The position numbers and the translations under genes are program-made. Positions 1-64,000 of a stretch of DNA of 64,000 nt are shown here, in pieces. This DNA is from Flavobacteriales bacterium ALC-1 (lineage in GTDB: Bacteria; Bacteroidota; Bacteroidia; Flavobacteriales; Flavobacteriaceae). A model generated the notes under the pieces. That model had not been told where the DNA came from. It saw only the letters and a program-made list of their open reading frames with translations, and searched no databases. Where the stretch lies: the NCBI GenBank assembly GCA_000171875.1, contig ABHI01000002.1, forward strand, positions 868,001 to 932,000. Reading direction: 5' to 3'. How positions within the stretch are numbered: the stretch's first letter is position 1; each line of letters starts with the position of its first letter.

Positions 1-215
1 ATATAGATAATGAAAACCAATTGATACCAAAAGAGAGTGTTAGCTTTTTAACAGGCTTTGTTAGCGGTTATGCTTGGGAATTAGAATCTATTGAAACAAA
101 AAGTCGCAAACCAAACGAGAAAGCTAAATTCACCGCAACCGGAATTTTAAAATGGAAGCTTTTTGGAATAAATGTGTACAATCAAAAGAAAACATTCAAC
201 GGCATTATAAATTGA
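1..215 (+). CDS. 3' end of an unrecognised protein (partial)
   Basis: The frame is open from the first bases of the window and ends at TGA (213-215). About 70 C-terminal residues are visible, so the gene starts outside the window. A TTG at 21 could be read as a start, but the frame continues upstream of it without a stop, so I treat it as internal. The visible tail is basic, with KWKLFGINVYNQKKTF near the end, and has no membrane segment. I do not recognise the family. A strong terminator follows within about 30 bp, so this is the last gene of its transcript. Confidence 0.6.
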   Translation, partial: IDNENQLIPKESVSFLTGFVSGYAWELESIETKSRKPNEKAKFTATGILKWKLFGINVYNQKKTFNGIIN

Positions 216-242
216 TTTCACATATATAAAGCGTAATAATCA

Positions 243-282
243 AAAAAGCACTTACCAATAGGCAAGTGCTTTTTCTTTTTCA
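243..282. terminator. bidirectional intrinsic terminator
   Basis: The inverted repeat AGCACTTACC / GGCAAGTGCT has one A-C mismatch. It is flanked by an A-run on the left and TTTTTCTTTTT on the right, so it can terminate the upstream + strand gene and also transcripts arriving from the fasciclin gene on the minus strand. Confidence 0.8.
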
Positions 283-310
283 TAACAATTTTAATTTATA
301 AAATTGTTAT
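282..310. repeat. AT-rich inverted repeat (12-bp stem)
   Basis: The arms AACAATTTTA and TAAAATTGTT pair perfectly around ATTTA, and two flanking base pairs extend the stem. It lies between the terminator and the 3' end of the fasciclin gene. It lacks its own T-tract in the minus direction and is probably an auxiliary 3'-end hairpin. Confidence 0.45.
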
Positions 311-391
311 TGCTATCAATCCATCTCCATCAACCAAATAAGATTAATAACTTTTGTAGTAATGCATCCACTATTAATACACTTAAAACTA

Positions 392-904
392 CTATTTAGG
401 CATTACTACAGTATCGATAATGTGTATAACGCCATTACTTGCTGCTACATCAGTCGCAGTAATTTCACTATAATTACCAGCTTGGTCCTTTAACCATATT
501 TTTCCATCTTTTTGCATTACGGTTAAGATGGTTCCGTTTAAAGCTTTCACTTCAACTTTACCTTTTCCTTTTTTTAATGCAGCTACCACATCACTAGCCA
601 TCAATTTACCAGGAATAACGTGATACGTTAAAATGTTAGATAAAGCATCTTTGTTCTCTGGCTTTAATAAATCTGTTAAGGCAGCTTTATCAATTTTTGC
701 AAAAGCACTATTTGTTGGCGCAAATACAGTAAAAGGCCCATCACCTTGTAAAGCGCCTACTAAATCAGCAGCTTTAAGCGCAGTGACTAGAGTTGAGAAA
801 TCCTCACTTCCTGCCGCAATATCTACAATTGTTTTTTGAGCTGTTGCTGTTTGTGTAAAAGTTAAGGCTACGAACGTTGTTAAAATAAAAACTAATTTTT
901 TCAT
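392..904 (-). CDS. secreted fasciclin (FAS1) domain protein
   Basis: A 170-residue protein. Residues 1-22 are a signal peptide (hydrophobic core, then TATAQ), so it is periplasmic or surface exposed. The rest is a single FAS1 domain. The first conserved segment is visible around GPFTVFAPTNSAFAKI, followed by ILTYHVIPGK, and the domain closes with GVIHIIDTVVMPK. FAS1 domains mediate adhesion or ligand binding, and single-domain secreted forms are common in Flavobacteriia. It is divergent from an ECF sigma/anti-sigma pair. I could not find a TAnnTTTG promoter upstream of it, which would be compatible with control by that sigma factor, but this is inference. The start at 904 gives a normal signal peptide. 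Confidence 0.93.
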   Translation of the reverse strand: MKKLVFILTTFVALTFTQTATAQKTIVDIAAGSEDFSTLVTALKAADLVGALQGDGPFTVFAPTNSAFAKIDKAALTDLLKPENKDALSNILTYHVIPGKLMASDVVAALKKGKGKVEVKALNGTILTVMQKDGKIWLKDQAGNYSEITATDVAASNGVIHIIDTVVMPK

Positions 905-985
905 GATTTTTTATATTATTGGTTAAACTAATTATGGCACTTATTTCGTTTTTGAAGTGCTTTCATTTATATTTACACAAGCAGG

Positions 986-1016
986 TTTGCTCTGGATGAG
1001 CAGTAGAATACTTTTA
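986..1016 (+). promoter_or_regulatory. Bacteroidota-type promoter of the sigma/anti-sigma operon
   Basis: TTTG (986-989) and TACTTTTA (1009-1016) are separated by 19 bp, matching the TTTG/TAnnTTTG pattern except for the last base. The ATG at 1034 lies 18 bp downstream. Confidence 0.45.
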
Positions 1017-1033
1017 GGAAATCTTTAACATTA

Positions 1034-1588
1034 ATGCAAAACGATAATAGTCTTATTCGAGATTTAAAAGCTAAGGATGAGCGTGCGTTGTCATTGCTTT
1101 ACGATAAATATTCTGGAGCTATATATAGTGTCATTCTAAAAATGATACGCGACGAGGGTAAAGCACAAAACTTACTACAAGACACCTTTATGACGGTTTG
1201 GGAAAAGGCAGAACGTTATGATGAAACTAAAGGGCGTTTTTACACATGGGTATATCGTATTGCTAAAAATAAAACCCTAAATGTGCTTAGAAAAACGGAT
1301 GTACTCATCCAAACCGATGATTTTAGTGTACATACTAATAAAGAAGATGCTATTAGTATAGAACCTGAGTATTTAGAACTCAATGGTGCGGTAACGACTT
1401 TAGATGCCCACCACAAAGAAGCCATTGAGCTTGTTTACTTTAAAGGTTTAACGCACAAGGAAGCACATCAACAAATGGATGTGCCTTTAGGAACATTTAA
1501 ATCTTACATACGTCAAGCTTTAAAACAGTTGAGAGAAACGTATGCTAAATCCCTAAGTTTAATATTACTAATACTAAATGCGCTATGA
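1034..1588 (+). CDS. ECF-type RNA polymerase sigma factor
   Basis: A 184-residue sigma-70 family factor with only regions 2 and 4. Region 2 runs from about residue 10 to 80, with LLYDKYSGAIYSVILKMI and the DTFMTVWEKA/GRFYTWVYRIAKN core. Region 4 runs from about 125 to 175 (AIELVYFKGLTHKEAHQQM, then LGTFKSYIRQALKQLRE, the -35 recognition helix). The length is typical of ECF factors. The stop overlaps the start of the anti-sigma gene (ATGA), indicating translational coupling. The pairing with an RskA-type anti-sigma factor and a divergent fasciclin gene resembles the SigK group, but the Flavobacteriia equivalent has no name I can assign. Confidence 0.93.
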   Translation: MQNDNSLIRDLKAKDERALSLLYDKYSGAIYSVILKMIRDEGKAQNLLQDTFMTVWEKAERYDETKGRFYTWVYRIAKNKTLNVLRKTDVLIQTDDFSVHTNKEDAISIEPEYLELNGAVTTLDAHHKEAIELVYFKGLTHKEAHQQMDVPLGTFKSYIRQALKQLRETYAKSLSLILLILNAL

Positions 1589-2376
1589 TGATGGATAAGA
1601 AGACGCTGTTAGAAAATGGATTACTAGAGCAATATGTGCTCGGAGAACTCAACACAGAACAATGTGAGCAGATTGAGCAGTTGCTAGCATCTGATGTAGA
1701 ACTTAAAGCTCATTTTGATCAACTTGAAGCGGATTTTGAAAACTTAGGCTTAGAAAATGCGATTCCTCCACCTGCACTTGTAAAATCAAAACTCTTAAAA
1801 GACCTAAAGACGACACCAAATGAAACACCTAAAGTTGTAACACTTAATAAAAACAATAACACAAAGGTTTATTTAGGGATTGCTGCAAGTGTAGCTGCTC
1901 TACTAATGATAGGAAGTTTTTGGATGTACTCTCAGCTTAATGATGTAAAGGAACAGTTGCAAATTGTTGAAATGAACAATACAGAACTCAACTCAACTAT
2001 TGAAGTTTTAAATGTAAAGTTGAAAGAAAATAACGCATCTTTTAATGCCATTATAAATCCGGATACAGAACAATATATTTTAAAAGGCAATGCCTTATCT
2101 CCTGAAGCTAAAGTAGTAAGTTACGTGAATCATAAATCTAAATCTGTAATTATTAACACAGAGCGCTTACCAGAATTAGATGCAGACCACGATTACCAAA
2201 TGTGGGCCGATGTAGAAGGTGAAATGATCAATATGGGAGTGATTTCTAAAGACAAGACCATTATGACCATGGCGTATATAGACGATGCTGAATCTTTAAA
2301 TATAACTATAGAGCCACTAGGTGGTAATGACCATCCTACAGTAGAGCGACTGGTGACTAATGTGTATTTAAGGTAA
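1585..2376 (+). CDS. RskA-family anti-sigma factor
   Basis: A 263-residue, single-pass membrane protein. The cytoplasmic N-terminal part (about 1-75: ENGLLEQYVLGELNTEQCEQ) resembles the zinc-less anti-sigma domain that binds region 2/4 of the partner sigma. A membrane helix at about 94-115 (YLGIAASVAALLMIGSFW) is followed by a short coiled coil and a C-terminal RskA domain (YQMWADVEGEMINMGVI, then the LNITIEPLGGNDHPT signature, ending YLR). It overlaps the sigma gene by 4 bp, and the next gene starts 6 bp after its stop. Three consecutive in-frame ATGs make the exact start uncertain. It presumably sequesters the sigma factor until an envelope signal arrives. Confidence 0.9.
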   Translation: MMMDKKTLLENGLLEQYVLGELNTEQCEQIEQLLASDVELKAHFDQLEADFENLGLENAIPPPALVKSKLLKDLKTTPNETPKVVTLNKNNNTKVYLGIAASVAALLMIGSFWMYSQLNDVKEQLQIVEMNNTELNSTIEVLNVKLKENNASFNAIINPDTEQYILKGNALSPEAKVVSYVNHKSKSVIINTERLPELDADHDYQMWADVEGEMINMGVISKDKTIMTMAYIDDAESLNITIEPLGGNDHPTVERLVTNVYLR

Positions 2377-2382
2377 CAGATT

Positions 2383-3933
2383 ATGGTAAAATTTATATCA
2401 TCAATTCTAAAATTCAATTTTTTTTTCTTACTCTTTTTATTTGTACTAATGGCTTGTAATAACGAAGAGAAAGCGACACCAGAAACAGACTTCTGTTCTA
2501 AGATACATAGAGACGATAGTACTTCATTATCTAAAGCGCTAGAAGATGTTGCCGAACAGATGGAAACCCAAACAGGGGTTTATGTTTTAGAAGATGGAAG
2601 CGGTTCTATGGTAGCTAGAGCATGGCTAACTGAATATGCTGAAAAAACGATCGACATTCAGTATTTTATTTTTTCTATGGATAATGTCGGACTCATTGCG
2701 TGTGATTATTTAGTAAGAGCTGCAGATAGAGGAGTTAAAGTGAGAATTATAGTTGATGATATTATGGTGGATGCAGATATCCAAGATATTCTAACCTTTG
2801 CATCGCACGAAAACATTACGGTGAAGATTTATAATCCTGGTGTTAATTTAGGAAAGAATATTTTTAGTAAACTAGCAAAGTTCGCGACTGATTTTAGAGG
2901 TGCCAATCAACGTATGCACAACAAAACCTTTATCGTTGATGGAAAAGTAGTGATTACTGGAGGTCGTAATATTGCAGACGAATATTTTGATTATGATCAC
3001 GAGTATAATTTTAGAGATAGAGATATCTTATTATTAGGTGAAGTGTCTAAAAAAGTAGATGGATCTTTTAATAAATTCTGGGATAGTGAGCTAAGCATAG
3101 ATGTAAATGAGGTCGTAGACGACGAACCTAAACATATAAATGCTGAGAATAAATTTGATAAACTTCACGAATATGCTTGTAATCCAGAAAACTTTTGGCC
3201 ACAAGTAAGAGAACGTATCGCAACATTACCACAAACTTTTGAAACGATAAAAGCCTCAGGAAAACTAGTTTGGTTAGATGATATAGAATTTGTCTCAGAC
3301 GATCCAGGAAAAAATGATGGAGAAAGTGGTTTAGGTGGAGGTGGAATTTCAACTGACGCTTTAGTAGAATTAGTGAACAATGCAGAATCGTCGATAGAGA
3401 TTCAGACTCCGTATTTAATTACCACTGAATTAGCTCAAAATTTATTTCGAAAAGCTGTAGAGCGTGGAGTGAAAATTAGAATACTCACCAATAGTTTAGC
3501 ATCTACAGATAATGTAGAAGCCTTTAGTAGTTACCAAACCGATAGAGAAACCTTACTAAAAACTGGCGTGAGAATTTTTGAGTTTAGACCTGATGCTGCA
3601 GAACGTACAAAAATAATGACTGGCGAACTACAAGAAAAATTAGATCATAAACCCATATTTGGATTGCATTCCAAGTCCATGGTTATCGATGATAAAATAA
3701 CAGTAATTGGTACCTTTAATGTTGATCCAAGAAGTGCTAATCTTAATACTGAATGTGTTGTCATTGTAAATTCTGAAGCCATTTCTAAAGGTGTTTTAGC
3801 AGGTATGGAAATAGAGTTTCAACCCGAGAATTCTTGGGAAACCACCTTAGATTTTAACCCAGATTCTGAAGTTGGTAAATACAAACGTTTAAAAACTTGG
3901 ACACGTAAAATATTACCTAAGTCTATTTTATAG
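2383..3933 (+). CDS. phospholipase D-like lipoprotein (cardiolipin synthase ClsC-like)
   Basis: A 516-residue protein with a lipoprotein signal (hydrophobic stretch to LMAC, Cys at about 25). It has two PLD phosphodiesterase motifs: HNKTFIVDGKVVITGGRN in the first half and HSKSMVIDDKITVIGTFN in the second, each with the H-x-K-x4-D core. The bilobed PLD superfamily includes cardiolipin synthases that join or transfer phosphatidyl groups. The architecture is closest to E. coli YmdC/ClsC, but nuclease or phospholipase activity is also possible. The lipoprotein anchor puts it at the outer membrane or periplasm. It begins 6 bp after the anti-sigma stop and so is probably co-transcribed with the sigma operon. 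Confidence 0.85.
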   Translation: MVKFISSILKFNFFFLLFLFVLMACNNEEKATPETDFCSKIHRDDSTSLSKALEDVAEQMETQTGVYVLEDGSGSMVARAWLTEYAEKTIDIQYFIFSMDNVGLIACDYLVRAADRGVKVRIIVDDIMVDADIQDILTFASHENITVKIYNPGVNLGKNIFSKLAKFATDFRGANQRMHNKTFIVDGKVVITGGRNIADEYFDYDHEYNFRDRDILLLGEVSKKVDGSFNKFWDSELSIDVNEVVDDEPKHINAENKFDKLHEYACNPENFWPQVRERIATLPQTFETIKASGKLVWLDDIEFVSDDPGKNDGESGLGGGGISTDALVELVNNAESSIEIQTPYLITTELAQNLFRKAVERGVKIRILTNSLASTDNVEAFSSYQTDRETLLKTGVRIFEFRPDAAERTKIMTGELQEKLDHKPIFGLHSKSMVIDDKITVIGTFNVDPRSANLNTECVVIVNSEAISKGVLAGMEIEFQPENSWETTLDFNPDSEVGKYKRLKTWTRKILPKSIL

Positions 3934-3979
3934 ATAAAGCCAAAAATCAATTAGAATAAATAATTTAAAAAACATAAAA

Positions 3980-4816
3980 ATGAGAACAGATTTTAAATAC
4001 ACTTTATTCCTAGTAGTGTTGTTATCATTATACTGTTGCAATCAGAATAAAGAGGTTCTGGATAGTGTAGAAGAAGAGCGTCAAAAAATTGAGATGGTCA
4101 CCAATTATGGTACTATGGTTATAGAACTCTATAATGAAACTCCATTACATCGCGATAATTTTATCAATCTTTCTAAGCATAAGGCTTTTGACAGTTTACT
4201 ATTTCATCGTGTTATCAATACATTTATGATTCAAGGGGGTGATCCGGATAGTAGAAATGCAAAGCCCAATGATACCATTGGTGAAGGGGATGCTCCATAT
4301 GTAGTAAATGCAGAATTCAATTCAGAGTTATTTCATAAAAAAGGGGTGTTGGCTGCAGCTAGAGATGACCATCCTCTTAGGTCGTCGAGTGCGATGCAAT
4401 TCTATATTGTACAAGGAAAAGTATTTAACGATAGCCTTTTAGATAGAGCTCAAATACGGATTAATAAAAATCTAGCAAGAGAGCATTATAGAACTGATAT
4501 AACTAAAAAAACATTAATGGATTCACTACAATATGCAAGTAAAAATGACCATATGGAATCTTACTACGCATTAATAGATAGTATCTATAGCTTAGCAAAA
4601 GCAGATGCTAATTTTAAGCCTTATGTGATTCCTGATAAACATCGCGAAGTTTATAAAACGATTGGAGGTACACCACATTTAGATCAGAACTATACCGTTT
4701 TTGGTGAATTAGTAAAAGGTATAGATGTTGTAGATGCTATTGCGAGCGTTGAAACATCTCCTCTAGACAGACCTAAAACAGATGTTGTCATTATATCAGT
4801 TAGAGTATTAGAGTAA
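3980..4816 (+). CDS. cyclophilin-type peptidyl-prolyl isomerase, lipoprotein
   Basis: A 278-residue protein with a lipoprotein signal peptide (VLLSLYCC). The cyclophilin fold is recognisable from VTNYGTMVIELYNETPLHRDNF, FHRVINTFMIQGGDP (the active-site FHRvi..fMiQGGD motif), SSAMQFYIVQG and YTVFGELVKGIDVVDAI. Between the QFYIVQG strand and the GGTPHLDQNYTVFGE strand there is an extra block of about 75 residues, rich in charged and Tyr residues, absent from minimal cyclophilins. It probably assists folding of secreted or outer-membrane proteins. It is 46 bp downstream of the PLD gene on the same strand. Confidence 0.9.
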   Translation: MRTDFKYTLFLVVLLSLYCCNQNKEVLDSVEEERQKIEMVTNYGTMVIELYNETPLHRDNFINLSKHKAFDSLLFHRVINTFMIQGGDPDSRNAKPNDTIGEGDAPYVVNAEFNSELFHKKGVLAAARDDHPLRSSSAMQFYIVQGKVFNDSLLDRAQIRINKNLAREHYRTDITKKTLMDSLQYASKNDHMESYYALIDSIYSLAKADANFKPYVIPDKHREVYKTIGGTPHLDQNYTVFGELVKGIDVVDAIASVETSPLDRPKTDVVIISVRVLE

Positions 4817-4832
4817 ATCATAATATAATTAC

Positions 4833-5057
4833 ATGAAATTAAATTTATTGTCGTGTGATGCGCAACGACCAGATAAAAGAGCGATAGCCAAATGTATTAC
4901 AGAGATTTCGTCTAACAGTAATGCATCCTTAGCCAATGAAATTACAGCTATTCTTTTAGAAGGAGATGCTGTAGATATTGAGGTTGATGATAAAAATTCT
5001 GGTTCTGCTTTACGAGCATTACGAAAACTAAGTATTGACTATAACATCATGGAATAA
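4833..5057 (+). CDS. small conserved-looking protein, possibly L7/L12-CTD-like
   Basis: A 74-residue acidic protein, 16 bp after the cyclophilin gene. It has no signal peptide or membrane segment. The pattern of a helix (KRAIAKCITEIS), a second helix (ASLANEITAILLEG), a strand (DAVDIEVD) and a last helix/strand (SALRALRKLSIDYNIM) resembles the small alpha/beta fold of ribosomal protein L7/L12 C-terminal and ClpS-like domains. That is a pattern judgement only. Its stop is 12 bp from the convergent epimerase gene. Function unknown. Confidence 0.6.
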   Translation: MKLNLLSCDAQRPDKRAIAKCITEISSNSNASLANEITAILLEGDAVDIEVDDKNSGSALRALRKLSIDYNIME

Positions 5058-5069
5058 ACATATGAAAGC

Positions 5070-5975
5070 CTATACCAACAAATCTTCTAAAGCAGGTCTC
5101 AAATTCGCATACTTAAAATGAAAACCTTTGGCTTCAATTTTTTGAGAACTGACGCGCTGACTTTCAAATAAAAGCATATGCATTTCTCCAAGAATTAATT
5201 TCATTACAAACCTTGGGATGTTGGGTAAGATTAGAGGTCTTTGTAAAACACTCGCAGTTATTTTTGTAAATTCTTTGTTACTTACTGCATTTGGCGCCAC
5301 TCCATTGTAAATGCCTTCTAAATTATTTTGCAAGGCAAATACAAATAAAGAAGCTAAATCTTTAACATGAATCCAGCTTTGCCATTGTTTGCCATTTCCA
5401 AAAGCTGCTCCAGCACCAAACTTTATCGGTTTTATAATTTCTGGAAGTGCCCCGCTTTTTCTTGCTAAAACTAAACCAATTCTAATTTTAACAACTTTAC
5501 AACCTAAACGTTTAAAACCATCAATTGCCGTTTCCCATTGCGCCACTACTTTTCCTAAAAATGATTCTGAAACTTCTTTGTGAGTTTCCTCGTAGTAATT
5601 TGTTAAACTTGTTGGATATATGCCAATAGCACTAGCAGAAACTACATGCTCTATGGAATAGTTGTGCTTTTTTATAGTGTCTTGTAGTAGCTGAGCAGTT
5701 TTAGTTCGGCTTTCAAGAACTTCTTTTTTATAAGCATCAGTCCAGCGTTTAGAAATTGAAGCACCAACCATATTGATGATTGTAGAAACGCCTTCAAAAC
5801 ATCTATGATCTATCTCTTGGTTATTAGGATTCCAATAAAAACCTTTGTAGTTCACTTCAGTACTTAATTTAGTTTTTGAAGTTGTTAAATAATGAATGTT
5901 GATGCCTTCATCATGACATTGTTTTACAATCTCCTGCCCAATTAATCCTGTCGCTCCTGTAATTAAAACGGTCAT
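5070..5975 (-). CDS. TIGR01777-type NAD(P)-dependent epimerase (YfcH/SDR39U1 family)
   Basis: A 301-residue extended short-chain dehydrogenase. The N-terminal Rossmann motif is ITGATGLIGQEIV (residues 5-17). Other family segments are IINMVGASISKRWTDAYKKE, SASAIGIYP and WQSWIHVKDLASLFVFAL. The last 50 residues form the DUF1731 tail (LPNIPRFVMKLILGEM...LRPALEDLL). The substrate of the family is unknown. It lies downstream of trpF on the same strand (53 bp), where trpB and trpA would often be, and could be read from the trp transcript. Confidence 0.92.
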   Translation of the reverse strand: MTVLITGATGLIGQEIVKQCHDEGINIHYLTTSKTKLSTEVNYKGFYWNPNNQEIDHRCFEGVSTIINMVGASISKRWTDAYKKEVLESRTKTAQLLQDTIKKHNYSIEHVVSASAIGIYPTSLTNYYEETHKEVSESFLGKVVAQWETAIDGFKRLGCKVVKIRIGLVLARKSGALPEIIKPIKFGAGAAFGNGKQWQSWIHVKDLASLFVFALQNNLEGIYNGVAPNAVSNKEFTKITASVLQRPLILPNIPRFVMKLILGEMHMLLFESQRVSSQKIEAKGFHFKYANLRPALEDLLV

Positions 5976-6028
5976 TTTTCTTTTTATGTAAAGATACGAA
6001 AGGTAAGAAGCGTAGGTGTAGACTTTAA

Positions 6029-6703
6029 TTAGGATTTAACGTTTGTGATGATGCTGTCTTTAAACTGTTCTATTGATTCAATATTTTTTAATCCAGCTTC
6101 AATTTCAAACCTGCTATTAACATCTATGGCATAGCAATATTTTGAAGCAGGACTTTCTTTAAACTTTTTAATCTTTTCAGTTTCGTCTAACCCAATACCT
6201 CCACTTAAAAAATAAGGTTTTGTAGAAGGATAGTTTTTGAGCACATCCCAATTAAAAGTATAACCATTTCCACCTGGTAATTTTCCTTTGGTATCGAATA
6301 AGTAATAGTCGCAGACTTCTTCGTAATCATTTAGTACAGAAAAATCAAACTCATCCTTAATTGAAAAGACTTTAATGATTTCAAATTTATAGGGGATAAA
6401 CTCATTCTTGCTGATTTGAGTTTCTAATATGGCTTCTTTTAATGCTTTACAATAACCAGGACTTTCTTTACCATGAAGTTGAATAGCATTTAATGAATGC
6501 GCCATTATTTGATGAAGTACTTGTGATGCTGACGCATCAACAAAAACACCTGTTTTTTTAATTGTTTTTGGCAACTTAGGAATAGGACCTTCAAAATATC
6601 GAGTAGATTTATCATAAAATATAAAACCCAAATAGTCAGGTTGCAGATTTGCAACAGCTTCTATATTGTTTTTATACCTCATTCCGCAAACCTTCAGTTT
6701 CAT
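6029..6703 (-). CDS. trpF: phosphoribosylanthranilate isomerase
   Basis: A 224-residue TIM barrel catalysing the Amadori rearrangement of N-(5-phosphoribosyl)anthranilate to CdRP. Family motifs are KVCGMRYKNNIEAV (catalytic Cys near residue 6), DYLGFIFYDKSTRYF, TGVFVDA, AIQLHGKESPGYC, YYLFDTKGKLPGGNG (catalytic Asp) and FLSGGIG (phosphate binding). The ATG overlaps the trpC stop by 4 bp, indicating tight coupling. Length is normal for the family. Confidence 0.96.
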   Translation of the reverse strand: MKLKVCGMRYKNNIEAVANLQPDYLGFIFYDKSTRYFEGPIPKLPKTIKKTGVFVDASASQVLHQIMAHSLNAIQLHGKESPGYCKALKEAILETQISKNEFIPYKFEIIKVFSIKDEFDFSVLNDYEEVCDYYLFDTKGKLPGGNGYTFNWDVLKNYPSTKPYFLSGGIGLDETEKIKKFKESPASKYCYAIDVNSRFEIEAGLKNIESIEQFKDSIITNVKS

Positions 6704-7488
6704 GATTCTAAAGTTTTAATAAATGCTGCGGCACTTTCACCAGGATTATCAGTTTTCATAAAGTTCTCTCCTATTAAGAAACCTTTATAACCATAAGGTT
6801 GTAATTCTTTTATAGCTTCAACTGAGCTAATTCCACTTTCTGAAACCTTTACAAAATCATTAGGTATGTGTTCACTTAGTTGCTTTGAAGTTTCTAAATT
6901 GACTTCAAAGGTTTTAAGATTTCTATTATTAATACCTAACATATCTAAAGAAGGCATAATAGATTTCCGTAACTCTTCTTCATTATGTACTTCGAGTAAT
7001 ACATCGAGATTCAGACTTTTTGCCAACTCTGAAAATTGTTTAATTTCTTGTTTGGTTAAAATTGCAGCGATTAATAAAATAACATCAGCTCCGTAAGCTT
7101 TTGCTTCTATGATTTGATAATTATCTATAATAAATTCTTTTCTCAGAAGCGGTAAATTACAACTTGCTCTAGCTATAATTAAATCGTCAAGAGAGCCACC
7201 AAAGTATTTACCATCTGTTAATACAGACATGCCGCAAACTCCTGCATTTTCATAACCATTTGCTACATCCTTAACATTCAAATCTTGATTGATTACAGAT
7301 TTAGATGGTGAGCGTCTTTTATGTTCTGCTATAATGCCAGAGTTACTTTGTCTTAAGTTTTGTGCAAGTGAGTTTGTTTTACGTTCAAATAAAACGGATT
7401 GTTCTAATTGACTTATTGGAATTAGTGATTTTCGTATATCAACTTCCCTCCTTTTATCTATTACTATTTTGTCTAAAATATTCATCAA
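6700..7488 (-). CDS. trpC: indole-3-glycerol phosphate synthase
   Basis: A 262-residue TIM barrel converting CdRP to indole-3-glycerol phosphate. Typical segments are IIAEHKRRSPSK (catalytic Lys), VCGMSVLTDGKYFGGSLDDL, LPLLRKEFIIDNYQI, GADVILLIAAIL, LLEVHNEEEL, LGINNRNLKTFEVN and VKVSESGISS followed by GFLIGENFM. It overlaps both neighbours by 4 bp (trpD stop and trpF start), so trpD-trpC-trpF is one translationally coupled block. Confidence 0.96.
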   Translation of the reverse strand: MMNILDKIVIDKRREVDIRKSLIPISQLEQSVLFERKTNSLAQNLRQSNSGIIAEHKRRSPSKSVINQDLNVKDVANGYENAGVCGMSVLTDGKYFGGSLDDLIIARASCNLPLLRKEFIIDNYQIIEAKAYGADVILLIAAILTKQEIKQFSELAKSLNLDVLLEVHNEEELRKSIMPSLDMLGINNRNLKTFEVNLETSKQLSEHIPNDFVKVSESGISSVEAIKELQPYGYKGFLIGENFMKTDNPGESAAAFIKTLES

Positions 7489-8474
7489 CTCAACTCAATT
7501 AATTTATCTAAACTCTTTTTTGCATTACCATTTAGTAAAGCTTCTTTTGCCAAATGGAAACCTTCATTGTGCGAAACCTGTTTCGCAGTTGCAATTGCTA
7601 AGCCGGCATTGGCGCAAACCACATTATTTTGTGCTTCGGTACCTTTTCCATCTATAATATTCTTAAAAATCACAGCAGCTCCTTTTATAGTTTTGCCTCC
7701 AAAAATTTCAGCTTGATTAATTTGCGAAACGCCTAAATCTTTTGGTTCGAATAAAGTCTCTGTAGCATTTGAAATAACTTTAGTTTTTCCGGTTAAAGAA
7801 ATTTCATCATAGCCATCTAAAGCATGAACTACCGCATAGTTTTTATCAGACTCTTGATATAAATAACCATATAGTCTCAACAACTCGAGGTTAAAAACTC
7901 CGACCATCTGGTTTTTAGGAAATACAGGATTCACCATTGGCCCTAACATATTGAAAAATGTTTTTACTCCTAATTCCTTACGGATTGGAGCTACATTTTT
8001 CATAGCTGGATGAAAAAGAGGTGCATGTAAAATACAAATACCGGCTTGGTCTATACTTCGTTTTAAAAAATCAATATCGTTTGTAAATTTTATGCCTAAA
8101 TATTCCATGACATTAGATGAGCCACATGCTGATGACACACCATAATTGCCGTGTTTTGTGACATGAATTCCTGCGCCAGCTGTAACAAATGATGATAAGG
8201 TTGATATGTTGAAGGTGTCTTTTCCATCTCCACCTGTTCCACACAAATCTATGGTGTTGTAATCATCTAAATCTACACGAATACATAGTTCTAATAAAGC
8301 ATCTCTAAAACCTCTAAGTTCTTCTAACGTTATACTACGCATCATATATACAGTAAGGAATGAAGCAATTTGACTTTGATTATATTTACCTTCAGATATA
8401 TTAACTAATACATTTTTAGCTTCGTCACTAGATATACTCTCTTGATTAATTAGTCTGTTTAATAGTTGTTTCAT
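7485..8474 (-). CDS. trpD: anthranilate phosphoribosyltransferase
   Basis: A 329-residue enzyme transferring phosphoribose from PRPP to anthranilate. The glycosyltransferase signature DLCGTGGDGKDTFNISTLSS (PRPP loop) is present, followed by KHGNYGVSSACGSSNVMEYLG, FLHAPLFHPAMKNVAPIRKELG-type residues and FFNMLGPMVNP. The frame is open up to an ATG at 8546, but I chose the ATG at 8474 (MKQLLNRLINQE). The family begins here, and the extra 24 codons are read through a GCTCGC-GAAA-GCGAGT hairpin and basic sequence unlike the family. There are 376 bp between this start and the trpG stop, unusual for a trp operon. Confidence 0.95.
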   Translation of the reverse strand: MKQLLNRLINQESISSDEAKNVLVNISEGKYNQSQIASFLTVYMMRSITLEELRGFRDALLELCIRVDLDDYNTIDLCGTGGDGKDTFNISTLSSFVTAGAGIHVTKHGNYGVSSACGSSNVMEYLGIKFTNDIDFLKRSIDQAGICILHAPLFHPAMKNVAPIRKELGVKTFFNMLGPMVNPVFPKNQMVGVFNLELLRLYGYLYQESDKNYAVVHALDGYDEISLTGKTKVISNATETLFEPKDLGVSQINQAEIFGGKTIKGAAVIFKNIIDGKGTEAQNNVVCANAGLAIATAKQVSHNEGFHLAKEALLNGNAKKSLDKLIELS

Positions 8475-8481
8475 TTTTATG

Positions 8482-8495
8482 CTCGCGAAAGCGAG
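8482..8495. repeat. short hairpin CTCGC-GAAA-GCGAG before trpD
   Basis: A five-base-pair GC stem with a GAAA (GNRA) loop in otherwise AT-rich DNA, 8 bp upstream of the trpD ATG. Sequences of the CTTTCGCGAAAG type recur in many Flavobacteriaceae genomes in my general knowledge. Whether this is a dispersed element here needs a genome-wide count. Confidence 0.4.
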
Positions 8496-8555
8496 TAACT
8501 TTTTAATTAAACTTCTTCTTTCTTTGTTCATTTTGTCTTGAAACACTATTAAATA

Positions 8556-8578
8556 AAAATTATCCTGAGGATGATTTT
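8556..8578. repeat. imperfect palindrome centred on ATCCTGAGGAT
   Basis: AAAATTATCCT and AGGATGATTTT are inverted around a single G, with one T-G wobble. The tiny centre makes it more likely a protein-binding dyad or repeat relic than a transcription terminator. Confidence 0.35.
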
Positions 8579-8712
8579 TGTTTAATACTAAACCAAAAAT
8601 TCAAAATGATTTGTTAGGAAATTGCTGAAGCACCATTCGTTTTCAAAGCTACATGCTTGAAGCTACGCTTCGCAATTCCGCTTTTTCACTCTTTATTTCT
8701 GAAAATCGTTAC

Positions 8713-8729
8713 TTCCGACAACGTCGGAA
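8713..8729. repeat. hairpin TTCCGAC-AAC-GTCGGAA
   Basis: A perfect 7-bp inverted repeat with a 3-nt spacer, clearly more GC-rich than its surroundings. It has no T-tract in either direction, so it is not an obvious terminator. Confidence 0.4.
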
Positions 8730-8785
8730 ATTGGGATTTGAATTTTTATTGTTTTCATTTCTAGTTTTAATTATTTTTTATTCTT

Positions 8786-8861
8786 TGCTAACTGCTAACT
8801 GCTAACTGCTAACTGCTAACTGCTAACTGCTAACTGCTAACTGCTAACTGCTAACTGCTAA
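8786..8861. repeat. tandem heptamer array (TGCTAAC) overlapping the trpG stop
   Basis: Ten perfect copies of TGCTAAC (8786-8855) plus a partial eleventh. The array runs into the trpG coding region: the last codons AGC AGT and the TAG stop (8851-8853) are part of the repeat. Because each unit carries TAG on the minus strand and 7 is not a multiple of 3, all three frames are closed by the array. Confidence 0.9.
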
Positions 8862-9417
8862 GCCAATTCTCCAATATCTTTTTTCCATCTGGTGTTAAAA
8901 CAGATTCTGGATGATATTGTACGCCTTTGACATCGTATACTTTATGTCTTAAAGACATAATTTGCCCATTCTCGTCAAATGATGTGGCTTCTAAACTATC
9001 TGGTAGATTATTGTCTACAACCCAAGAGTGATAGCGACCGACTTCAAAAGTTTTATCAAGATCTTTAAATAAGGTTTCATCATCTACTGAAAGCGTAATG
9101 TTGGTTGCGACACCATGATATACAGTATCTAAATTTTCAAGTGTTCCACCAAAAACTTCACCAATAGCCTGCTGTCCTAAGCAGACTCCAAGTATGCTTT
9201 TTGTAGAAGCATAAGCTGCAATTATTTCTTTTAATAAACCTGCTTCATCAGGTATACCGGGACCAGGAGATAAAACAATTTTATCGAATGCATCTACTTC
9301 ATCGAGTGTGAGTTTGTCGTTTCGTTTTACAGTGACTTCACAATCTAAGTCTTCTAAATAGTGGACTAAGTTGTATGTGAAACTGTCGTAATTGTCTATT
9401 ACTAATACCTTTTTCAT
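8851..9417 (-). CDS. trpG: anthranilate synthase glutamine amidotransferase subunit
   Basis: A 188-residue class I glutamine amidotransferase supplying ammonia to TrpE. The start is VLVIDNYDSFTYNLVHYL. Further motifs are SPGPGIP (oxyanion strand), GVCLGQQAIGEVFGG (nucleophile Cys about 79), a YHSW segment and GVQYHPESVLTP (His-Glu of the triad). It follows trpE with 1 bp between the genes. The final residues LSS and the stop lie within the heptamer array, so the natural C-terminus may have been trimmed or replaced by the repeat. PabA-type dual use with folate synthesis cannot be excluded, but the context is trp. Confidence 0.95.
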   Translation of the reverse strand: MKKVLVIDNYDSFTYNLVHYLEDLDCEVTVKRNDKLTLDEVDAFDKIVLSPGPGIPDEAGLLKEIIAAYASTKSILGVCLGQQAIGEVFGGTLENLDTVYHGVATNITLSVDDETLFKDLDKTFEVGRYHSWVVDNNLPDSLEATSFDENGQIMSLRHKVYDVKGVQYHPESVLTPDGKKILENWLSS

Positions 9418-9418
9418 A

Positions 9419-10819
9419 TTATATTTCTTTTGCTTGCTCTATGGCATTAGTTAATGCACCAAGCTTATTGTAAACTTCTTGTAATTCGCTTTCTGGATCT
9501 GATTTGGCTACTAAACCAGCACCAGCTTGCCAGAATAGTTGATGATTTTTACTTAGAAAAGTTCTAATCATAATCGCATGATTAAAATTGCCTTCAAAAT
9601 CCATAAAACCTATAGCACCTCCATAAAACCCTCTACTGGTTTTTTCATATTTCTCTATGAGTTGCATTGCCATATGTTTTGGTGCACCACTCAGAGTTCC
9701 GGCCGGAAAAGTATCTGCGACTACTTGCATAGTGTCAGTGTCTTTATTGATGTTACCAGTAACTTTACTTACTAAATGGATGACATGAGAGAAAAACTGA
9801 ACTTCTCGATAATTTTCTACAGTGACGTTACTACCATGTCGACTTAGGTCGTTACGAGCTAAATCTACTAACATTACATGTTCGCTATTCTCCTTATCAT
9901 CAGCAATTAATTGTTCTGCTAATTCTGCATCTTTTAAATCGTTTCCACTTCTTTTAAAAGTACCAGCAATAGGATGAATTTCGGCTTTACCATCACTAAC
10001 GACTAATTGCGCTTCTGGCGAACTTCCAAATATTTTAAAATTACCATAATCAAAATAAAATAGATATGGCGAAGGGTTTATGCTTCTTAAAGCTCTATAT
10101 ACATTGAATTCATCTCCACTAAATTTTTGTGAAAATTGTTTTGACAAAACGAGTTGAAAGACATCGCCTCTAGCACAGTGTTTTTTTGCAAGTTCTACAT
10201 GTGCTTTGTATTCATCATCACTAAGGTTAGATTCAATACCTCCTTTAGTATTGAAATCGTAAGATGCATACTGTCTGGTTTGAATTAATTGCAGAATATC
10301 ATCAATATTATTTTCTGTATCAAAACAATGTGCAAAAATATAAGCTTCGTTTTTAAAGTGATTTATAGCAATGATATTTTGGTAAACAGCATAATAAATT
10401 TCAGGAATATCAACTGAGCTTTCTTTTTTAGTGATTTCTATATCCTCAAAATACTTTACCGCATCATAAGCCGTATAACCGAAGATGCCATTATTAATAA
10501 ATTTAAATTCTTTATTAGAATCTACTTTAAAACGTTGTGTGAACTTATGAATTTCTTCTACAACACCCACAGTTTTAACAAAGTTACTTTTAGAACTACC
10601 ATCTGGATATGTTTGATAAATAGTATCTCCTTCTACTTTAATAGAAGCTATTGGATTACAACAGATATAAGAGAAACTATTATCATTAGCATGGTAATCA
10701 CTACTTTCTAATAAAATACTATTAGGGAATTTGTCTCTAATTTTTAGATAAATGCTAACAGGTGTAATTGTGTCGGCTAATATCTTTTTATAATGTGTGT
10801 ATAAGCTAAATGTTTTCAT
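9419..10819 (-). CDS. trpE: anthranilate synthase component I
   Basis: A 466-residue chorismate-utilising enzyme making anthranilate with TrpG. The N-terminal part (about 1-150) carries the LLESSD segment, used for feedback Trp binding in the family. The catalytic part shows DVFQLVLSKQFSQKF, INPSPYLFYFDYG, GSSPEAQLV, IHPIAGTFKRSG, ENSEHVMLVDLARNDLSRHG, FPAGTLSGAPKHMAMQLI and FYGGAIGFMDFEGN. It is the first structural gene of the cluster. The attenuator terminator ends only about 12 bp before its ATG at 10819. Confidence 0.96.
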   Translation of the reverse strand: MKTFSLYTHYKKILADTITPVSIYLKIRDKFPNSILLESSDYHANDNSFSYICCNPIASIKVEGDTIYQTYPDGSSKSNFVKTVGVVEEIHKFTQRFKVDSNKEFKFINNGIFGYTAYDAVKYFEDIEITKKESSVDIPEIYYAVYQNIIAINHFKNEAYIFAHCFDTENNIDDILQLIQTRQYASYDFNTKGGIESNLSDDEYKAHVELAKKHCARGDVFQLVLSKQFSQKFSGDEFNVYRALRSINPSPYLFYFDYGNFKIFGSSPEAQLVVSDGKAEIHPIAGTFKRSGNDLKDAELAEQLIADDKENSEHVMLVDLARNDLSRHGSNVTVENYREVQFFSHVIHLVSKVTGNINKDTDTMQVVADTFPAGTLSGAPKHMAMQLIEKYEKTSRGFYGGAIGFMDFEGNFNHAIMIRTFLSKNHQLFWQAGAGLVAKSDPESELQEVYNKLGALTNAIEQAKEI

Positions 10820-10831
10820 GTATTCTAAATT

Positions 10832-10865
10832 AAAAAAGGCCTGTCGTGAATGACAAGCCTTTTTC
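10832..10865 (-). terminator. trp attenuator terminator
   Basis: Read on the minus strand, AAAAAGGCTTGTC pairs with GACAGGCCTTTTT (one T-G wobble, 6-nt loop), followed by a T-run, 12 bp before trpE. The loop plus the start of the 3' arm contains TTCACGA (10844-10850). This is the exact complement of TCGTGAA (10891-10897), which includes the leader-peptide stop codon. Pairing of those two segments would break the terminator, giving a plausible antiterminator. Confidence 0.88.
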
Positions 10866-10891
10866 TATATTATTACATACCAAGGATTATT

Positions 10892-10948
10892 TCACGAACA
10901 TGAGTTTGAGAAATTCCACCACCAAGTATGATTTGTTTTTGTTTTCAT
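10892..10948 (-). CDS. trpL: trp leader peptide
   Basis: An 18-codon reading frame, MKTKTNHTWWWNFSNSCS, then TGA. Three consecutive TGG codons lie at 10916-10924. The ATG sits 8 bp downstream of a consensus promoter, and the frame ends about 27 bp before the terminator hairpin. Scarce charged tRNA-Trp would stall the ribosome on the Trp codons, leaving TCGTGAA free to pair with the terminator loop and allowing trpE transcription. With Trp plentiful, the ribosome reaches the stop and covers that segment, so the terminator forms. The mechanism is inferred from sequence and known trp attenuation. Confidence 0.85.
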   Translation of the reverse strand: MKTKTNHTWWWNFSNSCS

Positions 10949-10956
10949 TTGAATGT

Positions 10957-10987
10957 CAAATATAGACATGTTAATTTATATTTTCAA
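10957..10987 (-). promoter_or_regulatory. trp operon promoter
   Basis: On the minus strand TTG (10987-10985) is followed after 20 bp by TATATTTG (10964-10957), a perfect TAnnTTTG element. The predicted transcript begins only about 5 nt before the leader-peptide ATG. Confidence 0.75.
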
Positions 10988-11050
10988 GTGTTTGAATTAA
11001 TTTTTTGTTAATTATTAAGAGCTATGCAAATGGATTAATAACTTTATACC

Positions 11051-11602
11051 ATGAAGCAAATGGTATTTTTATTTCTAATAGTCGTTTTATCGTGCAAAAA
11101 TGATACTTCCGGTCCTCAATTAGTTGAATCAACCGAGGTATTAGAATCGGCAAAAGAAGTTGTTGTTGATGTATCTGATATAAATTTAGAAATTTATGAT
11201 TATGATGGTTTAGAACCACTCATTAATAAAAAAGATGATAAAATACATGTCGTTAATTTTTGGGCTACTTGGTGTGCACCTTGTGTAAAAGAATTACCCT
11301 ATTTTGAAGCTATTAATGAGAAGTATAAAGATGATAATGTGGACGTGCTTTTGGTAAGTTTAGATTTCCCTAAAAATTACGATACAAAGCTCAAACCATT
11401 TATAGAAGCACACGATTTAAAATCTAATGTCGTGGCTTTTGATGATACAAATCAAAATAGATGGATACCAGCAATAAATGAAAGTTGGTCTGGTGCTATT
11501 CCGGCAACAATAATTTACAAAGGAAATAAACGACAATTTTACGAAAGGTCATTTACACAAGAAGAATTAGAAATAGAACTAAAACAATTTTTAAGTCCAT
11601 AA
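11051..11602 (+). CDS. TlpA-like thioredoxin-fold lipoprotein
   Basis: A 183-residue protein with a short lipoprotein signal (FLFLIVVLSC, Cys at about 15). The thioredoxin domain shows VVNFWATWCAPCVKELPYF with a CAPC redox centre, and a cis-Pro loop near AIPATIIY. It is probably a membrane-tethered periplasmic thiol-disulfide reductase or oxidase. Divergent from the trp operon. A near-consensus TAACTTTA (11039-11046) lies only 4 bp before the ATG, so a very short 5' UTR is possible. It starts a set of four small redox/rhodanese genes leading to DsbD, which can reduce such proteins. Confidence 0.88.
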   Translation: MKQMVFLFLIVVLSCKNDTSGPQLVESTEVLESAKEVVVDVSDINLEIYDYDGLEPLINKKDDKIHVVNFWATWCAPCVKELPYFEAINEKYKDDNVDVLLVSLDFPKNYDTKLKPFIEAHDLKSNVVAFDDTNQNRWIPAINESWSGAIPATIIYKGNKRQFYERSFTQEELEIELKQFLSP

Positions 11603-11670
11603 TGGGCTTTTGGTATATTTAAGTGCCAAAAATGATTAATAGAAAACAAACAATTTTAAAAATTAAAACA

Positions 11671-12282
11671 ATGAAAACTTTAAAATTACTTACAGTGGTA
11701 GTGTGTGTATTTGCACTTTCTGCTTTTACAGTTAAAACAGATAGTGAAGGTTATAAAGTAGGAGATATTGCTACTGATTTTAGCTTAGAAAATATTGATG
11801 GTAAAAAGGTGTCACTTTCAGATTTTAGTGATGCTAAAGGTTTTATCGTAACATTTACTTGTAATACTTGTCCTTATGCTGTTGCCTACGAAGATAGAGT
11901 AGAAGCTTTAAACAAAAAATATGCTGATAAAGGCTATCCTGTGATTGCAATTATGCCTAATAATACAGACGTTAAACCAGGTGATAATATGGAAGCAATG
12001 AAAGCTAGAGCTAAAGCAAAAGGTTTTACATTTCCTTATTTAATGGATGAAGGTCAGAAGATTTATCCTCAGTATGGTGCTACAAAAACACCTCATATTT
12101 ATATTTTAAAGAAAACTAAAAAAGGTAATGTAGTTAAATACATAGGTGCAATTGATGATAACTATAAAGATGCAGAAGCGGTTACAGAAAAGTATGTAGA
12201 AAATGCTGTTGATGCTTTATTAAAAGGAAAAGAAATTAAAGTGAAAGAGACAAGAGCGATAGGTTGCTCAATTAAAGTTTAA
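11671..12282 (+). CDS. secreted thioredoxin/peroxiredoxin-like protein
   Basis: A 203-residue redoxin-family protein with an N-terminal signal peptide (LKLLTVVVCVFALSAF). The frame is open from 11623, but the 16 extra codons are polar and precede a proper signal peptide, so I start at the ATG at 11671. The domain begins YKVGDIATDFSLENIDGK. The active-site region is FTCNTCPYAVAYEDRV, with a C-x-x-C, followed by a TPHIYIL cis-Pro segment. This family is common in Bacteroidota as 'thioredoxin family protein'; the substrate is unknown. A strong terminator follows. Confidence 0.88.
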   Translation: MKTLKLLTVVVCVFALSAFTVKTDSEGYKVGDIATDFSLENIDGKKVSLSDFSDAKGFIVTFTCNTCPYAVAYEDRVEALNKKYADKGYPVIAIMPNNTDVKPGDNMEAMKARAKAKGFTFPYLMDEGQKIYPQYGATKTPHIYILKKTKKGNVVKYIGAIDDNYKDAEAVTEKYVENAVDALLKGKEIKVKETRAIGCSIKV

Positions 12283-12324
12283 GTATCTGATTACTATAAT
12301 CATAGATGTTAAATGTTAAAATTG

Positions 12325-12355
12325 AATCCGAAGTGTAACACTTCGGATTTTTTTA
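12325..12355 (+). terminator. intrinsic terminator
   Basis: A perfect 11-bp stem, AATCCGAAGTG / CACTTCGGATT, with a TAA loop followed by TTTTT, about 40 bp after the redoxin stop. Confidence 0.9.
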
Positions 12356-12377
12356 CGTCTATATCATAAGGAAATGT

Positions 12378-12385
12378 TAATTTTG
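12378..12385 (+). promoter_or_regulatory. -7 promoter element (TAATTTTG)
   Basis: A perfect TAnnTTTG match 19 bp before the rhodanese ATG and immediately after the preceding terminator. No clear TTG is found at the -33 distance. Confidence 0.45.
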
Positions 12386-12404
12386 TGGAAGCAAAAAGCT
12401 AGAT

Positions 12405-12719
12405 ATGGCGGATTTATCGCAAAAAGATTGGACAAAACAGCTTGAAGAAGACAATAATTCGGTTGTTTTAGATGTTAGAACTCAAGAAGAAGTAAATGAA
12501 GGAATTATTCCTAATGCACTTCATATAGATATTTATAAAGGTCAAGGTTTTATCTATGAATTAGAAGAATTAGATAAAACTAAGAACTATTATGTGTATT
12601 GTAAATCAGGTGGTAGAAGTGGTCAAGCCTGTGCAATAATGAATCAACTAGGCTTCAAAGACGCTTATAATCTCATTGGAGGTTTTAGTGAATGGAGAGG
12701 TGAAATAATCAATCAATAA
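12405..12719 (+). CDS. rhodanese-like domain protein (cytoplasmic)
   Basis: A 104-residue single rhodanese domain without a signal peptide. The features are VVLDVRTQEEVNEGIIPNA (the LDVR start), YYVYCKSGGRSGQA (active-site Cys loop CKSGGRS) and AYNLIGGFSEWRG at the end. It probably carries a persulfide on the loop Cys and acts in sulfur transfer. The next gene is a related but exported rhodanese only 9 bp downstream, so the pair could act on both sides of the inner membrane. Confidence 0.92.
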   Translation: MADLSQKDWTKQLEEDNNSVVLDVRTQEEVNEGIIPNALHIDIYKGQGFIYELEELDKTKNYYVYCKSGGRSGQACAIMNQLGFKDAYNLIGGFSEWRGEIINQ

Positions 12720-12728
12720 TAAATAATC

Positions 12729-13139
12729 ATGAAAAAATTAGCAATCGTTTGTTGTCTTTTAGTAACCATAAGCTTCGGTGTAAGCTGTGTGGACTCTAAA
12801 CTCGAAAATGCAGAAGTAAAATTGGTCACAGCTGAAGAGATGGAATCTATTTTGGAGCTGGAAGATGTTCAGTTAGTTGATGTTCGCACTCCAAAAGAGT
12901 ATGATGAAATAAGAATAGCTAACTCTCAAAATATAGATTTTCAATCACCAACGTTTGATGAAGATATAACAAAACTAGATAAGAGTAAACCCGTAATCTT
13001 ATACTGTAAATCTGGAAGAAGAAGCGCTAAATGTGCTAAAAAGCTAAAAGAGGCTGGTTTTGAAAAAATATACGATCTCGATGGTGGAATTTCTAAATGG
13101 AAACATTCCGATAAAATAAAGGTTGAGGTAAAATCTTAA
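12729..13139 (+). CDS. rhodanese-like lipoprotein
   Basis: A 136-residue protein with a lipoprotein signal (LLVTISFGVSC, Cys at about 20) followed by one rhodanese domain: QLVDVRTPKEYDEIRI, VILYCKSGRRSAKCA (active-site loop CKSGRRS) and IYDLDGGISKWK. It is the exported counterpart of the gene just upstream. The terminator directly after the stop makes the two rhodaneses a bicistronic unit. Confidence 0.92.
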   Translation: MKKLAIVCCLLVTISFGVSCVDSKLENAEVKLVTAEEMESILELEDVQLVDVRTPKEYDEIRIANSQNIDFQSPTFDEDITKLDKSKPVILYCKSGRRSAKCAKKLKEAGFEKIYDLDGGISKWKHSDKIKVEVKS

Positions 13140-13149
13140 ACTAAATACC

Positions 13150-13176
13150 AACCGAACTTCTAGTTCGGTTTTTTTA
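13150..13176 (+). terminator. intrinsic terminator
   Basis: A perfect 9-bp stem, AACCGAACT / AGTTCGGTT, with a TCT loop and a following T-run, 10 bp after the rhodanese stop. Confidence 0.9.
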
Positions 13177-13251
13177 TTTCCAAAAAGAACTGAAATTCTT
13201 AAGGTTTTTATAATTTAGGCGACTGTTAATCATTAATAACAATACATCTAT

Positions 13252-13259
13252 TACATTTG
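13252..13259 (+). promoter_or_regulatory. -7 promoter element (TACATTTG) of dsbD
   Basis: A perfect TAnnTTTG match. It ends 8 bp before the first possible ATG (13267) and 20 bp before the second (13279), so a transcript start a few bases downstream favours the second ATG. Confidence 0.5.
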
Positions 13260-13278
13260 TGTTTTAATGCCTTTATTT

Positions 13279-15264
13279 ATGACCATAAAAAAAGTCCTCC
13301 TAGTTTGCCTATTGGCATTTTGTTTTACATTTAATATACAATCACAAGAATTAGAACCTGTTAAATGGGAGACTTCTGTTGAGAAAATTTCAGATACAGA
13401 GTTTAACTTGGTGTTTAAAGCTAGCATTGAAAATGGATGGTATATGTACTCTCAAGAGGAGCCTGATGGTATAGGTCCTTATCCAACGTATTTCGAATAC
13501 AAGAATCAAAAAAACAATTATAAACTCTTAGGGCCGACCTCAGAACCAAACGTAAAACCAAAATTTGATAAGGTTTTTGATCTTGATGTCAAGAAATTTG
13601 ATGGTCAAGCTAAATTTAACCAACGCATATCTTTATTAAATACAGAGTTAAATGAAATTGAAGTTAATGTAACGCATCAAGTATGTGATGACGCTAAATG
13701 TATTATGCAAGATTTTACATTTAACTTTTCATTAGATGGTTCTAAATTAGAAGAGAAGGCAATTGATATTGATGATAAGAGTAAGCAATTATCCGAAGCG
13801 CTTAATCTCAATGTTACAGGTTGGGACAAATATGAAAAGCAAACTGTTGAAGGGAAGAGTTACTTTGGTATATTTTTACTTGGATTTTTGGGTGGACTTA
13901 TAGCCTTGTTAACACCTTGTGTTTTTCCAATGATTCCACTCACAGTTTCATTTTTCACCAAAAGCTCGGGAGAGTCTAAAAAGGGACTTTTTAATTCAAT
14001 ACTGTATGGACTTTTTATCTTTTTAATCTATGTACTGTTAAGTATTCCTTTTCATGTTATGGATTCTTTAGATTCAGGAATTCTAAATACCATCTCAACA
14101 AACGTTACACTTAACGTTATATTCTTTATCATATTTGTAGTCTTTTCGTTTTCCTTTTTTGGTTATTTTGAATTGACTTTACCGCAATCTTGGAGTGCAG
14201 CAATGGACAACAAAGCCAATAAAATAGGTGGCATATTAGGTATCTTTTTTATGGCTTTAACCTTGGCAATTGTATCTTTTTCGTGTACTGGTCCTATCTT
14301 GGGAGGTTTATTGGGTAGTACTATGGCTTCAGATGCTAGCGCTATGCAACTTAGTATGGGTATGGGAGGCTTTGGCCTTGCTTTGGCTTTACCTTTTACG
14401 CTGTTTGCGATGTTCCCAAAATGGTTAAACTCATTGCCAAAATCTGGTGGATGGTTAAACACCGTAAAAGTTGTCCTTGGTTTTGTAGAATTAGCACTTG
14501 CACTTAAGTTCTTGTCTAATGCAGATTTAGTAGAACATTGGGGAATTTTAAAACGCGAAGTATTTATTGGCATATGGATTATTATAGCCATAGGATTAGC
14601 TTTATATTTATTTGGAAAAATTAAATTTCCACACGATAGCCCACTTCAAAAATTAAGTAAAGGAAGAATTACTACAGGAATATTAGTTGCTGCATTTATC
14701 ATTTATTTAATTCCTGGTCTTACAAATACTAAATGGGCAAACTTAAAATTGTTAAGTGGTTTTCCACCACCAATGTTTTATAGTTTGTATGATAAGGCTT
14801 CAGATTGTCCTTTAGATCTTAATTGTTACAAAGATTTAGAAGAAGGTATTGCTGCAGCTAAATTAGAGAATAAACCAATTTTACTAGATTTTACAGGTTG
14901 GGCTTGTGTAAACTGTAGAAAGATGGAAGAGCAGGTGTGGAGCACATCTCAAGTTTATGATATTTTAGAAGAGAACTATGTTATTATTTCGCTTTATGTA
15001 GATGATAGAAAAGAGTTGCCTATAGAAGAACAATTTAAATATTTAAGAACAAACGGTACTGTAAAAGATATTGAAACTATTGGTGATAAATGGGGAACTT
15101 TGCAAACTATCAATTTTCAAAATAATTCTCAACCTTATTATGCTCTACTAAATCATCAAATGGGACTTTTGAATCATCCAACAGGAAATACGCCAGATGA
15201 AAATGAATACTATGAATGGCTAAAAACAGGTTTAGAAAATTTTAAGAATAAAATTTCAAAGTAA
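13279..15264 (+). CDS. dsbD: thiol:disulfide interchange protein DsbD
   Basis: About 660 residues in three modules. After the signal peptide there is a DsbD-alpha domain (QVCDDAKCIMQDF holds its Cys pair). A polytopic transmembrane domain follows (GLIALLTPCVFPMIPLTV and SFSCTGPILGGLLG carry the two membrane Cys). The C-terminal thioredoxin domain has LDFTGWACVNCRKMEEQVW (CVNC). DsbD carries electrons from cytoplasmic thioredoxin to periplasmic thiol proteins, a fit with the exported thioredoxin-like proteins just upstream. An in-frame ATG at 13267 adds MPLF. I prefer 13279 because it begins a clean signal peptide (MTIKKVLLVCLL) and suits the promoter position. Confidence 0.95.
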   Translation: MTIKKVLLVCLLAFCFTFNIQSQELEPVKWETSVEKISDTEFNLVFKASIENGWYMYSQEEPDGIGPYPTYFEYKNQKNNYKLLGPTSEPNVKPKFDKVFDLDVKKFDGQAKFNQRISLLNTELNEIEVNVTHQVCDDAKCIMQDFTFNFSLDGSKLEEKAIDIDDKSKQLSEALNLNVTGWDKYEKQTVEGKSYFGIFLLGFLGGLIALLTPCVFPMIPLTVSFFTKSSGESKKGLFNSILYGLFIFLIYVLLSIPFHVMDSLDSGILNTISTNVTLNVIFFIIFVVFSFSFFGYFELTLPQSWSAAMDNKANKIGGILGIFFMALTLAIVSFSCTGPILGGLLGSTMASDASAMQLSMGMGGFGLALALPFTLFAMFPKWLNSLPKSGGWLNTVKVVLGFVELALALKFLSNADLVEHWGILKREVFIGIWIIIAIGLALYLFGKIKFPHDSPLQKLSKGRITTGILVAAFIIYLIPGLTNTKWANLKLLSGFPPPMFYSLYDKASDCPLDLNCYKDLEEGIAAAKLENKPILLDFTGWACVNCRKMEEQVWSTSQVYDILEENYVIISLYVDDRKELPIEEQFKYLRTNGTVKDIETIGDKWGTLQTINFQNNSQPYYALLNHQMGLLNHPTGNTPDENEYYEWLKTGLENFKNKISK

Positions 15265-15804
15265 ACTTCCTCTAAATATATTCTAAGATTGGGTTTATTG
15301 ATGCTTTTTTCATCTTTTACACCAATTTCTATGTTAATTTTTTAACCCCAATAGTTAAGCCTATAAATTTACTTTTTTTATTAAATCTTTGCCTTAGGTT
15401 GAGCATTTATATCAACCGTAAAAGATTTATAATCAGGTGTATTAAAAAATAACTTCACTTTAACTGAAGAACTTAACATTACATCTAATAATGCTATATT
15501 TTTTGTTCTTTATTTTTTTATTTTTAAGTATTAGGTTTAGTTTTATCGTGCTATTAGTTAACGGATTATTTTTTTGAACCAATTAAGATTGTAAAATACT
15601 GATCAAATTAAGCTAAAATATAGTTATATGGTTTAGCATAGATTAGTATATAATTATTCCTATGTATTTGGCTATTTCTTATATGTAAAGCTCATAAAAT
15701 ACCTTTTTTCTTTTTAGCAATTTAACCATAGTATTAGATTAGTGGCTATGAATTAGCACGTATTTATTATGGTATTTGTATGATAATTATATAACCCAAA
15801 TTAC
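15265..15804. other. 540-bp intergenic region, no gene seen
   Basis: Very AT-rich with no convincing reading frame. There is a weak dyad GGTTGA/TCAACC (15397-15417) and several T-runs, but no clear terminator for dsbD and no perfect TAnnTTTG element before the following surface-protein gene. Near matches (TGTATTTG type) are not convincing. I see no RNA gene signature. Confidence 0.5.
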
Positions 15805-18800
15805 ATGAAAAGGATAGTTTATTTATTGCTTTTATTACCATTTACTATAAGTGCGCAATTTTCTGTTTCCTCAACTACTCCTGCAAGTAATGAACTAGAT
15901 GTTAGTGTAACAAGTGATATTTCAATAAACTTTAATCAAAATGTAGACGCTGCGACACTTACAAACGCAAATATTTCCATTACTGGAAACAATGGTATTG
16001 TGTTAGGTTTTTCGGCACCAATTGTAACAGGTACTAATGCCATTTTTAATCCAGATAGAGACTTCTTTCCAGGAGAAATTATTACTATTACGATTACCAC
16101 TGATGTCGAAAATAGTTCTGGTACTAATTTAAATAAAGCTTTTACGTTTCAGTTCACTGCTGAAGTTTGTCTTAATAGTCCTGGACAATTCCCTCTTGGG
16201 GAAAATACGATTTCCTTAGCAACTGATGGTGCTATTAGTGTTACAATCGCAGATTTAGATGATGATGGTGATTTAGATATATTGTCAGCTTCTTCACTTG
16301 ATGATCGTATAGCTTGGTATGCGAATGACGGTACAGGAAAATTTGGTGTTCAACAAACTATTACTACATCAGCAGATTATGCCCATAGGGTGACAACAGC
16401 TGATTTAGATGGTGATGGTGATATCGATGTAATTTCTGCTTCTTCCGTTGATGATCGTATAGCTTGGTATGAGAATGATGGTTTAGGAAATTTTGGGCCA
16501 CAACAAACTATTACTACAGCTGCGAATCTAGCTTATAATGTTATAGCCTCAGATTTAGATCAAGATGGTGATATGGATGTAATATCAGCTTCTGCTTTTG
16601 ATGGCCTTATTGCTTGGTATGAGAATGATGGATTAGGGAACTTCGGGGCTCTACAAACCATTACTACAGCGGCACCAGGTGCTAGGAGTGTTTATATAGC
16701 AGATTTAGATAATGATGGTGATATAGATGTGCTTTCGGCTTCTTCTGATGATGATCGTGTTGCATGGTATGAAAATGATGGTTCAGGAAATTTCGGTGCT
16801 CAGCAAACCATTACTACATTAGCAGATAGAGCTTTTAGTGTTAAAGCAGCTGATTTAGATGGTGATGGTGATATGGATGTAATTGCGGCTTGTAGCTCTA
16901 CATCAACAGCGAGAGATTGGCGTATTACTTGGTACGAAAACCTTGGATCTGGTACCTTTGGTCCTCAACAAACTATTTCTATAAATGTATTTCAAGCTAG
17001 AAGTGTTTACACTGCAGATTTAGATGGTGATGGTGACTTGGATGTGCTTTCAGCTTCTAGTAGAGATGACCGTATTGCTTGGTATGAGAATGATGGCTCA
17101 GGTAGTTTTGGTGCACAGCAAACTGTTACTACAAATGCTGATGGTGCTTGGAGTATAGTAGCAGCAGATTTAGATGGTGATGGCGACATGGATTTAATAT
17201 CAGGTGATTATAATGGAGATCGAGTAGCTTGGTATGAGAATGCAGTTCACGATGATAGAACTTTAGCAACTCTAGGTGGAACGGATTTAGTTTTAAGCCC
17301 ACCGTTTGATCCTAATGTATCCAGTTATACTGCAGCTGTTTGTAATTCAGTTTTGTCAACAACGATCAACGCAACAGTTACTAATTCTGGTGATACTATT
17401 GGGGGTACAGGACTTGTAAACCTTAATGAAGGTACAAATATGATAACTGTCAGCGTTACTGATCAATGTGGTGGTACAGATGATTATACCGTTGAGGTTA
17501 CACGAGTACCTTTAATTACTCAGCAAATTACATGGAGTGGTTCAGTGTCTACAGATTGGAATAATCCTAATAATTGGACACCTAATATAGTACCATTAGA
17601 GTGTTTAGAAATAATTATTCCCGAAACAACCAACCAACCATTGATTTCTCCCGGTGTAATAAATATAAAAGACTTAAATATTAATAGTGGCTCAAATTTA
17701 GAAATACCAGTTGGGGCAACGCTTAATGTAAGTGATGATTTAAATATGTATTCTGAATCAGATACATATTCAGGTATAATAGTAAAAGGAGTATTATCAG
17801 TTTCTGGAAAAACTAAATATCATAGATATACAAATTCGCAGGCAAATGGGAATGATTTAATAGCCCCACCGTTATCTGGTCAAAGTTGGACCTCTTTTTT
17901 AACAAATGATGCGAATCATAATGAAGGCTTAATTTATAATAACGGTGCTAATCCAGTTACAACATATCTTTTTGGACCTTTTGAAAAAGGAGCTACAGAT
18001 GATTATATATTGTATAACGATAACAGCTCAGAGTTTTTGATTTCTGGGAAAGGGTATCGTTCAGCAACTAATACAGTTAATGGTGATGCATTAATTTTTA
18101 CAGGGTCAATTGTTACAGGTGCTGTAAATACAACTATTATAAATGAGACTACAGGAGGTTTTCCAGAATGGAATTTAATCGGCAATCCGTACCCTACTTA
18201 TATTGATGTAAATACTTTTCTTAATCATGTAGGTTCTGTTTCCGGGGTGACTAATCTTAGTCTATTAAGTGATTCTACAGCAGCTGTTTACGGGTATGAT
18301 GGAGATGATACAGATGTGTCAGGAAGCGTTTGGACCTATACTAACTTAGTTGAAGGCCCGACTTTAATAGCTCCAGGTCAAGGCTTTTTTGTGTCCTCAA
18401 AATATGCTTCTTCAAATATAGAGTTTACACCAGATATGCAGATTAAAGGATCTTCAGACGATTTTATTCAAGGGAGAACCATAAATAACACAGATTATAT
18501 TAAACTAAATGCGGCAACCAGTTCTAAGAGCTATTCAACATCATTTTATTTTCATAACAACGGAAGCCAAGGCTTAGATAAAGGATATGATGCAGCTGTT
18601 TTTGGAGGCGCTCTTCCTAGCTTCTCATTGTATTCGCATTTGGTTGCGGAAAATGAGGGCATTCCTATGGTGATACAAACCTTAAGTTCAGATGATATAG
18701 GAAATGTAATTGTGCCTTTAGGTCTTAATGTAAATAATGGAGAACAAGTTACTATAAGTCTAGGTAATTATAATATACCAGATAATGTTTCGGTATATTT

Positions 18801-19179
18801 AGAGGATAATGTAAATAATACTTTTACAAGATTAGATACAACGGATTATATATTTACAACTGTTACTGCACTCAATGGTACAGGGAGATTCTATCTTCAC
18901 TTTACAACTGAATCATTATTATCAACTGGAGAGCATAATTTTAAAGAATTTAATATTTATACTAATCAATTAGGTCGTACTATTATAATAGAAGGTAATC
19001 TAACAAATAAGGTTGATGTAGTAGTTTTTGATATCCTTGGTAGGGAAGTGCTAAGACAAGATTTAAACCATTTGGTAAATAAAAATATTATTAATGCCAA
19101 TACTTTAGGTTCTGGAGTATATGTGATTACTATAGAGGACGGTAATAGACAATATTCTCAAAAATTGATTCTTAAGTGA
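15805..19179 (+). CDS. T9SS-secreted surface protein with FG-GAP/VCBS repeats
   Basis: An 1124-residue protein. The signal peptide (IVYLLLLLPFTISAQ) is followed by a bacterial Ig-like (Big_5) domain at about 20-120. Seven VCBS/FG-GAP units span about 149-480; each has ADLDGDGDxDVxSAS, then DDRIAWYENDG and xGNFGAQQTITT, with the Asp-rich loops typical of Ca2+ binding. A cadherin-like beta-sandwich follows at about 487-570 (LATLGGTDLVLSPPFDPN). A WSGSVSTDWNNPNNWTP segment starts a long beta-rich region, and the last 75 residues are a type A T9SS sorting domain (VVVFDILGREVLRQDL, SGVYVITIEDG, KLILK). It is exported and probably attached to or released from the cell surface. Ligand unknown. Confidence 0.93.
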   Translation: MKRIVYLLLLLPFTISAQFSVSSTTPASNELDVSVTSDISINFNQNVDAATLTNANISITGNNGIVLGFSAPIVTGTNAIFNPDRDFFPGEIITITITTDVENSSGTNLNKAFTFQFTAEVCLNSPGQFPLGENTISLATDGAISVTIADLDDDGDLDILSASSLDDRIAWYANDGTGKFGVQQTITTSADYAHRVTTADLDGDGDIDVISASSVDDRIAWYENDGLGNFGPQQTITTAANLAYNVIASDLDQDGDMDVISASAFDGLIAWYENDGLGNFGALQTITTAAPGARSVYIADLDNDGDIDVLSASSDDDRVAWYENDGSGNFGAQQTITTLADRAFSVKAADLDGDGDMDVIAACSSTSTARDWRITWYENLGSGTFGPQQTISINVFQARSVYTADLDGDGDLDVLSASSRDDRIAWYENDGSGSFGAQQTVTTNADGAWSIVAADLDGDGDMDLISGDYNGDRVAWYENAVHDDRTLATLGGTDLVLSPPFDPNVSSYTAAVCNSVLSTTINATVTNSGDTIGGTGLVNLNEGTNMITVSVTDQCGGTDDYTVEVTRVPLITQQITWSGSVSTDWNNPNNWTPNIVPLECLEIIIPETTNQPLISPGVINIKDLNINSGSNLEIPVGATLNVSDDLNMYSESDTYSGIIVKGVLSVSGKTKYHRYTNSQANGNDLIAPPLSGQSWTSFLTNDANHNEGLIYNNGANPVTTYLFGPFEKGATDDYILYNDNSSEFLISGKGYRSATNTVNGDALIFTGSIVTGAVNTTIINETTGGFPEWNLIGNPYPTYIDVNTFLNHVGSVSGVTNLSLLSDSTAAVYGYDGDDTDVSGSVWTYTNLVEGPTLIAPGQGFFVSSKYASSNIEFTPDMQIKGSSDDFIQGRTINNTDYIKLNAATSSKSYSTSFYFHNNGSQGLDKGYDAAVFGGALPSFSLYSHLVAENEGIPMVIQTLSSDDIGNVIVPLGLNVNNGEQVTISLGNYNIPDNVSVYLEDNVNNTFTRLDTTDYIFTTVTALNGTGRFYLHFTTESLLSTGEHNFKEFNIYTNQLGRTIIIEGNLTNKVDVVVFDILGREVLRQDLNHLVNKNIINANTLGSGVYVITIEDGNRQYSQKLILK
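16249..17250 (+). repeat. seven in-frame 150-bp repeats encoding VCBS units
   Basis: Repeat starts (the ADLD/SDLD codons) fall at 16249, 16399, 16549, 16699, 16849, 17014 and 17164. The period is exactly 150 bp, except for one unit lengthened by 15 bp (five residues, STARD-type insertion in unit 5). Long stretches such as GATTTAGATGGTGATGG are identical between units, indicating recent duplication or gene conversion within the gene. Confidence 0.9.
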
Positions 19180-19233
19180 TAAAAACTCTAATATAAAATA
19201 ATAGAGTAAGTTAATTTAAAGAACTTTTTAATA

Positions 19234-19962
19234 CTAAACTTCAAAATAAACCTCATCAAAAGGAATTCTAAATCGTGGTCCATAGATGCCTTTATCATCT
19301 CTTATACCACAGCTAATTATCATATTAATTTCTGCTCCTCTTGGAAGATCTAAAATTTGTTTCACTCTTAGCGTATCACTCCCTTCCATTGGGCAAGTAT
19401 CATAACCAACCGCAGCCATACTTGTCATAAAATTTTGAGCTGCCAAACCTGCACTTTTATGTGCAACGATTCGCATATCGCTTAAGCGTGTTTGTCTGTA
19501 AATAGGTTTAAATAATCCAACAATTTGAAACACTAAAAATTTAATGTAGCCTAGTATGCCTAAGAAATCCAAATAGATAGTAGGAATGAGTTTTTTATAA
19601 TAATTAGTAGCCATTTTTTTGCGTTTTAAATCACGCTCACTTAAGTCAGGTTTATCATAAACTTTATTAAGAAATTCAATATTTGCATTAGCTCGTTTCC
19701 TCCATAAATCCTTACGAGTTACCACAACAACTAATTGTTTTGCTGTTTTTGCAGCACTTTGATCAAAACAAGCTATAGCGATTTTGTCTAAAACTGCTTT
19801 ACTTGTAATATGGTAAAACTCCCAAAGCTGAAGATTACTACTCGTAGGTGCTAAAGATGCATTAACTAAGCATTGCTTTACTTTGTTAGAATCAATAGGT
19901 TCATCTGTATATACTCGTGTTGAACGTCTATAAGCAATAGCCTCTGAAACTGTTTTTTCCAT
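19234..19962 (-). CDS. nitroreductase family protein
   Basis: A 242-residue FMN-dependent oxidoreductase. The N-terminal AIAYRRSTRVYTDEPID contains the RRS phosphate-binding motif, followed by LAPTSSNLQLWEFY. The C-terminal part has GLAAQNFMTSMAAVGYDTCPMEG and NMIISCGI. Substrate unknown; family members reduce nitro compounds, quinones or flavins. It begins 16 bp after the kinase gene on the same strand, so it is probably the third gene of the regulator-kinase operon. That would link it to whatever stress the two-component system senses. Confidence 0.9.
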   Translation of the reverse strand: MEKTVSEAIAYRRSTRVYTDEPIDSNKVKQCLVNASLAPTSSNLQLWEFYHITSKAVLDKIAIACFDQSAAKTAKQLVVVVTRKDLWRKRANANIEFLNKVYDKPDLSERDLKRKKMATNYYKKLIPTIYLDFLGILGYIKFLVFQIVGLFKPIYRQTRLSDMRIVAHKSAGLAAQNFMTSMAAVGYDTCPMEGSDTLRVKQILDLPRGAEINMIISCGIRDDKGIYGPRFRIPFDEVYFEV

Positions 19963-19978
19963 AAATTAACTTATCTTT

Positions 19979-21322
19979 TTAAAATACAAGGCTAAACACA
20001 GAACCTTCTCCTTCAATACTCTTTACAATAATTCTACCTTTATGAAGTAGCATAATTTGTTTGCAAAGACTTAATCCAATACCACTACCTGTGGCTTTAC
20101 TTGTAAAGAAAGGGACAAAAATGTTCTCTAGAATATCTTGCGGAATTCCCGAGCCATTATCAAATACTTTTATAACAATATCTCTATTTGGATTTTGAGA
20201 TGCGGTTACTTTAATCTGAGCATCATCTTTATGCTTACAAGCATCAACAGCATTTAGTAAAAGATTAATTAAAACTTGCTCTATAAGATGTGTATCTATA
20301 TCTAATTCTAGCTTAGAGCCAGAAATTTTAAATTCTATATTTATATTTTTAGCTTCAATAGAAGGCGCCATTAATAATTGAATGTTATTAAAGAGTTCAG
20401 ATACCTTAACACGTTGTAAATTAAGGTTAGTGACTTTGCTTAAACTGCGATAGGTTTTAGCAAACTTTAATAAACCTTCGCTTCGGTTTTTAATGGTTTT
20501 TATTCCTGAATTTAAATCATCTAGTTCTAAAGTAGTTACTTTAGGTTGTTCAATAGCTAATTGTAAATTAGACTGAAGTGTATCAGCTAATGAAGAAATA
20601 GGTGCAATGGAGTTCATGATTTCATGAGTCATTACGCTCAATAATTTTTTCCAAGATTCAGATTCATTTTTATTTAAAGTATTGTCAATATCTTGAATAA
20701 CGATTAATTTAAATGCATCTTCATCTACCTGAAAAACAGTATCAGAAATTAAAATTTTAATACTTTCATTTTGTAAGGCAATAGATATAGAATTAGGTTC
20801 TCGATGATAGGTTTCAAAAACAGTGTTGTATAATTCTGGTTTCCTGTTTTCAACAAATCGAATATTTTTAAAAGAGGGCATATCTAGGATTTCACCAAAA
20901 GAATCATTGCTCCACAATACATCACCAGACTCTAAGTTATATGCAATAATCCCAATATCTACCATTTCTAAAATTTTCTGTAGATAAACGTATTGCGCTT
21001 GGTTTTGAGAGTTGATTTCCTTTATAGTTCGGTTAATTTCATTAAAACCTGTATATAAAAACCGAATATCTTTTGGACCTCTGTCTTCTGGAAACCACCT
21101 TGAAAAATCTCTATACTTTACAGCTTCAAAAAAATCATCCATAGCTACAAAACGCCGTTTTACAAAACTATAAGTGTTGATAAGAATATAGATAATTCCT
21201 AGACTCATAATAACAGCATAAGTAGTATTGTTATTATAAATAAAATAAGTGAGTCCAAGAATAAGACTTACAAGGAGTAAAATTCTAAAAAATAATCTGA
21301 GAATGTAACCTTTATAGTTCAT
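19979..21322 (-). CDS. membrane sensor histidine kinase (NtrB-like)
   Basis: A 447-residue kinase. Two membrane helices at about 9-30 and 33-52 are joined by a very short loop, so there is almost no periplasmic sensor. A HAMP/PAS-like region follows ([21 protein letters not shown], about 110-210). The H-box is [14 protein letters not shown], with His233 as the predicted phosphorylation site. The N-box is [14 protein letters not shown] and the G-boxes are DNGSGIP and [10 protein letters not shown]. It starts inside the last codons of the response-regulator gene (11-bp overlap). It presumably phosphorylates that regulator, sensing a membrane or cytoplasmic signal. Full-length with all catalytic boxes intact. 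Confidence 0.93.
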
Positions 21323-22664
21323 ACTTCTCTAATCGTCTATATAAGGCAGCTCTTGTAATACCTAATTCTTTGGCAGACTTAGATACATTTCCTTTGTTTT
21401 TTTCCAGCACAGTAAGAATTGCATTTTTTTCAATATCATCTAAGTTTAAACTTGTAGAAGTGTTATTTGTAGTTGTAGTTGAACGTTCTATAGAAGAAAA
21501 CACTAAATCTTCAGGCTTTAATACGGAACCATCTGTCATAATTACTGCACGTTCGAGCACATACTGAAGCTCTCTGACATTACCTGGAAAATCATGTTTT
21601 TTTAATTTTGAAATAAATCCAGAATCAAAAGAAAAAGTGTTCTTATTATATTTCTCAGCATATAGAGCTACAAAATGACGAGATAATTCAGTAATGTCAG
21701 TGCCACGATCTCTTAGAGGGGGAACGGTTATATCCACTGTATTTATTCTGTAAATCAAATCTTTCCTAAACCTTTTTTCATCTGCTAAAACCTTAGGATC
21801 TTCATTTGTAGCACAAATAAGTCTAATATCAATAGATATAGATTCATTAGATCCCAAAGGTGTCACCTGTCTGTTCTGTAAGACTGTCAATAACCTCACT
21901 TGCTGACCTAAGGAAATATTACCGATTTCATCTAAAAATAAAGTACCTCCATTTGCTGCTTCAAATCGTCCTTTTCGATCTTCTCTTGCATCAGTAAAAG
22001 CTCCCTTTTTATATCCAAATAATTCACTTTCAAATAATGATGAGGTTAGCGCTCCTACATCAACTTTTATAAAAGGTTTATCTTTTCTATTTGAATTGTC
22101 ATGAAGTGCTCTTGCAATTAAATCTTTTCCTGTTCCGTTTTCACCAAGTACTAAAATATTCGCATCCGTAGGTGCAACTTTTTTTAATTTGACGAAAACA
22201 TCATTCATCACATCACTTTCACCAATTATCTCAACACTATTAGAGTTAAGACTTTCTTTTTGAGAAGACTTTGATTTTTTACTACCAAGAATAGTAGTTA
22301 TCGTCTCAATAACTTTTGTGTTTTTCCATGGCTTCATTAAAAAGTCTGAAGCTCCTTCTTTTAGACCTCTAATCGCTAAGTCAATATCAGCATAAGCGGT
22401 CATAAGTATAACTGATATTTCAGGTTTTAGTTTTCTGATTTTATTCAACCAAAAAATACCTTCATTACCAGTATTGACCAATCCATTAAAATTCATGTCT
22501 AAAATGACAATATCAAAGTTATTACGCTCAATTTGGGAGTTAATGTTATTAGGATTTTTTTCGGTGACTACATCTTTAGCTAAAGGTTTAAGAAGTAGTC
22601 GCAGTGCGGTAAGTACATCTGCGTCATCATCGACAACTAATATGCTTGCATTTTTTAAAACCAT
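21312..22664 (-). CDS. sigma-54-dependent response regulator (NtrC family)
   Basis: A 450-residue protein. Residues 1-120 are the receiver, with acidic pocket D12-D14, phospho-acceptor D56 (VILDMNFNG) and MTAYAD. The AAA+ sigma-54 interaction domain starts near 145, with Walker A GENGTGKD, a GAFTDA loop (the family consensus is GAFTGA), Walker B GGTLFLDEIGN and RLICATNEDP. The C-terminus is a Fis-type helix-turn-helix (KNKGNVSKSAKELGITRAAL). It is first in an operon with its kinase and the nitroreductase, and its start is 69 bp from the first 48-bp dyad element of the divergent transporter locus. It is the natural candidate activator of the three sigma-54 promoters there. Confidence 0.94.
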   Translation of the reverse strand: MVLKNASILVVDDDADVLTALRLLLKPLAKDVVTEKNPNNINSQIERNNFDIVILDMNFNGLVNTGNEGIFWLNKIRKLKPEISVILMTAYADIDLAIRGLKEGASDFLMKPWKNTKVIETITTILGSKKSKSSQKESLNSNSVEIIGESDVMNDVFVKLKKVAPTDANILVLGENGTGKDLIARALHDNSNRKDKPFIKVDVGALTSSLFESELFGYKKGAFTDAREDRKGRFEAANGGTLFLDEIGNISLGQQVRLLTVLQNRQVTPLGSNESISIDIRLICATNEDPKVLADEKRFRKDLIYRINTVDITVPPLRDRGTDITELSRHFVALYAEKYNKNTFSFDSGFISKLKKHDFPGNVRELQYVLERAVIMTDGSVLKPEDLVFSSIERSTTTTNNTSTSLNLDDIEKNAILTVLEKNKGNVSKSAKELGITRAALYRRLEKYEL

Positions 22665-22732
22665 TAATACAATATTACGATTTTATATTAAGCTATTTTA
22701 AATTCAAAAACTAAAAATTTTAAACAACTAAA

Positions 22733-22780
22733 AAATGTGCATTTTCGGACACAAAGTGTATCAAAACCGAACACTTATAT
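22733..22780 (+). promoter_or_regulatory. upstream activator element 1 (48-bp dyad)
   Basis: The first of three matching 48-bp elements. The core dyad GTGTATCAAAACCGAACAC (22756-22774) has GTGT/ACAC half sites, and a second, weaker dyad lies to its left (GTGC...ACAC). Its centre (about 22765) is 88 bp upstream of the predicted sigma-54 start site, the usual enhancer distance for NtrC-type activators. It lies between the regulator operon and the transporter locus and could also affect the regulator's own expression. Confidence 0.8.
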
Positions 22781-22825
22781 TTACGGGTAAATTCGTAATC
22801 ATCTAAAAGTCAAATATTTACTTGT

Positions 22826-22842
22826 TTGGCATCATCTTCACT
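22826..22842 (+). promoter_or_regulatory. sigma-54-like promoter 1 (TTGGCA / TTCACT)
   Basis: TTGGCATCATCTTCACT keeps the -24 TTGGCA, and a C at -12 exactly 13 bp after the first G of GG. The -13 G of consensus TTGC is A here. The same 15-bp string TTTGGCATCATCTTC recurs at the other two promoters. The predicted start near 22853 gives an 18-nt leader for the ATG at 22871. Confidence 0.7.
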
Positions 22843-22870
22843 ATATATTAAGTGTCATAAAAAAATAAAA

Positions 22871-24124
22871 ATGGACGTACCAATTCAAAAGAAAAAATTC
22901 TCAAGTAAAAAATTAGGGCTCATTGGAGGAGTGTTAGCTATTATCGCTTTAATAGTTTATGTAATTATGCAAACCTCAGGGGGTTCTAAATTAAATGTAG
23001 AAAAAGAGCGTATTTCAATTCATACAGTTAGTAAAGCTGTATTTCAAGAAAACATACCAGTTAATGGTATTGTGTTGCCAATTACTACGATTTACTTAGA
23101 TGCTTTAGAAGGAGGTAGAGTAGAAGAGAAGTTTGTTGAGGATGGTGCAATGATGAAGAAGGGTGAACCAATTTTAAGATTATCGAATACAGATTTAGAG
23201 TTAAGCCTTGTTAATCAAGAAACTTCGGTTTATAACCTATTAACACAAATGCAGATTTCTCAAAATGCAGCACGTCAAAATACTATTAATAGGCAAAATC
23301 AATTTACAGACGTAGAAAATAACTTGATTGAAGCTGAGCGTATATATACTTTAAACAAGCGTTTATACGATAAGGGTGCAATAGGAAGAATGGATTACGA
23401 GTCTTCAAAAAATAATTTCGATTATCAAAAAGAACGTATGAAGTTAGCTGGGCAAGTATTATCTGAAGATTCTATTTCTTCTAAACTTGAAATTAATCAG
23501 GCTAAAAGTTCTTATGCAAGAACACAAAGTGCTCTAGAGCTAATGAGAAAGAAAGTTGGTGACTTAGTGGTGCGCGCACCAATAGATGGTCAGTTAACAT
23601 CGCTCGATGCTGAAATAGGTCAATCAATAAGTAAGGGGACACGGTTAGGACAAGTAGATGTTACAAGTGGTTACAAAGTGAGAGTAGACATTGATGAGCA
23701 TTATATTTCTAGAATCTATAATGGACAAACAGGAACATTTGTACTTAACAATAAAACATACACTTTAGTAATTAAGAAAGTATTCTCACAGGTAAATGAT
23801 GGTGGACGTTTTCAAGTTGATATGAGGTTTGAAGGTGACGTGCCAGAAGGAATTAGAAGAGGTCAAAACCTTCAGATTAGAGTTGCACTAAGTGCAGAGA
23901 AAGAAGCTTTATTGGTTGCTAAGGGAGGATTTTTCCAAAAAACTGGAGGAAACTGGGTGTTTAAAGTTAGTGAAGATGGCAATAGTGCCTATAAAGTAAA
24001 TGTTAGACTAGGAAGTCAAAATACGGAATATTACGAAGTTCTTGAAGGCTTAAATCCAGGTGATAAGGTTGTAACGTCTAGTTATGATTCTTTTGGAGAC
24101 GTTGAAGAATTAATTTTAAAATAA
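22871..24124 (+). CDS. membrane-fusion (HlyD/MacA-type) periplasmic adaptor
   Basis: A 417-residue protein with one N-terminal membrane helix (about 15-33, LGLIGGVLAIIALIVYVIM). A biotinyl/lipoyl-like half follows (EGGRVEEKFVEDGAMMKKGEPIL), then a long alpha-helical hairpin (about 100-215), the second lipoyl half (GDLVVRAPIDGQLTSLDAEIGQSI) and beta-barrel and membrane-proximal domains. Upstream in-frame codons from 22826 overlap the sigma-54 promoter, so the ATG at 22871 (MDVPIQKKKF) is the start. It should bridge the ABC permeases and the TolC-like protein encoded at the far end of the locus. It is the only adaptor for eleven permeases. Confidence 0.92.
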   Translation: MDVPIQKKKFSSKKLGLIGGVLAIIALIVYVIMQTSGGSKLNVEKERISIHTVSKAVFQENIPVNGIVLPITTIYLDALEGGRVEEKFVEDGAMMKKGEPILRLSNTDLELSLVNQETSVYNLLTQMQISQNAARQNTINRQNQFTDVENNLIEAERIYTLNKRLYDKGAIGRMDYESSKNNFDYQKERMKLAGQVLSEDSISSKLEINQAKSSYARTQSALELMRKKVGDLVVRAPIDGQLTSLDAEIGQSISKGTRLGQVDVTSGYKVRVDIDEHYISRIYNGQTGTFVLNNKTYTLVIKKVFSQVNDGGRFQVDMRFEGDVPEGIRRGQNLQIRVALSAEKEALLVAKGGFFQKTGGNWVFKVSEDGNSAYKVNVRLGSQNTEYYEVLEGLNPGDKVVTSSYDSFGDVEELILK

Positions 24125-24156
24125 AATAAATACAATCAATTAAAAATATAAATACA

Positions 24157-24834
24157 ATGATACAGATTAAGGATTTAGAGAAGTTTTACAGAACTGAAGA
24201 GGTTCAGACTATCGCGCTTAATAAACTATCCTTTGGTGTTAAAGAAGGTGAGTTTGTAGCTATAATGGGACCATCAGGTTGCGGTAAATCTACTTTGTTA
24301 AACATCTTGGGATTATTAGATGATCCAGATGGTGGTAGTTTTGTTTTCAATGGAACTGAAGTTGCTGGGTATAATGAACGTAAACGTTCCGAATTGCGTA
24401 AGCATAATATTGGTTTTGTATTTCAGAGCTTTAATCTTATCGATGAGCTTACGGTTTTTGAAAACGTAGAATTACCATTAATCTACACAGGTGTAAAACC
24501 AGCCGAACGCAAAAAGCAAGTGGAAGCAGTTTTAGAGAAAATGCAAATTATGCATCGTCGTAATCACTTTCCTCAACAATTGTCTGGTGGACAACAACAG
24601 CGTGTCGCTGTAGCAAGAGCGGTAGTTAATAATCCTAAATTAATTTTAGCAGATGAGCCAACTGGTAATTTGGATAGTACTAATGGCAACGAGGTTATGG
24701 ATTTATTAATAGACCTTAATGAAGCTGGGACTACAATTATCATGGTAACGCATAGTGAGCACGATGCAAAGTATAGTCATCGTATTATTAGAATGCTAGA
24801 TGGACAGAAAGTAACAGAGAATATTTTGGCTTAA
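24157..24834 (+). CDS. ABC transporter ATP-binding protein (MacB/LolD-like), ATPase 1
   Basis: A 225-residue nucleotide-binding domain. Walker A is GPSGCGKST, the Q-loop is VFQSFNLIDELTV, the signature is LSGGQQQRVAVARAV, Walker B is LILADEPTGNLDS (with D-loop Asp) and the H-loop is MVTHSE. All catalytic motifs are canonical. The LolD/MacB/FtsE class pairs with FtsX-fold permeases that move substrates by mechanotransmission from the periplasm rather than across the inner membrane. It follows the adaptor by 32 bp and precedes permease 1 by 168 bp containing two hairpins. Confidence 0.95.
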   Translation: MIQIKDLEKFYRTEEVQTIALNKLSFGVKEGEFVAIMGPSGCGKSTLLNILGLLDDPDGGSFVFNGTEVAGYNERKRSELRKHNIGFVFQSFNLIDELTVFENVELPLIYTGVKPAERKKQVEAVLEKMQIMHRRNHFPQQLSGGQQQRVAVARAVVNNPKLILADEPTGNLDSTNGNEVMDLLIDLNEAGTTIIMVTHSEHDAKYSHRIIRMLDGQKVTENILA

Positions 24835-24872
24835 TTAAGAATCATCAATCAAAATCAATTAACCAGGTGGAA

Positions 24873-24929
24873 AACACTTCAGTATACATTGTAACCAATC
24901 AATTAATCAATCAACTATACTGAAGTGTT
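24873..24929. repeat. 14-bp perfect inverted repeat between ATPase 1 and permease 1
   Basis: AACACTTCAGTATA (24873-24886) and TATACTGAAGTGTT (24916-24929) are exact reverse complements separated by 29 nt. In RNA this is a stable hairpin without a T-tract, so it looks more like a processing or stability element than a terminator. Confidence 0.75.
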
Positions 24930-24943
24930 GAAACCTTATCAAC

Positions 24944-24967
24944 TCACCTTAGCTGAAGCTATGGTGA
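24944..24967. repeat. second hairpin before permease 1
   Basis: TCACC-T-TAGC pairs with GCTA-T-GGTGA around a TGAA loop, giving nine base pairs and one T-T mismatch, about 35 bp before the permease 1 ATG. Confidence 0.55.
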
Positions 24968-25002
24968 ATCAATCAAAAAACGAACAGTAATTCTTAGAAA
25001 TC

Positions 25003-27402
25003 ATGCTTAAAAATTATTTCAAAATAGCGTTTAGAAACCTTCTTAAAAACAAGGTGTATTCATTCATCAATATTTCTGGATTGGCAATAGGTATGGCTGC
25101 AACAATACTTATTGGACTTTGGATTTTTGATGAACTAAGCTACAATGATTATTTTGAGGATAAAGCAACTATAGCACAAGTTTTTCAGCATGAATCTAAT
25201 AATGGCGAAACTGATACGGGTCCTGCAATTCCTAGGCCATTAGAATTTGCCTTACGAGAAGATTACAATGATAATTTTAAGCATATCATTATGTCTTCTT
25301 GGGAGCAACCTAGATACCTAAAATTTGGGGAAACCAATATTTATCGACGAGGAAATGCCATGCAAGAAGGTGCAACTGAAATGTTGGATCTACAAATTGT
25401 TGAAGGTATTAGAGATGGTTTAAAAGAACAAAACGCCATAATGCTTTCTGAGTCTTCTGCCAAGGATTTATTTGGTTCAGAAACTGCCATTGGAAAAATA
25501 GTTAAAGTTAACAATCAGTATGACTTAATTGTGTCTGGTGTATACAAGGATATACCCGAGAACAATTCATTTAGTGATATGGATTATTTAATACCATGGA
25601 AGTTTTACGTGACAACACAACCGTGGTTAGAAAATGCTAAAACATCTTGGGGAAATAATTCATTTCAAATGTTTGTTCAGATTAATGAGAACACAACAAT
25701 GGACGAAATTACATCTAAAATTATAGATGTTAAGAAAAACGGACACCCAGATACAGTAGAATTTAATCCGCAAATTTTCCTTTTTCCTATGAAGGATTGG
25801 TATTTAAGAGGAGATTTCGAGAACGGAGTTCAAACAGGTGGACGAATTGAAAATGTTTGGTTATTCGGGATTATCGGTTTATTTGTATTGTTATTGGCTT
25901 GTATTAATTTTGTGAATTTAAGTACAGCACGTTCAGAAAAAAGAGCTACAGAAGTTGGTATTAGAAAATCGATAGGTTCACAACGCGGACAACTTATATT
26001 TCAATTTTTAAGTGAATCGTTTTTAATCGTTCTTCTATCATTTGTATTTGCACTTGGAATCGTATTATTATTTTTAAATGGATTTAATAACCTTGCTAGT
26101 AAAGCCATTGTTTTTCCTTGGACAAACATTCAGTTTTGGTTAGTGTCATTAGTATTTGTCATTATAACTTCATTCTTAGCAGGAAGTTATCCAGCATTGT
26201 ATTTATCATCTTTTAATCCAGTAGCCGTTTTAAAAGGAACTTTTAAATCAGGTCGTTATTCTTCATTACCTCGAAAAGTATTAGTTGTAACTCAGTTTAC
26301 AGTGTCTATAGCATTGATTATTGGAACTCTTGTAGTAATGAATCAAATTCAGTTCAGTAAAGATCGACCAGTAGGTTATGATAAAGAAGGTTTAATACAA
26401 ATTCCAGTAATGAGTTCGGAGTTTGTTGGCAAGCACGAACTAATGCGAACACAATTCGTAACTTCAGGTGGGGCAACGAGCATGACAGCAATGAGTAGTC
26501 CTACGACTAATGTATGGTCTAATCGAAGTGGCTATACTTGGGAAGGAAAGCCTGAAGGTTTTCAAGAAGATTTAGCGCATACCTCAGTGAATTATGATTT
26601 TATAAAAACATTAGGATTAAAACTTATTGAAGGACGAGGATTTTCAAGAGAATTTGCAACAGATTCTAATGCAGTTATTCTAAATAAAACTGCTGTTAAA
26701 TATATGGGTATAACAGATCCAATAGGTAAATACATTCGCGATTCGGATGTAGAAGATCCTTTTGAACCACTTAAGATTGTTGGTGTTATTGACGATATGA
26801 TTGTACAGTCACCTTACAGTCCTGTAAAACAAGCAATGTATGTTTTTGAAAAATATGGAAATATTGCATTTTATAACCTTAGGCTTAACCCTAACAAAAG
26901 TGTAAAAGAGAATTTGTCACTTATTGAAGGTGTCTTTAAAAAGAATTTCCCCAATACTCCATTCGATTACCAGTTTGTAGATGAGGAATACGGAAAGAAA
27001 TTTAGATCAGAAGAACGTATAGCTAGTTTGGCTAGAGTATTTACCGCATTAGCAATTTTTATTAGCTGTTTAGGTCTTTTTGGATTAGCATCATTTGTGG
27101 CCGAACAACGCACAAAAGAAATTGGTGTTAGAAAAGTACTCGGAGCATCAATCAGTCAATTATGGTTATTGCTTTCAAAGGATTTTATAACCTTAGTAGT
27201 TATTTCACTTTTAGTAGCATCTCCGTTAGCATATTATGTTATGGGAGAATGGTTGCAAAAGTTTAGTTATCGTACATCAGTGGGTTGGGATGTCTTTGCA
27301 ATTGCATGTTTTGGGGCCTTAATAATTACACTTATTACTGTGAGTTTTCAAGCCATTAAAGCAGCAACAGCAAATCCAGTAAAATCATTGCGAACAGAAT
27401 AA
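25003..27402 (+). CDS. FtsX/MacB-like ABC permease 1 (group A)
   Basis: A 799-residue protein with two fused MacB-type halves. An N-terminal helix (about 20-42) is followed by a large periplasmic domain, helices near 285-305, 335-360 and 378-400, a further helix near 430-450, a second periplasmic domain (to about 675) and three C-terminal helices. This gives eight helices and two FtsX domains in one chain. Hallmarks are LLLACINFVNLSTARSEKRA followed by TEVGIRKSIGS in the first half, and ISCLGLFGLASFVAEQRTKE followed by IGVRKVLGAS in the second. It carries the group A marker DFENGVQTGGRI before the second helix and ends NPVKSLRTE. Substrate unknown; it presumably works with ATPase 1, the adaptor and the TolC-like protein. 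Confidence 0.93.
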   Translation: MLKNYFKIAFRNLLKNKVYSFINISGLAIGMAATILIGLWIFDELSYNDYFEDKATIAQVFQHESNNGETDTGPAIPRPLEFALREDYNDNFKHIIMSSWEQPRYLKFGETNIYRRGNAMQEGATEMLDLQIVEGIRDGLKEQNAIMLSESSAKDLFGSETAIGKIVKVNNQYDLIVSGVYKDIPENNSFSDMDYLIPWKFYVTTQPWLENAKTSWGNNSFQMFVQINENTTMDEITSKIIDVKKNGHPDTVEFNPQIFLFPMKDWYLRGDFENGVQTGGRIENVWLFGIIGLFVLLLACINFVNLSTARSEKRATEVGIRKSIGSQRGQLIFQFLSESFLIVLLSFVFALGIVLLFLNGFNNLASKAIVFPWTNIQFWLVSLVFVIITSFLAGSYPALYLSSFNPVAVLKGTFKSGRYSSLPRKVLVVTQFTVSIALIIGTLVVMNQIQFSKDRPVGYDKEGLIQIPVMSSEFVGKHELMRTQFVTSGGATSMTAMSSPTTNVWSNRSGYTWEGKPEGFQEDLAHTSVNYDFIKTLGLKLIEGRGFSREFATDSNAVILNKTAVKYMGITDPIGKYIRDSDVEDPFEPLKIVGVIDDMIVQSPYSPVKQAMYVFEKYGNIAFYNLRLNPNKSVKENLSLIEGVFKKNFPNTPFDYQFVDEEYGKKFRSEERIASLARVFTALAIFISCLGLFGLASFVAEQRTKEIGVRKVLGASISQLWLLLSKDFITLVVISLLVASPLAYYVMGEWLQKFSYRTSVGWDVFAIACFGALIITLITVSFQAIKAATANPVKSLRTE

Positions 27403-27424
27403 ATCGCTCAAAAATCGAACAGTT

Positions 27425-29803
27425 ATGATTAAGAATTATTTCAAAATAGCACTCAGGAATTTATACAGACATAAAGGGTTTACTTTACTTAATATAAGTG
27501 GACTTGCTATAGGTATGACAGCTGGGTTTTTGGTTTTGCTTTATGTGAATTTTGAATTGAGCTATGACACTATGCATAGTAAGGGTGATTCTATATATAG
27601 AGTAGTTGCAGATATTGATACACCTTCTGAGAAGATAGAAGCTCCTATTGCAGCTTGGGCAGTTGGCCCAAATATAGAAAAGGAGTTTCCGGAGATATTA
27701 AAATTTACTAGAGTTCTAAATTCTAGCATAACTTTTGTTAGAGAGGGGACTAAATTTGCAGAAGATAATGTTATTGCTGTTGATTCCGCATTTTTTGAAA
27801 TTTTTGATTTTGAACTTATAAAAGGAGATAAAAAAGAATCATTAAAACTTCCGAATAGTATAGTAATCTCAGAGGATATAGCGGCTAAATATTTTGGTGC
27901 TGCAAACCCAATAGGACAAAGTTTAGTTGTAGAAAATTTTGATAATCCCGCTACAATAACCGGAGTGATGAAGAATATTCCTGAAAATTCTCATATTCAA
28001 GCAGATATATTGTTGTCAATGATTACTCATACAGCTCCGCCAAGTACTAACGATGAGCAATGGAGTAACTATAATCCATCTATTTATATTTTAACAACTA
28101 ACTCCACTAACCCTAAAAATTTAGAAGCCAAATTCCCAGACTTTCTCGAGAAAAGAACTGGAGATGAAATGCGAGAATCTAAAATGTTTGTAACCTTGTT
28201 TTTAGAACCTTTTAAAGATGTGTATTTAAAATCTGATCGTGGAAGCTCTATTTCTGGTAGCCTCAATAATGTATATATCTTTTCAATTATTGGGCTCTTC
28301 ATATTATTAATTGCTAGCATTAATTTTATCAATTTAGCAACTGCGCGATCTGTAGAACGAGCAAAAGAAGTAGGTATTAGAAAAGTTGTTGGTGCTGACA
28401 AAAACCAACTTGCCTTTCAATTTATAGGAGAATCAATTATTATATGTATTATGGCATTTTTCGTTGCTGTAGGTTTAACAGTATTAGGATTGCCTTATTT
28501 TAATGAGTTAGCTGGTAAAACTGTAAGCATAGGTGTTTTTGCTGAACCAATCAATATTCTTTATCTGTTTTTATTGGCATTAGCAATAGGTACTATTGCA
28601 GGCATTTATCCAGCAATAGTGTTATCATCATTTAGACCCATTAGCGTGCTTAAGGGAGGTTTTTCAACTGGGACTCGCGGTATTTTACTTCGCAAGAGTC
28701 TGGTGGTAGTTCAGTTCACTATTTCTATTGCATTAATAGTTGGAACTATTATTATATATAAACAGATGCAATTTATGCAAAATCAGGATTTAGGTTTTAA
28801 TGATGAGAATATAGTTGTTATTCCTTTAGATGTTATAGATAATCAAGATGCATTGATCAATAGTTTTTCTAAAATCCCTGGAGTAAAAGGTACGGCATTA
28901 TCTTCTAGTGTTCCTGGTATAGGAAATTCAGCAGCATATTCTGAAATAGAAAATCAGCAAGGTGATTTACAGATTGCGAATTTAGATTTATACTTTGTTA
29001 ATGAAGATTATATAAAGCAGTTAGGAATGGAAATCATCGCTGGAAGAGGGTTTTCAAGAGACTTTGCTTCAGATTCTAGTCAAGCAATGGTTATTAATGA
29101 AAAGACTGTTGCACTATTAGGCTATGCAAATGCAAAAGATGCAATTGGTGCTAATTATCAACAATGGGGAAGTAATGGTGAAGTAATTGGTGTTGTTAAA
29201 GATTTTAATTTTAGATCTCTGCAAGAAGAGATTAGCCCAATAACCATGCGTTTAGATCCAACAAGCACTAATGTTATAACTATTAAAATAGACGGTAATA
29301 ATACACTACAAACTTTAGAGTCTATTAAGAAAACATGGAGTTCTCAAATGTCTGGGGACCCATTAGAATATTATTTTTTAGATGAGCTTTTCAATCAACA
29401 ATATCAGGCAGAAAAGCAATTCGAAAGCTTATTTCTAAGCTTTGCTTTATTAGCGATTTTTATTTCTTGTCTTGGTCTTCTTGGTCTAGCAGCTTATAGT
29501 ACCATACAACGAAAACGAGAGATTGGCATACGTAAAATTATAGGTGCTTCTGTAAGCAGTATTATTAATCTTCTTTCAAAAGAGTTCATAAAACTAGTGG
29601 CAATTGCATTTATAATATCTGCACCTATAGCTTGGTATTTTATGCATAGTTGGTTAGAAGATTTTGCTTATAAAATTGATATAAAATGGTGGATGTTTGT
29701 TATAGCTGGACTAGGTTCTATGATTATAGCTTTAGTTACTGTAAGTTTTCAAGCAATTAAGGCAGCTACATCTAACCCTGTAAAATCATTACATACTGAG
29801 TAA
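27425..29803 (+). CDS. FtsX/MacB-like ABC permease 2 (group B)
   Basis: 792 residues with the same eight-helix double-FtsX layout as permease 1. FtsX cores read ASINFINLATARSVERAKEV plus GIRKVVGADKN, and CLGLLGLAAYSTIQRKREIG plus IRKIIGASVSS. The segment before the second helix reads KDVYLKSDRGSSISGSLNNV, placing it with the group that lacks the FENG-GGRI marker. It begins 22 bp after permease 1. The first 18 coding bases after the initial codons (AATTATTTCAAAATAGC region) are nearly identical in DNA to several other copies, although the periplasmic domains are strongly diverged. Confidence 0.92.
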   Translation: MIKNYFKIALRNLYRHKGFTLLNISGLAIGMTAGFLVLLYVNFELSYDTMHSKGDSIYRVVADIDTPSEKIEAPIAAWAVGPNIEKEFPEILKFTRVLNSSITFVREGTKFAEDNVIAVDSAFFEIFDFELIKGDKKESLKLPNSIVISEDIAAKYFGAANPIGQSLVVENFDNPATITGVMKNIPENSHIQADILLSMITHTAPPSTNDEQWSNYNPSIYILTTNSTNPKNLEAKFPDFLEKRTGDEMRESKMFVTLFLEPFKDVYLKSDRGSSISGSLNNVYIFSIIGLFILLIASINFINLATARSVERAKEVGIRKVVGADKNQLAFQFIGESIIICIMAFFVAVGLTVLGLPYFNELAGKTVSIGVFAEPINILYLFLLALAIGTIAGIYPAIVLSSFRPISVLKGGFSTGTRGILLRKSLVVVQFTISIALIVGTIIIYKQMQFMQNQDLGFNDENIVVIPLDVIDNQDALINSFSKIPGVKGTALSSSVPGIGNSAAYSEIENQQGDLQIANLDLYFVNEDYIKQLGMEIIAGRGFSRDFASDSSQAMVINEKTVALLGYANAKDAIGANYQQWGSNGEVIGVVKDFNFRSLQEEISPITMRLDPTSTNVITIKIDGNNTLQTLESIKKTWSSQMSGDPLEYYFLDELFNQQYQAEKQFESLFLSFALLAIFISCLGLLGLAAYSTIQRKREIGIRKIIGASVSSIINLLSKEFIKLVAIAFIISAPIAWYFMHSWLEDFAYKIDIKWWMFVIAGLGSMIIALVTVSFQAIKAATSNPVKSLHTE

Positions 29804-29826
29804 ATCAATCAAAAATCGAAGAAATT

Positions 29827-32253
29827 ATGATCAGGAATTATTTTAAAATTGCTTGGAGAAGTCTTCAAAAAAATAAATTGCAGACCAGTATTAATTTACT
29901 TGGGTTAACTATAGGTACGGTTTGTTGTTTAAGTATCTTAGTTTATGTGTTTGCGCAATTAGGTTACGACACGCATCATGATGATGCAGATGCTGTTTAC
30001 AGAGTTAGGACAATAATTGACGATCCAAGTACACCTCAATTTAATGCAGCATCTGCTAGCCCACCAATTGCTATGGCAATGAAAGCTGATTTTCCAGAAG
30101 TTATTGAAGCTGCACGATTAGTTTATATGGGTGAAGGAACAGAAAATTTAATACGTTCAAGTGATAGTAATAATGGGTTTTATGAGCCTAGAGGTTATTT
30201 AGCAGATGCGACAGTATTTAATATTTTTAAGTATAATTTTATTGAAGGAAATCCTAGTACTGCTTTAGTTGAACCTAATACAGTAGTATTATCTTCTACT
30301 TTGTCAAAAAAACTATTTGGTAATATTCCTGTTTTAAATAAAACCATAATATCTGGAAGTGGAGAACAGCAACTTACTTTAACAATTACAGGTGTTTTTG
30401 ATGATAATGTAAAAGAAAAATCGCATTTAAATCCGAATTATTTTGTGACTATGAACTCACCAGGTTTGGCAGAGTTTGTTAGAACAAATCAAAACTATGC
30501 CACTCAGAATTTTACCTATAGTTATGTGAAATTAAGTGATGTGGAAAGTGCAAAGCTTATTGAAAAAAAATTGCCAGAGTTTTTAAATGCACGTGGAGCT
30601 AAGGATTTTGCAGCTGTTGGATTTACTAAAAAATTAGTATTGCAAAAGGTTAGTGATATTCATTTATATTCTAAAGGGATTTCTCGTCAAATAGGTTCAG
30701 TTTCTGATATTAGCTACTTATATTTATTAATTGTTTTGGCTTTGTTTATACAATTAGTAGCTTGTGTTAATTTTATCAACTTAAGTACAGCAAGAGCTAA
30801 TAAACGTGCTAAAGAAATTGGAGTTCGTAAGGCCATTGGTGCTGATAAAAAATCGTTAATAAGTCAATTTTTAGGAGAATCTGTTTTGCTCTCCTTATTT
30901 GCTACACTATTAAGTATTCCAATTACTGCATTAGTATTACCATTAGTTAATCAACTAACTCAAGGAAATGTTGATTACATGTCATTATTAAATTGGAGAG
31001 TGTTATTAATCTTGCTTGTTTTAGCAATTTTGACGGGTTTGATTGCTGGGATTTATCCAGCTCTGATAATGTCTTCAATAAAACCAATTCGCGTATTAAA
31101 AGGCTCTATTACTTTAAATTCTGGCAGTGGTGTATTTCGTAAAGCCTTGGTTGTATTTCAGTTCATTATTTCTATTGGTTTAATAGCAGCTGTTTCAATT
31201 ATTACACAACAAGTTCAATATGCTCAAAATAAAGATATGGGCTATAATAAAGATAATTTAATAGCAATACGCTTAGGTACAGAAGAAGCCTATACACAGT
31301 ACCAAACTTTAAAAACAAACATGAGTAAGATTTCAGGAATAAAATCAGTTTCTGGATGTAATTTATATCCATCACAGTTTGTTCGTGGTGATTTGGGAGC
31401 ACATTTACCAGGAGGAGATTCTAAAAATCAAATTCTAGTAAAGCATAATGGGGTTAATACAGATTACTTAAATACTGTTGGAACAAAACTATTGGCTGGA
31501 AGAGAATTACGCAGTGATGATGAAAACCAAATTATGGTTAATAAGTCTACCATAGATGCCTTAAATATTGAACTAGATGATGCGATTGGTTCAACTATGC
31601 TTTCGGCTTATGAAGGAAATGTTGATACATATGAAATTGTTGGAGTAACCGAAGATTTTCATTTTGCTTCATTAAAGGAAGAAGTAGAACCTTTAATGAT
31701 GTATTTAGATAATAGCCTAGAATGGCTTATTGTTAAAACCGAAACCAAGGATTTTGAAAACATACTTAGTCAAATGGAAATGTCTTGGAAACAGACTAAT
31801 AAAACTACTCCATTTGTATACACATTTGTAGATAAAGAAGTAGAGAAATTGATTGCTGAAGAAAAGCGCTTAGCTAACATTTCGGTTGTGTTTACTGCTT
31901 TAGCCATATTAATAAGTTGTTTAGGCTTATTTGGACTAATATCTTTTATGGCAGAACAAAAAAAGAAAGAGATAGGTATTCGTAAAGTATTAGGTGCAAG
32001 TGTAAATTCTGTAATGAAAATGCTAACGAAAGATTTTGTGATTCTCATAATTATTGCCTTTGTAATAGCAGCTCCATTGGCCTATTATTTAATGGAAAAC
32101 TGGTTGCAAGATTTTACATATAGAATTTCAATAAGCTGGTGGGTTTTTCTAGTAGCTGGTATAGTCACAATGATAGTAACATTGTTAACAGTGAGTTTTC
32201 AAGCTGTAAAGGCGGCAACAGCAAATCCTGTCAAATCATTACGAACAGAATAA
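29827..32253 (+). CDS. FtsX/MacB-like ABC permease 3 (group B)
   Basis: 808 residues. The N-terminal helix contains an unusual Cys pair (LTIGTVCCLSILVYVF). The FtsX motifs are VACVNFINLSTARANKRAKE plus IGVRKAIGADKKS, and CLGLFGLISFMAEQKKKEIG plus IRKVLGASVNS. The group B marker DIHLYSKG precedes the second helix. The periplasmic domains differ from its neighbours, so substrate or partner specificity may differ. It starts 23 bp after permease 2, behind the conserved linker AATCAATCAAAAATCGAA. Confidence 0.92.
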   Translation: MIRNYFKIAWRSLQKNKLQTSINLLGLTIGTVCCLSILVYVFAQLGYDTHHDDADAVYRVRTIIDDPSTPQFNAASASPPIAMAMKADFPEVIEAARLVYMGEGTENLIRSSDSNNGFYEPRGYLADATVFNIFKYNFIEGNPSTALVEPNTVVLSSTLSKKLFGNIPVLNKTIISGSGEQQLTLTITGVFDDNVKEKSHLNPNYFVTMNSPGLAEFVRTNQNYATQNFTYSYVKLSDVESAKLIEKKLPEFLNARGAKDFAAVGFTKKLVLQKVSDIHLYSKGISRQIGSVSDISYLYLLIVLALFIQLVACVNFINLSTARANKRAKEIGVRKAIGADKKSLISQFLGESVLLSLFATLLSIPITALVLPLVNQLTQGNVDYMSLLNWRVLLILLVLAILTGLIAGIYPALIMSSIKPIRVLKGSITLNSGSGVFRKALVVFQFIISIGLIAAVSIITQQVQYAQNKDMGYNKDNLIAIRLGTEEAYTQYQTLKTNMSKISGIKSVSGCNLYPSQFVRGDLGAHLPGGDSKNQILVKHNGVNTDYLNTVGTKLLAGRELRSDDENQIMVNKSTIDALNIELDDAIGSTMLSAYEGNVDTYEIVGVTEDFHFASLKEEVEPLMMYLDNSLEWLIVKTETKDFENILSQMEMSWKQTNKTTPFVYTFVDKEVEKLIAEEKRLANISVVFTALAILISCLGLFGLISFMAEQKKKEIGIRKVLGASVNSVMKMLTKDFVILIIIAFVIAAPLAYYLMENWLQDFTYRISISWWVFLVAGIVTMIVTLLTVSFQAVKAATANPVKSLRTE

Positions 32254-32265
32254 ATTTCATCAATC

Positions 32266-34644
32266 ATGTTAAGGCATAATCTTAAAATAGCGATTCGAGG
32301 TTTTAAAAAGTATAAAAGCAGTTTTATAATAAATATTATTGGGCTTTCAGCTGGTATGGCATGTGTGCTTTTTATTTCACTTTGGGTATCAGATGAGATG
32401 AGTGTGGATAAATTTCATGACAATGAAGGACAACTTTATCAGGTCATATCTAATTTGACAATGAATGATGAGATAATAACCTTAGATGATAGTCCTATTC
32501 TATTAGCAGAAACAATTACTGAAGAATTTCCTGAAGTTGTATCGGCTACTTCTGTTAATAGTGATTTTGCAACTCCTGAAGGTGTTTTTTCGTATGAGGA
32601 TAACAATCAAGTTGCAAAGGGCTTATTTACAGCGCCAAACTTTTTCGAAGTATTTACTTTTGATTTACTTATTGGAAACCAAAGTGATGTTTTAGATAAT
32701 AAGCATAAGGTCGTTATATCTGAAGATTTGGCCAGAAGGCTTTTTAAAACTGAAGAAAATGCTTTAGGTAAAACACTCAATTGGAATTATAAGTGGACAG
32801 ATGGAAATGGGGAAGAGACACTCATTGTTTCAGGTGTTTTTAAAACACTTCCGATTAACTCAACACTACAATTTGAATATGTAGTGCATTCTGATTTATT
32901 AATAGATGCTGATCGATGGGCTGGTGATTGGAGTGGGCATTACGCAAAATCCTTTTTGGTTTTAAAAGAGGGTACAAATATTTCTGATTTTAATAAGAAA
33001 ATTGCGAATTATTTAAATACTAAAAGAGATGGTAAATTTAAGTTTACATCTTTTGTTCAAAAATTTTCAGATAGATATCTTAATCAACCCTATGAGAATG
33101 GAGTGCAAGTAGGAGGGCGAATTGTTTATATAAGATTATTTATCATTATAGCTCTCTTTACATTACTTATTGCATGTATTAATTTTATGAACCTTTCTAC
33201 AGCACAAGCTACCAGAAAAATGAAAGAGGTTGGTGTGAAAAAGACACTTGGTGCAAATCGGCGATCATTGATATATCAATATCTAAGCGAAGCCATTATT
33301 TTGGTTTTATTGTCATTAGCAGTGGCTATAGTTTTAGTGATTTTATTTCTACCTAATTTTAATGCAATTACTGATAAAAACATAGGGTTAAATTTCGACG
33401 TAAATCAAATACTAGTAATAATTACTATTGTATTAGTGACTGGGTTTTTAGCAGGTAGCTATCCTGCTTTTAGGCTTTCGGCATTTAAACCTGTAGAAGT
33501 TTTAAAAGGTAATGCACCAAAGTCTATTTGGGAATTTTTCATTAGAAAAGGGCTTGTCGTTTTTCAATTTACAATTTCTATCATTTTTATTATTGGCATT
33601 TTAGTTATTAATAAACAAGTTGATTACATGCAGACTAAAAACCTTGGTTACAATAAAGAAAATGTAATTCAATTTGAAATAGGTAGTAATAATGAAAAAC
33701 CTGAAGCCTTATTTTCAGAATTAAAAAATATTCCGAACGTTAAGAGTCTAGGTTTTATGAATGGGGATTTTTTAGATGGTAGTGACAATAATAGTGGATG
33801 GTCATGGCCAGGAAAAGATGCTCAAGAGAATATTGTTTTTCAGTCGCCAAGAATGGGTTATGGTGCTATAGAAACATTAGGAATGGAATTAGTAGCTGGT
33901 CGAACATTTTCAAAAGAATTTAATGATGACTATGATAAAATTATACTTAATGAATCAGCCTTAAAATTAATGGGATTAGAAAACCCAGTTGGAACACTAC
34001 TTCAAAAGGGAGAACATAAACAAGAGATAGTGGGAGTTGTAAAAGACTTTCAGTATGGCTCATTACATAAAAAAGTGGAACCACTTATTATACGATTTAG
34101 ACCATATGGAAATAACGTAATGGTTAGAATCACTTCTGGGACAGAACGTGAGACACTTTCAAAGATGGAGTCTATATATACAAAATTTAATCCAGGCTAT
34201 GCATTTGATTATACGTTTTTAGATAGTGATTATAACAATCTATATGAAGCAGAAACTAAGGTTGCTGATCTTTCAGATTTTTTTGCCGCTTTGGCTATTA
34301 TTATATCATGCTTAGGGCTTTTCGGACTTGCTGCTTTTACAGCAGAACGAAAAGCAAAAGAAATAGGTATTCGCAAAATATTAGGGTCCAGTGTCTTTGG
34401 TATTGTAAAAATGTTGTCAGGTGAATTCGGTAAAATGGTAGTTATTGCTTCATTGATTGCATTTCCACTTGGGTATTGGTTGTGCTCCAGTTGGTTAAGC
34501 AACTTTGGCTATGCTATTGAATTAAAATGGTGGTTTTTTGGACTTGCCGGCTTTGCAACATTGTTAATTGCTATGCTAACTGTTGGGTGGCAATGTTTTA
34601 GGGCAGCTACAGAAAATCCAATAAACGCACTTAAAACAGAATAA
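32266..34644 (+). CDS. FtsX/MacB-like ABC permease 4 (group A)
   Basis: 792 residues, only 12 bp after permease 3, the tightest junction of the array. The N-terminus (LRHNLKIAIRGFKKYKSS) departs from the KNYFKIAxRNL pattern of most copies. The group A marker is present (YENGVQVGGRIVYIRLF). In the first FtsX core the usual EVGIRK is EVGVKKTLGANRRS (Arg to Lys). The second reads AKEIGIRKILGSS. The last membrane segment, LCSSWLSNFGYAIELKWWFF, and the ending NPINALKTE are shared in type with permease 5. Confidence 0.92.
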   Translation: MLRHNLKIAIRGFKKYKSSFIINIIGLSAGMACVLFISLWVSDEMSVDKFHDNEGQLYQVISNLTMNDEIITLDDSPILLAETITEEFPEVVSATSVNSDFATPEGVFSYEDNNQVAKGLFTAPNFFEVFTFDLLIGNQSDVLDNKHKVVISEDLARRLFKTEENALGKTLNWNYKWTDGNGEETLIVSGVFKTLPINSTLQFEYVVHSDLLIDADRWAGDWSGHYAKSFLVLKEGTNISDFNKKIANYLNTKRDGKFKFTSFVQKFSDRYLNQPYENGVQVGGRIVYIRLFIIIALFTLLIACINFMNLSTAQATRKMKEVGVKKTLGANRRSLIYQYLSEAIILVLLSLAVAIVLVILFLPNFNAITDKNIGLNFDVNQILVIITIVLVTGFLAGSYPAFRLSAFKPVEVLKGNAPKSIWEFFIRKGLVVFQFTISIIFIIGILVINKQVDYMQTKNLGYNKENVIQFEIGSNNEKPEALFSELKNIPNVKSLGFMNGDFLDGSDNNSGWSWPGKDAQENIVFQSPRMGYGAIETLGMELVAGRTFSKEFNDDYDKIILNESALKLMGLENPVGTLLQKGEHKQEIVGVVKDFQYGSLHKKVEPLIIRFRPYGNNVMVRITSGTERETLSKMESIYTKFNPGYAFDYTFLDSDYNNLYEAETKVADLSDFFAALAIIISCLGLFGLAAFTAERKAKEIGIRKILGSSVFGIVKMLSGEFGKMVVIASLIAFPLGYWLCSSWLSNFGYAIELKWWFFGLAGFATLLIAMLTVGWQCFRAATENPINALKTE

Positions 34645-34666
34645 GTCAATCTAAAATTGAATAATC

Positions 34667-37051
34667 ATGTTTAAAAATTATTTCAAAATAGCTTGGAGAA
34701 GTCTTGTTAAGAACAAGGTTTATTCGTTTATCAATTTATCAGGATTGACTATTGGAATGACTTGTTTCATATTAATAGCCTTTTACATTCAGTTTGAATT
34801 AAGTTTTGATAAGCATATTGAAAATTCAGATCGCATTTATAGAATTGTACAACAGCAAAAAGGCAATGATTATAGAGGAACTGATTATTTTGCTTTAGCA
34901 CCTTTACCACTAAGTACGTCTATAAAACAAGATTTTCCTGAAGTAGAATCTATTACAAATTTAGATGTTTGGAATACGTTACTTATTAATGATAATGTGT
35001 CTTTCTCTGAAAGAGGGCTATTTACTACAATGTCCTTTTTTGATATTTTTTATACACCAATTTTAGAAGGTGTAGGTAAAGAGGCTTTAAGAGAATCAAA
35101 TACCATCTTACTAACTAAATCATTATCTGAAAAAATATTTGGTGAAGTATCTTCTATTGGGAAAACCGTTTTATATAATGAGGAGATATTGACAGTTAAA
35201 GGTATAATAGCAGATCCGCCAAAAAATCAGCATTTAACCTATAGTTTTATTACTTCACTGAAAAAGAATTTTCAATATAATAGAGACCTTACAGATTGGG
35301 TTAGTAATAACTATTATGGCTATTTAAAACTAAAGGAAGGTCAGGATTATGAAGCATTAGAGCAAAAAATGTCTAGTTATGAAACTATAACGAAACCTGC
35401 CTACAAAGCTCAAGGATTTCAGTTTTACCCTAAATTTTCGTTACAACCAATTGAAGACATTCATTTGTACTCACAAATGAATAGTGAAATTGAAGTAAAT
35501 GGAGATATTAAATATGTTTATTTCTTTGCTCTTTTAGCTCTAATAATACTTTTTTTAGCATCTATTAATTATATGAACTTAGCTACATCTAGGTCAGCAC
35601 ATAGAACTAAAGAAGTAGGTGTCTTCAAAACTTTGGGCGCTGGTAAACGCAATTTAGTTTTTCAGTATTTAAGCGAATCTATATTACTTACCGTATTCAG
35701 TTTTGTAATTGCAATGCTATTGGTGATATTATTACTTCCTGAATTTAATGAATTATTAGGCAAAAATATCCCGTTTGATATATTTGGTAATGCTTGGTTG
35801 TTCGTAGGAATGTTATTTATAGCAATATTAATAGGTTGCTTGTCAGGTTTATATCCAGCCGTGTTCTTATCTAAATTAAATCCTGTTGCAGCACTTAAAG
35901 GAGGTTCTTTTAAAAATCATAAAAGTAAGTCCTTATTAAGAAACTCATTAGTTGTTGGGCAATTTGTAGCCGCTATAGCTTTAATTACAGGCAGTATTAT
36001 TATTTCTCAACAGTTAGGTTTTATACAAGAAAAGAAACTTGGTTTCAATAAGGACCATGTAATGCATGTGTCTTATTTCAATGAAGATATTTATGATAAA
36101 GAAAGTGTAATTAGAAATGAGCTTTTAAATCATCCAAATATAAATAAGGTTTCTATAAGTACACAACTACCAATAAGTGTGACGAGTCAAGGTCCTGTAG
36201 ATACTTGGGAAGGTAACATAAACAAGCAGCAATTATACGTTTATAGAACATATGTTGACTATGAATTTTTAGATCTTTTTGAAATGAAAATGATTGAAGG
36301 TCGTGGTTTTTCTAAAAAAATAACTTCAGATTCAACAGATGCATATATCCTTAATGAAGCAGCACTTAAAAAATTAGGATGGAAAACTGCTGTTGGTAAA
36401 AAGTTTGATCGCGGTACTGTAATTGGAGTTGTTGAAGATTTTCATTTGCAGACTTTCGATTTATCGATAGAGCCACTTTATATTAGAATGCGTAGAGAAA
36501 GTTGGAATATAGATCATGGACAGGTCATATTAAAAGTAAATCTTGATGATATTGAGAATACTAAGAGTTTTATTGAGAAAACAATGAAATCAATTGCTCC
36601 TCTAGATGTATTTGAAGCTAAATTTATGGATGATACCTATCTAAAACTTTATGAAGAAGAGAAGAGATTAGGTAAAGCCTTCAACCTATTTGCATTGTTA
36701 GCTCTATTTATTGCAGGTATGGGTTTGTTTGGTTTGGTTTCATTTCATGTATTTCAACGAACTAAAGAAATAGGTGTTAGAAAAGTGTTAGGTTCAACAG
36801 TATTTGATATTGTTAAGTTGATATCAAAAGAATTCCTCAAGCTTATTCTTGTAGCTTTTTTAGTTGCAACTCCTATAGCTTACTATTTAATGAACAGTTG
36901 GCTGCAAGATTATATCTATAGAATAGAAATAAAGTGGTGGGTTTTTGCTAGTGCAGGTTTTATAGCTGTTATAATAGCATTGATTACTGTTGTTTTACAG
37001 GTTGTAAAAGCTGCAACCACAAATCCAATAAATGCCCTTAAAACAGAATAA
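34667..37051 (+). CDS. FtsX/MacB-like ABC permease 5 (group B)
   Basis: 794 residues. The start FKNYFKIAWRSLVKNKVYSF is close to permeases 1 and 3. The group B marker DIHLYSQMNSEIEVNGDI is present. The first FtsX core has lost the usual Arg: KEVGVFKTLGAGKRN, where most copies have EVGxRK. The second core, RTKEIGVRKVLGSTVFD, is intact. If the motif contacts the ATPase, the first half may couple differently. It ends NPINALKTE and is 22 bp downstream of permease 4. Confidence 0.92.
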   Translation: MFKNYFKIAWRSLVKNKVYSFINLSGLTIGMTCFILIAFYIQFELSFDKHIENSDRIYRIVQQQKGNDYRGTDYFALAPLPLSTSIKQDFPEVESITNLDVWNTLLINDNVSFSERGLFTTMSFFDIFYTPILEGVGKEALRESNTILLTKSLSEKIFGEVSSIGKTVLYNEEILTVKGIIADPPKNQHLTYSFITSLKKNFQYNRDLTDWVSNNYYGYLKLKEGQDYEALEQKMSSYETITKPAYKAQGFQFYPKFSLQPIEDIHLYSQMNSEIEVNGDIKYVYFFALLALIILFLASINYMNLATSRSAHRTKEVGVFKTLGAGKRNLVFQYLSESILLTVFSFVIAMLLVILLLPEFNELLGKNIPFDIFGNAWLFVGMLFIAILIGCLSGLYPAVFLSKLNPVAALKGGSFKNHKSKSLLRNSLVVGQFVAAIALITGSIIISQQLGFIQEKKLGFNKDHVMHVSYFNEDIYDKESVIRNELLNHPNINKVSISTQLPISVTSQGPVDTWEGNINKQQLYVYRTYVDYEFLDLFEMKMIEGRGFSKKITSDSTDAYILNEAALKKLGWKTAVGKKFDRGTVIGVVEDFHLQTFDLSIEPLYIRMRRESWNIDHGQVILKVNLDDIENTKSFIEKTMKSIAPLDVFEAKFMDDTYLKLYEEEKRLGKAFNLFALLALFIAGMGLFGLVSFHVFQRTKEIGVRKVLGSTVFDIVKLISKEFLKLILVAFLVATPIAYYLMNSWLQDYIYRIEIKWWVFASAGFIAVIIALITVVLQVVKAATTNPINALKTE

Positions 37052-37075
37052 CCATCATCAATCAAAAAAATCATC

Positions 37076-39460
37076 ATGTTAAAAAATCATATTAAAATAT
37101 CACTTCGAAATTTGTGGAAGAATAAGTTACTTTCTACGCTTAACCTCTTAGGGTTGAGTATCGGAATAGGTAGTGTGTTAACCTTAATTTTTTCTGTTTA
37201 TGCATACTATAATGCAGATTCTAGTATTGAGGATCAAGAAAATATATACTATCTAAAAACGACAACTAAAGGAGGAGATACCTATTGGGAAACACCATAT
37301 CCATTACTTAAGGAAATTGTTAAGTCTTCACCAGAGGTAATTGCTGGTACTCACATGCAAGGCTGGAGTCAACCTTGGTTAGAATATGATGAATCTGAGT
37401 TTCAGGAAAATACAAATTATGTTGAGCCCGAATTTTTAGAAATTTTCTCATTGCCATTAAAATATGGTAATCGAGACAATGCTCTGGATAAAAAATACTC
37501 AATAGTGCTAACTCATAAAGTTAGTGAAAAAATATTCGGAGAAAAGAACCCGGTTGGTGAAACATTAAGAGTTAATGATAGCCTTAATTTAAATATAACA
37601 GGAGTATTAGAGCCTATAAGCCCCTATTCTGCATTTCGTCTTGGTGTTTTAATGCCAACAGGTTTATTAGAGGATAATCCAGATTTCGCTTCGCGTGCTG
37701 GATGGGCAGACAGTTTTTCAGTCAATTACTTAAGGTTGAGACCTTCAGCAAATATAAAGGAATTGGAAAGTCGTATTGAAGAATTAGTTAAAAATAACTA
37801 TGCAAACCCCAGTATTATAGCTTCAATTAAACTAATGCCTTTTGCAGGTATGAGAACAGATTCAATTCCTGTAGTAGATACAATTATTAGTGGATCTATA
37901 GCTGCATCAGTTTTTGTATTACTCATTGTGCTTATAAATCTTCTTAATTTGAATACATCTACAATGTATCGTCGTACTAAGGATATAGCAGTTCGTAAAA
38001 TATTAGGCGGTAGTAAAAATAATGTAGTTATACAATTTTGTATTGAAAATGGCATCTTAGTTTTTGGATCAATCGTGATTTCTGGACTTCTGTTTCTAGG
38101 CCTTCTACTTCCAAAATTGAATAATATATATGGTGCTGATTTCGGTAAGATTTCTTTTAGCGTAGCAAATGATTATCCTGTTATTCTTTTTGCAATAGTA
38201 TTAGGACTTTTAGTAACATTAGTAGTAGGTATATTGCCTGCTTTACGATTTATTTCTGTGCCTATATCAATTGGGATAAAAGGGAAGTTAGATGCTTTTA
38301 AAAGTAATTATATAGTTCGTAATTCATTTATCATCTTACAATTTTCAATAGCCATTCTTTTCATCTGTGTAGCAATTATCTTAAATAATCAAATTGGTTT
38401 TATGAAAAATGCTCCTTTAGGCTTTAATAAAGAAAATGTTATTGTAGGGAATATTGATTTAGAATTTAAAAATGAAGCATCAGCATCTTCAAAGATTACC
38501 AGCTTATTAGATAAATTAGATTCAAACTCTTACGTAAAAAACTATACGGTTAGTGAAGCTGTTCCATCTGATTATTATTTTAATTATACAGAGTTTTATA
38601 ACCCAGAAACTGATAAGGAAGTACGTACACGATATGCACGTACAGATGATGGATATCTAAAGACACTTGAAATCCCAATAGTAATGGGTAGAGATTTTAA
38701 TCAAAGTATAGATAATGCAGAAGATAGACCAGTAATTATTAATAGAACAGCATTTAAAGCTTTAGGCTGGGAGTCCATTGAAGGAAAGCGATTAAAAGGA
38801 AGGGATTCAGAATCCTTAGGTTATCCTGTAGTTGGTGTTATGGAAGACTTTCATTACCAAGATATGCAAAACGCTGTAGAGCCTTTAATACATTTTTATC
38901 GTAATAGTGATGACTTACCATACCATCGTTTTATCTCAGTTAGAGTAGCAGAAGGACATGAGAAGAGTGTACAAGGAATTATTGCTAGTGAGTTTAATAA
39001 TATAGTTTCTCGAAGGGATTATGAACAAACGTTTTTAACAGATAAAGTTAGTGCCCAATATCGATTAATTGAAGGGATGCTAAAAACAGTAAATGTAGTT
39101 GCTATGTTAACTATTTTTATCTCTTGTTTGGGCATGTTTGGACTTATTTCTTTTATGGCAAAGCGACGTATAAAGGAAATAGGGATAAGGAAAGTCTTAG
39201 GTGCTGGTGTTATGAAGATAATTGTCCTATTATCTAAGGATTATATAATATTAGTTGGTTTGTCTGCAATCATAGCAATTCCTATTGCTTGGTATGTCAT
39301 GAGCGCATGGTTAAGAGACTTTGCTTATAGTATTACGCTTCAGTGGTGGATGTTTGCGCTCAGTGGATTGATTGCCTTACTGATAACATCTTTTACTGTT
39401 GGTATACAAGCATTAAAATCAGCAACTGTTAATCCAACTAAGAGTTTGAAAACAGATTAA
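37076..39460 (+). CDS. FtsX/MacB-like ABC permease 6 (divergent)
   Basis: 794 residues and the most diverged member. The ACINFxNLSTAR motif of the others is replaced by LIVLINLLNLNTSTMYRRTK, followed by DIAVRKILGGSKNN. The first periplasmic domain is unlike either marker group, with MPFAGMRTDSIPVVDTI before the second helix. The second FtsX core is conventional (CLGMFGLISFMAKRRIKEIG, IRKVLGAGVMK), and the end is NPTKSLKTD rather than KTE. No frameshift or stop is seen, so it looks functional. Confidence 0.9.
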   Translation: MLKNHIKISLRNLWKNKLLSTLNLLGLSIGIGSVLTLIFSVYAYYNADSSIEDQENIYYLKTTTKGGDTYWETPYPLLKEIVKSSPEVIAGTHMQGWSQPWLEYDESEFQENTNYVEPEFLEIFSLPLKYGNRDNALDKKYSIVLTHKVSEKIFGEKNPVGETLRVNDSLNLNITGVLEPISPYSAFRLGVLMPTGLLEDNPDFASRAGWADSFSVNYLRLRPSANIKELESRIEELVKNNYANPSIIASIKLMPFAGMRTDSIPVVDTIISGSIAASVFVLLIVLINLLNLNTSTMYRRTKDIAVRKILGGSKNNVVIQFCIENGILVFGSIVISGLLFLGLLLPKLNNIYGADFGKISFSVANDYPVILFAIVLGLLVTLVVGILPALRFISVPISIGIKGKLDAFKSNYIVRNSFIILQFSIAILFICVAIILNNQIGFMKNAPLGFNKENVIVGNIDLEFKNEASASSKITSLLDKLDSNSYVKNYTVSEAVPSDYYFNYTEFYNPETDKEVRTRYARTDDGYLKTLEIPIVMGRDFNQSIDNAEDRPVIINRTAFKALGWESIEGKRLKGRDSESLGYPVVGVMEDFHYQDMQNAVEPLIHFYRNSDDLPYHRFISVRVAEGHEKSVQGIIASEFNNIVSRRDYEQTFLTDKVSAQYRLIEGMLKTVNVVAMLTIFISCLGMFGLISFMAKRRIKEIGIRKVLGAGVMKIIVLLSKDYIILVGLSAIIAIPIAWYVMSAWLRDFAYSITLQWWMFALSGLIALLITSFTVGIQALKSATVNPTKSLKTD

Positions 39461-39486
39461 CCAGTATCAATCAAAATCAAAAAAAC

Positions 39487-41931
39487 ATGATCAAAAATTA
39501 TTTCAAAATAGCATGGAGGAACCTAATGAAGCACAAAGTGTTTTCTCTAATCAATGTTATTGGTCTTACCATAGGTTTGAGTGCATCATTTGTTATTGGG
39601 TTAATGATTTATTACGATTATACTTTTGATAATTTTCATAAAGATGGGGATCGCATTTATAGAGTTGTAACAGATTTTAAATCCCCTGAAGGGGAGTTTT
39701 ATAATTCTGGTGTAACATTAGCACTAAATAAAGCCATTAAAGGTAATTCTAACTTAGAATCTACAAGCGAATTCTACATAGAACGACCAATGAAAGTTGA
39801 GAATAGAACTGCTGATTTAGAATTTAAATTACCAAATTTTGTCATTTATGCAGATCAAGATTATTTTAAAATTTTCGATTATAAGTTTATTGCAGGTGAT
39901 AAAACAAAAACACTTATTGGTCCAAATGAAGTTATATTAACTAAGGAACGTGCAGCCAAATATTTCCCAAGTATATCACCTTCAGAAGTTATTGGTAAAA
40001 ATTTAATATATAATGATTCTATAAATACTAAAGTTACTGGAATTGTTGAGAATTTTGAAGGAAGAACTGATATTCTTTTTCAAGAATTTATATCGCATCC
40101 AACATTACTTCAAACTAGGTTACGTGAAAATATCATTAGAAAAAACTGGAATAATACCAACTCAAATTCTCAATTGTTTGTTAAGCTAAACTCTAATGCT
40201 GATATCACTTCAATTGAATCAATGTTTAGAGATTTAGCTGTAGAACATGCAGATGAAGAAGATGTAAAATATGGAGAACAACGAATATTTCAGTTACAAC
40301 CGTTAAACGATATTCATTTTAATGAAAATTATGGTATCTATGATTGGACCAAAGGTCAGGCAAGTAAATCATTGTTGAAAAACCTAGCTTTAGTGGCTCT
40401 ATTTTTACTGTTGTTAGGTTGTATCAATTTTATAAACCTCAATACAGCTCAAGCAACACAACGCGCAAAAGAAATAGGGATTCGTAAAACTTTAGGAAGC
40501 TCAAGAAAGCAATTAATTGGGCAGTTTATGGGTGAGACATTTTTACTGGTTATAGTATCAGCAGTGTTATCGTTATTGCTTTCAAAATGGTTGATAAATG
40601 TGTTCTCAGATTTTGTGCCAGAAGACTTAAGTTTTGAGTTGTTTAAGTCGCCAATTATTGTGTTTGGTGTTATTATACTATTGGTGTTAGTTACTTTTTT
40701 ATCAGGATTTTATCCAGCAATGGTATTGTCAAAATTTAATACTGTAGCTGTACTAAAGAATCATTTAGGAGTAGGCGATAAAAAAGTAGGTCTTAGAAAG
40801 TTTTTAACGGTGTTTCAATTTACCATTGCTCAAGTATTTATTATTGCTACGCTGTTGGTAGGGAAGCAAATCAATTATTTACTGAATAAAGACATGGGAT
40901 TTAAAACAGAGGCAATCGTTTCGGTTTATAAACCCATTGAAGAGCAAAGTTTAGAAAAGATTGAATTATATGCAGAGAAATTAGTTTCAATTCCTGAAGT
41001 TAAAAAGATTAGTTTAGGAGGTCCACCACCAGCATCACTTAGTAGTAATACTACTGATATGAAACGTATGGTTAATGGTGAAGAAATTTATGGTGATATG
41101 CAATTATTAGCAGGTGATACTAAATTTTTAAGCTTATTTGAAATTGAACTTCTGGCCGGCAGAGTATATAGAAATGATACCATTAAAGAACTTGTTATTA
41201 ATGAAGCAGCAATGAAGTATTTTAGATTTAAATCACCTGAGGATGCTATTGGTAAAACTTTACTTTATGAAGATGAGTACTTACCTATAGTGGGTGTGAT
41301 GGGTGATTTTCATCAACGTTCCTTAAAATCTGATATTGTACCGATGACGCTTCGAGGTGACTGGGTAAGGCACTGGTGGTCATATTTTCAGGCTGCACAT
41401 ATTTCACTAAAAAGCGACTCACCAGAAAACCTAAAAAATAGTCTCGCTAAAATTGAGAATATATATAAAGAAGTATATCCTCAAAGTGATATGAGATTAG
41501 AATTTATTGATGAAACTGTAGAGAAATTTTATAAGAGGGAAAAGAAAATATCTACACTTTTAAATTGGGCTACAGGATTGTCAATACTAATAAGTTGTCT
41601 AGGCTTATTGGGTCTTGTAATATATACAACCAATAGACGTGTAAAGGAGATAGGAGTTCGTAAAGTACTTGGCGCTTCTCTATTACAAATCAATACATTA
41701 CTGTGCAAAGAATTTTTAATTCTTGTTGCTATTGCTTTTATAGTTGCTGCTCCAATTGCTTATTATGGGATTAACAATTGGTTACAAGATTTCTCATATA
41801 AAACGAATATTAGTTTCTGGGTATTTTTAGTTAGTGGCTGCTCCATGATTTTCTTTGCATTACTAGTTATAAGTGTAAAGACGTTACAAGCTGCAAATGC
41901 AAACCCAGTTAATTCGTTACGCTCAGAATAA
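39487..41931 (+). CDS. FtsX/MacB-like ABC permease 7 (group B)
   Basis: 814 residues, the longest copy. It starts IKNYFKIAWRNLMKHKVFSL. The FtsX cores are LGCINFINLNTAQATQRAKE plus IGIRKTLGSSRKQ, and CLGLLGLVIYTTNRRVKEIG plus VRKVLGASLLQ. The marker segment is DIHFNENYGIYDWTKGQ, a looser version of DIHLYS. It ends LQAANANPVNSLRSE. It is the last gene of the first sigma-54 unit; the second 48-bp activator element begins 45 bp after its stop. Confidence 0.92.
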   Translation: MIKNYFKIAWRNLMKHKVFSLINVIGLTIGLSASFVIGLMIYYDYTFDNFHKDGDRIYRVVTDFKSPEGEFYNSGVTLALNKAIKGNSNLESTSEFYIERPMKVENRTADLEFKLPNFVIYADQDYFKIFDYKFIAGDKTKTLIGPNEVILTKERAAKYFPSISPSEVIGKNLIYNDSINTKVTGIVENFEGRTDILFQEFISHPTLLQTRLRENIIRKNWNNTNSNSQLFVKLNSNADITSIESMFRDLAVEHADEEDVKYGEQRIFQLQPLNDIHFNENYGIYDWTKGQASKSLLKNLALVALFLLLLGCINFINLNTAQATQRAKEIGIRKTLGSSRKQLIGQFMGETFLLVIVSAVLSLLLSKWLINVFSDFVPEDLSFELFKSPIIVFGVIILLVLVTFLSGFYPAMVLSKFNTVAVLKNHLGVGDKKVGLRKFLTVFQFTIAQVFIIATLLVGKQINYLLNKDMGFKTEAIVSVYKPIEEQSLEKIELYAEKLVSIPEVKKISLGGPPPASLSSNTTDMKRMVNGEEIYGDMQLLAGDTKFLSLFEIELLAGRVYRNDTIKELVINEAAMKYFRFKSPEDAIGKTLLYEDEYLPIVGVMGDFHQRSLKSDIVPMTLRGDWVRHWWSYFQAAHISLKSDSPENLKNSLAKIENIYKEVYPQSDMRLEFIDETVEKFYKREKKISTLLNWATGLSILISCLGLLGLVIYTTNRRVKEIGVRKVLGASLLQINTLLCKEFLILVAIAFIVAAPIAYYGINNWLQDFSYKTNISFWVFLVSGCSMIFFALLVISVKTLQAANANPVNSLRSE

Positions 41932-41976
41932 TCATTATTAATAATTATGAAGAGCACATTAATTCTCTAAGTTTTA

Positions 41977-42024
41977 AAGTGTGCGATTATGAACAAGAAG
42001 TGTATCAAAATCGTACACTTTTAA
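41977..42024 (+). promoter_or_regulatory. upstream activator element 2 (48-bp dyad)
   Basis: Matches element 3 at 41 of 48 positions and contains the dyad GTGTATCAAAATCGTACAC (42000-42018). The outer arms AAGTGTGCGATT and AATCGTACACTT are inverted with one mismatch. The dyad centre is 88 bp upstream of the predicted start of promoter 2. Confidence 0.85.
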
Positions 42025-42069
42025 TTTTAAAATTAATTTTAAGATATTGATTTTTAAATAGTTATGTGT

Positions 42070-42086
42070 TTGGCATCATCTTCTCT
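42070..42086 (+). promoter_or_regulatory. sigma-54-like promoter 2 (TTGGCA / TTCTCT)
   Basis: TTGGCATCATCTTCTCT has the same -24 box and GG-to-C spacing as promoter 1. The predicted start near 42097 is 34 nt before the permease 8 ATG. Confidence 0.7.
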
Positions 42087-42130
42087 ATGTAATTGATACA
42101 AGTAGTTAACTCAGTCCAAATAAAACAATC

Positions 42131-44563
42131 ATGATTAAAAATTATTTCAAAATAGCTTGGAGAAATCTTTTAAAGAATAAAGGTTTTACTATCATAAATA
42201 TTATTGGATTATCCTTAGGTATAGGTTGTTTTATAATGATTTCTATGTTCGTTATAGATGAATTAAGTTACGATCGGTATCATGAGAAAGCAGATCGTAT
42301 TTATCGTATAAATTCTGATGTGATTTTTGGGGGAACTGAATTGAGTATGGCATTAAGTTCTGATCCTATGGGAGAAACTTTAAAAAGTGACTATCCAGAA
42401 GTTGAAGAGTATGTGAGATTTTATGCCTCTCAAGGATCTAAGCTAATTAAAAAAGGAAATGAATATATTAATGAATCAGCTGTAGCACATGCAGATTCTA
42501 CTTTATTTAAGGTCTTTACACTACCTGCAATAATAGGCGACACAAAAATAGCACTTAACGAACCTAATACAGTGGTTATTACGGAAGCAGCTGCTAATCG
42601 CTATTATGGAAGTCCACAATTAGCAATAGGACAACTGCTAGAAACCGATGATAATGAAAAGACATTGTATAAAGTAACTTCAGTTATTGAGGATATGCCA
42701 AGAAATTCTCAATTTAGTTTTGACTTCTTTTTCTCAATGGATAATGTAGACTATGGTTTTGGAAATTATTTAAGTCACAATTTTCACACTTATGTACTAT
42801 TGAAAGAAGGTGCTGATTATAAGGATTTTAATAATAATTTTACAGAAATTATTGATAAGTACATAGTTCCACAGGCAGCTCAATTTATGCAAATTGAGAG
42901 TATGGATGATTTTGAGGCAGCTGGTAATAAATTAGAATATTCTTTAATGCCACTTACAGATGTGCATTTACATTCTTCTAGATATGCTGAATTAAGTGCT
43001 AATGGCAATATTCAATATGTCTATATTTTTTCTGCGGCAGCATTATTTATTCTATTAATTGCTTGTATTAATTTTATGAATCTTACGACTGCTAGGTCTT
43101 CAGGAAGAGCAAAAGAAGTGGGGATTCGTAAAGTTTTAGGTTCCGAAAAGAAAGCACTTATCGGACAGTTCTTGACAGAGTCAACCTTGATTGCCGTTTT
43201 AGCACTTTTTGTAGGTCTATTGTTTGTATGGTTGTCTTTAGGCTGGTTTAATGGTATTTCAGGAAAAGAAATGCTTTTGAGTTCATTGTTAAGTCCAAAA
43301 TTTCTGATTTTTATTTTTGTCTTACCATTTATCGTAGGCGGATTAGCAGGAATATATCCAGCCTTCTTTTTATCTTCATTTAAACCTATTAAAGTTTTAA
43401 AAGGCAAATTATCAACCGGTAATAAGAAAAATACTTTAAGAAATTTTTTAGTGGTGTTTCAATTTGCAACATCTATTATCTTAATTGTTGGCACCATAGT
43501 CATTTATAAACAACTCAATCATATTCAGAATTCTAATTTAGGCTTTAATAAAGATCAAGTATTAGTGGTCAGTAATAATGGACTGCCGCGTGAAACACGA
43601 CAGTCTTTAAAAAATGAAATTGAGCAACTAACTGAAGTGAAATCAGCTTCCTTTGCAGGTTATTTACCAGTAAGTAGCTCTTCGCGTTCAGATACTACAT
43701 TTTCAACTGAAACCGTTATGACAGAATCCAATGGATTCAATATGCAGTATTGGAACATAGATTACGACTATATTGAAACCATAGGTATGGAAATGAAAAC
43801 TGGCAGAAATTTCTCTCGTGATTTTGGCTCTGATTCAACAGGCATCATCTTAAATGAAACGGCTGTTAAATTAGCTGGATTTATAAACCCTATAGGAAAA
43901 AAACTATATACAGTAGATAGCGATAATAGCACTCAAGCTTTTACGATCGTTGGTGTAGTTAAAAATTTCAATTTCGCATCGCTTCGTGAAAATGTCGGTG
44001 CCTTATGTTTTCAATTAGGAAATAACAGTTGGGAAACCGCATTCCGTTTTAATGCCAAAGATGTTAGTGGTTTATTATCTACAATAGAAAATAAATATAA
44101 AGCTGCTGCTCCTGGAATGCCATTTAAATATGAATTTTTGGATGAAGCGTTTGATAATATGTATAGGCAAGAAAGGCGTGTTGGTAAAGTTGCTCTTGCT
44201 TTTGCATTATTAGCTATAATTATTGCTTGTCTTGGGTTATTTGGACTGGCGACTTACATTGCTGAGCAACGCACTAAAGAAATCGGCATCCGTAAAGTAT
44301 TAGGAGCTTCGGTATCTAATATTGTTAGAATGCTATCTACAGATTTTGTAAAATTAGTTATGCTTGCCTTTATTATAGCGACTCCTATTGCATGGTGGTT
44401 TATGGGTAAATGGTTAGAAGATTTTGCCTTTAGAATTGAACTCAATTGGTGGGTTTTTGCAGTAACAGGAATAGTTGCCTTATTAATTGCTTTAATAACT
44501 CTGAGTTTTCAGGCGATTAGAGCTGCAATAGCTAATCCAGTTGAGAGTTTAAAAACTGAATAA
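42131..44563 (+). CDS. FtsX/MacB-like ABC permease 8 (group B, own promoter)
   Basis: 810 residues. The start IKNYFKIAWRNLLKNKGFTI and the group B marker DVHLHSSRYAELSANGNIQY are present. The FtsX cores are ACINFMNLTTARSSGRAKEV plus GIRKVLGSEKKA, and CLGLFGLATYIAEQRTKEIG plus IRKVLGASVSN. It ends NPVESLKTE. It is the only gene between two copies of the activator/sigma-54 module (elements 2 and 3), so it is either a monocistronic unit or read into the next one. The flanking direct repeats would allow its loss or gain by recombination. Confidence 0.93.
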   Translation: MIKNYFKIAWRNLLKNKGFTIINIIGLSLGIGCFIMISMFVIDELSYDRYHEKADRIYRINSDVIFGGTELSMALSSDPMGETLKSDYPEVEEYVRFYASQGSKLIKKGNEYINESAVAHADSTLFKVFTLPAIIGDTKIALNEPNTVVITEAAANRYYGSPQLAIGQLLETDDNEKTLYKVTSVIEDMPRNSQFSFDFFFSMDNVDYGFGNYLSHNFHTYVLLKEGADYKDFNNNFTEIIDKYIVPQAAQFMQIESMDDFEAAGNKLEYSLMPLTDVHLHSSRYAELSANGNIQYVYIFSAAALFILLIACINFMNLTTARSSGRAKEVGIRKVLGSEKKALIGQFLTESTLIAVLALFVGLLFVWLSLGWFNGISGKEMLLSSLLSPKFLIFIFVLPFIVGGLAGIYPAFFLSSFKPIKVLKGKLSTGNKKNTLRNFLVVFQFATSIILIVGTIVIYKQLNHIQNSNLGFNKDQVLVVSNNGLPRETRQSLKNEIEQLTEVKSASFAGYLPVSSSSRSDTTFSTETVMTESNGFNMQYWNIDYDYIETIGMEMKTGRNFSRDFGSDSTGIILNETAVKLAGFINPIGKKLYTVDSDNSTQAFTIVGVVKNFNFASLRENVGALCFQLGNNSWETAFRFNAKDVSGLLSTIENKYKAAAPGMPFKYEFLDEAFDNMYRQERRVGKVALAFALLAIIIACLGLFGLATYIAEQRTKEIGIRKVLGASVSNIVRMLSTDFVKLVMLAFIIATPIAWWFMGKWLEDFAFRIELNWWVFAVTGIVALLIALITLSFQAIRAAIANPVESLKTE

Positions 44564-44590
44564 TTTATTGCCAAATAATGTATGCTTTTA

Positions 44591-44638
44591 AAGTGTCCGA
44601 TTACGAACAAAAACTGTATCGAAATCGGACACTTTTAT
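44591..44638 (+). promoter_or_regulatory. upstream activator element 3 (48-bp dyad)
   Basis: The best dyad of the three: the outer arms AAGTGTCCGATT and AATCGGACACTT are perfect 12-bp inverted repeats. The inner GTATCGAAATCGGACAC dyad sits at 44614-44632. The centre-to-start distance is again 88 bp. Confidence 0.85.
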
Positions 44639-44683
44639 TTTTAATAATATTTTTAAAACGCTGTTTGTTAGCCATTTAAGTGT

Positions 44684-44700
44684 TTGGCATCATCTTCACT
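44684..44700 (+). promoter_or_regulatory. sigma-54-like promoter 3 (TTGGCA / TTCACT)
   Basis: TTGGCATCATCTTCACT is identical over 17 bp to promoter 1. The predicted start near 44711 is 40 nt before the permease 9 ATG and opens the third transcription unit. Confidence 0.72.
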
Positions 44701-44750
44701 ATATATAGGGTAAGAATAGATAATGTCATCAATCAAAAAGCGAACAACTC

Positions 44751-47102
44751 ATGATTCTTAATTATATTAAAATAGCATTTAGAACTTTATTGAAAAATAA
44801 AGGCTATAGTTTCCTAAACATATTTGGCTTAGCTATTGGAATCACTTGCGCAAGTTTAATCTTTCTTTGGGTAGAAGATGAGGTGAGTTTTAATTCTGGT
44901 TTTGAAAAACAAGATCAAGTGTATTACGTACCAACACATCAAGAATATGAAGGTGAGTGGCGCACATTTAACTCTACACCAGGCCCTTTAGCGGAAGCTA
45001 TGAAGACTGAAATTCCTGGTATAGTTAGAGCATCTAGAACAAAGCAAAGAGATTTTTTATTCGCTGTAGAGGATAACTCCATAAATAGCTCAGGACGTTT
45101 TGTTGATGCAGATTTTATAGAAATTTTTAGCTTGTCTTTTTTAGAAGGAAATTCTAAAGAAGCTTTTAACAATCCTAAAGCTATAGTTATTACTAGGCAA
45201 ACGGCAGAACAGCTTTATGGAAAAGATATAAAGGTATTAGGTAAATTACTTAAAGTTGATAATAAAGAAGATTATGTAATAAGTGGAGTTATAGAGAATC
45301 TACCTAAAAACGTAACTTTCCCTATAAATTGGATTGCTCCTTTTGAACGTTTTACTGATGGTAAAGAGTGGACGCAATATTATGGAAGTTTTTTTGCGGA
45401 TACTTTTGTTGAGTTATCTCCTGAAGCTGATTTTGCTTCTGTTGATACACAAGTCCGAAATTTACTTGAGAAAAAAACTGAGGATGCAGATTCAAAAGCA
45501 TTTTTACATTCTATAAAAGACTGGCACTTAAGATCTAATTTTGAAAATGGGGAACAAGTTGATGGTCGTATAGCTTATGTGCGCTTATTTACTATTATCG
45601 CGCTCATTATATTGCTAATTGCATGTATAAATTTCATGAATTTATCTACAGCAAGAAGTGAAAAACGAGCAAATGAAGTTGGTGTAAGAAAGGCCATGGG
45701 ATCTGGTCGTTCGCGATTAATTATTCAATTTATTACTGAAGCCATAATTCTAGCTTTTATAGCGACTTTTGTAAGTATCTTGTTGTTATTGATTTTATTG
45801 CCACAATTTAATTTACTCATTGGTAAAGATTTAATTTTAGGTCTTACTAACCCTTCGCATATTTCAATTCTATTAGGAATCACATTAGTTTGCGGAATCT
45901 TTGCCGGAATATATCCTGCATTTTATTTATCAGCATTTAAACCTGTAGAAGTTCTCAAAGGTTTAAAAGTAACGCAAGGTTCTGCTAAATTTATAAGGAA
46001 AGGTTTAGTAGTAGGTCAATTCACAATTTCTATTGTTTTTATCATTTGTACTATTCTAGTATATCAACAGATTCAGCATGTAAAAAATAGAGATTTAGGT
46101 TATAATAAAGACCAGTTAATTTCATTAAATGTCAATGGTAGCATGATTGAAAAATTTTCAGTCATAAAGCAAGATTTATTAAATACTGATGCTGTAACTG
46201 GAGTTGCTTTAAGTAATTCGAATGTTTTAAATGGCGGAAATAATGGTTCAGGATTACAATGGACTGGTGGCACAAATACAGAAGATGTATTGATTTCTTT
46301 TAGGTTAGTGAGTTCAGATTTTCTTGAGACAACAGGTATGGAACTTGTTGAAGGTAGAGGTTTTAGTGAAAATGTTGCTAAGGATAGTACAAGCGTTTTA
46401 ATTACCGAATCTTTTGCCAAATTAATGGGAGAAGGTAGTGCTATTGGGAAAAAAGTAATACGAGATGAGACATATACAGTTGTTGGTGTAGTGAAAGACT
46501 ACTTATATGGTAATATGTATAATAATAGCGATCCTGTATTATTTCTTAATTATCATGGGGAAGCTAATTATATGTACTTAAAAACAAACCCTGAAATCGC
46601 CACAGTCAATATGCTTTCTAAGGTAGAAAGTGTGATGAAAAAGCACAATCCAGCATTTCCTTTTGAATATACATTTGTGGACGAAACGTTTAATGCTAAA
46701 TTTAAAAGTGAACAACTTATAGGTAAACTGTCACAACTATTCGCTTTACTCGCAATATTGATTTCTTGCTTAGGTCTTTTTGGCTTAGCAGCTTATACTG
46801 CAGAACAACGTAGCAAAGAAATTGGAGTGCGTAAGGTTTTGGGTGCAAGCGTATCTGGTATTGTGAAATTACTTTCTAAAGACTTTTTAAAACTTGTAGG
46901 TATTTCTATTTTAATAGCCATTCCTATTGCATGGTATTTTATGCAAGATTGGCTTCAAGACTATGCTTATCGTATTGAAATCAACTGGTGGGTTTTTGTA
47001 TTTGCTGGTATTGCTGCTATTCTAATCGCAATAGTAACTGTAAGCTTTCAAGCTATTAAAGCTGCAATTGCTAATCCAGTGGATAGTTTAAAAACGGAAT
47101 AA
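44751..47102 (+). CDS. FtsX/MacB-like ABC permease 9 (group A)
   Basis: 783 residues, the shortest copy. It starts ILNYIKIAFRTLLKNKGYSF. The group A marker is NFENGEQVDGRIAYVRLF. The FtsX cores are ACINFMNLSTARSEKRANEV plus GVRKAMGSGRSR, and CLGLFGLAAYTAEQRSKEIG plus VRKVLGASVSG. It ends KAAIANPVDSLKTE. The last 70 or so coding bases are nearly identical in DNA to those of permease 10, whereas the rest differs widely, which suggests local gene conversion. First gene of the third sigma-54 unit. Confidence 0.93.
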   Translation: MILNYIKIAFRTLLKNKGYSFLNIFGLAIGITCASLIFLWVEDEVSFNSGFEKQDQVYYVPTHQEYEGEWRTFNSTPGPLAEAMKTEIPGIVRASRTKQRDFLFAVEDNSINSSGRFVDADFIEIFSLSFLEGNSKEAFNNPKAIVITRQTAEQLYGKDIKVLGKLLKVDNKEDYVISGVIENLPKNVTFPINWIAPFERFTDGKEWTQYYGSFFADTFVELSPEADFASVDTQVRNLLEKKTEDADSKAFLHSIKDWHLRSNFENGEQVDGRIAYVRLFTIIALIILLIACINFMNLSTARSEKRANEVGVRKAMGSGRSRLIIQFITEAIILAFIATFVSILLLLILLPQFNLLIGKDLILGLTNPSHISILLGITLVCGIFAGIYPAFYLSAFKPVEVLKGLKVTQGSAKFIRKGLVVGQFTISIVFIICTILVYQQIQHVKNRDLGYNKDQLISLNVNGSMIEKFSVIKQDLLNTDAVTGVALSNSNVLNGGNNGSGLQWTGGTNTEDVLISFRLVSSDFLETTGMELVEGRGFSENVAKDSTSVLITESFAKLMGEGSAIGKKVIRDETYTVVGVVKDYLYGNMYNNSDPVLFLNYHGEANYMYLKTNPEIATVNMLSKVESVMKKHNPAFPFEYTFVDETFNAKFKSEQLIGKLSQLFALLAILISCLGLFGLAAYTAEQRSKEIGVRKVLGASVSGIVKLLSKDFLKLVGISILIAIPIAWYFMQDWLQDYAYRIEINWWVFVFAGIAAILIAIVTVSFQAIKAAIANPVDSLKTE

Positions 47103-47131
47103 AACCATCATCAATCAAAAAATAAATAATC

Positions 47132-49513
47132 ATGATAAGTACACATTTTAAAATAGGTATCAGAAATGTTCTAAAGAACAAAGGCTTTTTTATACTTAAT
47201 GCTGGCGGATTGATTATTGGTTTGACTTCAGTAATCCTAATAAGTTTATGGGTTCATAGTGAATTAAGTTTTAATAAAGAATTAACCAATTACAATACGA
47301 TTGCTAGTGTCATGCAAAATAGAACATTTGCAGGTGAAATAGAGACTAATATAGGTCAGGCTATGCAATTAGCACCTGAGCTAAGAAGTCAATATGAAAG
47401 TCATTTTAAGCATATTGTAACTGCCACTAGGCGTAATGATTATGAAATAACTTATAATAAAAATATTGTTGTAGTTGATGGAAGATTTGCAGAACCTGGT
47501 TTGACACATCTTTTAGATTTGAAAATGATTAAAGGTAGTAAAGACGCACTTTTAGATATATCATCTGTTTTAATTTCAGAAAGTACATCCAAAAGCATAT
47601 TTGGTGATCGTGATCCAATAGGTAAAACTTTAAAGTTAAACTCCTCTCTTGAAATGAAAGTTGCTGGTGTATACAAAGATTTGCCAGAAAATTCGAATTT
47701 TAAAAAATTGAATTTTATAGCACCATGGGAGCGATTAAAAACTAGTCAGAACTACGAAGGGAGATTGGGTTGGGGAAATCGTTGGTTTCAAGTTTTTGTA
47801 CAATTAAATGAGGGTAGTACTCTTGGTAGTGTATCTGGACTTATTAAAAATGTTGTTAAAACAAATAACAGTAAAGATCCAGGGAATCCGGAATTATTTC
47901 TTTTTCCAATATCAAAATGGCATTTATATTCTGAATTTGAAAATGGTATTAGTACAGGAGGAAAGGTTGAATCTGTAAAAATATTTAGTATTATCGGAAT
48001 TTTTATACTGCTTTTAGCATGTATTAATTTTATAAATTTAACTACAGCAAATGCATTAAAAAGAGGTAAGGAAGTTGGTGTTAGAAAAACATTAGGATCT
48101 ACTCGTAAACAATTGATTTTTCAATTCTTCACTGAATCTTTCTTACTTATTTTATTTTCATTTTGCATAGCATTAGCCTTAGCTTTTATATTACTCCCTC
48201 AATTTAATACGATTACGCTAAAAGATGTTTCTGTTCCTTTTGATACATGGCCATTTTGGCTAGCTAGCCTTTCATTAATAGTTATAACTGCTGTTTTAAG
48301 TAGTCTTTATCCTTCTGTTTATTTGTCTTCTTTTAGACCTGTTAAAGCATTAAAAGGTGTAAACGATAATAATAAAAGTCCCTTAGTATTAAGGAAAACA
48401 CTTATTGTAACGCAATTTGTGATTTCTAGTGTGTTGATTATTGGAACATTAACCATTGTGAGTCAAATTAACCATGTTAAAGATAGACCGATAGGATTTG
48501 ATAAGGATTTATTGGTAAGCGTACCTATAAATAATGATAAAGTATTACAAAGCTTTGAATCTATACAAAATGAACTTTTAGCATCTATTCATATTGATCA
48601 AGTAACAGCTTCAGATGTAAAAGTAACTAGTACATATACAACAAATGGAGGCTTTGATTGGAATGGGAAGGATCCAAATTTTGAAGAAGAATTTTATACG
48701 ATACGAGCTACTCTTGGTTTTGGTGAAATGATAGATTGGGAGATCTTAGAAGGTAGGGATTTTTCTCAAGAATTTGCTAGTGATTCATTAGCTTTTCTAG
48801 TTAATGAAACAGCTGTAAAATATATGAATCTAGAAAACCCCATTGGAGAATTTATTAATTGGGGAGGTGACGAGAATTATAAAATTATTGGTGTCGTTAA
48901 GGATATGGTGACACTATCTCCTTTTGATCCTATTGTACCTACCTTGTACGTCTTACATCAAGGAGATTATTTAAATTATATAAATATAAAAATAGCATCT
49001 AATACAGATAATGTTGAAGCTGCAATGAATACGATAGAAAGTGTTTTTCATAAATATAACCCAGAAAATTTATTTACTTATACATTTTTAGATGATGAGT
49101 ATCAAGAGAACTTTATTGCTGAAAAGCGAACGGCTAAATTAGTAGGTATATTTTCAATTGTTGCAATATTTATAAGTTGTTTAGGGGTTTTAGGTCTTTC
49201 TATATATATGGCTGTTCAACGAAAAAAAGAAATCGGTATACGGAAAGTTTTAGGTGCTTCGGTAAAATCCATTTGGCAATTATTATCAAAACAATTTATA
49301 GTACTTGTTATTATTTCATTGTTAATTGCAATGCCTATAGGATATTACCTTTCTTCGCAATGGTTGTTAGAATATAGTTATCGCATAGATATAAACTTTT
49401 GGATTTTTGCATTAGCTGGAGGTATTACAATTGGAATTACTATAGTAACTGTAAGCTTTCAAGCCATTAAAGCTGCAATTGCTAATCCAGTAGATAGTTT
49501 AAAAACGGAATAA
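47132..49513 (+). CDS. FtsX/MacB-like ABC permease 10 (group A)
   Basis: 793 residues. The group A marker is EFENGISTGGKVESVKIF. The FtsX cores are ACINFINLTTANALKRGKEV plus GVRKTLGSTRKQ, and CLGVLGLSIYMAVQRKKEIG plus IRKVLGASVKS. It ends KAAIANPVDSLKTE like permease 9. By eye its second periplasmic half resembles that of permease 1 (VTSTYTTNGGFDWNGK region and PIGEFINWGG segment), so 1 and 10 may be related copies placed at opposite ends of the array. Confidence 0.92.
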   Translation: MISTHFKIGIRNVLKNKGFFILNAGGLIIGLTSVILISLWVHSELSFNKELTNYNTIASVMQNRTFAGEIETNIGQAMQLAPELRSQYESHFKHIVTATRRNDYEITYNKNIVVVDGRFAEPGLTHLLDLKMIKGSKDALLDISSVLISESTSKSIFGDRDPIGKTLKLNSSLEMKVAGVYKDLPENSNFKKLNFIAPWERLKTSQNYEGRLGWGNRWFQVFVQLNEGSTLGSVSGLIKNVVKTNNSKDPGNPELFLFPISKWHLYSEFENGISTGGKVESVKIFSIIGIFILLLACINFINLTTANALKRGKEVGVRKTLGSTRKQLIFQFFTESFLLILFSFCIALALAFILLPQFNTITLKDVSVPFDTWPFWLASLSLIVITAVLSSLYPSVYLSSFRPVKALKGVNDNNKSPLVLRKTLIVTQFVISSVLIIGTLTIVSQINHVKDRPIGFDKDLLVSVPINNDKVLQSFESIQNELLASIHIDQVTASDVKVTSTYTTNGGFDWNGKDPNFEEEFYTIRATLGFGEMIDWEILEGRDFSQEFASDSLAFLVNETAVKYMNLENPIGEFINWGGDENYKIIGVVKDMVTLSPFDPIVPTLYVLHQGDYLNYINIKIASNTDNVEAAMNTIESVFHKYNPENLFTYTFLDDEYQENFIAEKRTAKLVGIFSIVAIFISCLGVLGLSIYMAVQRKKEIGIRKVLGASVKSIWQLLSKQFIVLVIISLLIAMPIGYYLSSQWLLEYSYRIDINFWIFALAGGITIGITIVTVSFQAIKAAIANPVDSLKTE

Positions 49514-49538
49514 AATAATCAATCGAAAATCAATCGTC

Positions 49539-51923
49539 ATGATAAAGAGTTATATAAGAATAGCATGGAGAAACATCAAAGGAAGCCCTTTGTTTTCCTC
49601 AATAAACATATTAGGTTTAACTTTAAGTTTAGCGATAGCTACTTTACTATTTCTATTTATTCATCACGAGAACAGTTTTAATACGTCATATGCCAAAAAA
49701 GAGCAGATCTATAGAGTTATATCTGAAGCCAAAGAGTACGATGAAAAACTTTATCCTACTGCAGCCGCAATGGTTGCACCAACAAGTGTTATCGATATTC
49801 CAGAAGTTTTAGACGCTGTAAGACTTTACAAACACGGCTTTGGAAAATCAGCGTATATTAGTACTGGTACATCAGAGTTTATTGAATCGTCATTGTTTTA
49901 TGCAGATTCAAGCTTGTTTAATGTTTTCGATTTAAAACTGACACAAGGTTTAGTTGATGAAGCGTTAAAAAAGCCAAACACTGCAATAATTTCAAAAAAT
50001 ACGGCACGACGTTATTTTGGAACTGACCAAGTTATAGGGAAAGCATTAAGAGTAGATAACAGAACAGATATTGAAATTACTGGTGTATTTGAAGATTTGC
50101 CTTCAAATGTGTCTTTAGACGGTAATATCTATATTTCGTTTGCAACAAGTTTTTTTGCCAAACGACCAACTTGGTCTAATATAAGTTTAGAAACGTACCT
50201 TTTAACAACTAAAGATGTAAAACAAGAAGTTTTAAAAGACAAGCTTGTGGATATGTTGCATAAAAATGTTGAAGAAGAATCACGTTGGTATACTTTAGAC
50301 CTTCAGCCTTTAAACGAAGTGCATTTGTATTCAAGTCATTTGGAGAGTGGTGTTAGTTCTCGAAAAGGATCTATAGAGCAAGTGAAAAGTTTGACTTGGC
50401 TCGCTTTACTAATTCTTGTAATTGCTTGTATTAATTATATGAATTTAACAACTGCTCGCTCTCAAAAACGTGCAAAAGAAGTTGGTATTAGTAAAACACT
50501 AGGCGCCTCAACTAAAAATTTAATCGCTAGATTTTATGCTGAAACAGGTTTAATAACTGCCATTTCAATTATTTTAGGTTTAGTTTTGGCATTCATTTTT
50601 CTTCCAATGTTTAACCAACTTTCGGGTAAAGAAATTCCGAATTCTATGCTCACTTCAGCTGTTTTTATATTATCTATTATAGGTGTTTGGCTAGTGTCAA
50701 CACTTTTGGCTGGTTCTTATCCAGCGATATATATGTCTAGCCTTTCGGCTAAAAAAATATTAAATGGTGGAAAAGTGGGCTCATTTTGGGCAACAAATAT
50801 TAGAAAAGGTTTGGTGGTCATACAGTTTATTGCTTCAACCGTCTTAATTGTTGGTGTATTTGTAATCTACAATCAGCTCAAATTTATTCAAGATAAAGAT
50901 TTAGGTTTTGATAAAGAACAAGTCGTAGCTATTTCAATTAGTGGAATACGACAAGCAAATACTGTAGATTTATTAACTCAAAAATTAGAAGCTTTGCCAA
51001 TGGTTTCAGAAGTAGGAGCTGCTCAGGGTTATCCTGGAAAATCAGTTAGTGGAAGAACAGTTAGTAATCCACTTAATACCAATGCAAGTTTGGCTGTGCA
51101 AACCAACAGAGTAGGAGCAAAGGCATTAGAAGTTGTAGGCTTAAATTTTATTGCTGGAAAAAATTTGCCAATGGTTAAAGCTGAAGGCGATTCGTTAATT
51201 GAAGTAGTAGTAAACAAAAAAATCACAGAGTTTTTAGGCTTTACTCCAGAAGAGGCAATTGGTAAAAATATTCAAATGCTTCCAAGTGATAATGCATATA
51301 TTGTTGGAGTTGTGGACGATTTTCATTATGCTTCATTACGTGAGCCAATTGGTGCTTATGCGTTTCATAATTATCCAAGCGAACGAAAAGAGTTTTTATT
51401 AATTAAAATGAATGTTTCAGACCTTAGTCAAAGCATCACACAATTAGATGAAACATATAAGTCTACAGTGCCAAACGTACCTTTTGATTATAGTTTTTTA
51501 GATGAAAATATTGAGAAACTTTATATAGAAGAAAAACAAACTGCTACCATAGGAATGATTTTTTCAATATTAGCTGTCTTTGTTGCTTGTTTGGGACTTT
51601 TTGGTTTAGCAGCATTTACTGCAGAACAACGTGATAAGGAAATTAGCATCCGTAAAGTCCTTGGTGCTTCAGTTTCTGGCATTGTAAAACTACTTTCAAT
51701 TGACTTTGTAAAGTTAGTTGCTATTGCTTTAATTATTGCTTTTCCATTAGCATATTATATTATGAATAACTGGTTGCAAGATTTTGCTTTCAGAATTAAT
51801 ATCAGTTGGCATCCATTTGTGTTTACAGCAATTTGTGCGCTTGCAATTGCATTACTTACTGTAAGTATTCAAGCTATAAAAGCGGCATTATCAAACCCTA
51901 TTAAAAGTTTGAAAACAGAATAA
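49539..51923 (+). CDS. FtsX/MacB-like ABC permease 11 (group B)
   Basis: 794 residues. The N-terminus IKSYIRIAWRNIKGSPLFSS and a long first helix (LTLSLAIATLLFLFIHHE) set it apart. The group B marker is EVHLYSSHLESGVSSRKGS. Both FtsX cores have a changed residue: KEVGISKTLGAS (Arg to Ser) in the first, and KEISIRKVLGAS (Gly to Ser) in the second. It ends NPIKSLKTE. It is the last permease; a head-GIN gene, ATPase 2 and the TolC-like gene follow directly. Confidence 0.92.
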   Translation: MIKSYIRIAWRNIKGSPLFSSINILGLTLSLAIATLLFLFIHHENSFNTSYAKKEQIYRVISEAKEYDEKLYPTAAAMVAPTSVIDIPEVLDAVRLYKHGFGKSAYISTGTSEFIESSLFYADSSLFNVFDLKLTQGLVDEALKKPNTAIISKNTARRYFGTDQVIGKALRVDNRTDIEITGVFEDLPSNVSLDGNIYISFATSFFAKRPTWSNISLETYLLTTKDVKQEVLKDKLVDMLHKNVEEESRWYTLDLQPLNEVHLYSSHLESGVSSRKGSIEQVKSLTWLALLILVIACINYMNLTTARSQKRAKEVGISKTLGASTKNLIARFYAETGLITAISIILGLVLAFIFLPMFNQLSGKEIPNSMLTSAVFILSIIGVWLVSTLLAGSYPAIYMSSLSAKKILNGGKVGSFWATNIRKGLVVIQFIASTVLIVGVFVIYNQLKFIQDKDLGFDKEQVVAISISGIRQANTVDLLTQKLEALPMVSEVGAAQGYPGKSVSGRTVSNPLNTNASLAVQTNRVGAKALEVVGLNFIAGKNLPMVKAEGDSLIEVVVNKKITEFLGFTPEEAIGKNIQMLPSDNAYIVGVVDDFHYASLREPIGAYAFHNYPSERKEFLLIKMNVSDLSQSITQLDETYKSTVPNVPFDYSFLDENIEKLYIEEKQTATIGMIFSILAVFVACLGLFGLAAFTAEQRDKEISIRKVLGASVSGIVKLLSIDFVKLVAIALIIAFPLAYYIMNNWLQDFAFRINISWHPFVFTAICALAIALLTVSIQAIKAALSNPIKSLKTE

Positions 51924-51957
51924 TTGAATTCATTAATAATCAAGAAAACATAAAATC

Positions 51958-52701
51958 ATGAAAAATTTAAAATACATAACAATCATAGTTTTGACTTTTT
52001 TAGGCCAGGTTGTTATAGCGCAAACAAAGAAAGAAGTTGAATCTTTTAATAAAGTCATTATTAGCCCTCATATTGAAACCACTTTCGTTCAAGGAGATGA
52101 AGAATCGGTAACTATTTTAGAGAACACCTTGTCAGACGATAAAGTAAATATTGAAGTTAATGGCGGGACTCTTAGAGTGTATTTAGATGATGCCAAAGTA
52201 ACAACAAAACATAAGAAAGTAGTTAAAAATGGTGTTAAGATGAAAGTGCCTATTTACAAAGGCAAAGTATTGACTTTAAAAGTAACATATAAAAATATTG
52301 ATAATTTATCATTGAGAGGTGAGCAAAGTACAGTTTGCGAGAGTCTAATTAGTGTTGAAAAATTTGATCTTAAAATTTATGGAGAATCTCAAGTTACATT
52401 TAATGAAGTGAATATTAAAGATTTTGACGTTGATGTATATGGTGAGAGTCAATTAACAATAGAAAAAGGAACTACAGATAATCAGCATATCACAGCTTAT
52501 GGGGAAGGGGAAATCAACCTAATAGAAGTAGATAATAAAACTTCTAGATTAAAAGCTTATGGTGAAGCTGAGTTTAGAATTCAGTCTTCTAAAAACATAA
52601 AATTTACAGCTTACGGTGAAGCTGAATTATATTATAAAGGAACAGCAGAAGTAAGTAAAGGCTTAAGTTTTGGTGATTCTCAAATCAATCGTATCGATTA
52701 A
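51958..52701 (+). CDS. exported head-GIN domain protein (DUF2807)
   Basis: A 247-residue protein with a signal peptide (YITIIVLTFLGQVVIAQ). The domain is a repetitive beta-solenoid-like DUF2807 fold: short strands with the recurring pattern YGESQV, YGESQL, YGEGEI, YGEAEF, YGEAEL at intervals of about 20 residues, ending FGDSQINRID. It is located in the periplasm or at the surface. DUF2807 proteins are frequent in Bacteroidota, but their role is not established. Placement between permease 11 and ATPase 2, with 34- and 14-bp gaps, argues that it serves this transporter, perhaps as a ligand-binding or sensing part. Confidence 0.85.
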   Translation: MKNLKYITIIVLTFLGQVVIAQTKKEVESFNKVIISPHIETTFVQGDEESVTILENTLSDDKVNIEVNGGTLRVYLDDAKVTTKHKKVVKNGVKMKVPIYKGKVLTLKVTYKNIDNLSLRGEQSTVCESLISVEKFDLKIYGESQVTFNEVNIKDFDVDVYGESQLTIEKGTTDNQHITAYGEGEINLIEVDNKTSRLKAYGEAEFRIQSSKNIKFTAYGEAELYYKGTAEVSKGLSFGDSQINRID

Positions 52702-52715
52702 TAAAATATCAAAAA

Positions 52716-53390
52716 ATGACAAATACACTATTAAGTCTAAATGAAGCAACAAGAACTGTAAATTCAGGAAGTAATAAGGTTACACTACTAGATAATATCG
52801 ATTTACAAGTTAAAGAAGGTGAGTTTATTTCACTAATGGGACCATCTGGCTCTGGGAAATCAACACTATTGAATTGTATCGGAATGTTAGATAGTTTTAC
52901 TGGAGGAGGTTACACATTTTTGGGAGAACCAGTTCATAGCATGAAAGAAAGAAATAGATCTAAATTATATAAAGAATATATAGGGTTTGTATTTCAGGCT
53001 TATCACTTAATTGATGAGTTAAATGTTTGGGAAAATATTGAAACGCCATTACTATATAAGAATGTAAAATCTTCTGAACGTAAAGCTTTAGTCGCTGATA
53101 TGTTAGATCGTTTTAGTATTGTAGGTAAAAAAGATTTGTTTCCTCAGCAACTAAGTGGTGGGCAACAACAACTAGTGGGAATTGCTAGAGCATTGATAGG
53201 GAGGCCAAAATTGATTTTGGCAGATGAGCCAACAGGAAACCTTAACTCTAAACAAAGTACAGAAATTATGGAATTGTTTTCTCAGCTAAATAAAGAAGGA
53301 GTTACTATAATTCAAGCTACCCATTCAGAGAAGAATGCCTCATATGGCTCAAGAATCATAAATTTATTAGATGGGAAAGTAGTCTCATAA
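52716..53390 (+). CDS. ABC transporter ATP-binding protein, ATPase 2 (divergent)
   Basis: A 224-residue nucleotide-binding domain of the MacB/LolD class. Walker A is GPSGSGKST, the Q-loop is VFQAYHLIDELNV, the signature is LSGGQQQLVGIARAL and Walker B is LILADEPTGNLNS, followed by QATHSE. Two normally conserved positions differ from ATPase 1: the Arg after LSGGQQQ is Leu, and the D-loop Asp (GNLD) is Asn. It could be a slow or regulatory subunit, or could pair asymmetrically with ATPase 1. It lies 14 bp after the GIN gene and 13 bp before the TolC-like gene. Confidence 0.93.
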   Translation: MTNTLLSLNEATRTVNSGSNKVTLLDNIDLQVKEGEFISLMGPSGSGKSTLLNCIGMLDSFTGGGYTFLGEPVHSMKERNRSKLYKEYIGFVFQAYHLIDELNVWENIETPLLYKNVKSSERKALVADMLDRFSIVGKKDLFPQQLSGGQQQLVGIARALIGRPKLILADEPTGNLNSKQSTEIMELFSQLNKEGVTIIQATHSEKNASYGSRIINLLDGKVVS

Positions 53391-53403
53391 TAACAAGGAA
53401 ATC

Positions 53404-54825
53404 ATGATAAATAAACACATTATTTTTACCCTCATAGTTTTGATGGGTTTGGTAGGATACACTCAAGATTTAAATAAGAAAAGCTATTCATTAGATGAGT
53501 GTATTGCTATTGCTTTAGAGAATAATCTCGATTTAAAATCGGCAGATTTACGAGCTAATTCTGCTAAAGTAAATCATCAACAATCTAAAGCCAATTTTTT
53601 ACCAAGTATTAATGGTAATTTTAATTTAGGTGTTAATGATGGTCGAAGTATAGATCCATTTACCAATGATTTTATCAATCAGGAATTAACATTCTCTAAT
53701 ATGGGTTTAAGTTTAGATATGACTATTTTTAATGGTTTTAGATTGTTAAACACAGCAAAACAAAATCGTTTAAATAGAAAGGCTTCCGAGTTAGAGAAGG
53801 AGGCAGCTCAACAAGATCTAATTTTAAATGTTACTTTAACTTATTTGCAAGTTTTGAATAGTAAAGCAGTTTTGGACTTAACAAAACAGCGCTATCAGAC
53901 CACTAAAGAGCAATTAAAAATTCAAAAAGATTTTTATGAAAATGAATCTGGAAATCCAGCTGATTATGCTGATATTTTAGGGCAGATTGCTAGTGATGAA
54001 ACTAGTGTTTTAAATTCTGAATCTAGTTTGAATAATGCAAGATTAGCACTTGTAAGGCTTATGAACATTCCTGATAATGTAAATATTGATGCTAAGTCTA
54101 TACTTTTAGATTTTGAAAAATATAATTTATCAGCAATTGAGGTTTATAATGAGGCACTTCAAAATTTAGCAACATTCAAAGCTAGAGAAATGCGCATTGA
54201 AGCGGCTAAAAAAGGAGTTAATGTAGCAAAATCTCAATTTACACCAGAGGTATCTGTTTTTGGGGGTGTTAATACCAATTATTCTAGTGCAGCACAGCTT
54301 TTTAATTCAACTGGAACAAGTATTGTAGAAACTGGTGATTTTGTAACTGTAGGCACACAAGATATACCTGTTATGACAGAACAAACCAATTTTGAAGCAG
54401 AAACTATTGGCTATAAAGATCAGTTAGATAACAATCTAAATACTGTAGTTGGTATTGCTGTAAGTGTACCACTTTTTAATGGATTTAGAGCAAAAAATAA
54501 TGTGGCTCTGGAAAAGATTAGAGTAGAAGAGTCTATTTTAGAATTAGAGCGTACACATTTAGATATTAAAAACGCCATCTCACAGGTTCATTTTGATATG
54601 GAAGCCGTTTACAACCGTTATCAAAGTTTATTAAGACAAGTTGAAGCTTATGAAGAATCGTACCGAATTAATGAAATACGATTTAATAACGGAGTGTCGA
54701 ATTTTTTAAACTATGTGACAAGCAAAAATAATTTAGACAATGCGAAAGTGAATCTAACCAACGCGAAGTACGAGTATTTATTACGTGTGAAAGTTTTAGA
54801 TTATTATAGAGGAGGAGTTAATTAA
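53404..54825 (+). CDS. TolC-family outer membrane efflux protein
   Basis: A 473-residue protein with a signal peptide (HIIFTLIVLMGLVGYTQ). Two outer-membrane efflux protein repeats are present: SYSLDECIAIALENNLDLK starts the first, and a long helical hairpin region and the segment VVGIAVSVPLFNGFRAKNNV mark the second. It closes with a helix containing INEIRFNNGVSNFLNYVTSK. It should form the trimeric outer-membrane channel for the adaptor and permeases. It is the last gene of the third sigma-54 unit, and its stop overlaps the stop of the convergent aldo/keto reductase gene by 4 bp. Confidence 0.94.
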   Translation: MINKHIIFTLIVLMGLVGYTQDLNKKSYSLDECIAIALENNLDLKSADLRANSAKVNHQQSKANFLPSINGNFNLGVNDGRSIDPFTNDFINQELTFSNMGLSLDMTIFNGFRLLNTAKQNRLNRKASELEKEAAQQDLILNVTLTYLQVLNSKAVLDLTKQRYQTTKEQLKIQKDFYENESGNPADYADILGQIASDETSVLNSESSLNNARLALVRLMNIPDNVNIDAKSILLDFEKYNLSAIEVYNEALQNLATFKAREMRIEAAKKGVNVAKSQFTPEVSVFGGVNTNYSSAAQLFNSTGTSIVETGDFVTVGTQDIPVMTEQTNFEAETIGYKDQLDNNLNTVVGIAVSVPLFNGFRAKNNVALEKIRVEESILELERTHLDIKNAISQVHFDMEAVYNRYQSLLRQVEAYEESYRINEIRFNNGVSNFLNYVTSKNNLDNAKVNLTNAKYEYLLRVKVLDYYRGGVN

Positions 54826-55778
54826 TTCCATTTTAAACTACTGCGTTCATGCCAATAATTTTCAGGGAATACAACAAATGATTTTAACTTAGAGATCTCA
54901 TCGTTATTTAATTCAAAATTTAAAGCCTTTAGATTTTGTTTGACTTGATTAGTATTTGAAGCTCCACTGAGAATTAGAGTAGGTTCTAAATAGTCCATAA
55001 TAAAACGCAATGCAATAGCATCAACACCAACTGAATACTTTTTTGAAAGCTTTTCTAAATATTTGTAAGCAGCTTCATACTCTTGAAACTTTGAATTTCT
55101 AAATACACGACCATTTGCTAAAGCTTCTTTGATAATTATGGTTTTTCCAGATACTAATAGCTGTTTTAAAATATGAAAAGTAGATTGTTCAAATAGGTTG
55201 AAAGTCACTTGGTAACTATCAAACAAGGCTCGATCATTAAAGACAACTTTTTGTGCTTCTTCTATAATTTTTACTTGCTCAGTTCCGCTAGATGAAATTC
55301 CAATTTTTAATCCATGTTTTTGTTTCAACTCATTAAGTCGAGATAAAACAGCATCATTAGTTAAGACAGCACTATCTATAGTTGCAGAGTGAATTTGATA
55401 GATTTTTAGATTAGGCAACAATGCTTTAGAGACTTCCCATTGCTCGTTTAATTTATCAATAGAATGCTCTTTGATTTCATGTTTGCCATTAAACCCTATT
55501 TCCCAATTTGCAACATAAGTATAGCCAAATTTTGTAGAGAGATTTACATCACTATGATCTCTAGAGTTATTCCACTCAAATAAAAACTGTTCGCCAAGTC
55601 CATAAGAAGGAGCGACATCAAAATCTCTAATACCTAGGGCATAACTATCGTCTAAGACTTTAAATGCGTTTGTCTTAAATCCGTCAATAGATTTATCCAC
55701 ATCTTGTTCTAATCTAATATTTATATAATCTGGTCTGCCCAAAGCTGCTAAACCTAATCCGATTTTTGTATGACTCAT
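54822..55778 (-). CDS. aldo/keto reductase
   Basis: A 318-residue TIM-barrel NAD(P)H-dependent oxidoreductase. The catalytic tetrad is visible as FDVAPSYGLGE (Asp and Tyr), LSTKFG (Lys) and IYQIHSA (His). The NADP-binding C-terminal part has LILSGASNTNQVKQNLKAL. Substrate unknown. It is the last gene of the msr operon read from the right, 9 bp after the zinc-ribbon gene. The stop codons of this gene and the TolC-like gene interlock, so no terminator fits between the convergent transcripts. Confidence 0.9.
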   Translation of the reverse strand: MSHTKIGLGLAALGRPDYINIRLEQDVDKSIDGFKTNAFKVLDDSYALGIRDFDVAPSYGLGEQFLFEWNNSRDHSDVNLSTKFGYTYVANWEIGFNGKHEIKEHSIDKLNEQWEVSKALLPNLKIYQIHSATIDSAVLTNDAVLSRLNELKQKHGLKIGISSSGTEQVKIIEEAQKVVFNDRALFDSYQVTFNLFEQSTFHILKQLLVSGKTIIIKEALANGRVFRNSKFQEYEAAYKYLEKLSKKYSVGVDAIALRFIMDYLEPTLILSGASNTNQVKQNLKALNFELNNDEISKLKSFVVFPENYWHERSSLKWN

Positions 55779-55787
55779 ATAGAAATC

Positions 55788-56057
55788 CTAAGCGTTTTTT
55801 ATTTGACAAGTTTTACAAGTATAAGTGTCTTTTTGAATGGTAATACCGTCAATATTACTCTCTACAACTTTATTGATAAAGTTATTATAGGTTTCATCTC
55901 TTTTGTCATTTTTACTGCCTTTCATAAACTCATAGAATTCACCTTCCCATTCTTGTTTTCCCCAACAATTTGGACAAATGCCCTCAGGAGTATTGCCTGT
56001 TGGCTCATTGTTAATTTTTTTACTGAAGTAACTTTTTATAGATTCAATTAATGTCAT
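55788..56057 (-). CDS. small zinc-ribbon protein, function unknown
   Basis: An 89-residue protein with two Cys pairs spaced as a zinc ribbon: CPNCWG at about 28-33 and CKTC near the C-terminus (TYTCKTCQIKNA). It has no signal peptide. The middle is highly charged (EWEGEFYEFMKGSKNDKRDE). The type is seen as a conserved hypothetical in Flavobacteriia. It sits 11 bp after the second msrA-like gene and 9 bp before the reductase, so it is probably a member of the same operon. Confidence 0.8.
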   Translation of the reverse strand: MTLIESIKSYFSKKINNEPTGNTPEGICPNCWGKQEWEGEFYEFMKGSKNDKRDETYNNFINKVVESNIDGITIQKDTYTCKTCQIKNA

Positions 56058-56068
56058 TGTTTTAAATT

Positions 56069-56578
56069 TTAAGTTGTTTGTATAAAGTCTTTATTGACTT
56101 GACTTGAAAACTTTTCTAGTATGAGTTTCAATTTTGGGTTTATAAAACGTTCACAAAAAGGCTTTTTAGGATTTTTTTGATAGTAATTCTGAATGGTTTC
56201 ACGTGAAGCTTTAAATTCTGAAAAAGGAAACACTTTAGTGATGAGTTCGTTTTCAAACTCAGACTGAAACTCACTTAAAATCTTCAACGAAGTATTAAAC
56301 TGCTTCACTGAATAGGTGTAAATAGCAGAGCGATATTTGTTTCTCATAGAATGTGCAGAGGTGCTTTTGTGCGTATGCAAATGAATTTCAATCAATGTTT
56401 GAAGTGATATGTTTTTAGCATCAAAATGGACAATCACAGCTTCAGAAAAAGAATTGTTTTCATCAGTTGAAGCTACATAACCTTGTTCTACTTTTTCAAC
56501 ACCTTTTAAGTATTGAAAGACAGCTTCTGTACACCAATGACAACCACCTCCTAATGCTATTTTAGTTTGTCTAACCAT
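56069..56578 (-). CDS. MsrA-like protein (divergent paralogue)
   Basis: A 169-residue member of the peptide-methionine (S)-S-oxide reductase family. The N-terminal active-site segment is GGGCHWCTEAVFQYLKGVEK, with Phe of the usual GCFW replaced by His. Also present are a strand SEAVIVHFDA and KYRSAIYTY. The TGHAE segment and the DPT..NQQGxDRGTQ loop of standard MsrA are missing, so activity or substrate range may be changed. It starts inside the glutaredoxin-like gene (22-bp overlap). A canonical MsrA is encoded three genes away in the same operon. Confidence 0.85.
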   Translation of the reverse strand: MVRQTKIALGGGCHWCTEAVFQYLKGVEKVEQGYVASTDENNSFSEAVIVHFDAKNISLQTLIEIHLHTHKSTSAHSMRNKYRSAIYTYSVKQFNTSLKILSEFQSEFENELITKVFPFSEFKASRETIQNYYQKNPKKPFCERFINPKLKLILEKFSSQVNKDFIQTT

Positions 56579-56805
56579 TTATTTAGATCTTTGTTAGATG
56601 GGTTTCTAAGTTTCTTTAAACCGATTGTAATAGTCGGAAAGTTAAGCCTTTTATTCTCATATAGATTCCTCAATTCTTCAACATATTCATTATTTTCTTC
56701 AACATCTAGAAAAGAAAAATCTAACTCTTTCTGGTTTAAAAGGTCTTTGTAGTATTGCGTTTTATGGCACCTTTCAGCGCCATAAAGTTTAATTTTTGAA
56801 TTCAT
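56557..56805 (-). CDS. glutaredoxin-like protein, single cysteine
   Basis: An 82-residue thioredoxin-fold protein: IKLYGAERCHKTQYYKDLLN at the start (C-x-x-T in place of CPYC), LDFSFLDVEENNEY, and NFPTITIG, the cis-Pro strand. Only one Cys is in the active-site position, so any activity would be monothiol. It overlaps the downstream msrA-like gene by 22 bp and begins 2 bp after the redoxin gene, indicating coupled translation. It may recycle the neighbouring Msr proteins (inference). Confidence 0.8.
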   Translation of the reverse strand: MNSKIKLYGAERCHKTQYYKDLLNQKELDFSFLDVEENNEYVEELRNLYENKRLNFPTITIGLKKLRNPSNKDLNKWLDKLK

Positions 56806-56807
56806 TT

Positions 56808-57296
56808 TTAAAGTGTTTTTAAAAACTCAATTGCGGCCTCTGGGTTTAAGTGAAAATCACTAAACACCACATTATCGTGCTTATCAATAAAGATAAACCA
56901 TGGTGTTCCACCTGTTTGATAGTTTGTCATAATGTTAGATCGCGATTTACCATCGTCACCAGCATCGTGCCCAAAGGGGATTTTTAGGTCATAGCGTTTT
57001 TGAGTTTCTAGCATTTTCTCATAAGTGTTGGAATCGTGACCTTCAAAAACAGTTTGTAAAGCCATGAATGCTATATTATTATTGTCTTTTAAAGCGTTAA
57101 CCATGTTTTTTAAATCTGGTAAGCCTTTACTGTGGCAACCAGGGCACCAACTTTGAAAACAATAGACAATCTTAAATTTTCCTTTGTAATCAGATAATTT
57201 TATTGGTTCTGTTTTATTTCCATTAGCATCAATCCATTGATTGACATCGAATTCTGGTGCTTTAAATACTTGCTTTTCTGTTTGATTTGACATCAT
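56808..57296 (-). CDS. cytoplasmic redoxin (TlpA/AhpC-TSA fold)
   Basis: A 162-residue protein without a signal peptide. The thioredoxin-like core contains FKIVYCFQSWCPGCHSKGLP with a CPGC motif, then NIAFMALQTVF, a helix with TYEKMLETQKRYDLKIPFGH, and GTPWFIFID (cis-Pro). It probably reduces or detoxifies peroxides, or supplies electrons to Msr enzymes. It lies in the msr operon 90 bp after the first msrA, with a hairpin in the gap. Confidence 0.87.
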   Translation of the reverse strand: MMSNQTEKQVFKAPEFDVNQWIDANGNKTEPIKLSDYKGKFKIVYCFQSWCPGCHSKGLPDLKNMVNALKDNNNIAFMALQTVFEGHDSNTYEKMLETQKRYDLKIPFGHDAGDDGKSRSNIMTNYQTGGTPWFIFIDKHDNVVFSDFHLNPEAAIEFLKTL

Positions 57297-57330
57297 ATGT
57301 GCCTTTCTTTTTTAATTTTTAAGATTAGTC

Positions 57331-57364
57331 TCTACTGGCAATTCATTTTCAGAATTGCCATAGA
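57331..57364. repeat. hairpin between msrA and the redoxin gene
   Basis: TGGCAATTC and GAATTGCCA pair perfectly around a 7-nt loop, and TCTA/TAGA extends the stem past one bulged C. There is no following T-run on the minus strand, so it is more likely an mRNA processing or stability element than a terminator. Confidence 0.55.
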
Positions 57365-57386
57365 GTATTTAATATGTACTGCTTGA

Positions 57387-57929
57387 TTAAGCGCTTTTTA
57401 GCTTATCTGCATGTAGTTTGCGAAGCTTCATTAGTTTTGGTGTAATTACAAAACTACAATAGCCCTGAGCTTGATTGTTTTTATAATAATCTTGATGTTC
57501 TTTCTCAGCTTCATAAAAGGTTACAGCTTCAGAAATTTCAGTAACTATTGGGTCTTCATAATACGGTGTTAACTCCTTAACTACGATTTCTGCTATTTCC
57601 TTTTGATTATCATCATGATAATAAATTACCGAACGATATTGTGTGCCACGATCTGCGCCTTGTTGATTAAGGGTTGTTGGATCGTGAGTGGTCATAAAAA
57701 TGACTAGGATATCTTCGTAAGTAATCACGTTAGCATCAAAAGTAACTTGTATAACTTCTGCATGGCCAGTTAAGCCTGAACAAACTTCGCGATATGTTGG
57801 TCTTCCAGGTACATTACCACCAGAATAGCCAGACACTACCTTTTCTACACCTTTTACTTCTTGAAATACAGCTTCTGTACACCAAAAGCATCCTCCGCCA
57901 ACTGTGGCAATTTGCATATTAGTTGTCAT
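57387..57929 (-). CDS. msrA: peptide-methionine (S)-S-oxide reductase
   Basis: A 180-residue canonical MsrA. Motifs are TVGGGCFWCTEAVFQEVKGV (catalytic Cys about 14), SGYSGGNVPGRPTYREVCSG with TGHAEVIQVTFD, HDPTTLNQQGADRGTQYRSV, and the C-terminal EKEHQDYYKNNQ segment. It reduces the S-epimer of methionine sulfoxide in proteins. The ATG overlaps the stop of msrB, so the two stereospecific repair enzymes are co-translated. A divergent MsrA-like protein lies further down the operon. Confidence 0.95.
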   Translation of the reverse strand: MTTNMQIATVGGGCFWCTEAVFQEVKGVEKVVSGYSGGNVPGRPTYREVCSGLTGHAEVIQVTFDANVITYEDILVIFMTTHDPTTLNQQGADRGTQYRSVIYYHDDNQKEIAEIVVKELTPYYEDPIVTEISEAVTFYEAEKEHQDYYKNNQAQGYCSFVITPKLMKLRKLHADKLKSA

Positions 57930-58381
57930 TAGGCGTTCTCGGTATTTAAAATCATGGATTCTGAATTAATACAATAGCGCAATCCGCTTGGTTCTGGGCC
58001 ATCTGGGAAAATATGCCCTAAATGTGCATCACATGTATTACACATTACCTCTACGCGTACCATACCAAAAGACGAATCTTTTTCGTACTTAATTGCGTTT
58101 TCTTTTATTGGCTGTGTAAAACTTGGCCAACCTGTACCAGAACTAAATTTAATTGTAGAATCAAACAAAGGAGTATCACAACAAACACAGTTGTATTGCC
58201 CTTCGTCATAGATACTACATAGTGCACCACTATGCGCACGTTCTGTACCTTTTTGTCTAGTAATTCTAAATTGCTCTGCAGTTAATTGAGCCCTCCATTC
58301 TGCCTCTGTTTTTTCAACGCGTCTGTCTGGCGCTGGGTTTCCGTTTACGGAAAAGTTGATAACATCTTTCCAAGTTAGCAT
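57929..58381 (-). CDS. msrB: peptide-methionine (R)-S-oxide reductase
   Basis: A 150-residue MsrB. The AEWRAQLTAEQFRITRQKGT start is typical. Structural zinc is held by CVCC (NCVCCDTPLF) and CNTC (VMCNTCDAHLGHIFPDGP). The catalytic site is RYCINSESM. It is the first gene of the minus-strand redox operon, with 291 bp to the kinase gene on the other side. A weak promoter candidate, TATCTTTA (58423-58430, minus strand), lies about 42 bp upstream of its ATG. The length is standard for the cytoplasmic enzyme, and there is no signal peptide. Confidence 0.95.
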   Translation of the reverse strand: MLTWKDVINFSVNGNPAPDRRVEKTEAEWRAQLTAEQFRITRQKGTERAHSGALCSIYDEGQYNCVCCDTPLFDSTIKFSSGTGWPSFTQPIKENAIKYEKDSSFGMVRVEVMCNTCDAHLGHIFPDGPEPSGLRYCINSESMILNTENA

Positions 58382-58562
58382 ACTGTTGGTTCCTTTCTTT
58401 TCTAGTTAATAAATATGCTTTATAAAGATATGAATATAGTCGGATTGTTTATGATTTCCTTACATGGTAAAAAAAGCTTGTTAAAACATCCAGCCATTCT
58501 TAGTATGAATCTGTCAACAGGTTAAAAAAAACTAAGTTTTCTTTCATGATTGTTTATTTTAA

Positions 58563-58605
58563 AACTAAGAGGTGGTACGTAATTTATACGTACCACCTCT
58601 TAGTT
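58563..58605. promoter_or_regulatory. 19-bp perfect palindrome with two TACGTA boxes (site A)
   Basis: AACTAAGAGGTGGTACGTA is repeated as its exact reverse complement after ATTTA. TACGTA boxes at 58576-58581 and 58587-58592 are 11 bp apart. The right edge is about 34 bp upstream of the TAATTTTG promoter element and 81 bp from the kinase ATG, a typical activator position. It is likely an operator for the LuxR-type regulator encoded downstream. Confidence 0.7.
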
Positions 58606-58625
58606 AACATTACTAGCTTTTATTG

Positions 58626-58633
58626 TAATTTTG
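58626..58633 (+). promoter_or_regulatory. -7 promoter element (TAATTTTG) of the kinase operon
   Basis: A perfect TAnnTTTG match between the palindrome and the first kinase. An alternative is TTTG (58630-58633) with TAGCATTG (58654-58661) at 20-bp spacing. Confidence 0.45.
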
Positions 58634-58672
58634 TTAAGACAGTTATAATTAAGTAGCATTGTTTTCCGAATT

Positions 58673-60457
58673 ATGGTAAAGTTTTATGAATTATTGGTGT
58701 TGAATACTATATTATGTTTTTACATGGCTAACATAGGTGCTCAAAATGATAGTCTCGATGTTGAAAAACTATATGTATCAGGGATTCAGCATTTAAGGAT
58801 TGACCCAGTGAAATCTTATGATAATTTTGAGAAGGCACTATCAATTGTTAATGACAGTATTTTAAAAAAAGACAAAAACAATCATCATTTTTTATTACGC
58901 AAAGCCCTAATCCTTGATAGACTAGGTTTCTATTATAGAAAAAATACAGATTATACAAATAGTCTCAACTGTCTTCAACAAAGTTTAACTATAAAAGAAA
59001 CTATTGGAGAGACAGAATCTATTTCTCTTACTTATTCTTATTTAGGGAGTCTATATTTGCGAAAAAATGATAGAGAGAGGGCAATAAAGTTTTTAAACAA
59101 AGCTATGGGGTTCGCAGAGAAGTATAATCATGACGAGATTCCTTATATTCTAAACCTTTATTCTAATTGTTATTCAACTTTTAAAGATTATGAAAAAGGA
59201 AAAATATATGCCCTAAAGGCTTATAAACATTCGGACTCTATAAATGATATTAAAGAGAAAACTTATGCATTAACACTTTTATCAAGATATAGTCAAAAAA
59301 ACACTGATTATAATGCTTCTATTGAATATTCATCAAGAGCACTTAAACTAGCAATAGCATCAGGTGATATAATATTTATAGAATTGTGTAATAAAGAACT
59401 TGGATATGCCTATAGAAAATTAGAAGAACCTAAAAAGGCATTAGACTATTATTTAAAATCTTTAGAGTTATCAAAAAAAATAGGGTTTAAAAATCGAATA
59501 GCAAACCGTTATTTAAGTGTTAGTAACGCTTATACAGATTTAAATGAACACGAAACTGCCTTTTATTATTATAGATTATATAAAAGGCAACAAATAAAAA
59601 ATCTAAACATTAAGAATATTAGAGACTTTGCAGAATTAGATGCCGACTATAAATACAAAAGAGAAAAATTAAAGGATAGTTTATTATTTGTACAAGAAAA
59701 AAAACTATCTGAAGCCAAAATAGAAACTCTATCGGCAGAAAATAGAATAAAAAAACAATGGATGCTATTTGGCGGGATTGGATTATTGGTACTATTTTCA
59801 ATAATTTATTTAATACGCTTACAAAAGTTCGCTACCTCAAAACAAAAATTACAACAGCAGTTTTCTCAAGACTTAATTAATGAACAAGAAAAAGAACGCT
59901 CGCGCTTAGCAAGAGAATTACACGATAGCATAGGTCAAAAATTAATTTTTTTATCTAAACAAACAAAACATTTAGGGGATGAGCATATGGAAAATATTGC
60001 AGATAGCACCCTAGATGAAATACGAAGCATCTCTAGAGGGTTACATCCTTCTAATCTTGAACGTTTAGGGCTAACCGAAGCTATTAATGCTCTAGTGTAT
60101 AAAATTAACGCAAATACAGATTTGTTTTTCACAGATGAAATTGAGAATATCGATAATGTTTTACCTAAAGAATCAGAATTGCATCTCTATAGAATCATTC
60201 AAGAAACATTAAGTAATATCGTAAAACATTCAGAAGCTAAGGCCATAAAAATGAACATTAATAAAACACCTTCAGGAATTAATGTTATGATAAGTGACAA
60301 TGGTAAAGGATTTGATTTTCAAGCTAAATATAAAACTATGAGCTTAGGATTAAAGACCTTGTTAGAACGCGCCAAAATAATTGACGCTAATATTCACTTT
60401 GACAGCCAAATAAGTAACGGAACTAACATGAAACTAAACATTCCTATACAATCTTAA
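58673..60457 (+). CDS. TPR-containing sensor histidine kinase 1 (NarX/DegS class)
   Basis: A 594-residue kinase. An exported N-terminus (VLNTILCFYMANIGAQ) is followed by a series of tetratricopeptide-type helical repeats (about 40-330, for example YSYLGSLYLRKNDRERAIKF). A membrane helix lies near 367-388 (WMLFGGIGLLVLFSIIYLIR). The HisKA_3 box is SRLARELHDSIGQKLIFLSK (His417), and the HATPase domain shows LHLYRIIQETLSNIVKHSEA and ISDNGKGFDF. The TPR part is periplasmic in this topology. It is 3 bp from a second kinase of the same design, and both precede one LuxR-type regulator. Confidence 0.93.
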   Translation: MVKFYELLVLNTILCFYMANIGAQNDSLDVEKLYVSGIQHLRIDPVKSYDNFEKALSIVNDSILKKDKNNHHFLLRKALILDRLGFYYRKNTDYTNSLNCLQQSLTIKETIGETESISLTYSYLGSLYLRKNDRERAIKFLNKAMGFAEKYNHDEIPYILNLYSNCYSTFKDYEKGKIYALKAYKHSDSINDIKEKTYALTLLSRYSQKNTDYNASIEYSSRALKLAIASGDIIFIELCNKELGYAYRKLEEPKKALDYYLKSLELSKKIGFKNRIANRYLSVSNAYTDLNEHETAFYYYRLYKRQQIKNLNIKNIRDFAELDADYKYKREKLKDSLLFVQEKKLSEAKIETLSAENRIKKQWMLFGGIGLLVLFSIIYLIRLQKFATSKQKLQQQFSQDLINEQEKERSRLARELHDSIGQKLIFLSKQTKHLGDEHMENIADSTLDEIRSISRGLHPSNLERLGLTEAINALVYKINANTDLFFTDEIENIDNVLPKESELHLYRIIQETLSNIVKHSEAKAIKMNINKTPSGINVMISDNGKGFDFQAKYKTMSLGLKTLLERAKIIDANIHFDSQISNGTNMKLNIPIQS

Positions 60458-60460
60458 AAA

Positions 60461-62311
60461 ATGAATAGACTAATAGTTACGCTCTTTTTATTCTGTTCTT
60501 TGGTTCTAGTTGCTCAAGACAACACTAACCAAAATGAGAATAATAAATCCGAGCAGATAAAGGTCATTGACACTACCTTTATTCAGTTAGAAAAAGAACT
60601 GAATAAAGCGACCTCAGACACATTGAAAGCCCAAGTTTTATTTAAAATGGGCGTGCATTTTTATGGTAAAGACTTTGCAAGAACTAAGCGCTATTTATTA
60701 GAAGTTCCAGAGATATTAAAAGCTAACGATAGTTTTAGTAATGGCTTGCGTGGTCAAGCTTATCAGTATTTGGCAGCAGCAACAACAGATCGAGGGAGTT
60801 ATCCCGAAGCGATGACATATTTTGTTAAATCAATGGCATATTTCGATGCAACTAAAGACTCTATTAGAATGGCAAACTTGTTCCATAACATGGCTATACT
60901 GCATGATTTTCAAGGAGATTTTCAATCTGCAAAGAAAAAATTATACCAAGCAATTCATATCAATACTATTTATAAAGATACACTAGGTCTTGCGTATAAC
61001 TATTCGACATTAGGTGAAAATTATGGTATGATGAAGGAACCCGATTCTGCAATGTTGTTTTTTAATAAAGCTAAAAAATTATTTACTTCAATAGAGTATC
61101 AAAATGGGCTTAACAACTTAAAAGCTCATTTAGCTAAATTTCACAGAGGATTAGGCGACTATAAACAAAGCATTACACTATTTAAAGAATGTTTAGATTA
61201 TGGTGTTAAAAATCAAATAGATGTCTATCAAATTATTTATGCTAATAAATTAGCATGGTCTTATAAGGATTATGGCGATTATATAAACGCTTTAAAATAT
61301 AATGCACAATCATTAGACTTAGCCATTAAAAATAATAATAAACAATGGATTGTTAATGGGTATTTACAAAAAAGTGAAATCGAAGAACATTTAGGTAATT
61401 ATAAAAAAGCTTATGAAAGTGCTCAATTTTACAAACAGTATTCGGATTCTATTTTTAATAAAAAAAATATAAAGAAAATTCAGGAACTGGAGCTTACCTA
61501 TCAATTTAGAAAAGAGAAAGAAAAAGATAGTTTACAATTGGTTAAAGAAAAGGAAATTGCTGAAACAAATGCTGAATTGTTATCAACCAAAAACAAAGTT
61601 AAAACACAATGGATGTTATTTGGAGGACTAGGCTTATTAGGTTTATTCTCAATTATATATCTATTGCGTTCCAAAAAATTTGCTCAAAAAGAAAAACTAA
61701 TGCAAGAAGAATTTTCTAAAGATCTTATTAATGAGCAAGAAAAAGAACGAACACGTATTTCAAGAGAATTGCATGATAGTGTAGGCCAAAAATTAATGTT
61801 ACTTTCAAAGAAAACGAAAAGTTTAGGCGATATCAGTATGGAAAAATTGGCGGATTCTACGCTCGAAGAAGTGCGCCATATCTCTAGAGGATTATACCCC
61901 TCTAATCTAGAACGATTAGGATTAACAGAAGCTATTAACGCTTTAATTTATGATATGAATGCAAATACCGATTTGTTTTTTACTGAAGAGATACATAATA
62001 TTGATAAACTATTATCTAAAGATTCAGAGTTACATTTGTATCGTATAATTCAAGAAACATTAAGTAATATTGTAAAGCACTCTGAAGCTAAAGCGGTGAA
62101 AATTAATATTGAAAGAACAGAAAATACGGTTGAGGTATTTATTAGTGATAATGGAAAAGGGTTTGATTTAAACTCAAAAAAGGACAGTATTACTCTAGGC
62201 ATGAAAACTTTATTTGAGCGTGCTAAGATTATAAATACGAATATGGATTTAAAAAGTAGTTTAGGCAAAGGAACAGTAATCACATTAAGTATTCCTATTA
62301 AACATGGGTAA
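60461..62311 (+). CDS. TPR-containing sensor histidine kinase 2 (paralogue)
   Basis: A 616-residue kinase with the same order of parts as kinase 1: signal peptide (LFLFCSLVLVAQ), TPR helices (about 65-340), a membrane helix near 386-407 (WMLFGGLGLLGLFSIIYLLR), a HisKA_3 box with SRELHDSVGQKLMLLSKK (His438) and an HATPase domain (ETLSNIVKHSEAKAVKINIE, ISDNGKGFDL). The catalytic halves are very similar to kinase 1, while the TPR sensor halves diverge, pointing to duplication followed by a change of signal. Its stop overlaps the regulator start by 8 bp. Confidence 0.93.
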   Translation: MNRLIVTLFLFCSLVLVAQDNTNQNENNKSEQIKVIDTTFIQLEKELNKATSDTLKAQVLFKMGVHFYGKDFARTKRYLLEVPEILKANDSFSNGLRGQAYQYLAAATTDRGSYPEAMTYFVKSMAYFDATKDSIRMANLFHNMAILHDFQGDFQSAKKKLYQAIHINTIYKDTLGLAYNYSTLGENYGMMKEPDSAMLFFNKAKKLFTSIEYQNGLNNLKAHLAKFHRGLGDYKQSITLFKECLDYGVKNQIDVYQIIYANKLAWSYKDYGDYINALKYNAQSLDLAIKNNNKQWIVNGYLQKSEIEEHLGNYKKAYESAQFYKQYSDSIFNKKNIKKIQELELTYQFRKEKEKDSLQLVKEKEIAETNAELLSTKNKVKTQWMLFGGLGLLGLFSIIYLLRSKKFAQKEKLMQEEFSKDLINEQEKERTRISRELHDSVGQKLMLLSKKTKSLGDISMEKLADSTLEEVRHISRGLYPSNLERLGLTEAINALIYDMNANTDLFFTEEIHNIDKLLSKDSELHLYRIIQETLSNIVKHSEAKAVKINIERTENTVEVFISDNGKGFDLNSKKDSITLGMKTLFERAKIINTNMDLKSSLGKGTVITLSIPIKHG

Positions 62312-62948
62312 AAATATAACTATAGTTACAGCAGATGATCATCCTATGCTTTTGAAAGGATTAAATGACGAATTAACATCCAATGGATATAATATTATTG
62401 GTCAAGCCAATAATGGAATACAAGCTTTAGAGGTGATTCTAAAATTACAACCTCAAATAGCATTGTTAGATATTGATATGCCAATGCTTACAGGTTTTGA
62501 AGTCATTAAAATGGCTAGAGAAAAAGGGTCTAAAACAAAATTCATCATACTATCCTTTCATAAAGAATCTTACTATATTGTACAAGCTAAAACATTTCAA
62601 ATAGATGGTTACTTACTTAAAGAAGACTCTTTTTTCGAAATAGAACATTGTATAAAAGAAGTCATGGATGGTAATATCTATTTTAGTAAATCTATTGATG
62701 AACAACCTCTAAACATTGCAACTGGAGAGCTTAAACGTTTAAAATTATTGACACTTTCTGAAACAAAAATATTAAAGCTTATTGCACAAGAGATTTCTAA
62801 TCATGATATAGCCAATTCTCTTTCATTATCAATTAGAACGATTGAAAAACACCGTAGTAATATTATTAATAAGTTAGATCTTAAAAAGGAAAACAATGCC
62901 TTAACAAATTGGGCTTTGGTGAATAGAAGTATTATTCTATCTCAATAA
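62304..62948 (+). CDS. LuxR/NarL-type response regulator
   Basis: A 214-residue regulator. The receiver (1-120) has acidic residues D11 and D12, phospho-acceptor D56 (ALLDIDMPMLTGFEV), Ser in IILSFH and Lys in GYLLKED. The LuxR helix-turn-helix (about 148-205) reads LTLSETKILKLIAQEISNHD followed by LSIRTIEKHRSNIINKL. It is translationally coupled to kinase 2 and is presumably the shared target of both kinases. TACGTA box pairs before the operon, just after this gene and before the surface-protein gene are its most likely binding sites. Confidence 0.94.
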   Translation: MGKNITIVTADDHPMLLKGLNDELTSNGYNIIGQANNGIQALEVILKLQPQIALLDIDMPMLTGFEVIKMAREKGSKTKFIILSFHKESYYIVQAKTFQIDGYLLKEDSFFEIEHCIKEVMDGNIYFSKSIDEQPLNIATGELKRLKLLTLSETKILKLIAQEISNHDIANSLSLSIRTIEKHRSNIINKLDLKKENNALTNWALVNRSIILSQ

Positions 62949-62950
62949 AA

Positions 62951-62977
62951 TACGTATTAGTACGTATTTTATACGTG
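62951..62977. promoter_or_regulatory. three TACGTA-type boxes (site B)
   Basis: TACGTA at 62951-62956, TACGTA at 62961-62966 and TACGTG at 62972-62977 are spaced by 10 and 11 bp, one helical turn, directly after the regulator stop and 38 bp before the next gene. Confidence 0.65.
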
Positions 62978-63014
62978 TTGGTGCTTATTTTAATTACCCA
63001 TAAGTGTTTATAAA

Positions 63015-63365
63015 TTGCGTTCTATTAATCCTAAAAGTTACTACTTGCAAATAATTATAGCACATAGAGATAAGCACTATACAAGTAAATTAAAAAAAGG
63101 GCTTTTTGAAAAAGGCTTTAAAGATATTCATACTTTTAATAATGGCTTTGCCGTTTTAGCTCACATTGTTACTTACCACAGTAAGCTTATTATAATTGAA
63201 GAGAATTTACCCGATTTAAATGCAAACGATATAAAAAGAGCGATGATTTTTAAGGGTATAAAATCTAAACTTGTTATTATAAAAAACACGCATGAAAAAC
63301 TTCAAGGAATTGAATATATATTTTCTCAATGCGATACAGTTTTAAAAAGACATCTCCACTCCTAA
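63015..63365 (+). CDS. stand-alone degenerate receiver domain (Glu at phospho-site)
   Basis: A 116-residue protein with a receiver-like alpha/beta pattern: YYLQIIIAHRDKHYTSKLKK (first strand; D19 only), LIIIEENLPDLN (third strand), KSKLVIIKNTHEK (fourth, with Thr) and CDTVLKRH (fifth, with Lys). The phospho-acceptor Asp expected before xxLP is Glu62, so it cannot be phosphorylated normally and may mimic the active state. The start is a TTG at 63015; no ATG exists upstream in frame before a stop at 62991, and a TTG at 63045 is the alternative. Family assignment is from pattern only. Confidence 0.65.
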   Translation: MRSINPKSYYLQIIIAHRDKHYTSKLKKGLFEKGFKDIHTFNNGFAVLAHIVTYHSKLIIIEENLPDLNANDIKRAMIFKGIKSKLVIIKNTHEKLQGIEYIFSQCDTVLKRHLHS

Positions 63366-63430
63366 AGCTTGATTTTAAGTTAATACTAAGCTGTTTTAAA
63401 TACTACATTTTATAAATAAACTTCAAATTA

Positions 63431-63446
63431 TACGTACCACTACGTA
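63431..63446. promoter_or_regulatory. two TACGTA boxes (site C)
   Basis: TACGTACCACTACGTA has two boxes 10 bp apart and shares the 10-mer TACGTACCAC with site A. Its right edge is 77 bp from the ATG of the following surface-protein gene, close to the 81 bp seen for site A. Confidence 0.65.
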
Positions 63447-63522
63447 ATATTTAAGAGTCAGTTCGTATTTCAAAAATCTATTGTCCAGACTAAATTGCAC
63501 ATGATTAAAAAAACTAACAATT

Positions 63523-64000
63523 ATGAAAACAAAAATCCCATTACTCAATCATCTAGGACTTCTTTTTTCGTTTTATAACAAACTTGAAAGTAAAAAGATG
63601 ATTTTCTTTTTAACCTTTATCATATATAGTTTTAGCCTCTCTTTAACGGCTCAAACTACTATTACAAGAGGAAATGGTTTGTTAGTAAATATTCCTGACA
63701 ACAACACTAGTGGGGCTACAGCTATAGTTCCTTTTAACGATATCCCAGCTAATGCCATTTTAACTAATATAGAGGTCTCATTAGGTATTAATCATGGACT
63801 TGCTGGAGATTTAAAAATGGAACTGGTGGCTCCAACAGGAAATACTATTGTTTTAGTAAATCGACCAGCACGCGTATTTCCTGATGAAACAGTATACGAT
63901 ACAAGTAACTTTAACAATAATTTTGAAATTAATTTTTCGGATGTCTATACCAATGATGCCAAACTTATGGGGTCAACGATATCATCAGGTGATGTTATAT
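63523..64000 (+). CDS. surface/secreted protein with proprotein-convertase P-domain (5' part)
   Basis: Open to the end of the window; 159 codons are visible. The N-terminus is long: basic residues, then a signal peptide core (MIFFLTFIIYSFSLSLTAQ, from about residue 26; an alternative start is the Met at 63598). The first domain matches the P-domain of proprotein convertases: LLVNIPDNNTSGATAIVPF, then EVSLGINHGLAGDLKMELVA and PTGNTIVLVNRP. In Bacteroidota this domain is common at the start of large T9SS-secreted proteins. Site C upstream suggests control by the neighbouring LuxR-type regulator. Confidence 0.8.
   Translation, partial: MKTKIPLLNHLGLLFSFYNKLESKKMIFFLTFIIYSFSLSLTAQTTITRGNGLLVNIPDNNTSGATAIVPFNDIPANAILTNIEVSLGINHGLAGDLKMELVAPTGNTIVLVNRPARVFPDETVYDTSNFNNNFEINFSDVYTNDAKLMGSTISSGDVI

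Follow-up and report, generated by a model that had tools for sequence, protein, structure and literature searches.

A putative efflux-type gene frame with a variable set of double-FtsX permeases in a relative of Winogradskyella

The window, i.e. the whole stretch of 64,000 nucleotides that was analysed, originates from an organism that groups with Winogradskyella (Flavobacteriaceae). According to the ORF listing it holds eleven intact open reading frames of 783-814 codons on the plus strand, which follow each other head to tail from 25003 to 51923, as the preliminary description of this DNA had claimed. The array is bounded by adaptor and ATPase-1 genes on one side and by genes for a DUF2807 (GIN-domain) protein, ATPase-2 and a TolC-like channel on the other. 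Domain matches also agreed with that description on one adaptor, one TolC-like channel and two ATPases, all of them present as genes. That description did not mention the DUF2807 gene, the kinase and regulator genes that lie divergently at 19979-22664, or the three regulatory units, which match one another. The features are, from left to right:

19979..21322, minus strand: sensor histidine kinase, two TM helices, no periplasmic sensor domain
21312..22664, minus strand: response regulator of the NtrC type carrying a sigma-54 interaction domain (GAFTDA loop) and a Fis-type HTH; its gene is divergent to the array
22755..22775, plus strand: dyad of unit 1, AGTGTATCAAAACCGAACACT, putative regulator site
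22825..22844, plus strand: promoter-like box of unit 1 (GG-N10-AC, sigma-54-like)
22871..24124, plus strand: periplasmic adaptor (HlyD/MacA-like membrane fusion protein), ATG at 22871
24157..24834, plus strand: ATPase-1 (LolD/MacB-type), canonical LSGGQQQR and D-loop Asp
25003..27402, plus strand: permease p1, core, in 15/17 congeneric loci
27425..29803, plus strand: permease p2, accessory
29827..32253, plus strand: permease p3, accessory, in 1/17 congeneric loci, orthologs in other genera
32266..34644, plus strand: permease p4, accessory
34667..37051, plus strand: permease p5, accessory
37076..39460, plus strand: permease p6, accessory, most divergent
39487..41931, plus strand: permease p7, core, in 16/17 congeneric loci
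41999..42019, plus strand: dyad of unit 2
42069..42088, plus strand: promoter-like box of unit 2, upstream of p8
42131..44563, plus strand: permease p8, accessory
44613..44633, plus strand: dyad of unit 3
44683..44702, plus strand: promoter-like box of unit 3, upstream of p9
44751..47102, plus strand: permease p9, core, in 16/17 congeneric loci, regulatory unit upstream in all 16
47132..49513, plus strand: permease p10, accessory
49539..51923, plus strand: permease p11, accessory
51958..52701, plus strand: DUF2807 (GIN-domain) protein, signal-peptide-like start (read by eye)
52716..53390, plus strand: ATPase-2, LSGGQQQL and D-loop Asn replacing R and D
53404..54825, plus strand: TolC-like outer-membrane efflux protein (OEP)

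All eleven permeases matched the Pfam families MacB_PCD and FtsX, and the full domain tables of p1, p7 and p9 gave two MacB_PCD and two FtsX stretches each. By hydropathy we counted eight TM helices in ten permeases and nine in p6, where the ninth window falls on the coupling segment of half 2. The structure model of p1 has eight long helices. Its match to YbbP spans the full length (Z 24.9 and 21.6), and further matches include MacB and BceB. The proposed eight-helix, two-FtsX plan was borne out, with the hydropathy count of p6 as the one departure. Coupling motifs were recognisable in both halves of all eleven proteins, although half 1 deviates in p4, p5, p6 and p11. Pairwise identity among the eleven ranges from 26 to 42%. 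For 539 pairs of within-genome paralogs from 21 loci the two periplasmic domains had mean identities of 22.5% and 24.3% vs 40-52% in the membrane segments, and the claim of diverged periplasmic domains with conserved cores and termini therefore holds.

Seventeen complete congeneric loci were compared, the window included and one locus at a contig end (G159) excluded. The order of regulator, adaptor, ATPase-1, DUF2807 and ATPase-2 genes was constant throughout, with ATPase-2 being split in G151. Of the 17 congeneric loci other than the window, 15 showed the channel; the stretches of G149 and G159 end short of it. Moreover, the regulator adjoins the adaptor in all 80 named loci; in 79 of them kinase and regulator are oriented divergently to adaptor and ATPase-1, and the contig of the 80th (L137) stops after the regulator. 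Identity of the frame proteins correlated with that of the adaptor (regulator rho 0.93, n=85; kinase 0.87, n=83; ATPase-1 0.86, n=84). From this analysis 12 named loci were dropped as duplicates of G-numbered genomes, and the rows for ATPase-2, OEP and DUF2807 were left out due to ATPase-1 cross-hits or because few loci extend that far. The L and N of the ATPase-2 signature recurred in 19/19 sequences and in 11/11 copies of named loci. Among the 11 named loci that could be read through to the channel, ATPase-2 is missing at the locus in L136 (two permeases) and L149 (one permease). Therefore, the pair of ATPase-1 and ATPase-2 is not obligatory, unless ATPase-2 is encoded elsewhere in these genomes. 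The two loci weaken the idea of an obligatory ATPase-1/ATPase-2 heterodimer with one degenerate site. Beyond the genus the parts are more distant, with identities of 24-28% for the OEP and 38-41% for the adaptor in G086, G102, G108 and G018, and the family as a whole therefore does not share a single orthologous chassis.

Within this frame the permease content varies. The 17 loci hold 4-12 permeases each, falling into 21 ortholog groups, of which three (p1, p7, p9) are near-universal and 18 are patchy, occurring in 1-12 loci each. These swappable units in a fixed frame fit the earlier suggestion of interchangeable permeases, but its accompanying statement that eleven copies are extreme did not stand. 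A congener has 12, another Flavobacteriaceae genus (G018) has 27 alongside one ATPase-1 and one ATPase-2, and relatives carry from 1 to 27 permeases at this locus or its counterpart, array sizes in part having been counted by eye from coordinates. Cultivable relatives include Winogradskyella flava KCTC 52348 with 12 permeases and Gaetbulibacter sp. S0825 with 3. Large arrays thus recur; a published characterisation was not found in the openly licensed literature, which is weak evidence of its absence. Of 36 genomes from different genera that were retested, 34 gave double-FtsX permeases at E<=1e-100. Since these 36 had been picked out of 119 by an earlier family search, 34/119 is a lower bound, and such permeases are widespread in Flavobacteriaceae. 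What stands out at the level of sequence is the architecture, i.e. a conserved frame with three near-constant permeases and a patchy accessory set, not the copy number.

The locus can also be missing as a whole. A flanking aldo/keto reductase gene was identified in 8 of the 23 array-lacking genomes, with no match at E<=1e-60 in the other 15. In the best six of the eight, all congeners, the flanking genes are neighbours (the other two matches had 46-48% identity), and one of the six retains a scar of the deletion from kinase to channel. Among the permeases, identities of p1, p2, p8 and p9 correlated with the adaptor (rho 0.71, 0.82, 0.79 and 0.64), and these therefore largely follow the frame. 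Those of p3, p6 and p7 did not track it (rho -0.32, 0.15 and 0.24; n=13, 11 and 37; matches of at least 56% only). When the 15 groups present in 2-16 loci were placed on the frame tree, x4 alone clustered below 0.05, a test that has little power where a group occurs in 2-3 loci. Domain shuffling between permeases was dismissed as the chief origin of the diversity, as the two periplasmic domains differed from each other by at least 22 points in only 2 of 10,296 pairs. On the best explanation, evolution adds, duplicates and removes entire permease genes within a fixed frame, and the locus as a whole can disappear in a single step.

Median dN/dS values ranged from 0.06 to 0.13 in nine of the eleven groups of the window (p3 and p6 were outside the test and four groups had one pair each), and these nine tested groups are under purifying selection. 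Diversifying selection on the periplasmic domains found no support at the level of whole regions, with medians of 0.104 and 0.085 and a maximum of 0.336 (119 pairs each). These values bear on neutral tandem amplification, by which copies would arise through duplication, the three core permeases would be the only ones of importance and the accessory ones would be transient passengers. The patchiness and frequent rarity of accessory groups are in line with such a process, as are four consecutive p1-type copies in G136. However, purifying selection was seen in the accessory groups that had testable pairs, and internal stops were absent from the listed full-length matches in relatives. Several accessory permeases moreover have orthologs in other genera and are therefore not fresh copies. 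We consider neutral amplification quite improbable.

Three copies of one regulatory unit, in which a dyad is followed at 70 bp by a GG-N10-AC box, lie upstream of the adaptor, p8 and p9. Across 18 congeneric loci we collected 40 promoter-like boxes, and the dyad was located at -70 for 39 and at -71 for one; G130 and G123 were left out of the alignment behind the unit-1 box due to long gaps. The exact box was present in 15/17 genomes with the adaptor and in 0/23 genomes without it, and the reversed-pattern control gave 0/60 genomes. With up to two mismatches the dyad occurs three times in the 3.83 Mb genome, each time in the array locus, which makes induction directly testable. The box was not found in 26 of the 80 named loci, and no dyad was found in the four loci outside the genus whose adaptors are distant. 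At the loci of G149 and G123 there are three hydrolase/peptidase genes, each with its own copy of the unit. Sigma-54 promoters have the -24/-12 consensus GG-N10-GC together with an activator site further upstream; from this consensus the array box departs at -12 with AC instead of GC. A scan with the plain consensus at two mismatches remained at chance level (31 found vs 31.5 expected). The genome carries rpoN, and the regulator has a sigma-54 interaction domain; these are two of the features by which a sigma-54 regulon is recognised.

We regard it as fairly probable that the locus encodes an ABC envelope system of type VII (the MacB superfamily) which is inducible and has a single chassis shared by a bank of exchangeable permeases. 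This chassis would comprise the adaptor, ATPase-1, usually ATPase-2 and the TolC-like channel. Each permease would act as a single-chain pseudodimer of two FtsX halves with two MacB-type periplasmic domains and recruit two ATPase subunits, one per coupling segment. Mechanotransmission may then lift a hydrophobic or envelope-located substrate, presumably a different one for each permease, off the inner membrane on its periplasmic side and pass it on either to the adaptor and channel or to a hydrolase that is secreted.

This last step touches a neighbouring reading, in which the permeases are not efflux pumps but handle lipids or lipoproteins in the manner of Lol or YbbAP and thereby supply secreted enzymes. 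YbbP, the best full-length structural match of the p1 model, operates together with the hydrolase TesA (PMC12646458), and GIN-domain and hydrolase genes occur within arrays. Nevertheless, adaptor and channel genes belong to the locus and the array of the window contains no hydrolase gene. We give lipid handling, which partially overlaps with the shared-chassis system, a low chance of being the main function.

On the input side of the shared-chassis system, the kinase may sense membrane stress or the state of the transporter itself. Binding of the regulator to the dyads would activate three promoters of the same build, the predicted transcription units being adaptor-ATPase1-p1..p7, p8, and p9-p10-p11-DUF2807-ATPase2-OEP. 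The two kinase helices (about residues 10-28 and 36-54) are separated by a loop of about 7 residues, as in intramembrane-sensing kinases. Such a kinase would also suit a Bce-like sensing and defence module, whose permeases would mainly detect or strip membrane-bound antimicrobials and signal to the sensorless kinase, with export through the channel being secondary. In Bce modules transporter and kinase form one complex, for which flux sensing has been proposed as the mechanism (PMC10314905). BceB among the fold matches of p1 and the hydrolases with the common unit in two relatives point the same way, but the adaptor and the regularly retained TolC-like channel speak against it. This reading also overlaps in part with the shared-chassis system and, as a separate explanation, appears unlikely to us.

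It is conceivable that the shared-chassis system protects the cell from membrane-active or antimicrobial compounds. As a tentative possibility, the locus might be an envelope defence bank, in which a dedicated two-component system switches on a common pump frame. Permeases, and in relatives also unit-bearing hydrolases, would then accumulate as cassettes, with each member directed at its own membrane-active compound and 1 to 27 specificities per locus. The usual view of ABC efflux pairs every energy and exit module with a single permease. Should one set of adaptor, ATPase and channel serve many exchangeable permeases, specificity would evolve by gain and loss of genes and the machine would not have to be rebuilt. 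With a common chassis the locus would also be a natural library for what MacB-type periplasmic domains recognise.

Several known systems share parts of this locus. Bce modules are not known to contain an adaptor or a channel. The Bce antimicrobial-peptide module likewise combines an FtsX-type transporter with an adjoining kinase that lacks a periplasmic sensor domain. Unlike it, the array locus has an NtrC/sigma-54-type regulator, an adaptor, an outer-membrane channel and two full periplasmic domains per permease. Models of the darobactin exporter were among the NCBIfam matches of the adaptor, both ATPases and the scanned permeases, but all scores lay below the Dar cut-offs (ATPase-1 296/375, ATPase-2 239/375, adaptor 174/450 and permeases 115-147/700 bits). 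The duplicated permease of the ADOP family (TIGR03434) is a double permease that aligns over the full length; here the best score in the genome itself was 348.1 bits vs a cut-off of 622.3, and membership in the Dar or ADOP family was therefore rejected. Two Dyadobacter genomes are reported to carry 28 and 33 genes named ADOP, with no function assigned (PMC11573002). ADOPs are named as orphans, whereas the array locus has a full chassis.

The machine is best read as resembling MacAB-TolC and YbbAP, judged by analogy. In YbbAP-TesA of E. coli the permease is likewise a double one on a single chain and has a pair of periplasmic domains and a pair of coupling segments. YbbP possesses two extra linking helices and thus 10 TM helices in all, in contrast to eight in the p1 model and, by hydropathy, in ten of the eleven permeases. 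Moreover, YbbAP has one permease with two copies of one ATPase, and adaptor and channel are absent from the accessible part of its description (PMC12646458). With MacAB-TolC the locus shares an adaptor, MacB-type permease domains, a LolD/MacB-type ATPase and a TolC-like channel in one place. The MacAB-TolC permease, however, carries a fused N-terminal ATPase and is a homodimer of four-helix units, whereas the ATPases here are separate and the permeases are eight-helix fusions of two halves. Compared with MacAB-TolC, the array locus adds many permeases per chassis, a divergent two-component pair and internal regulatory units.

Eleven consecutive open reading frames of 783-814 codons, all matching Pfam MacB_PCD and FtsX, form the permease array of the window. 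Full domain tables for p1, p7 and p9 (permeases are numbered p1 to p11 in order) gave two stretches of each domain, and a simple hydropathy scan found eight membrane helices in ten permeases. The scan gave nine for p6, the additional hydropathy window lying on the half-2 coupling segment. Pairwise identity among the eleven is 26-42%. ORF, domain and helix checks thus bore out the coordinates and gene plan of the preliminary description, whose listed genes are all present; it did not include the two-component pair, the regulatory units or the DUF2807 gene. The window spans C7:868001-932000 in a genome of 3.83 Mb. The locus is composed as follows.

Features of the array locus (positions in the window)
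Divergent to the adaptor: response regulator with sigma-54 interaction domain, and histidine kinase
22825: promoter-like box before the adaptor
22871: ATG of the adaptor gene, 5' of the permeases and followed by ATPase-1
25003-51923: permeases p1 to p11
42069: box before p8
44683: box before p9
3' of the permeases, in this order: DUF2807 (GIN-domain) protein, ATPase-2, OEP channel

A lone double-FtsX permease lies outside the array in the same genome (C7:325021-327387, an open frame of 889 aa). As read from the sequence, the window also encodes a pair of neighbouring, similar TPR-like sensor kinases and, after them, a LuxR-type response regulator (58673-62948).

The organism groups with Winogradskyella (Flavobacteriaceae), and array size was compared across its congeneric set. 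The adaptor was found at 90-93% identity in 17 of 40 other congeneric genomes, the remaining 23 having distant matches only. Seventeen congeneric loci were read, and as the one in genome G159 stops at a contig end, 16 loci and the window were counted, with 4, 4, 4, 4, 4, 5, 5, 5, 5, 5, 5, 6, 6, 9, 10, 11 and 12 permeases. For a family survey the ADOP model was run on 120 genomes from different genera, the own one among them, and the profile of the window's own permeases was applied to 36 of the 119 others. At least one double permease was present in 34 of these 36, with the longest runs in genomes G018 (27), G108 (15), G102 (13), G077 (11), G086 (10) and G019 (10). The claim that eleven copies in one locus are extreme therefore does not hold, given a congener with 12 and G018 with 27. 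The G018 array (C2:754170-821657, L040-L043) is flanked by one OEP-adaptor-ATPase-1 set and one ATPase-2, and also holds one alpha/beta-hydrolase-like and one GIN-like gene, as judged by sequence. The whole G018 genome has 51 profile matches, single-FtsX ones included. In 22 genomes with organism names, the run at this locus ranged from one (Lentiprolixibacter) to 8. In Confluentibacter sediminis (G197), six double-FtsX permeases that are more distantly related form a second run on the opposite strand, about 38 kb from the main array (C42:366618-381918).

The frame around the permeases is constant. Among 80 named database loci found via the adaptor, 12 of them from the same genomes as congeneric loci, 79 have kinase and regulator oriented divergently from the adaptor, which ATPase-1 follows; the 80th reaches a contig end after the regulator. 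The closest by adaptor (91-94%) are records of Lacinutrix, Gaetbulibacter, Psychroserpens, Winogradskyella and Formosa. The permease content, on the other hand, is variable. Grouping of the 104 permeases from the 16 complete congeneric loci and the window at 56% identity gave 21 groups. Of these 17 loci, 15 have p1, 16 have p7 and 16 have p9, whereas the other 18 groups occur in 1 to 12. Wherever first copies of p1, p7 and p9 co-occur, their order is kept. On the frame-protein tree at least 41 changes are needed for the presence of all 21 groups. Clustering was tested against shuffled labels for the 15 groups that occur in 2-16 loci, and only ortholog group x4 fell below 0.05 (0.042), with x3 at 0.070; the test is weak for groups that 2-3 or 15-16 loci share. 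Local duplication also happens, since genome G136 has four p1-type copies in tandem.

Across up to 85 loci, identity follows that of the adaptor for the regulator (rho 0.93), kinase (0.87) and ATPase-1 (0.86). The same is true in large part for p1, p2, p8 and p9 (0.71, 0.82, 0.79 and 0.64) and not for p3, p6 and p7 (-0.32, 0.15 and 0.24), where matches of at least 56% were compared and most named loci reach just the first permeases. The history of some permeases therefore appears partly separate from that of the frame; either exchange between genera or the sorting of old variants would account for this. The two periplasmic domains were at least 22 points apart in 2 of 10,296 pairs; therefore, permeases behave as whole cassettes. 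Among 120 congeneric ortholog pairs with dS below 1.5, in which p3 and p6 had no usable pairs, median dN/dS was 0.06-0.13 for p1, p2, p4, p5, p7, p8, p9, p10 and p11, the values of p4, p5, p10 and p11 coming from a single pair each. By region, medians were 0.04-0.06 for the membrane parts and 0.085-0.104 for the periplasmic domains.

The locus can also be lost as a whole. In six array-lacking congeners the flanking genes adjoin: one side has trp-like, rhodanese-like and DsbD-like genes (the last 45-48% identical to the window's), and the other has aldo/keto reductase and methionine-sulfoxide-reductase-like genes, all named from their sequences; 10 to about 1,900 bases separate the DsbD-like and reductase genes. 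The aldo/keto reductase and methionine-sulfoxide-reductase-like genes, at 54822-58381 in the window, adjoin the array in many congeners. At the array site of one array-lacking genome, G153 (L161:10128-10588), the kinase gene survives as two pieces of its 3' part, directly next to the 3' end of the channel gene, the scar expected from one deletion of everything between them. No array remnant was seen in the other five, and for this reason loss, as against never having had the locus, can there only be inferred.

Alignment of 16 regulator-adaptor gaps revealed a near-invariant box, TTTGGCATCATCTTCACTATAT. The exact box occurs in 24 of 60 congeneric genomes (own included) and its reversed control in none. 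Among the 40 genomes also searched for the adaptor, 15 of the 17 that have it carry the box, and none of the 23 that lack it does; the remaining two of the 17 carry the box with 1-2 mismatches, and the other eight genomes with the exact box lie outside that set. The window has three copies, whereas 100 shuffles gave none when up to 3 mismatches were allowed; each copy has a dyad AGTGT...ACACT upstream. A search of the whole genome allowing up to 2 mismatches located the dyad three times, every time in this array. Forty boxes were found in 18 congeneric loci: 18 of them head the locus, 17 precede p9 copies (in 16/16 loci having p9) and five lie elsewhere. The dyad sits at -70 for 39 of these boxes and at -71 for the other. 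The box heads 54 of the 80 named loci, and in 52 of these a dyad-like sequence, with up to 3 substitutions allowed, lies at -70 or -71. It was unmatched at 26 heads, mostly with adaptors below 78% identity, and the dyad was not found in four distant-adaptor loci (G086, G102, G108 and G018). The box reads GG, ten bases, AC, whereas sigma-54 promoters have GC at the latter position. The genome has rpoN, and a generic sigma-54 scan gave no excess; judged by its pattern, the box is promoter-like and sigma-54-like. The regulator would bind the dyads.

Inserted genes carry the same unit. Genome G149 has two, a beta-lactamase-family gene (PF00144) and an S41 peptidase gene (PF03572), while in G123 a further PF00144 gene sits between regulator and adaptor. 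All three have a box and dyad of their own. Hydrolysis therefore appears tied to the same response as the array.

The two ATPases differ consistently. ATPase-1 is canonical in 20/20 sequences, while ATPase-2 has LSGGQQQL for LSGGQQQR and a D-loop Asn for Asp in 19/19 sequences from four genera, and likewise in G018. ATPases of the named loci gave 11 matches with Leu and Asn, 80 with Arg and Asp and none mixed. Among 20 distinct motif pairs extracted from the genome's 30 best ATPase loci, ATPase-2 alone carries these changes. The conserved asymmetry suggests an unequal ATPase pair acting on unequal halves of each permease. Against such a pair, ATPase-2 is missing at two of the 11 named loci covered as far as the channel, those of Polaribacter vadi B2M17, which has two permeases, and Lentiprolixibacter, which has one; given these small arrays, it may be an extra partner of larger ones. 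In genome G151, ATPase-2 is split into two overlapping frames of 98 and 140 aa (L003:16035-16705), by sequence error or inactivation.

In the working that we propose, one chassis would serve all permeases. The histidine kinase has two helices with about 7 residues outside, and may sense through the membrane or a transporter. As the weakest step, substrates might be hydrophobic or membrane-active, by analogy with MacB, Bce and YbbAP and because of the co-regulated hydrolases. YbbAP partners the hydrolase TesA, proposed to act on compounds drawn from the inner membrane (PMC12646458). A model of p1, built on an alignment of 11 sequences (mean pLDDT 77.4, pTM 0.69), matched YbbP from end to end, with Z 24.9 and rmsd 8.8 for 512 aligned positions and with Z 21.6 for 644. 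The large rmsd could stem from differing states or domain placements, and the predicted likeness is one of fold, not function. Next came a Porphyromonas gingivalis permease domain (20.8) and BceB, MacB and YtrF at Z 17-21; a sequence search of solved structures also returned the P. gingivalis domain (3is6) and MacB first. Fusions of two MacB-type halves with separate ATPases are a known topology (PMC5985334).
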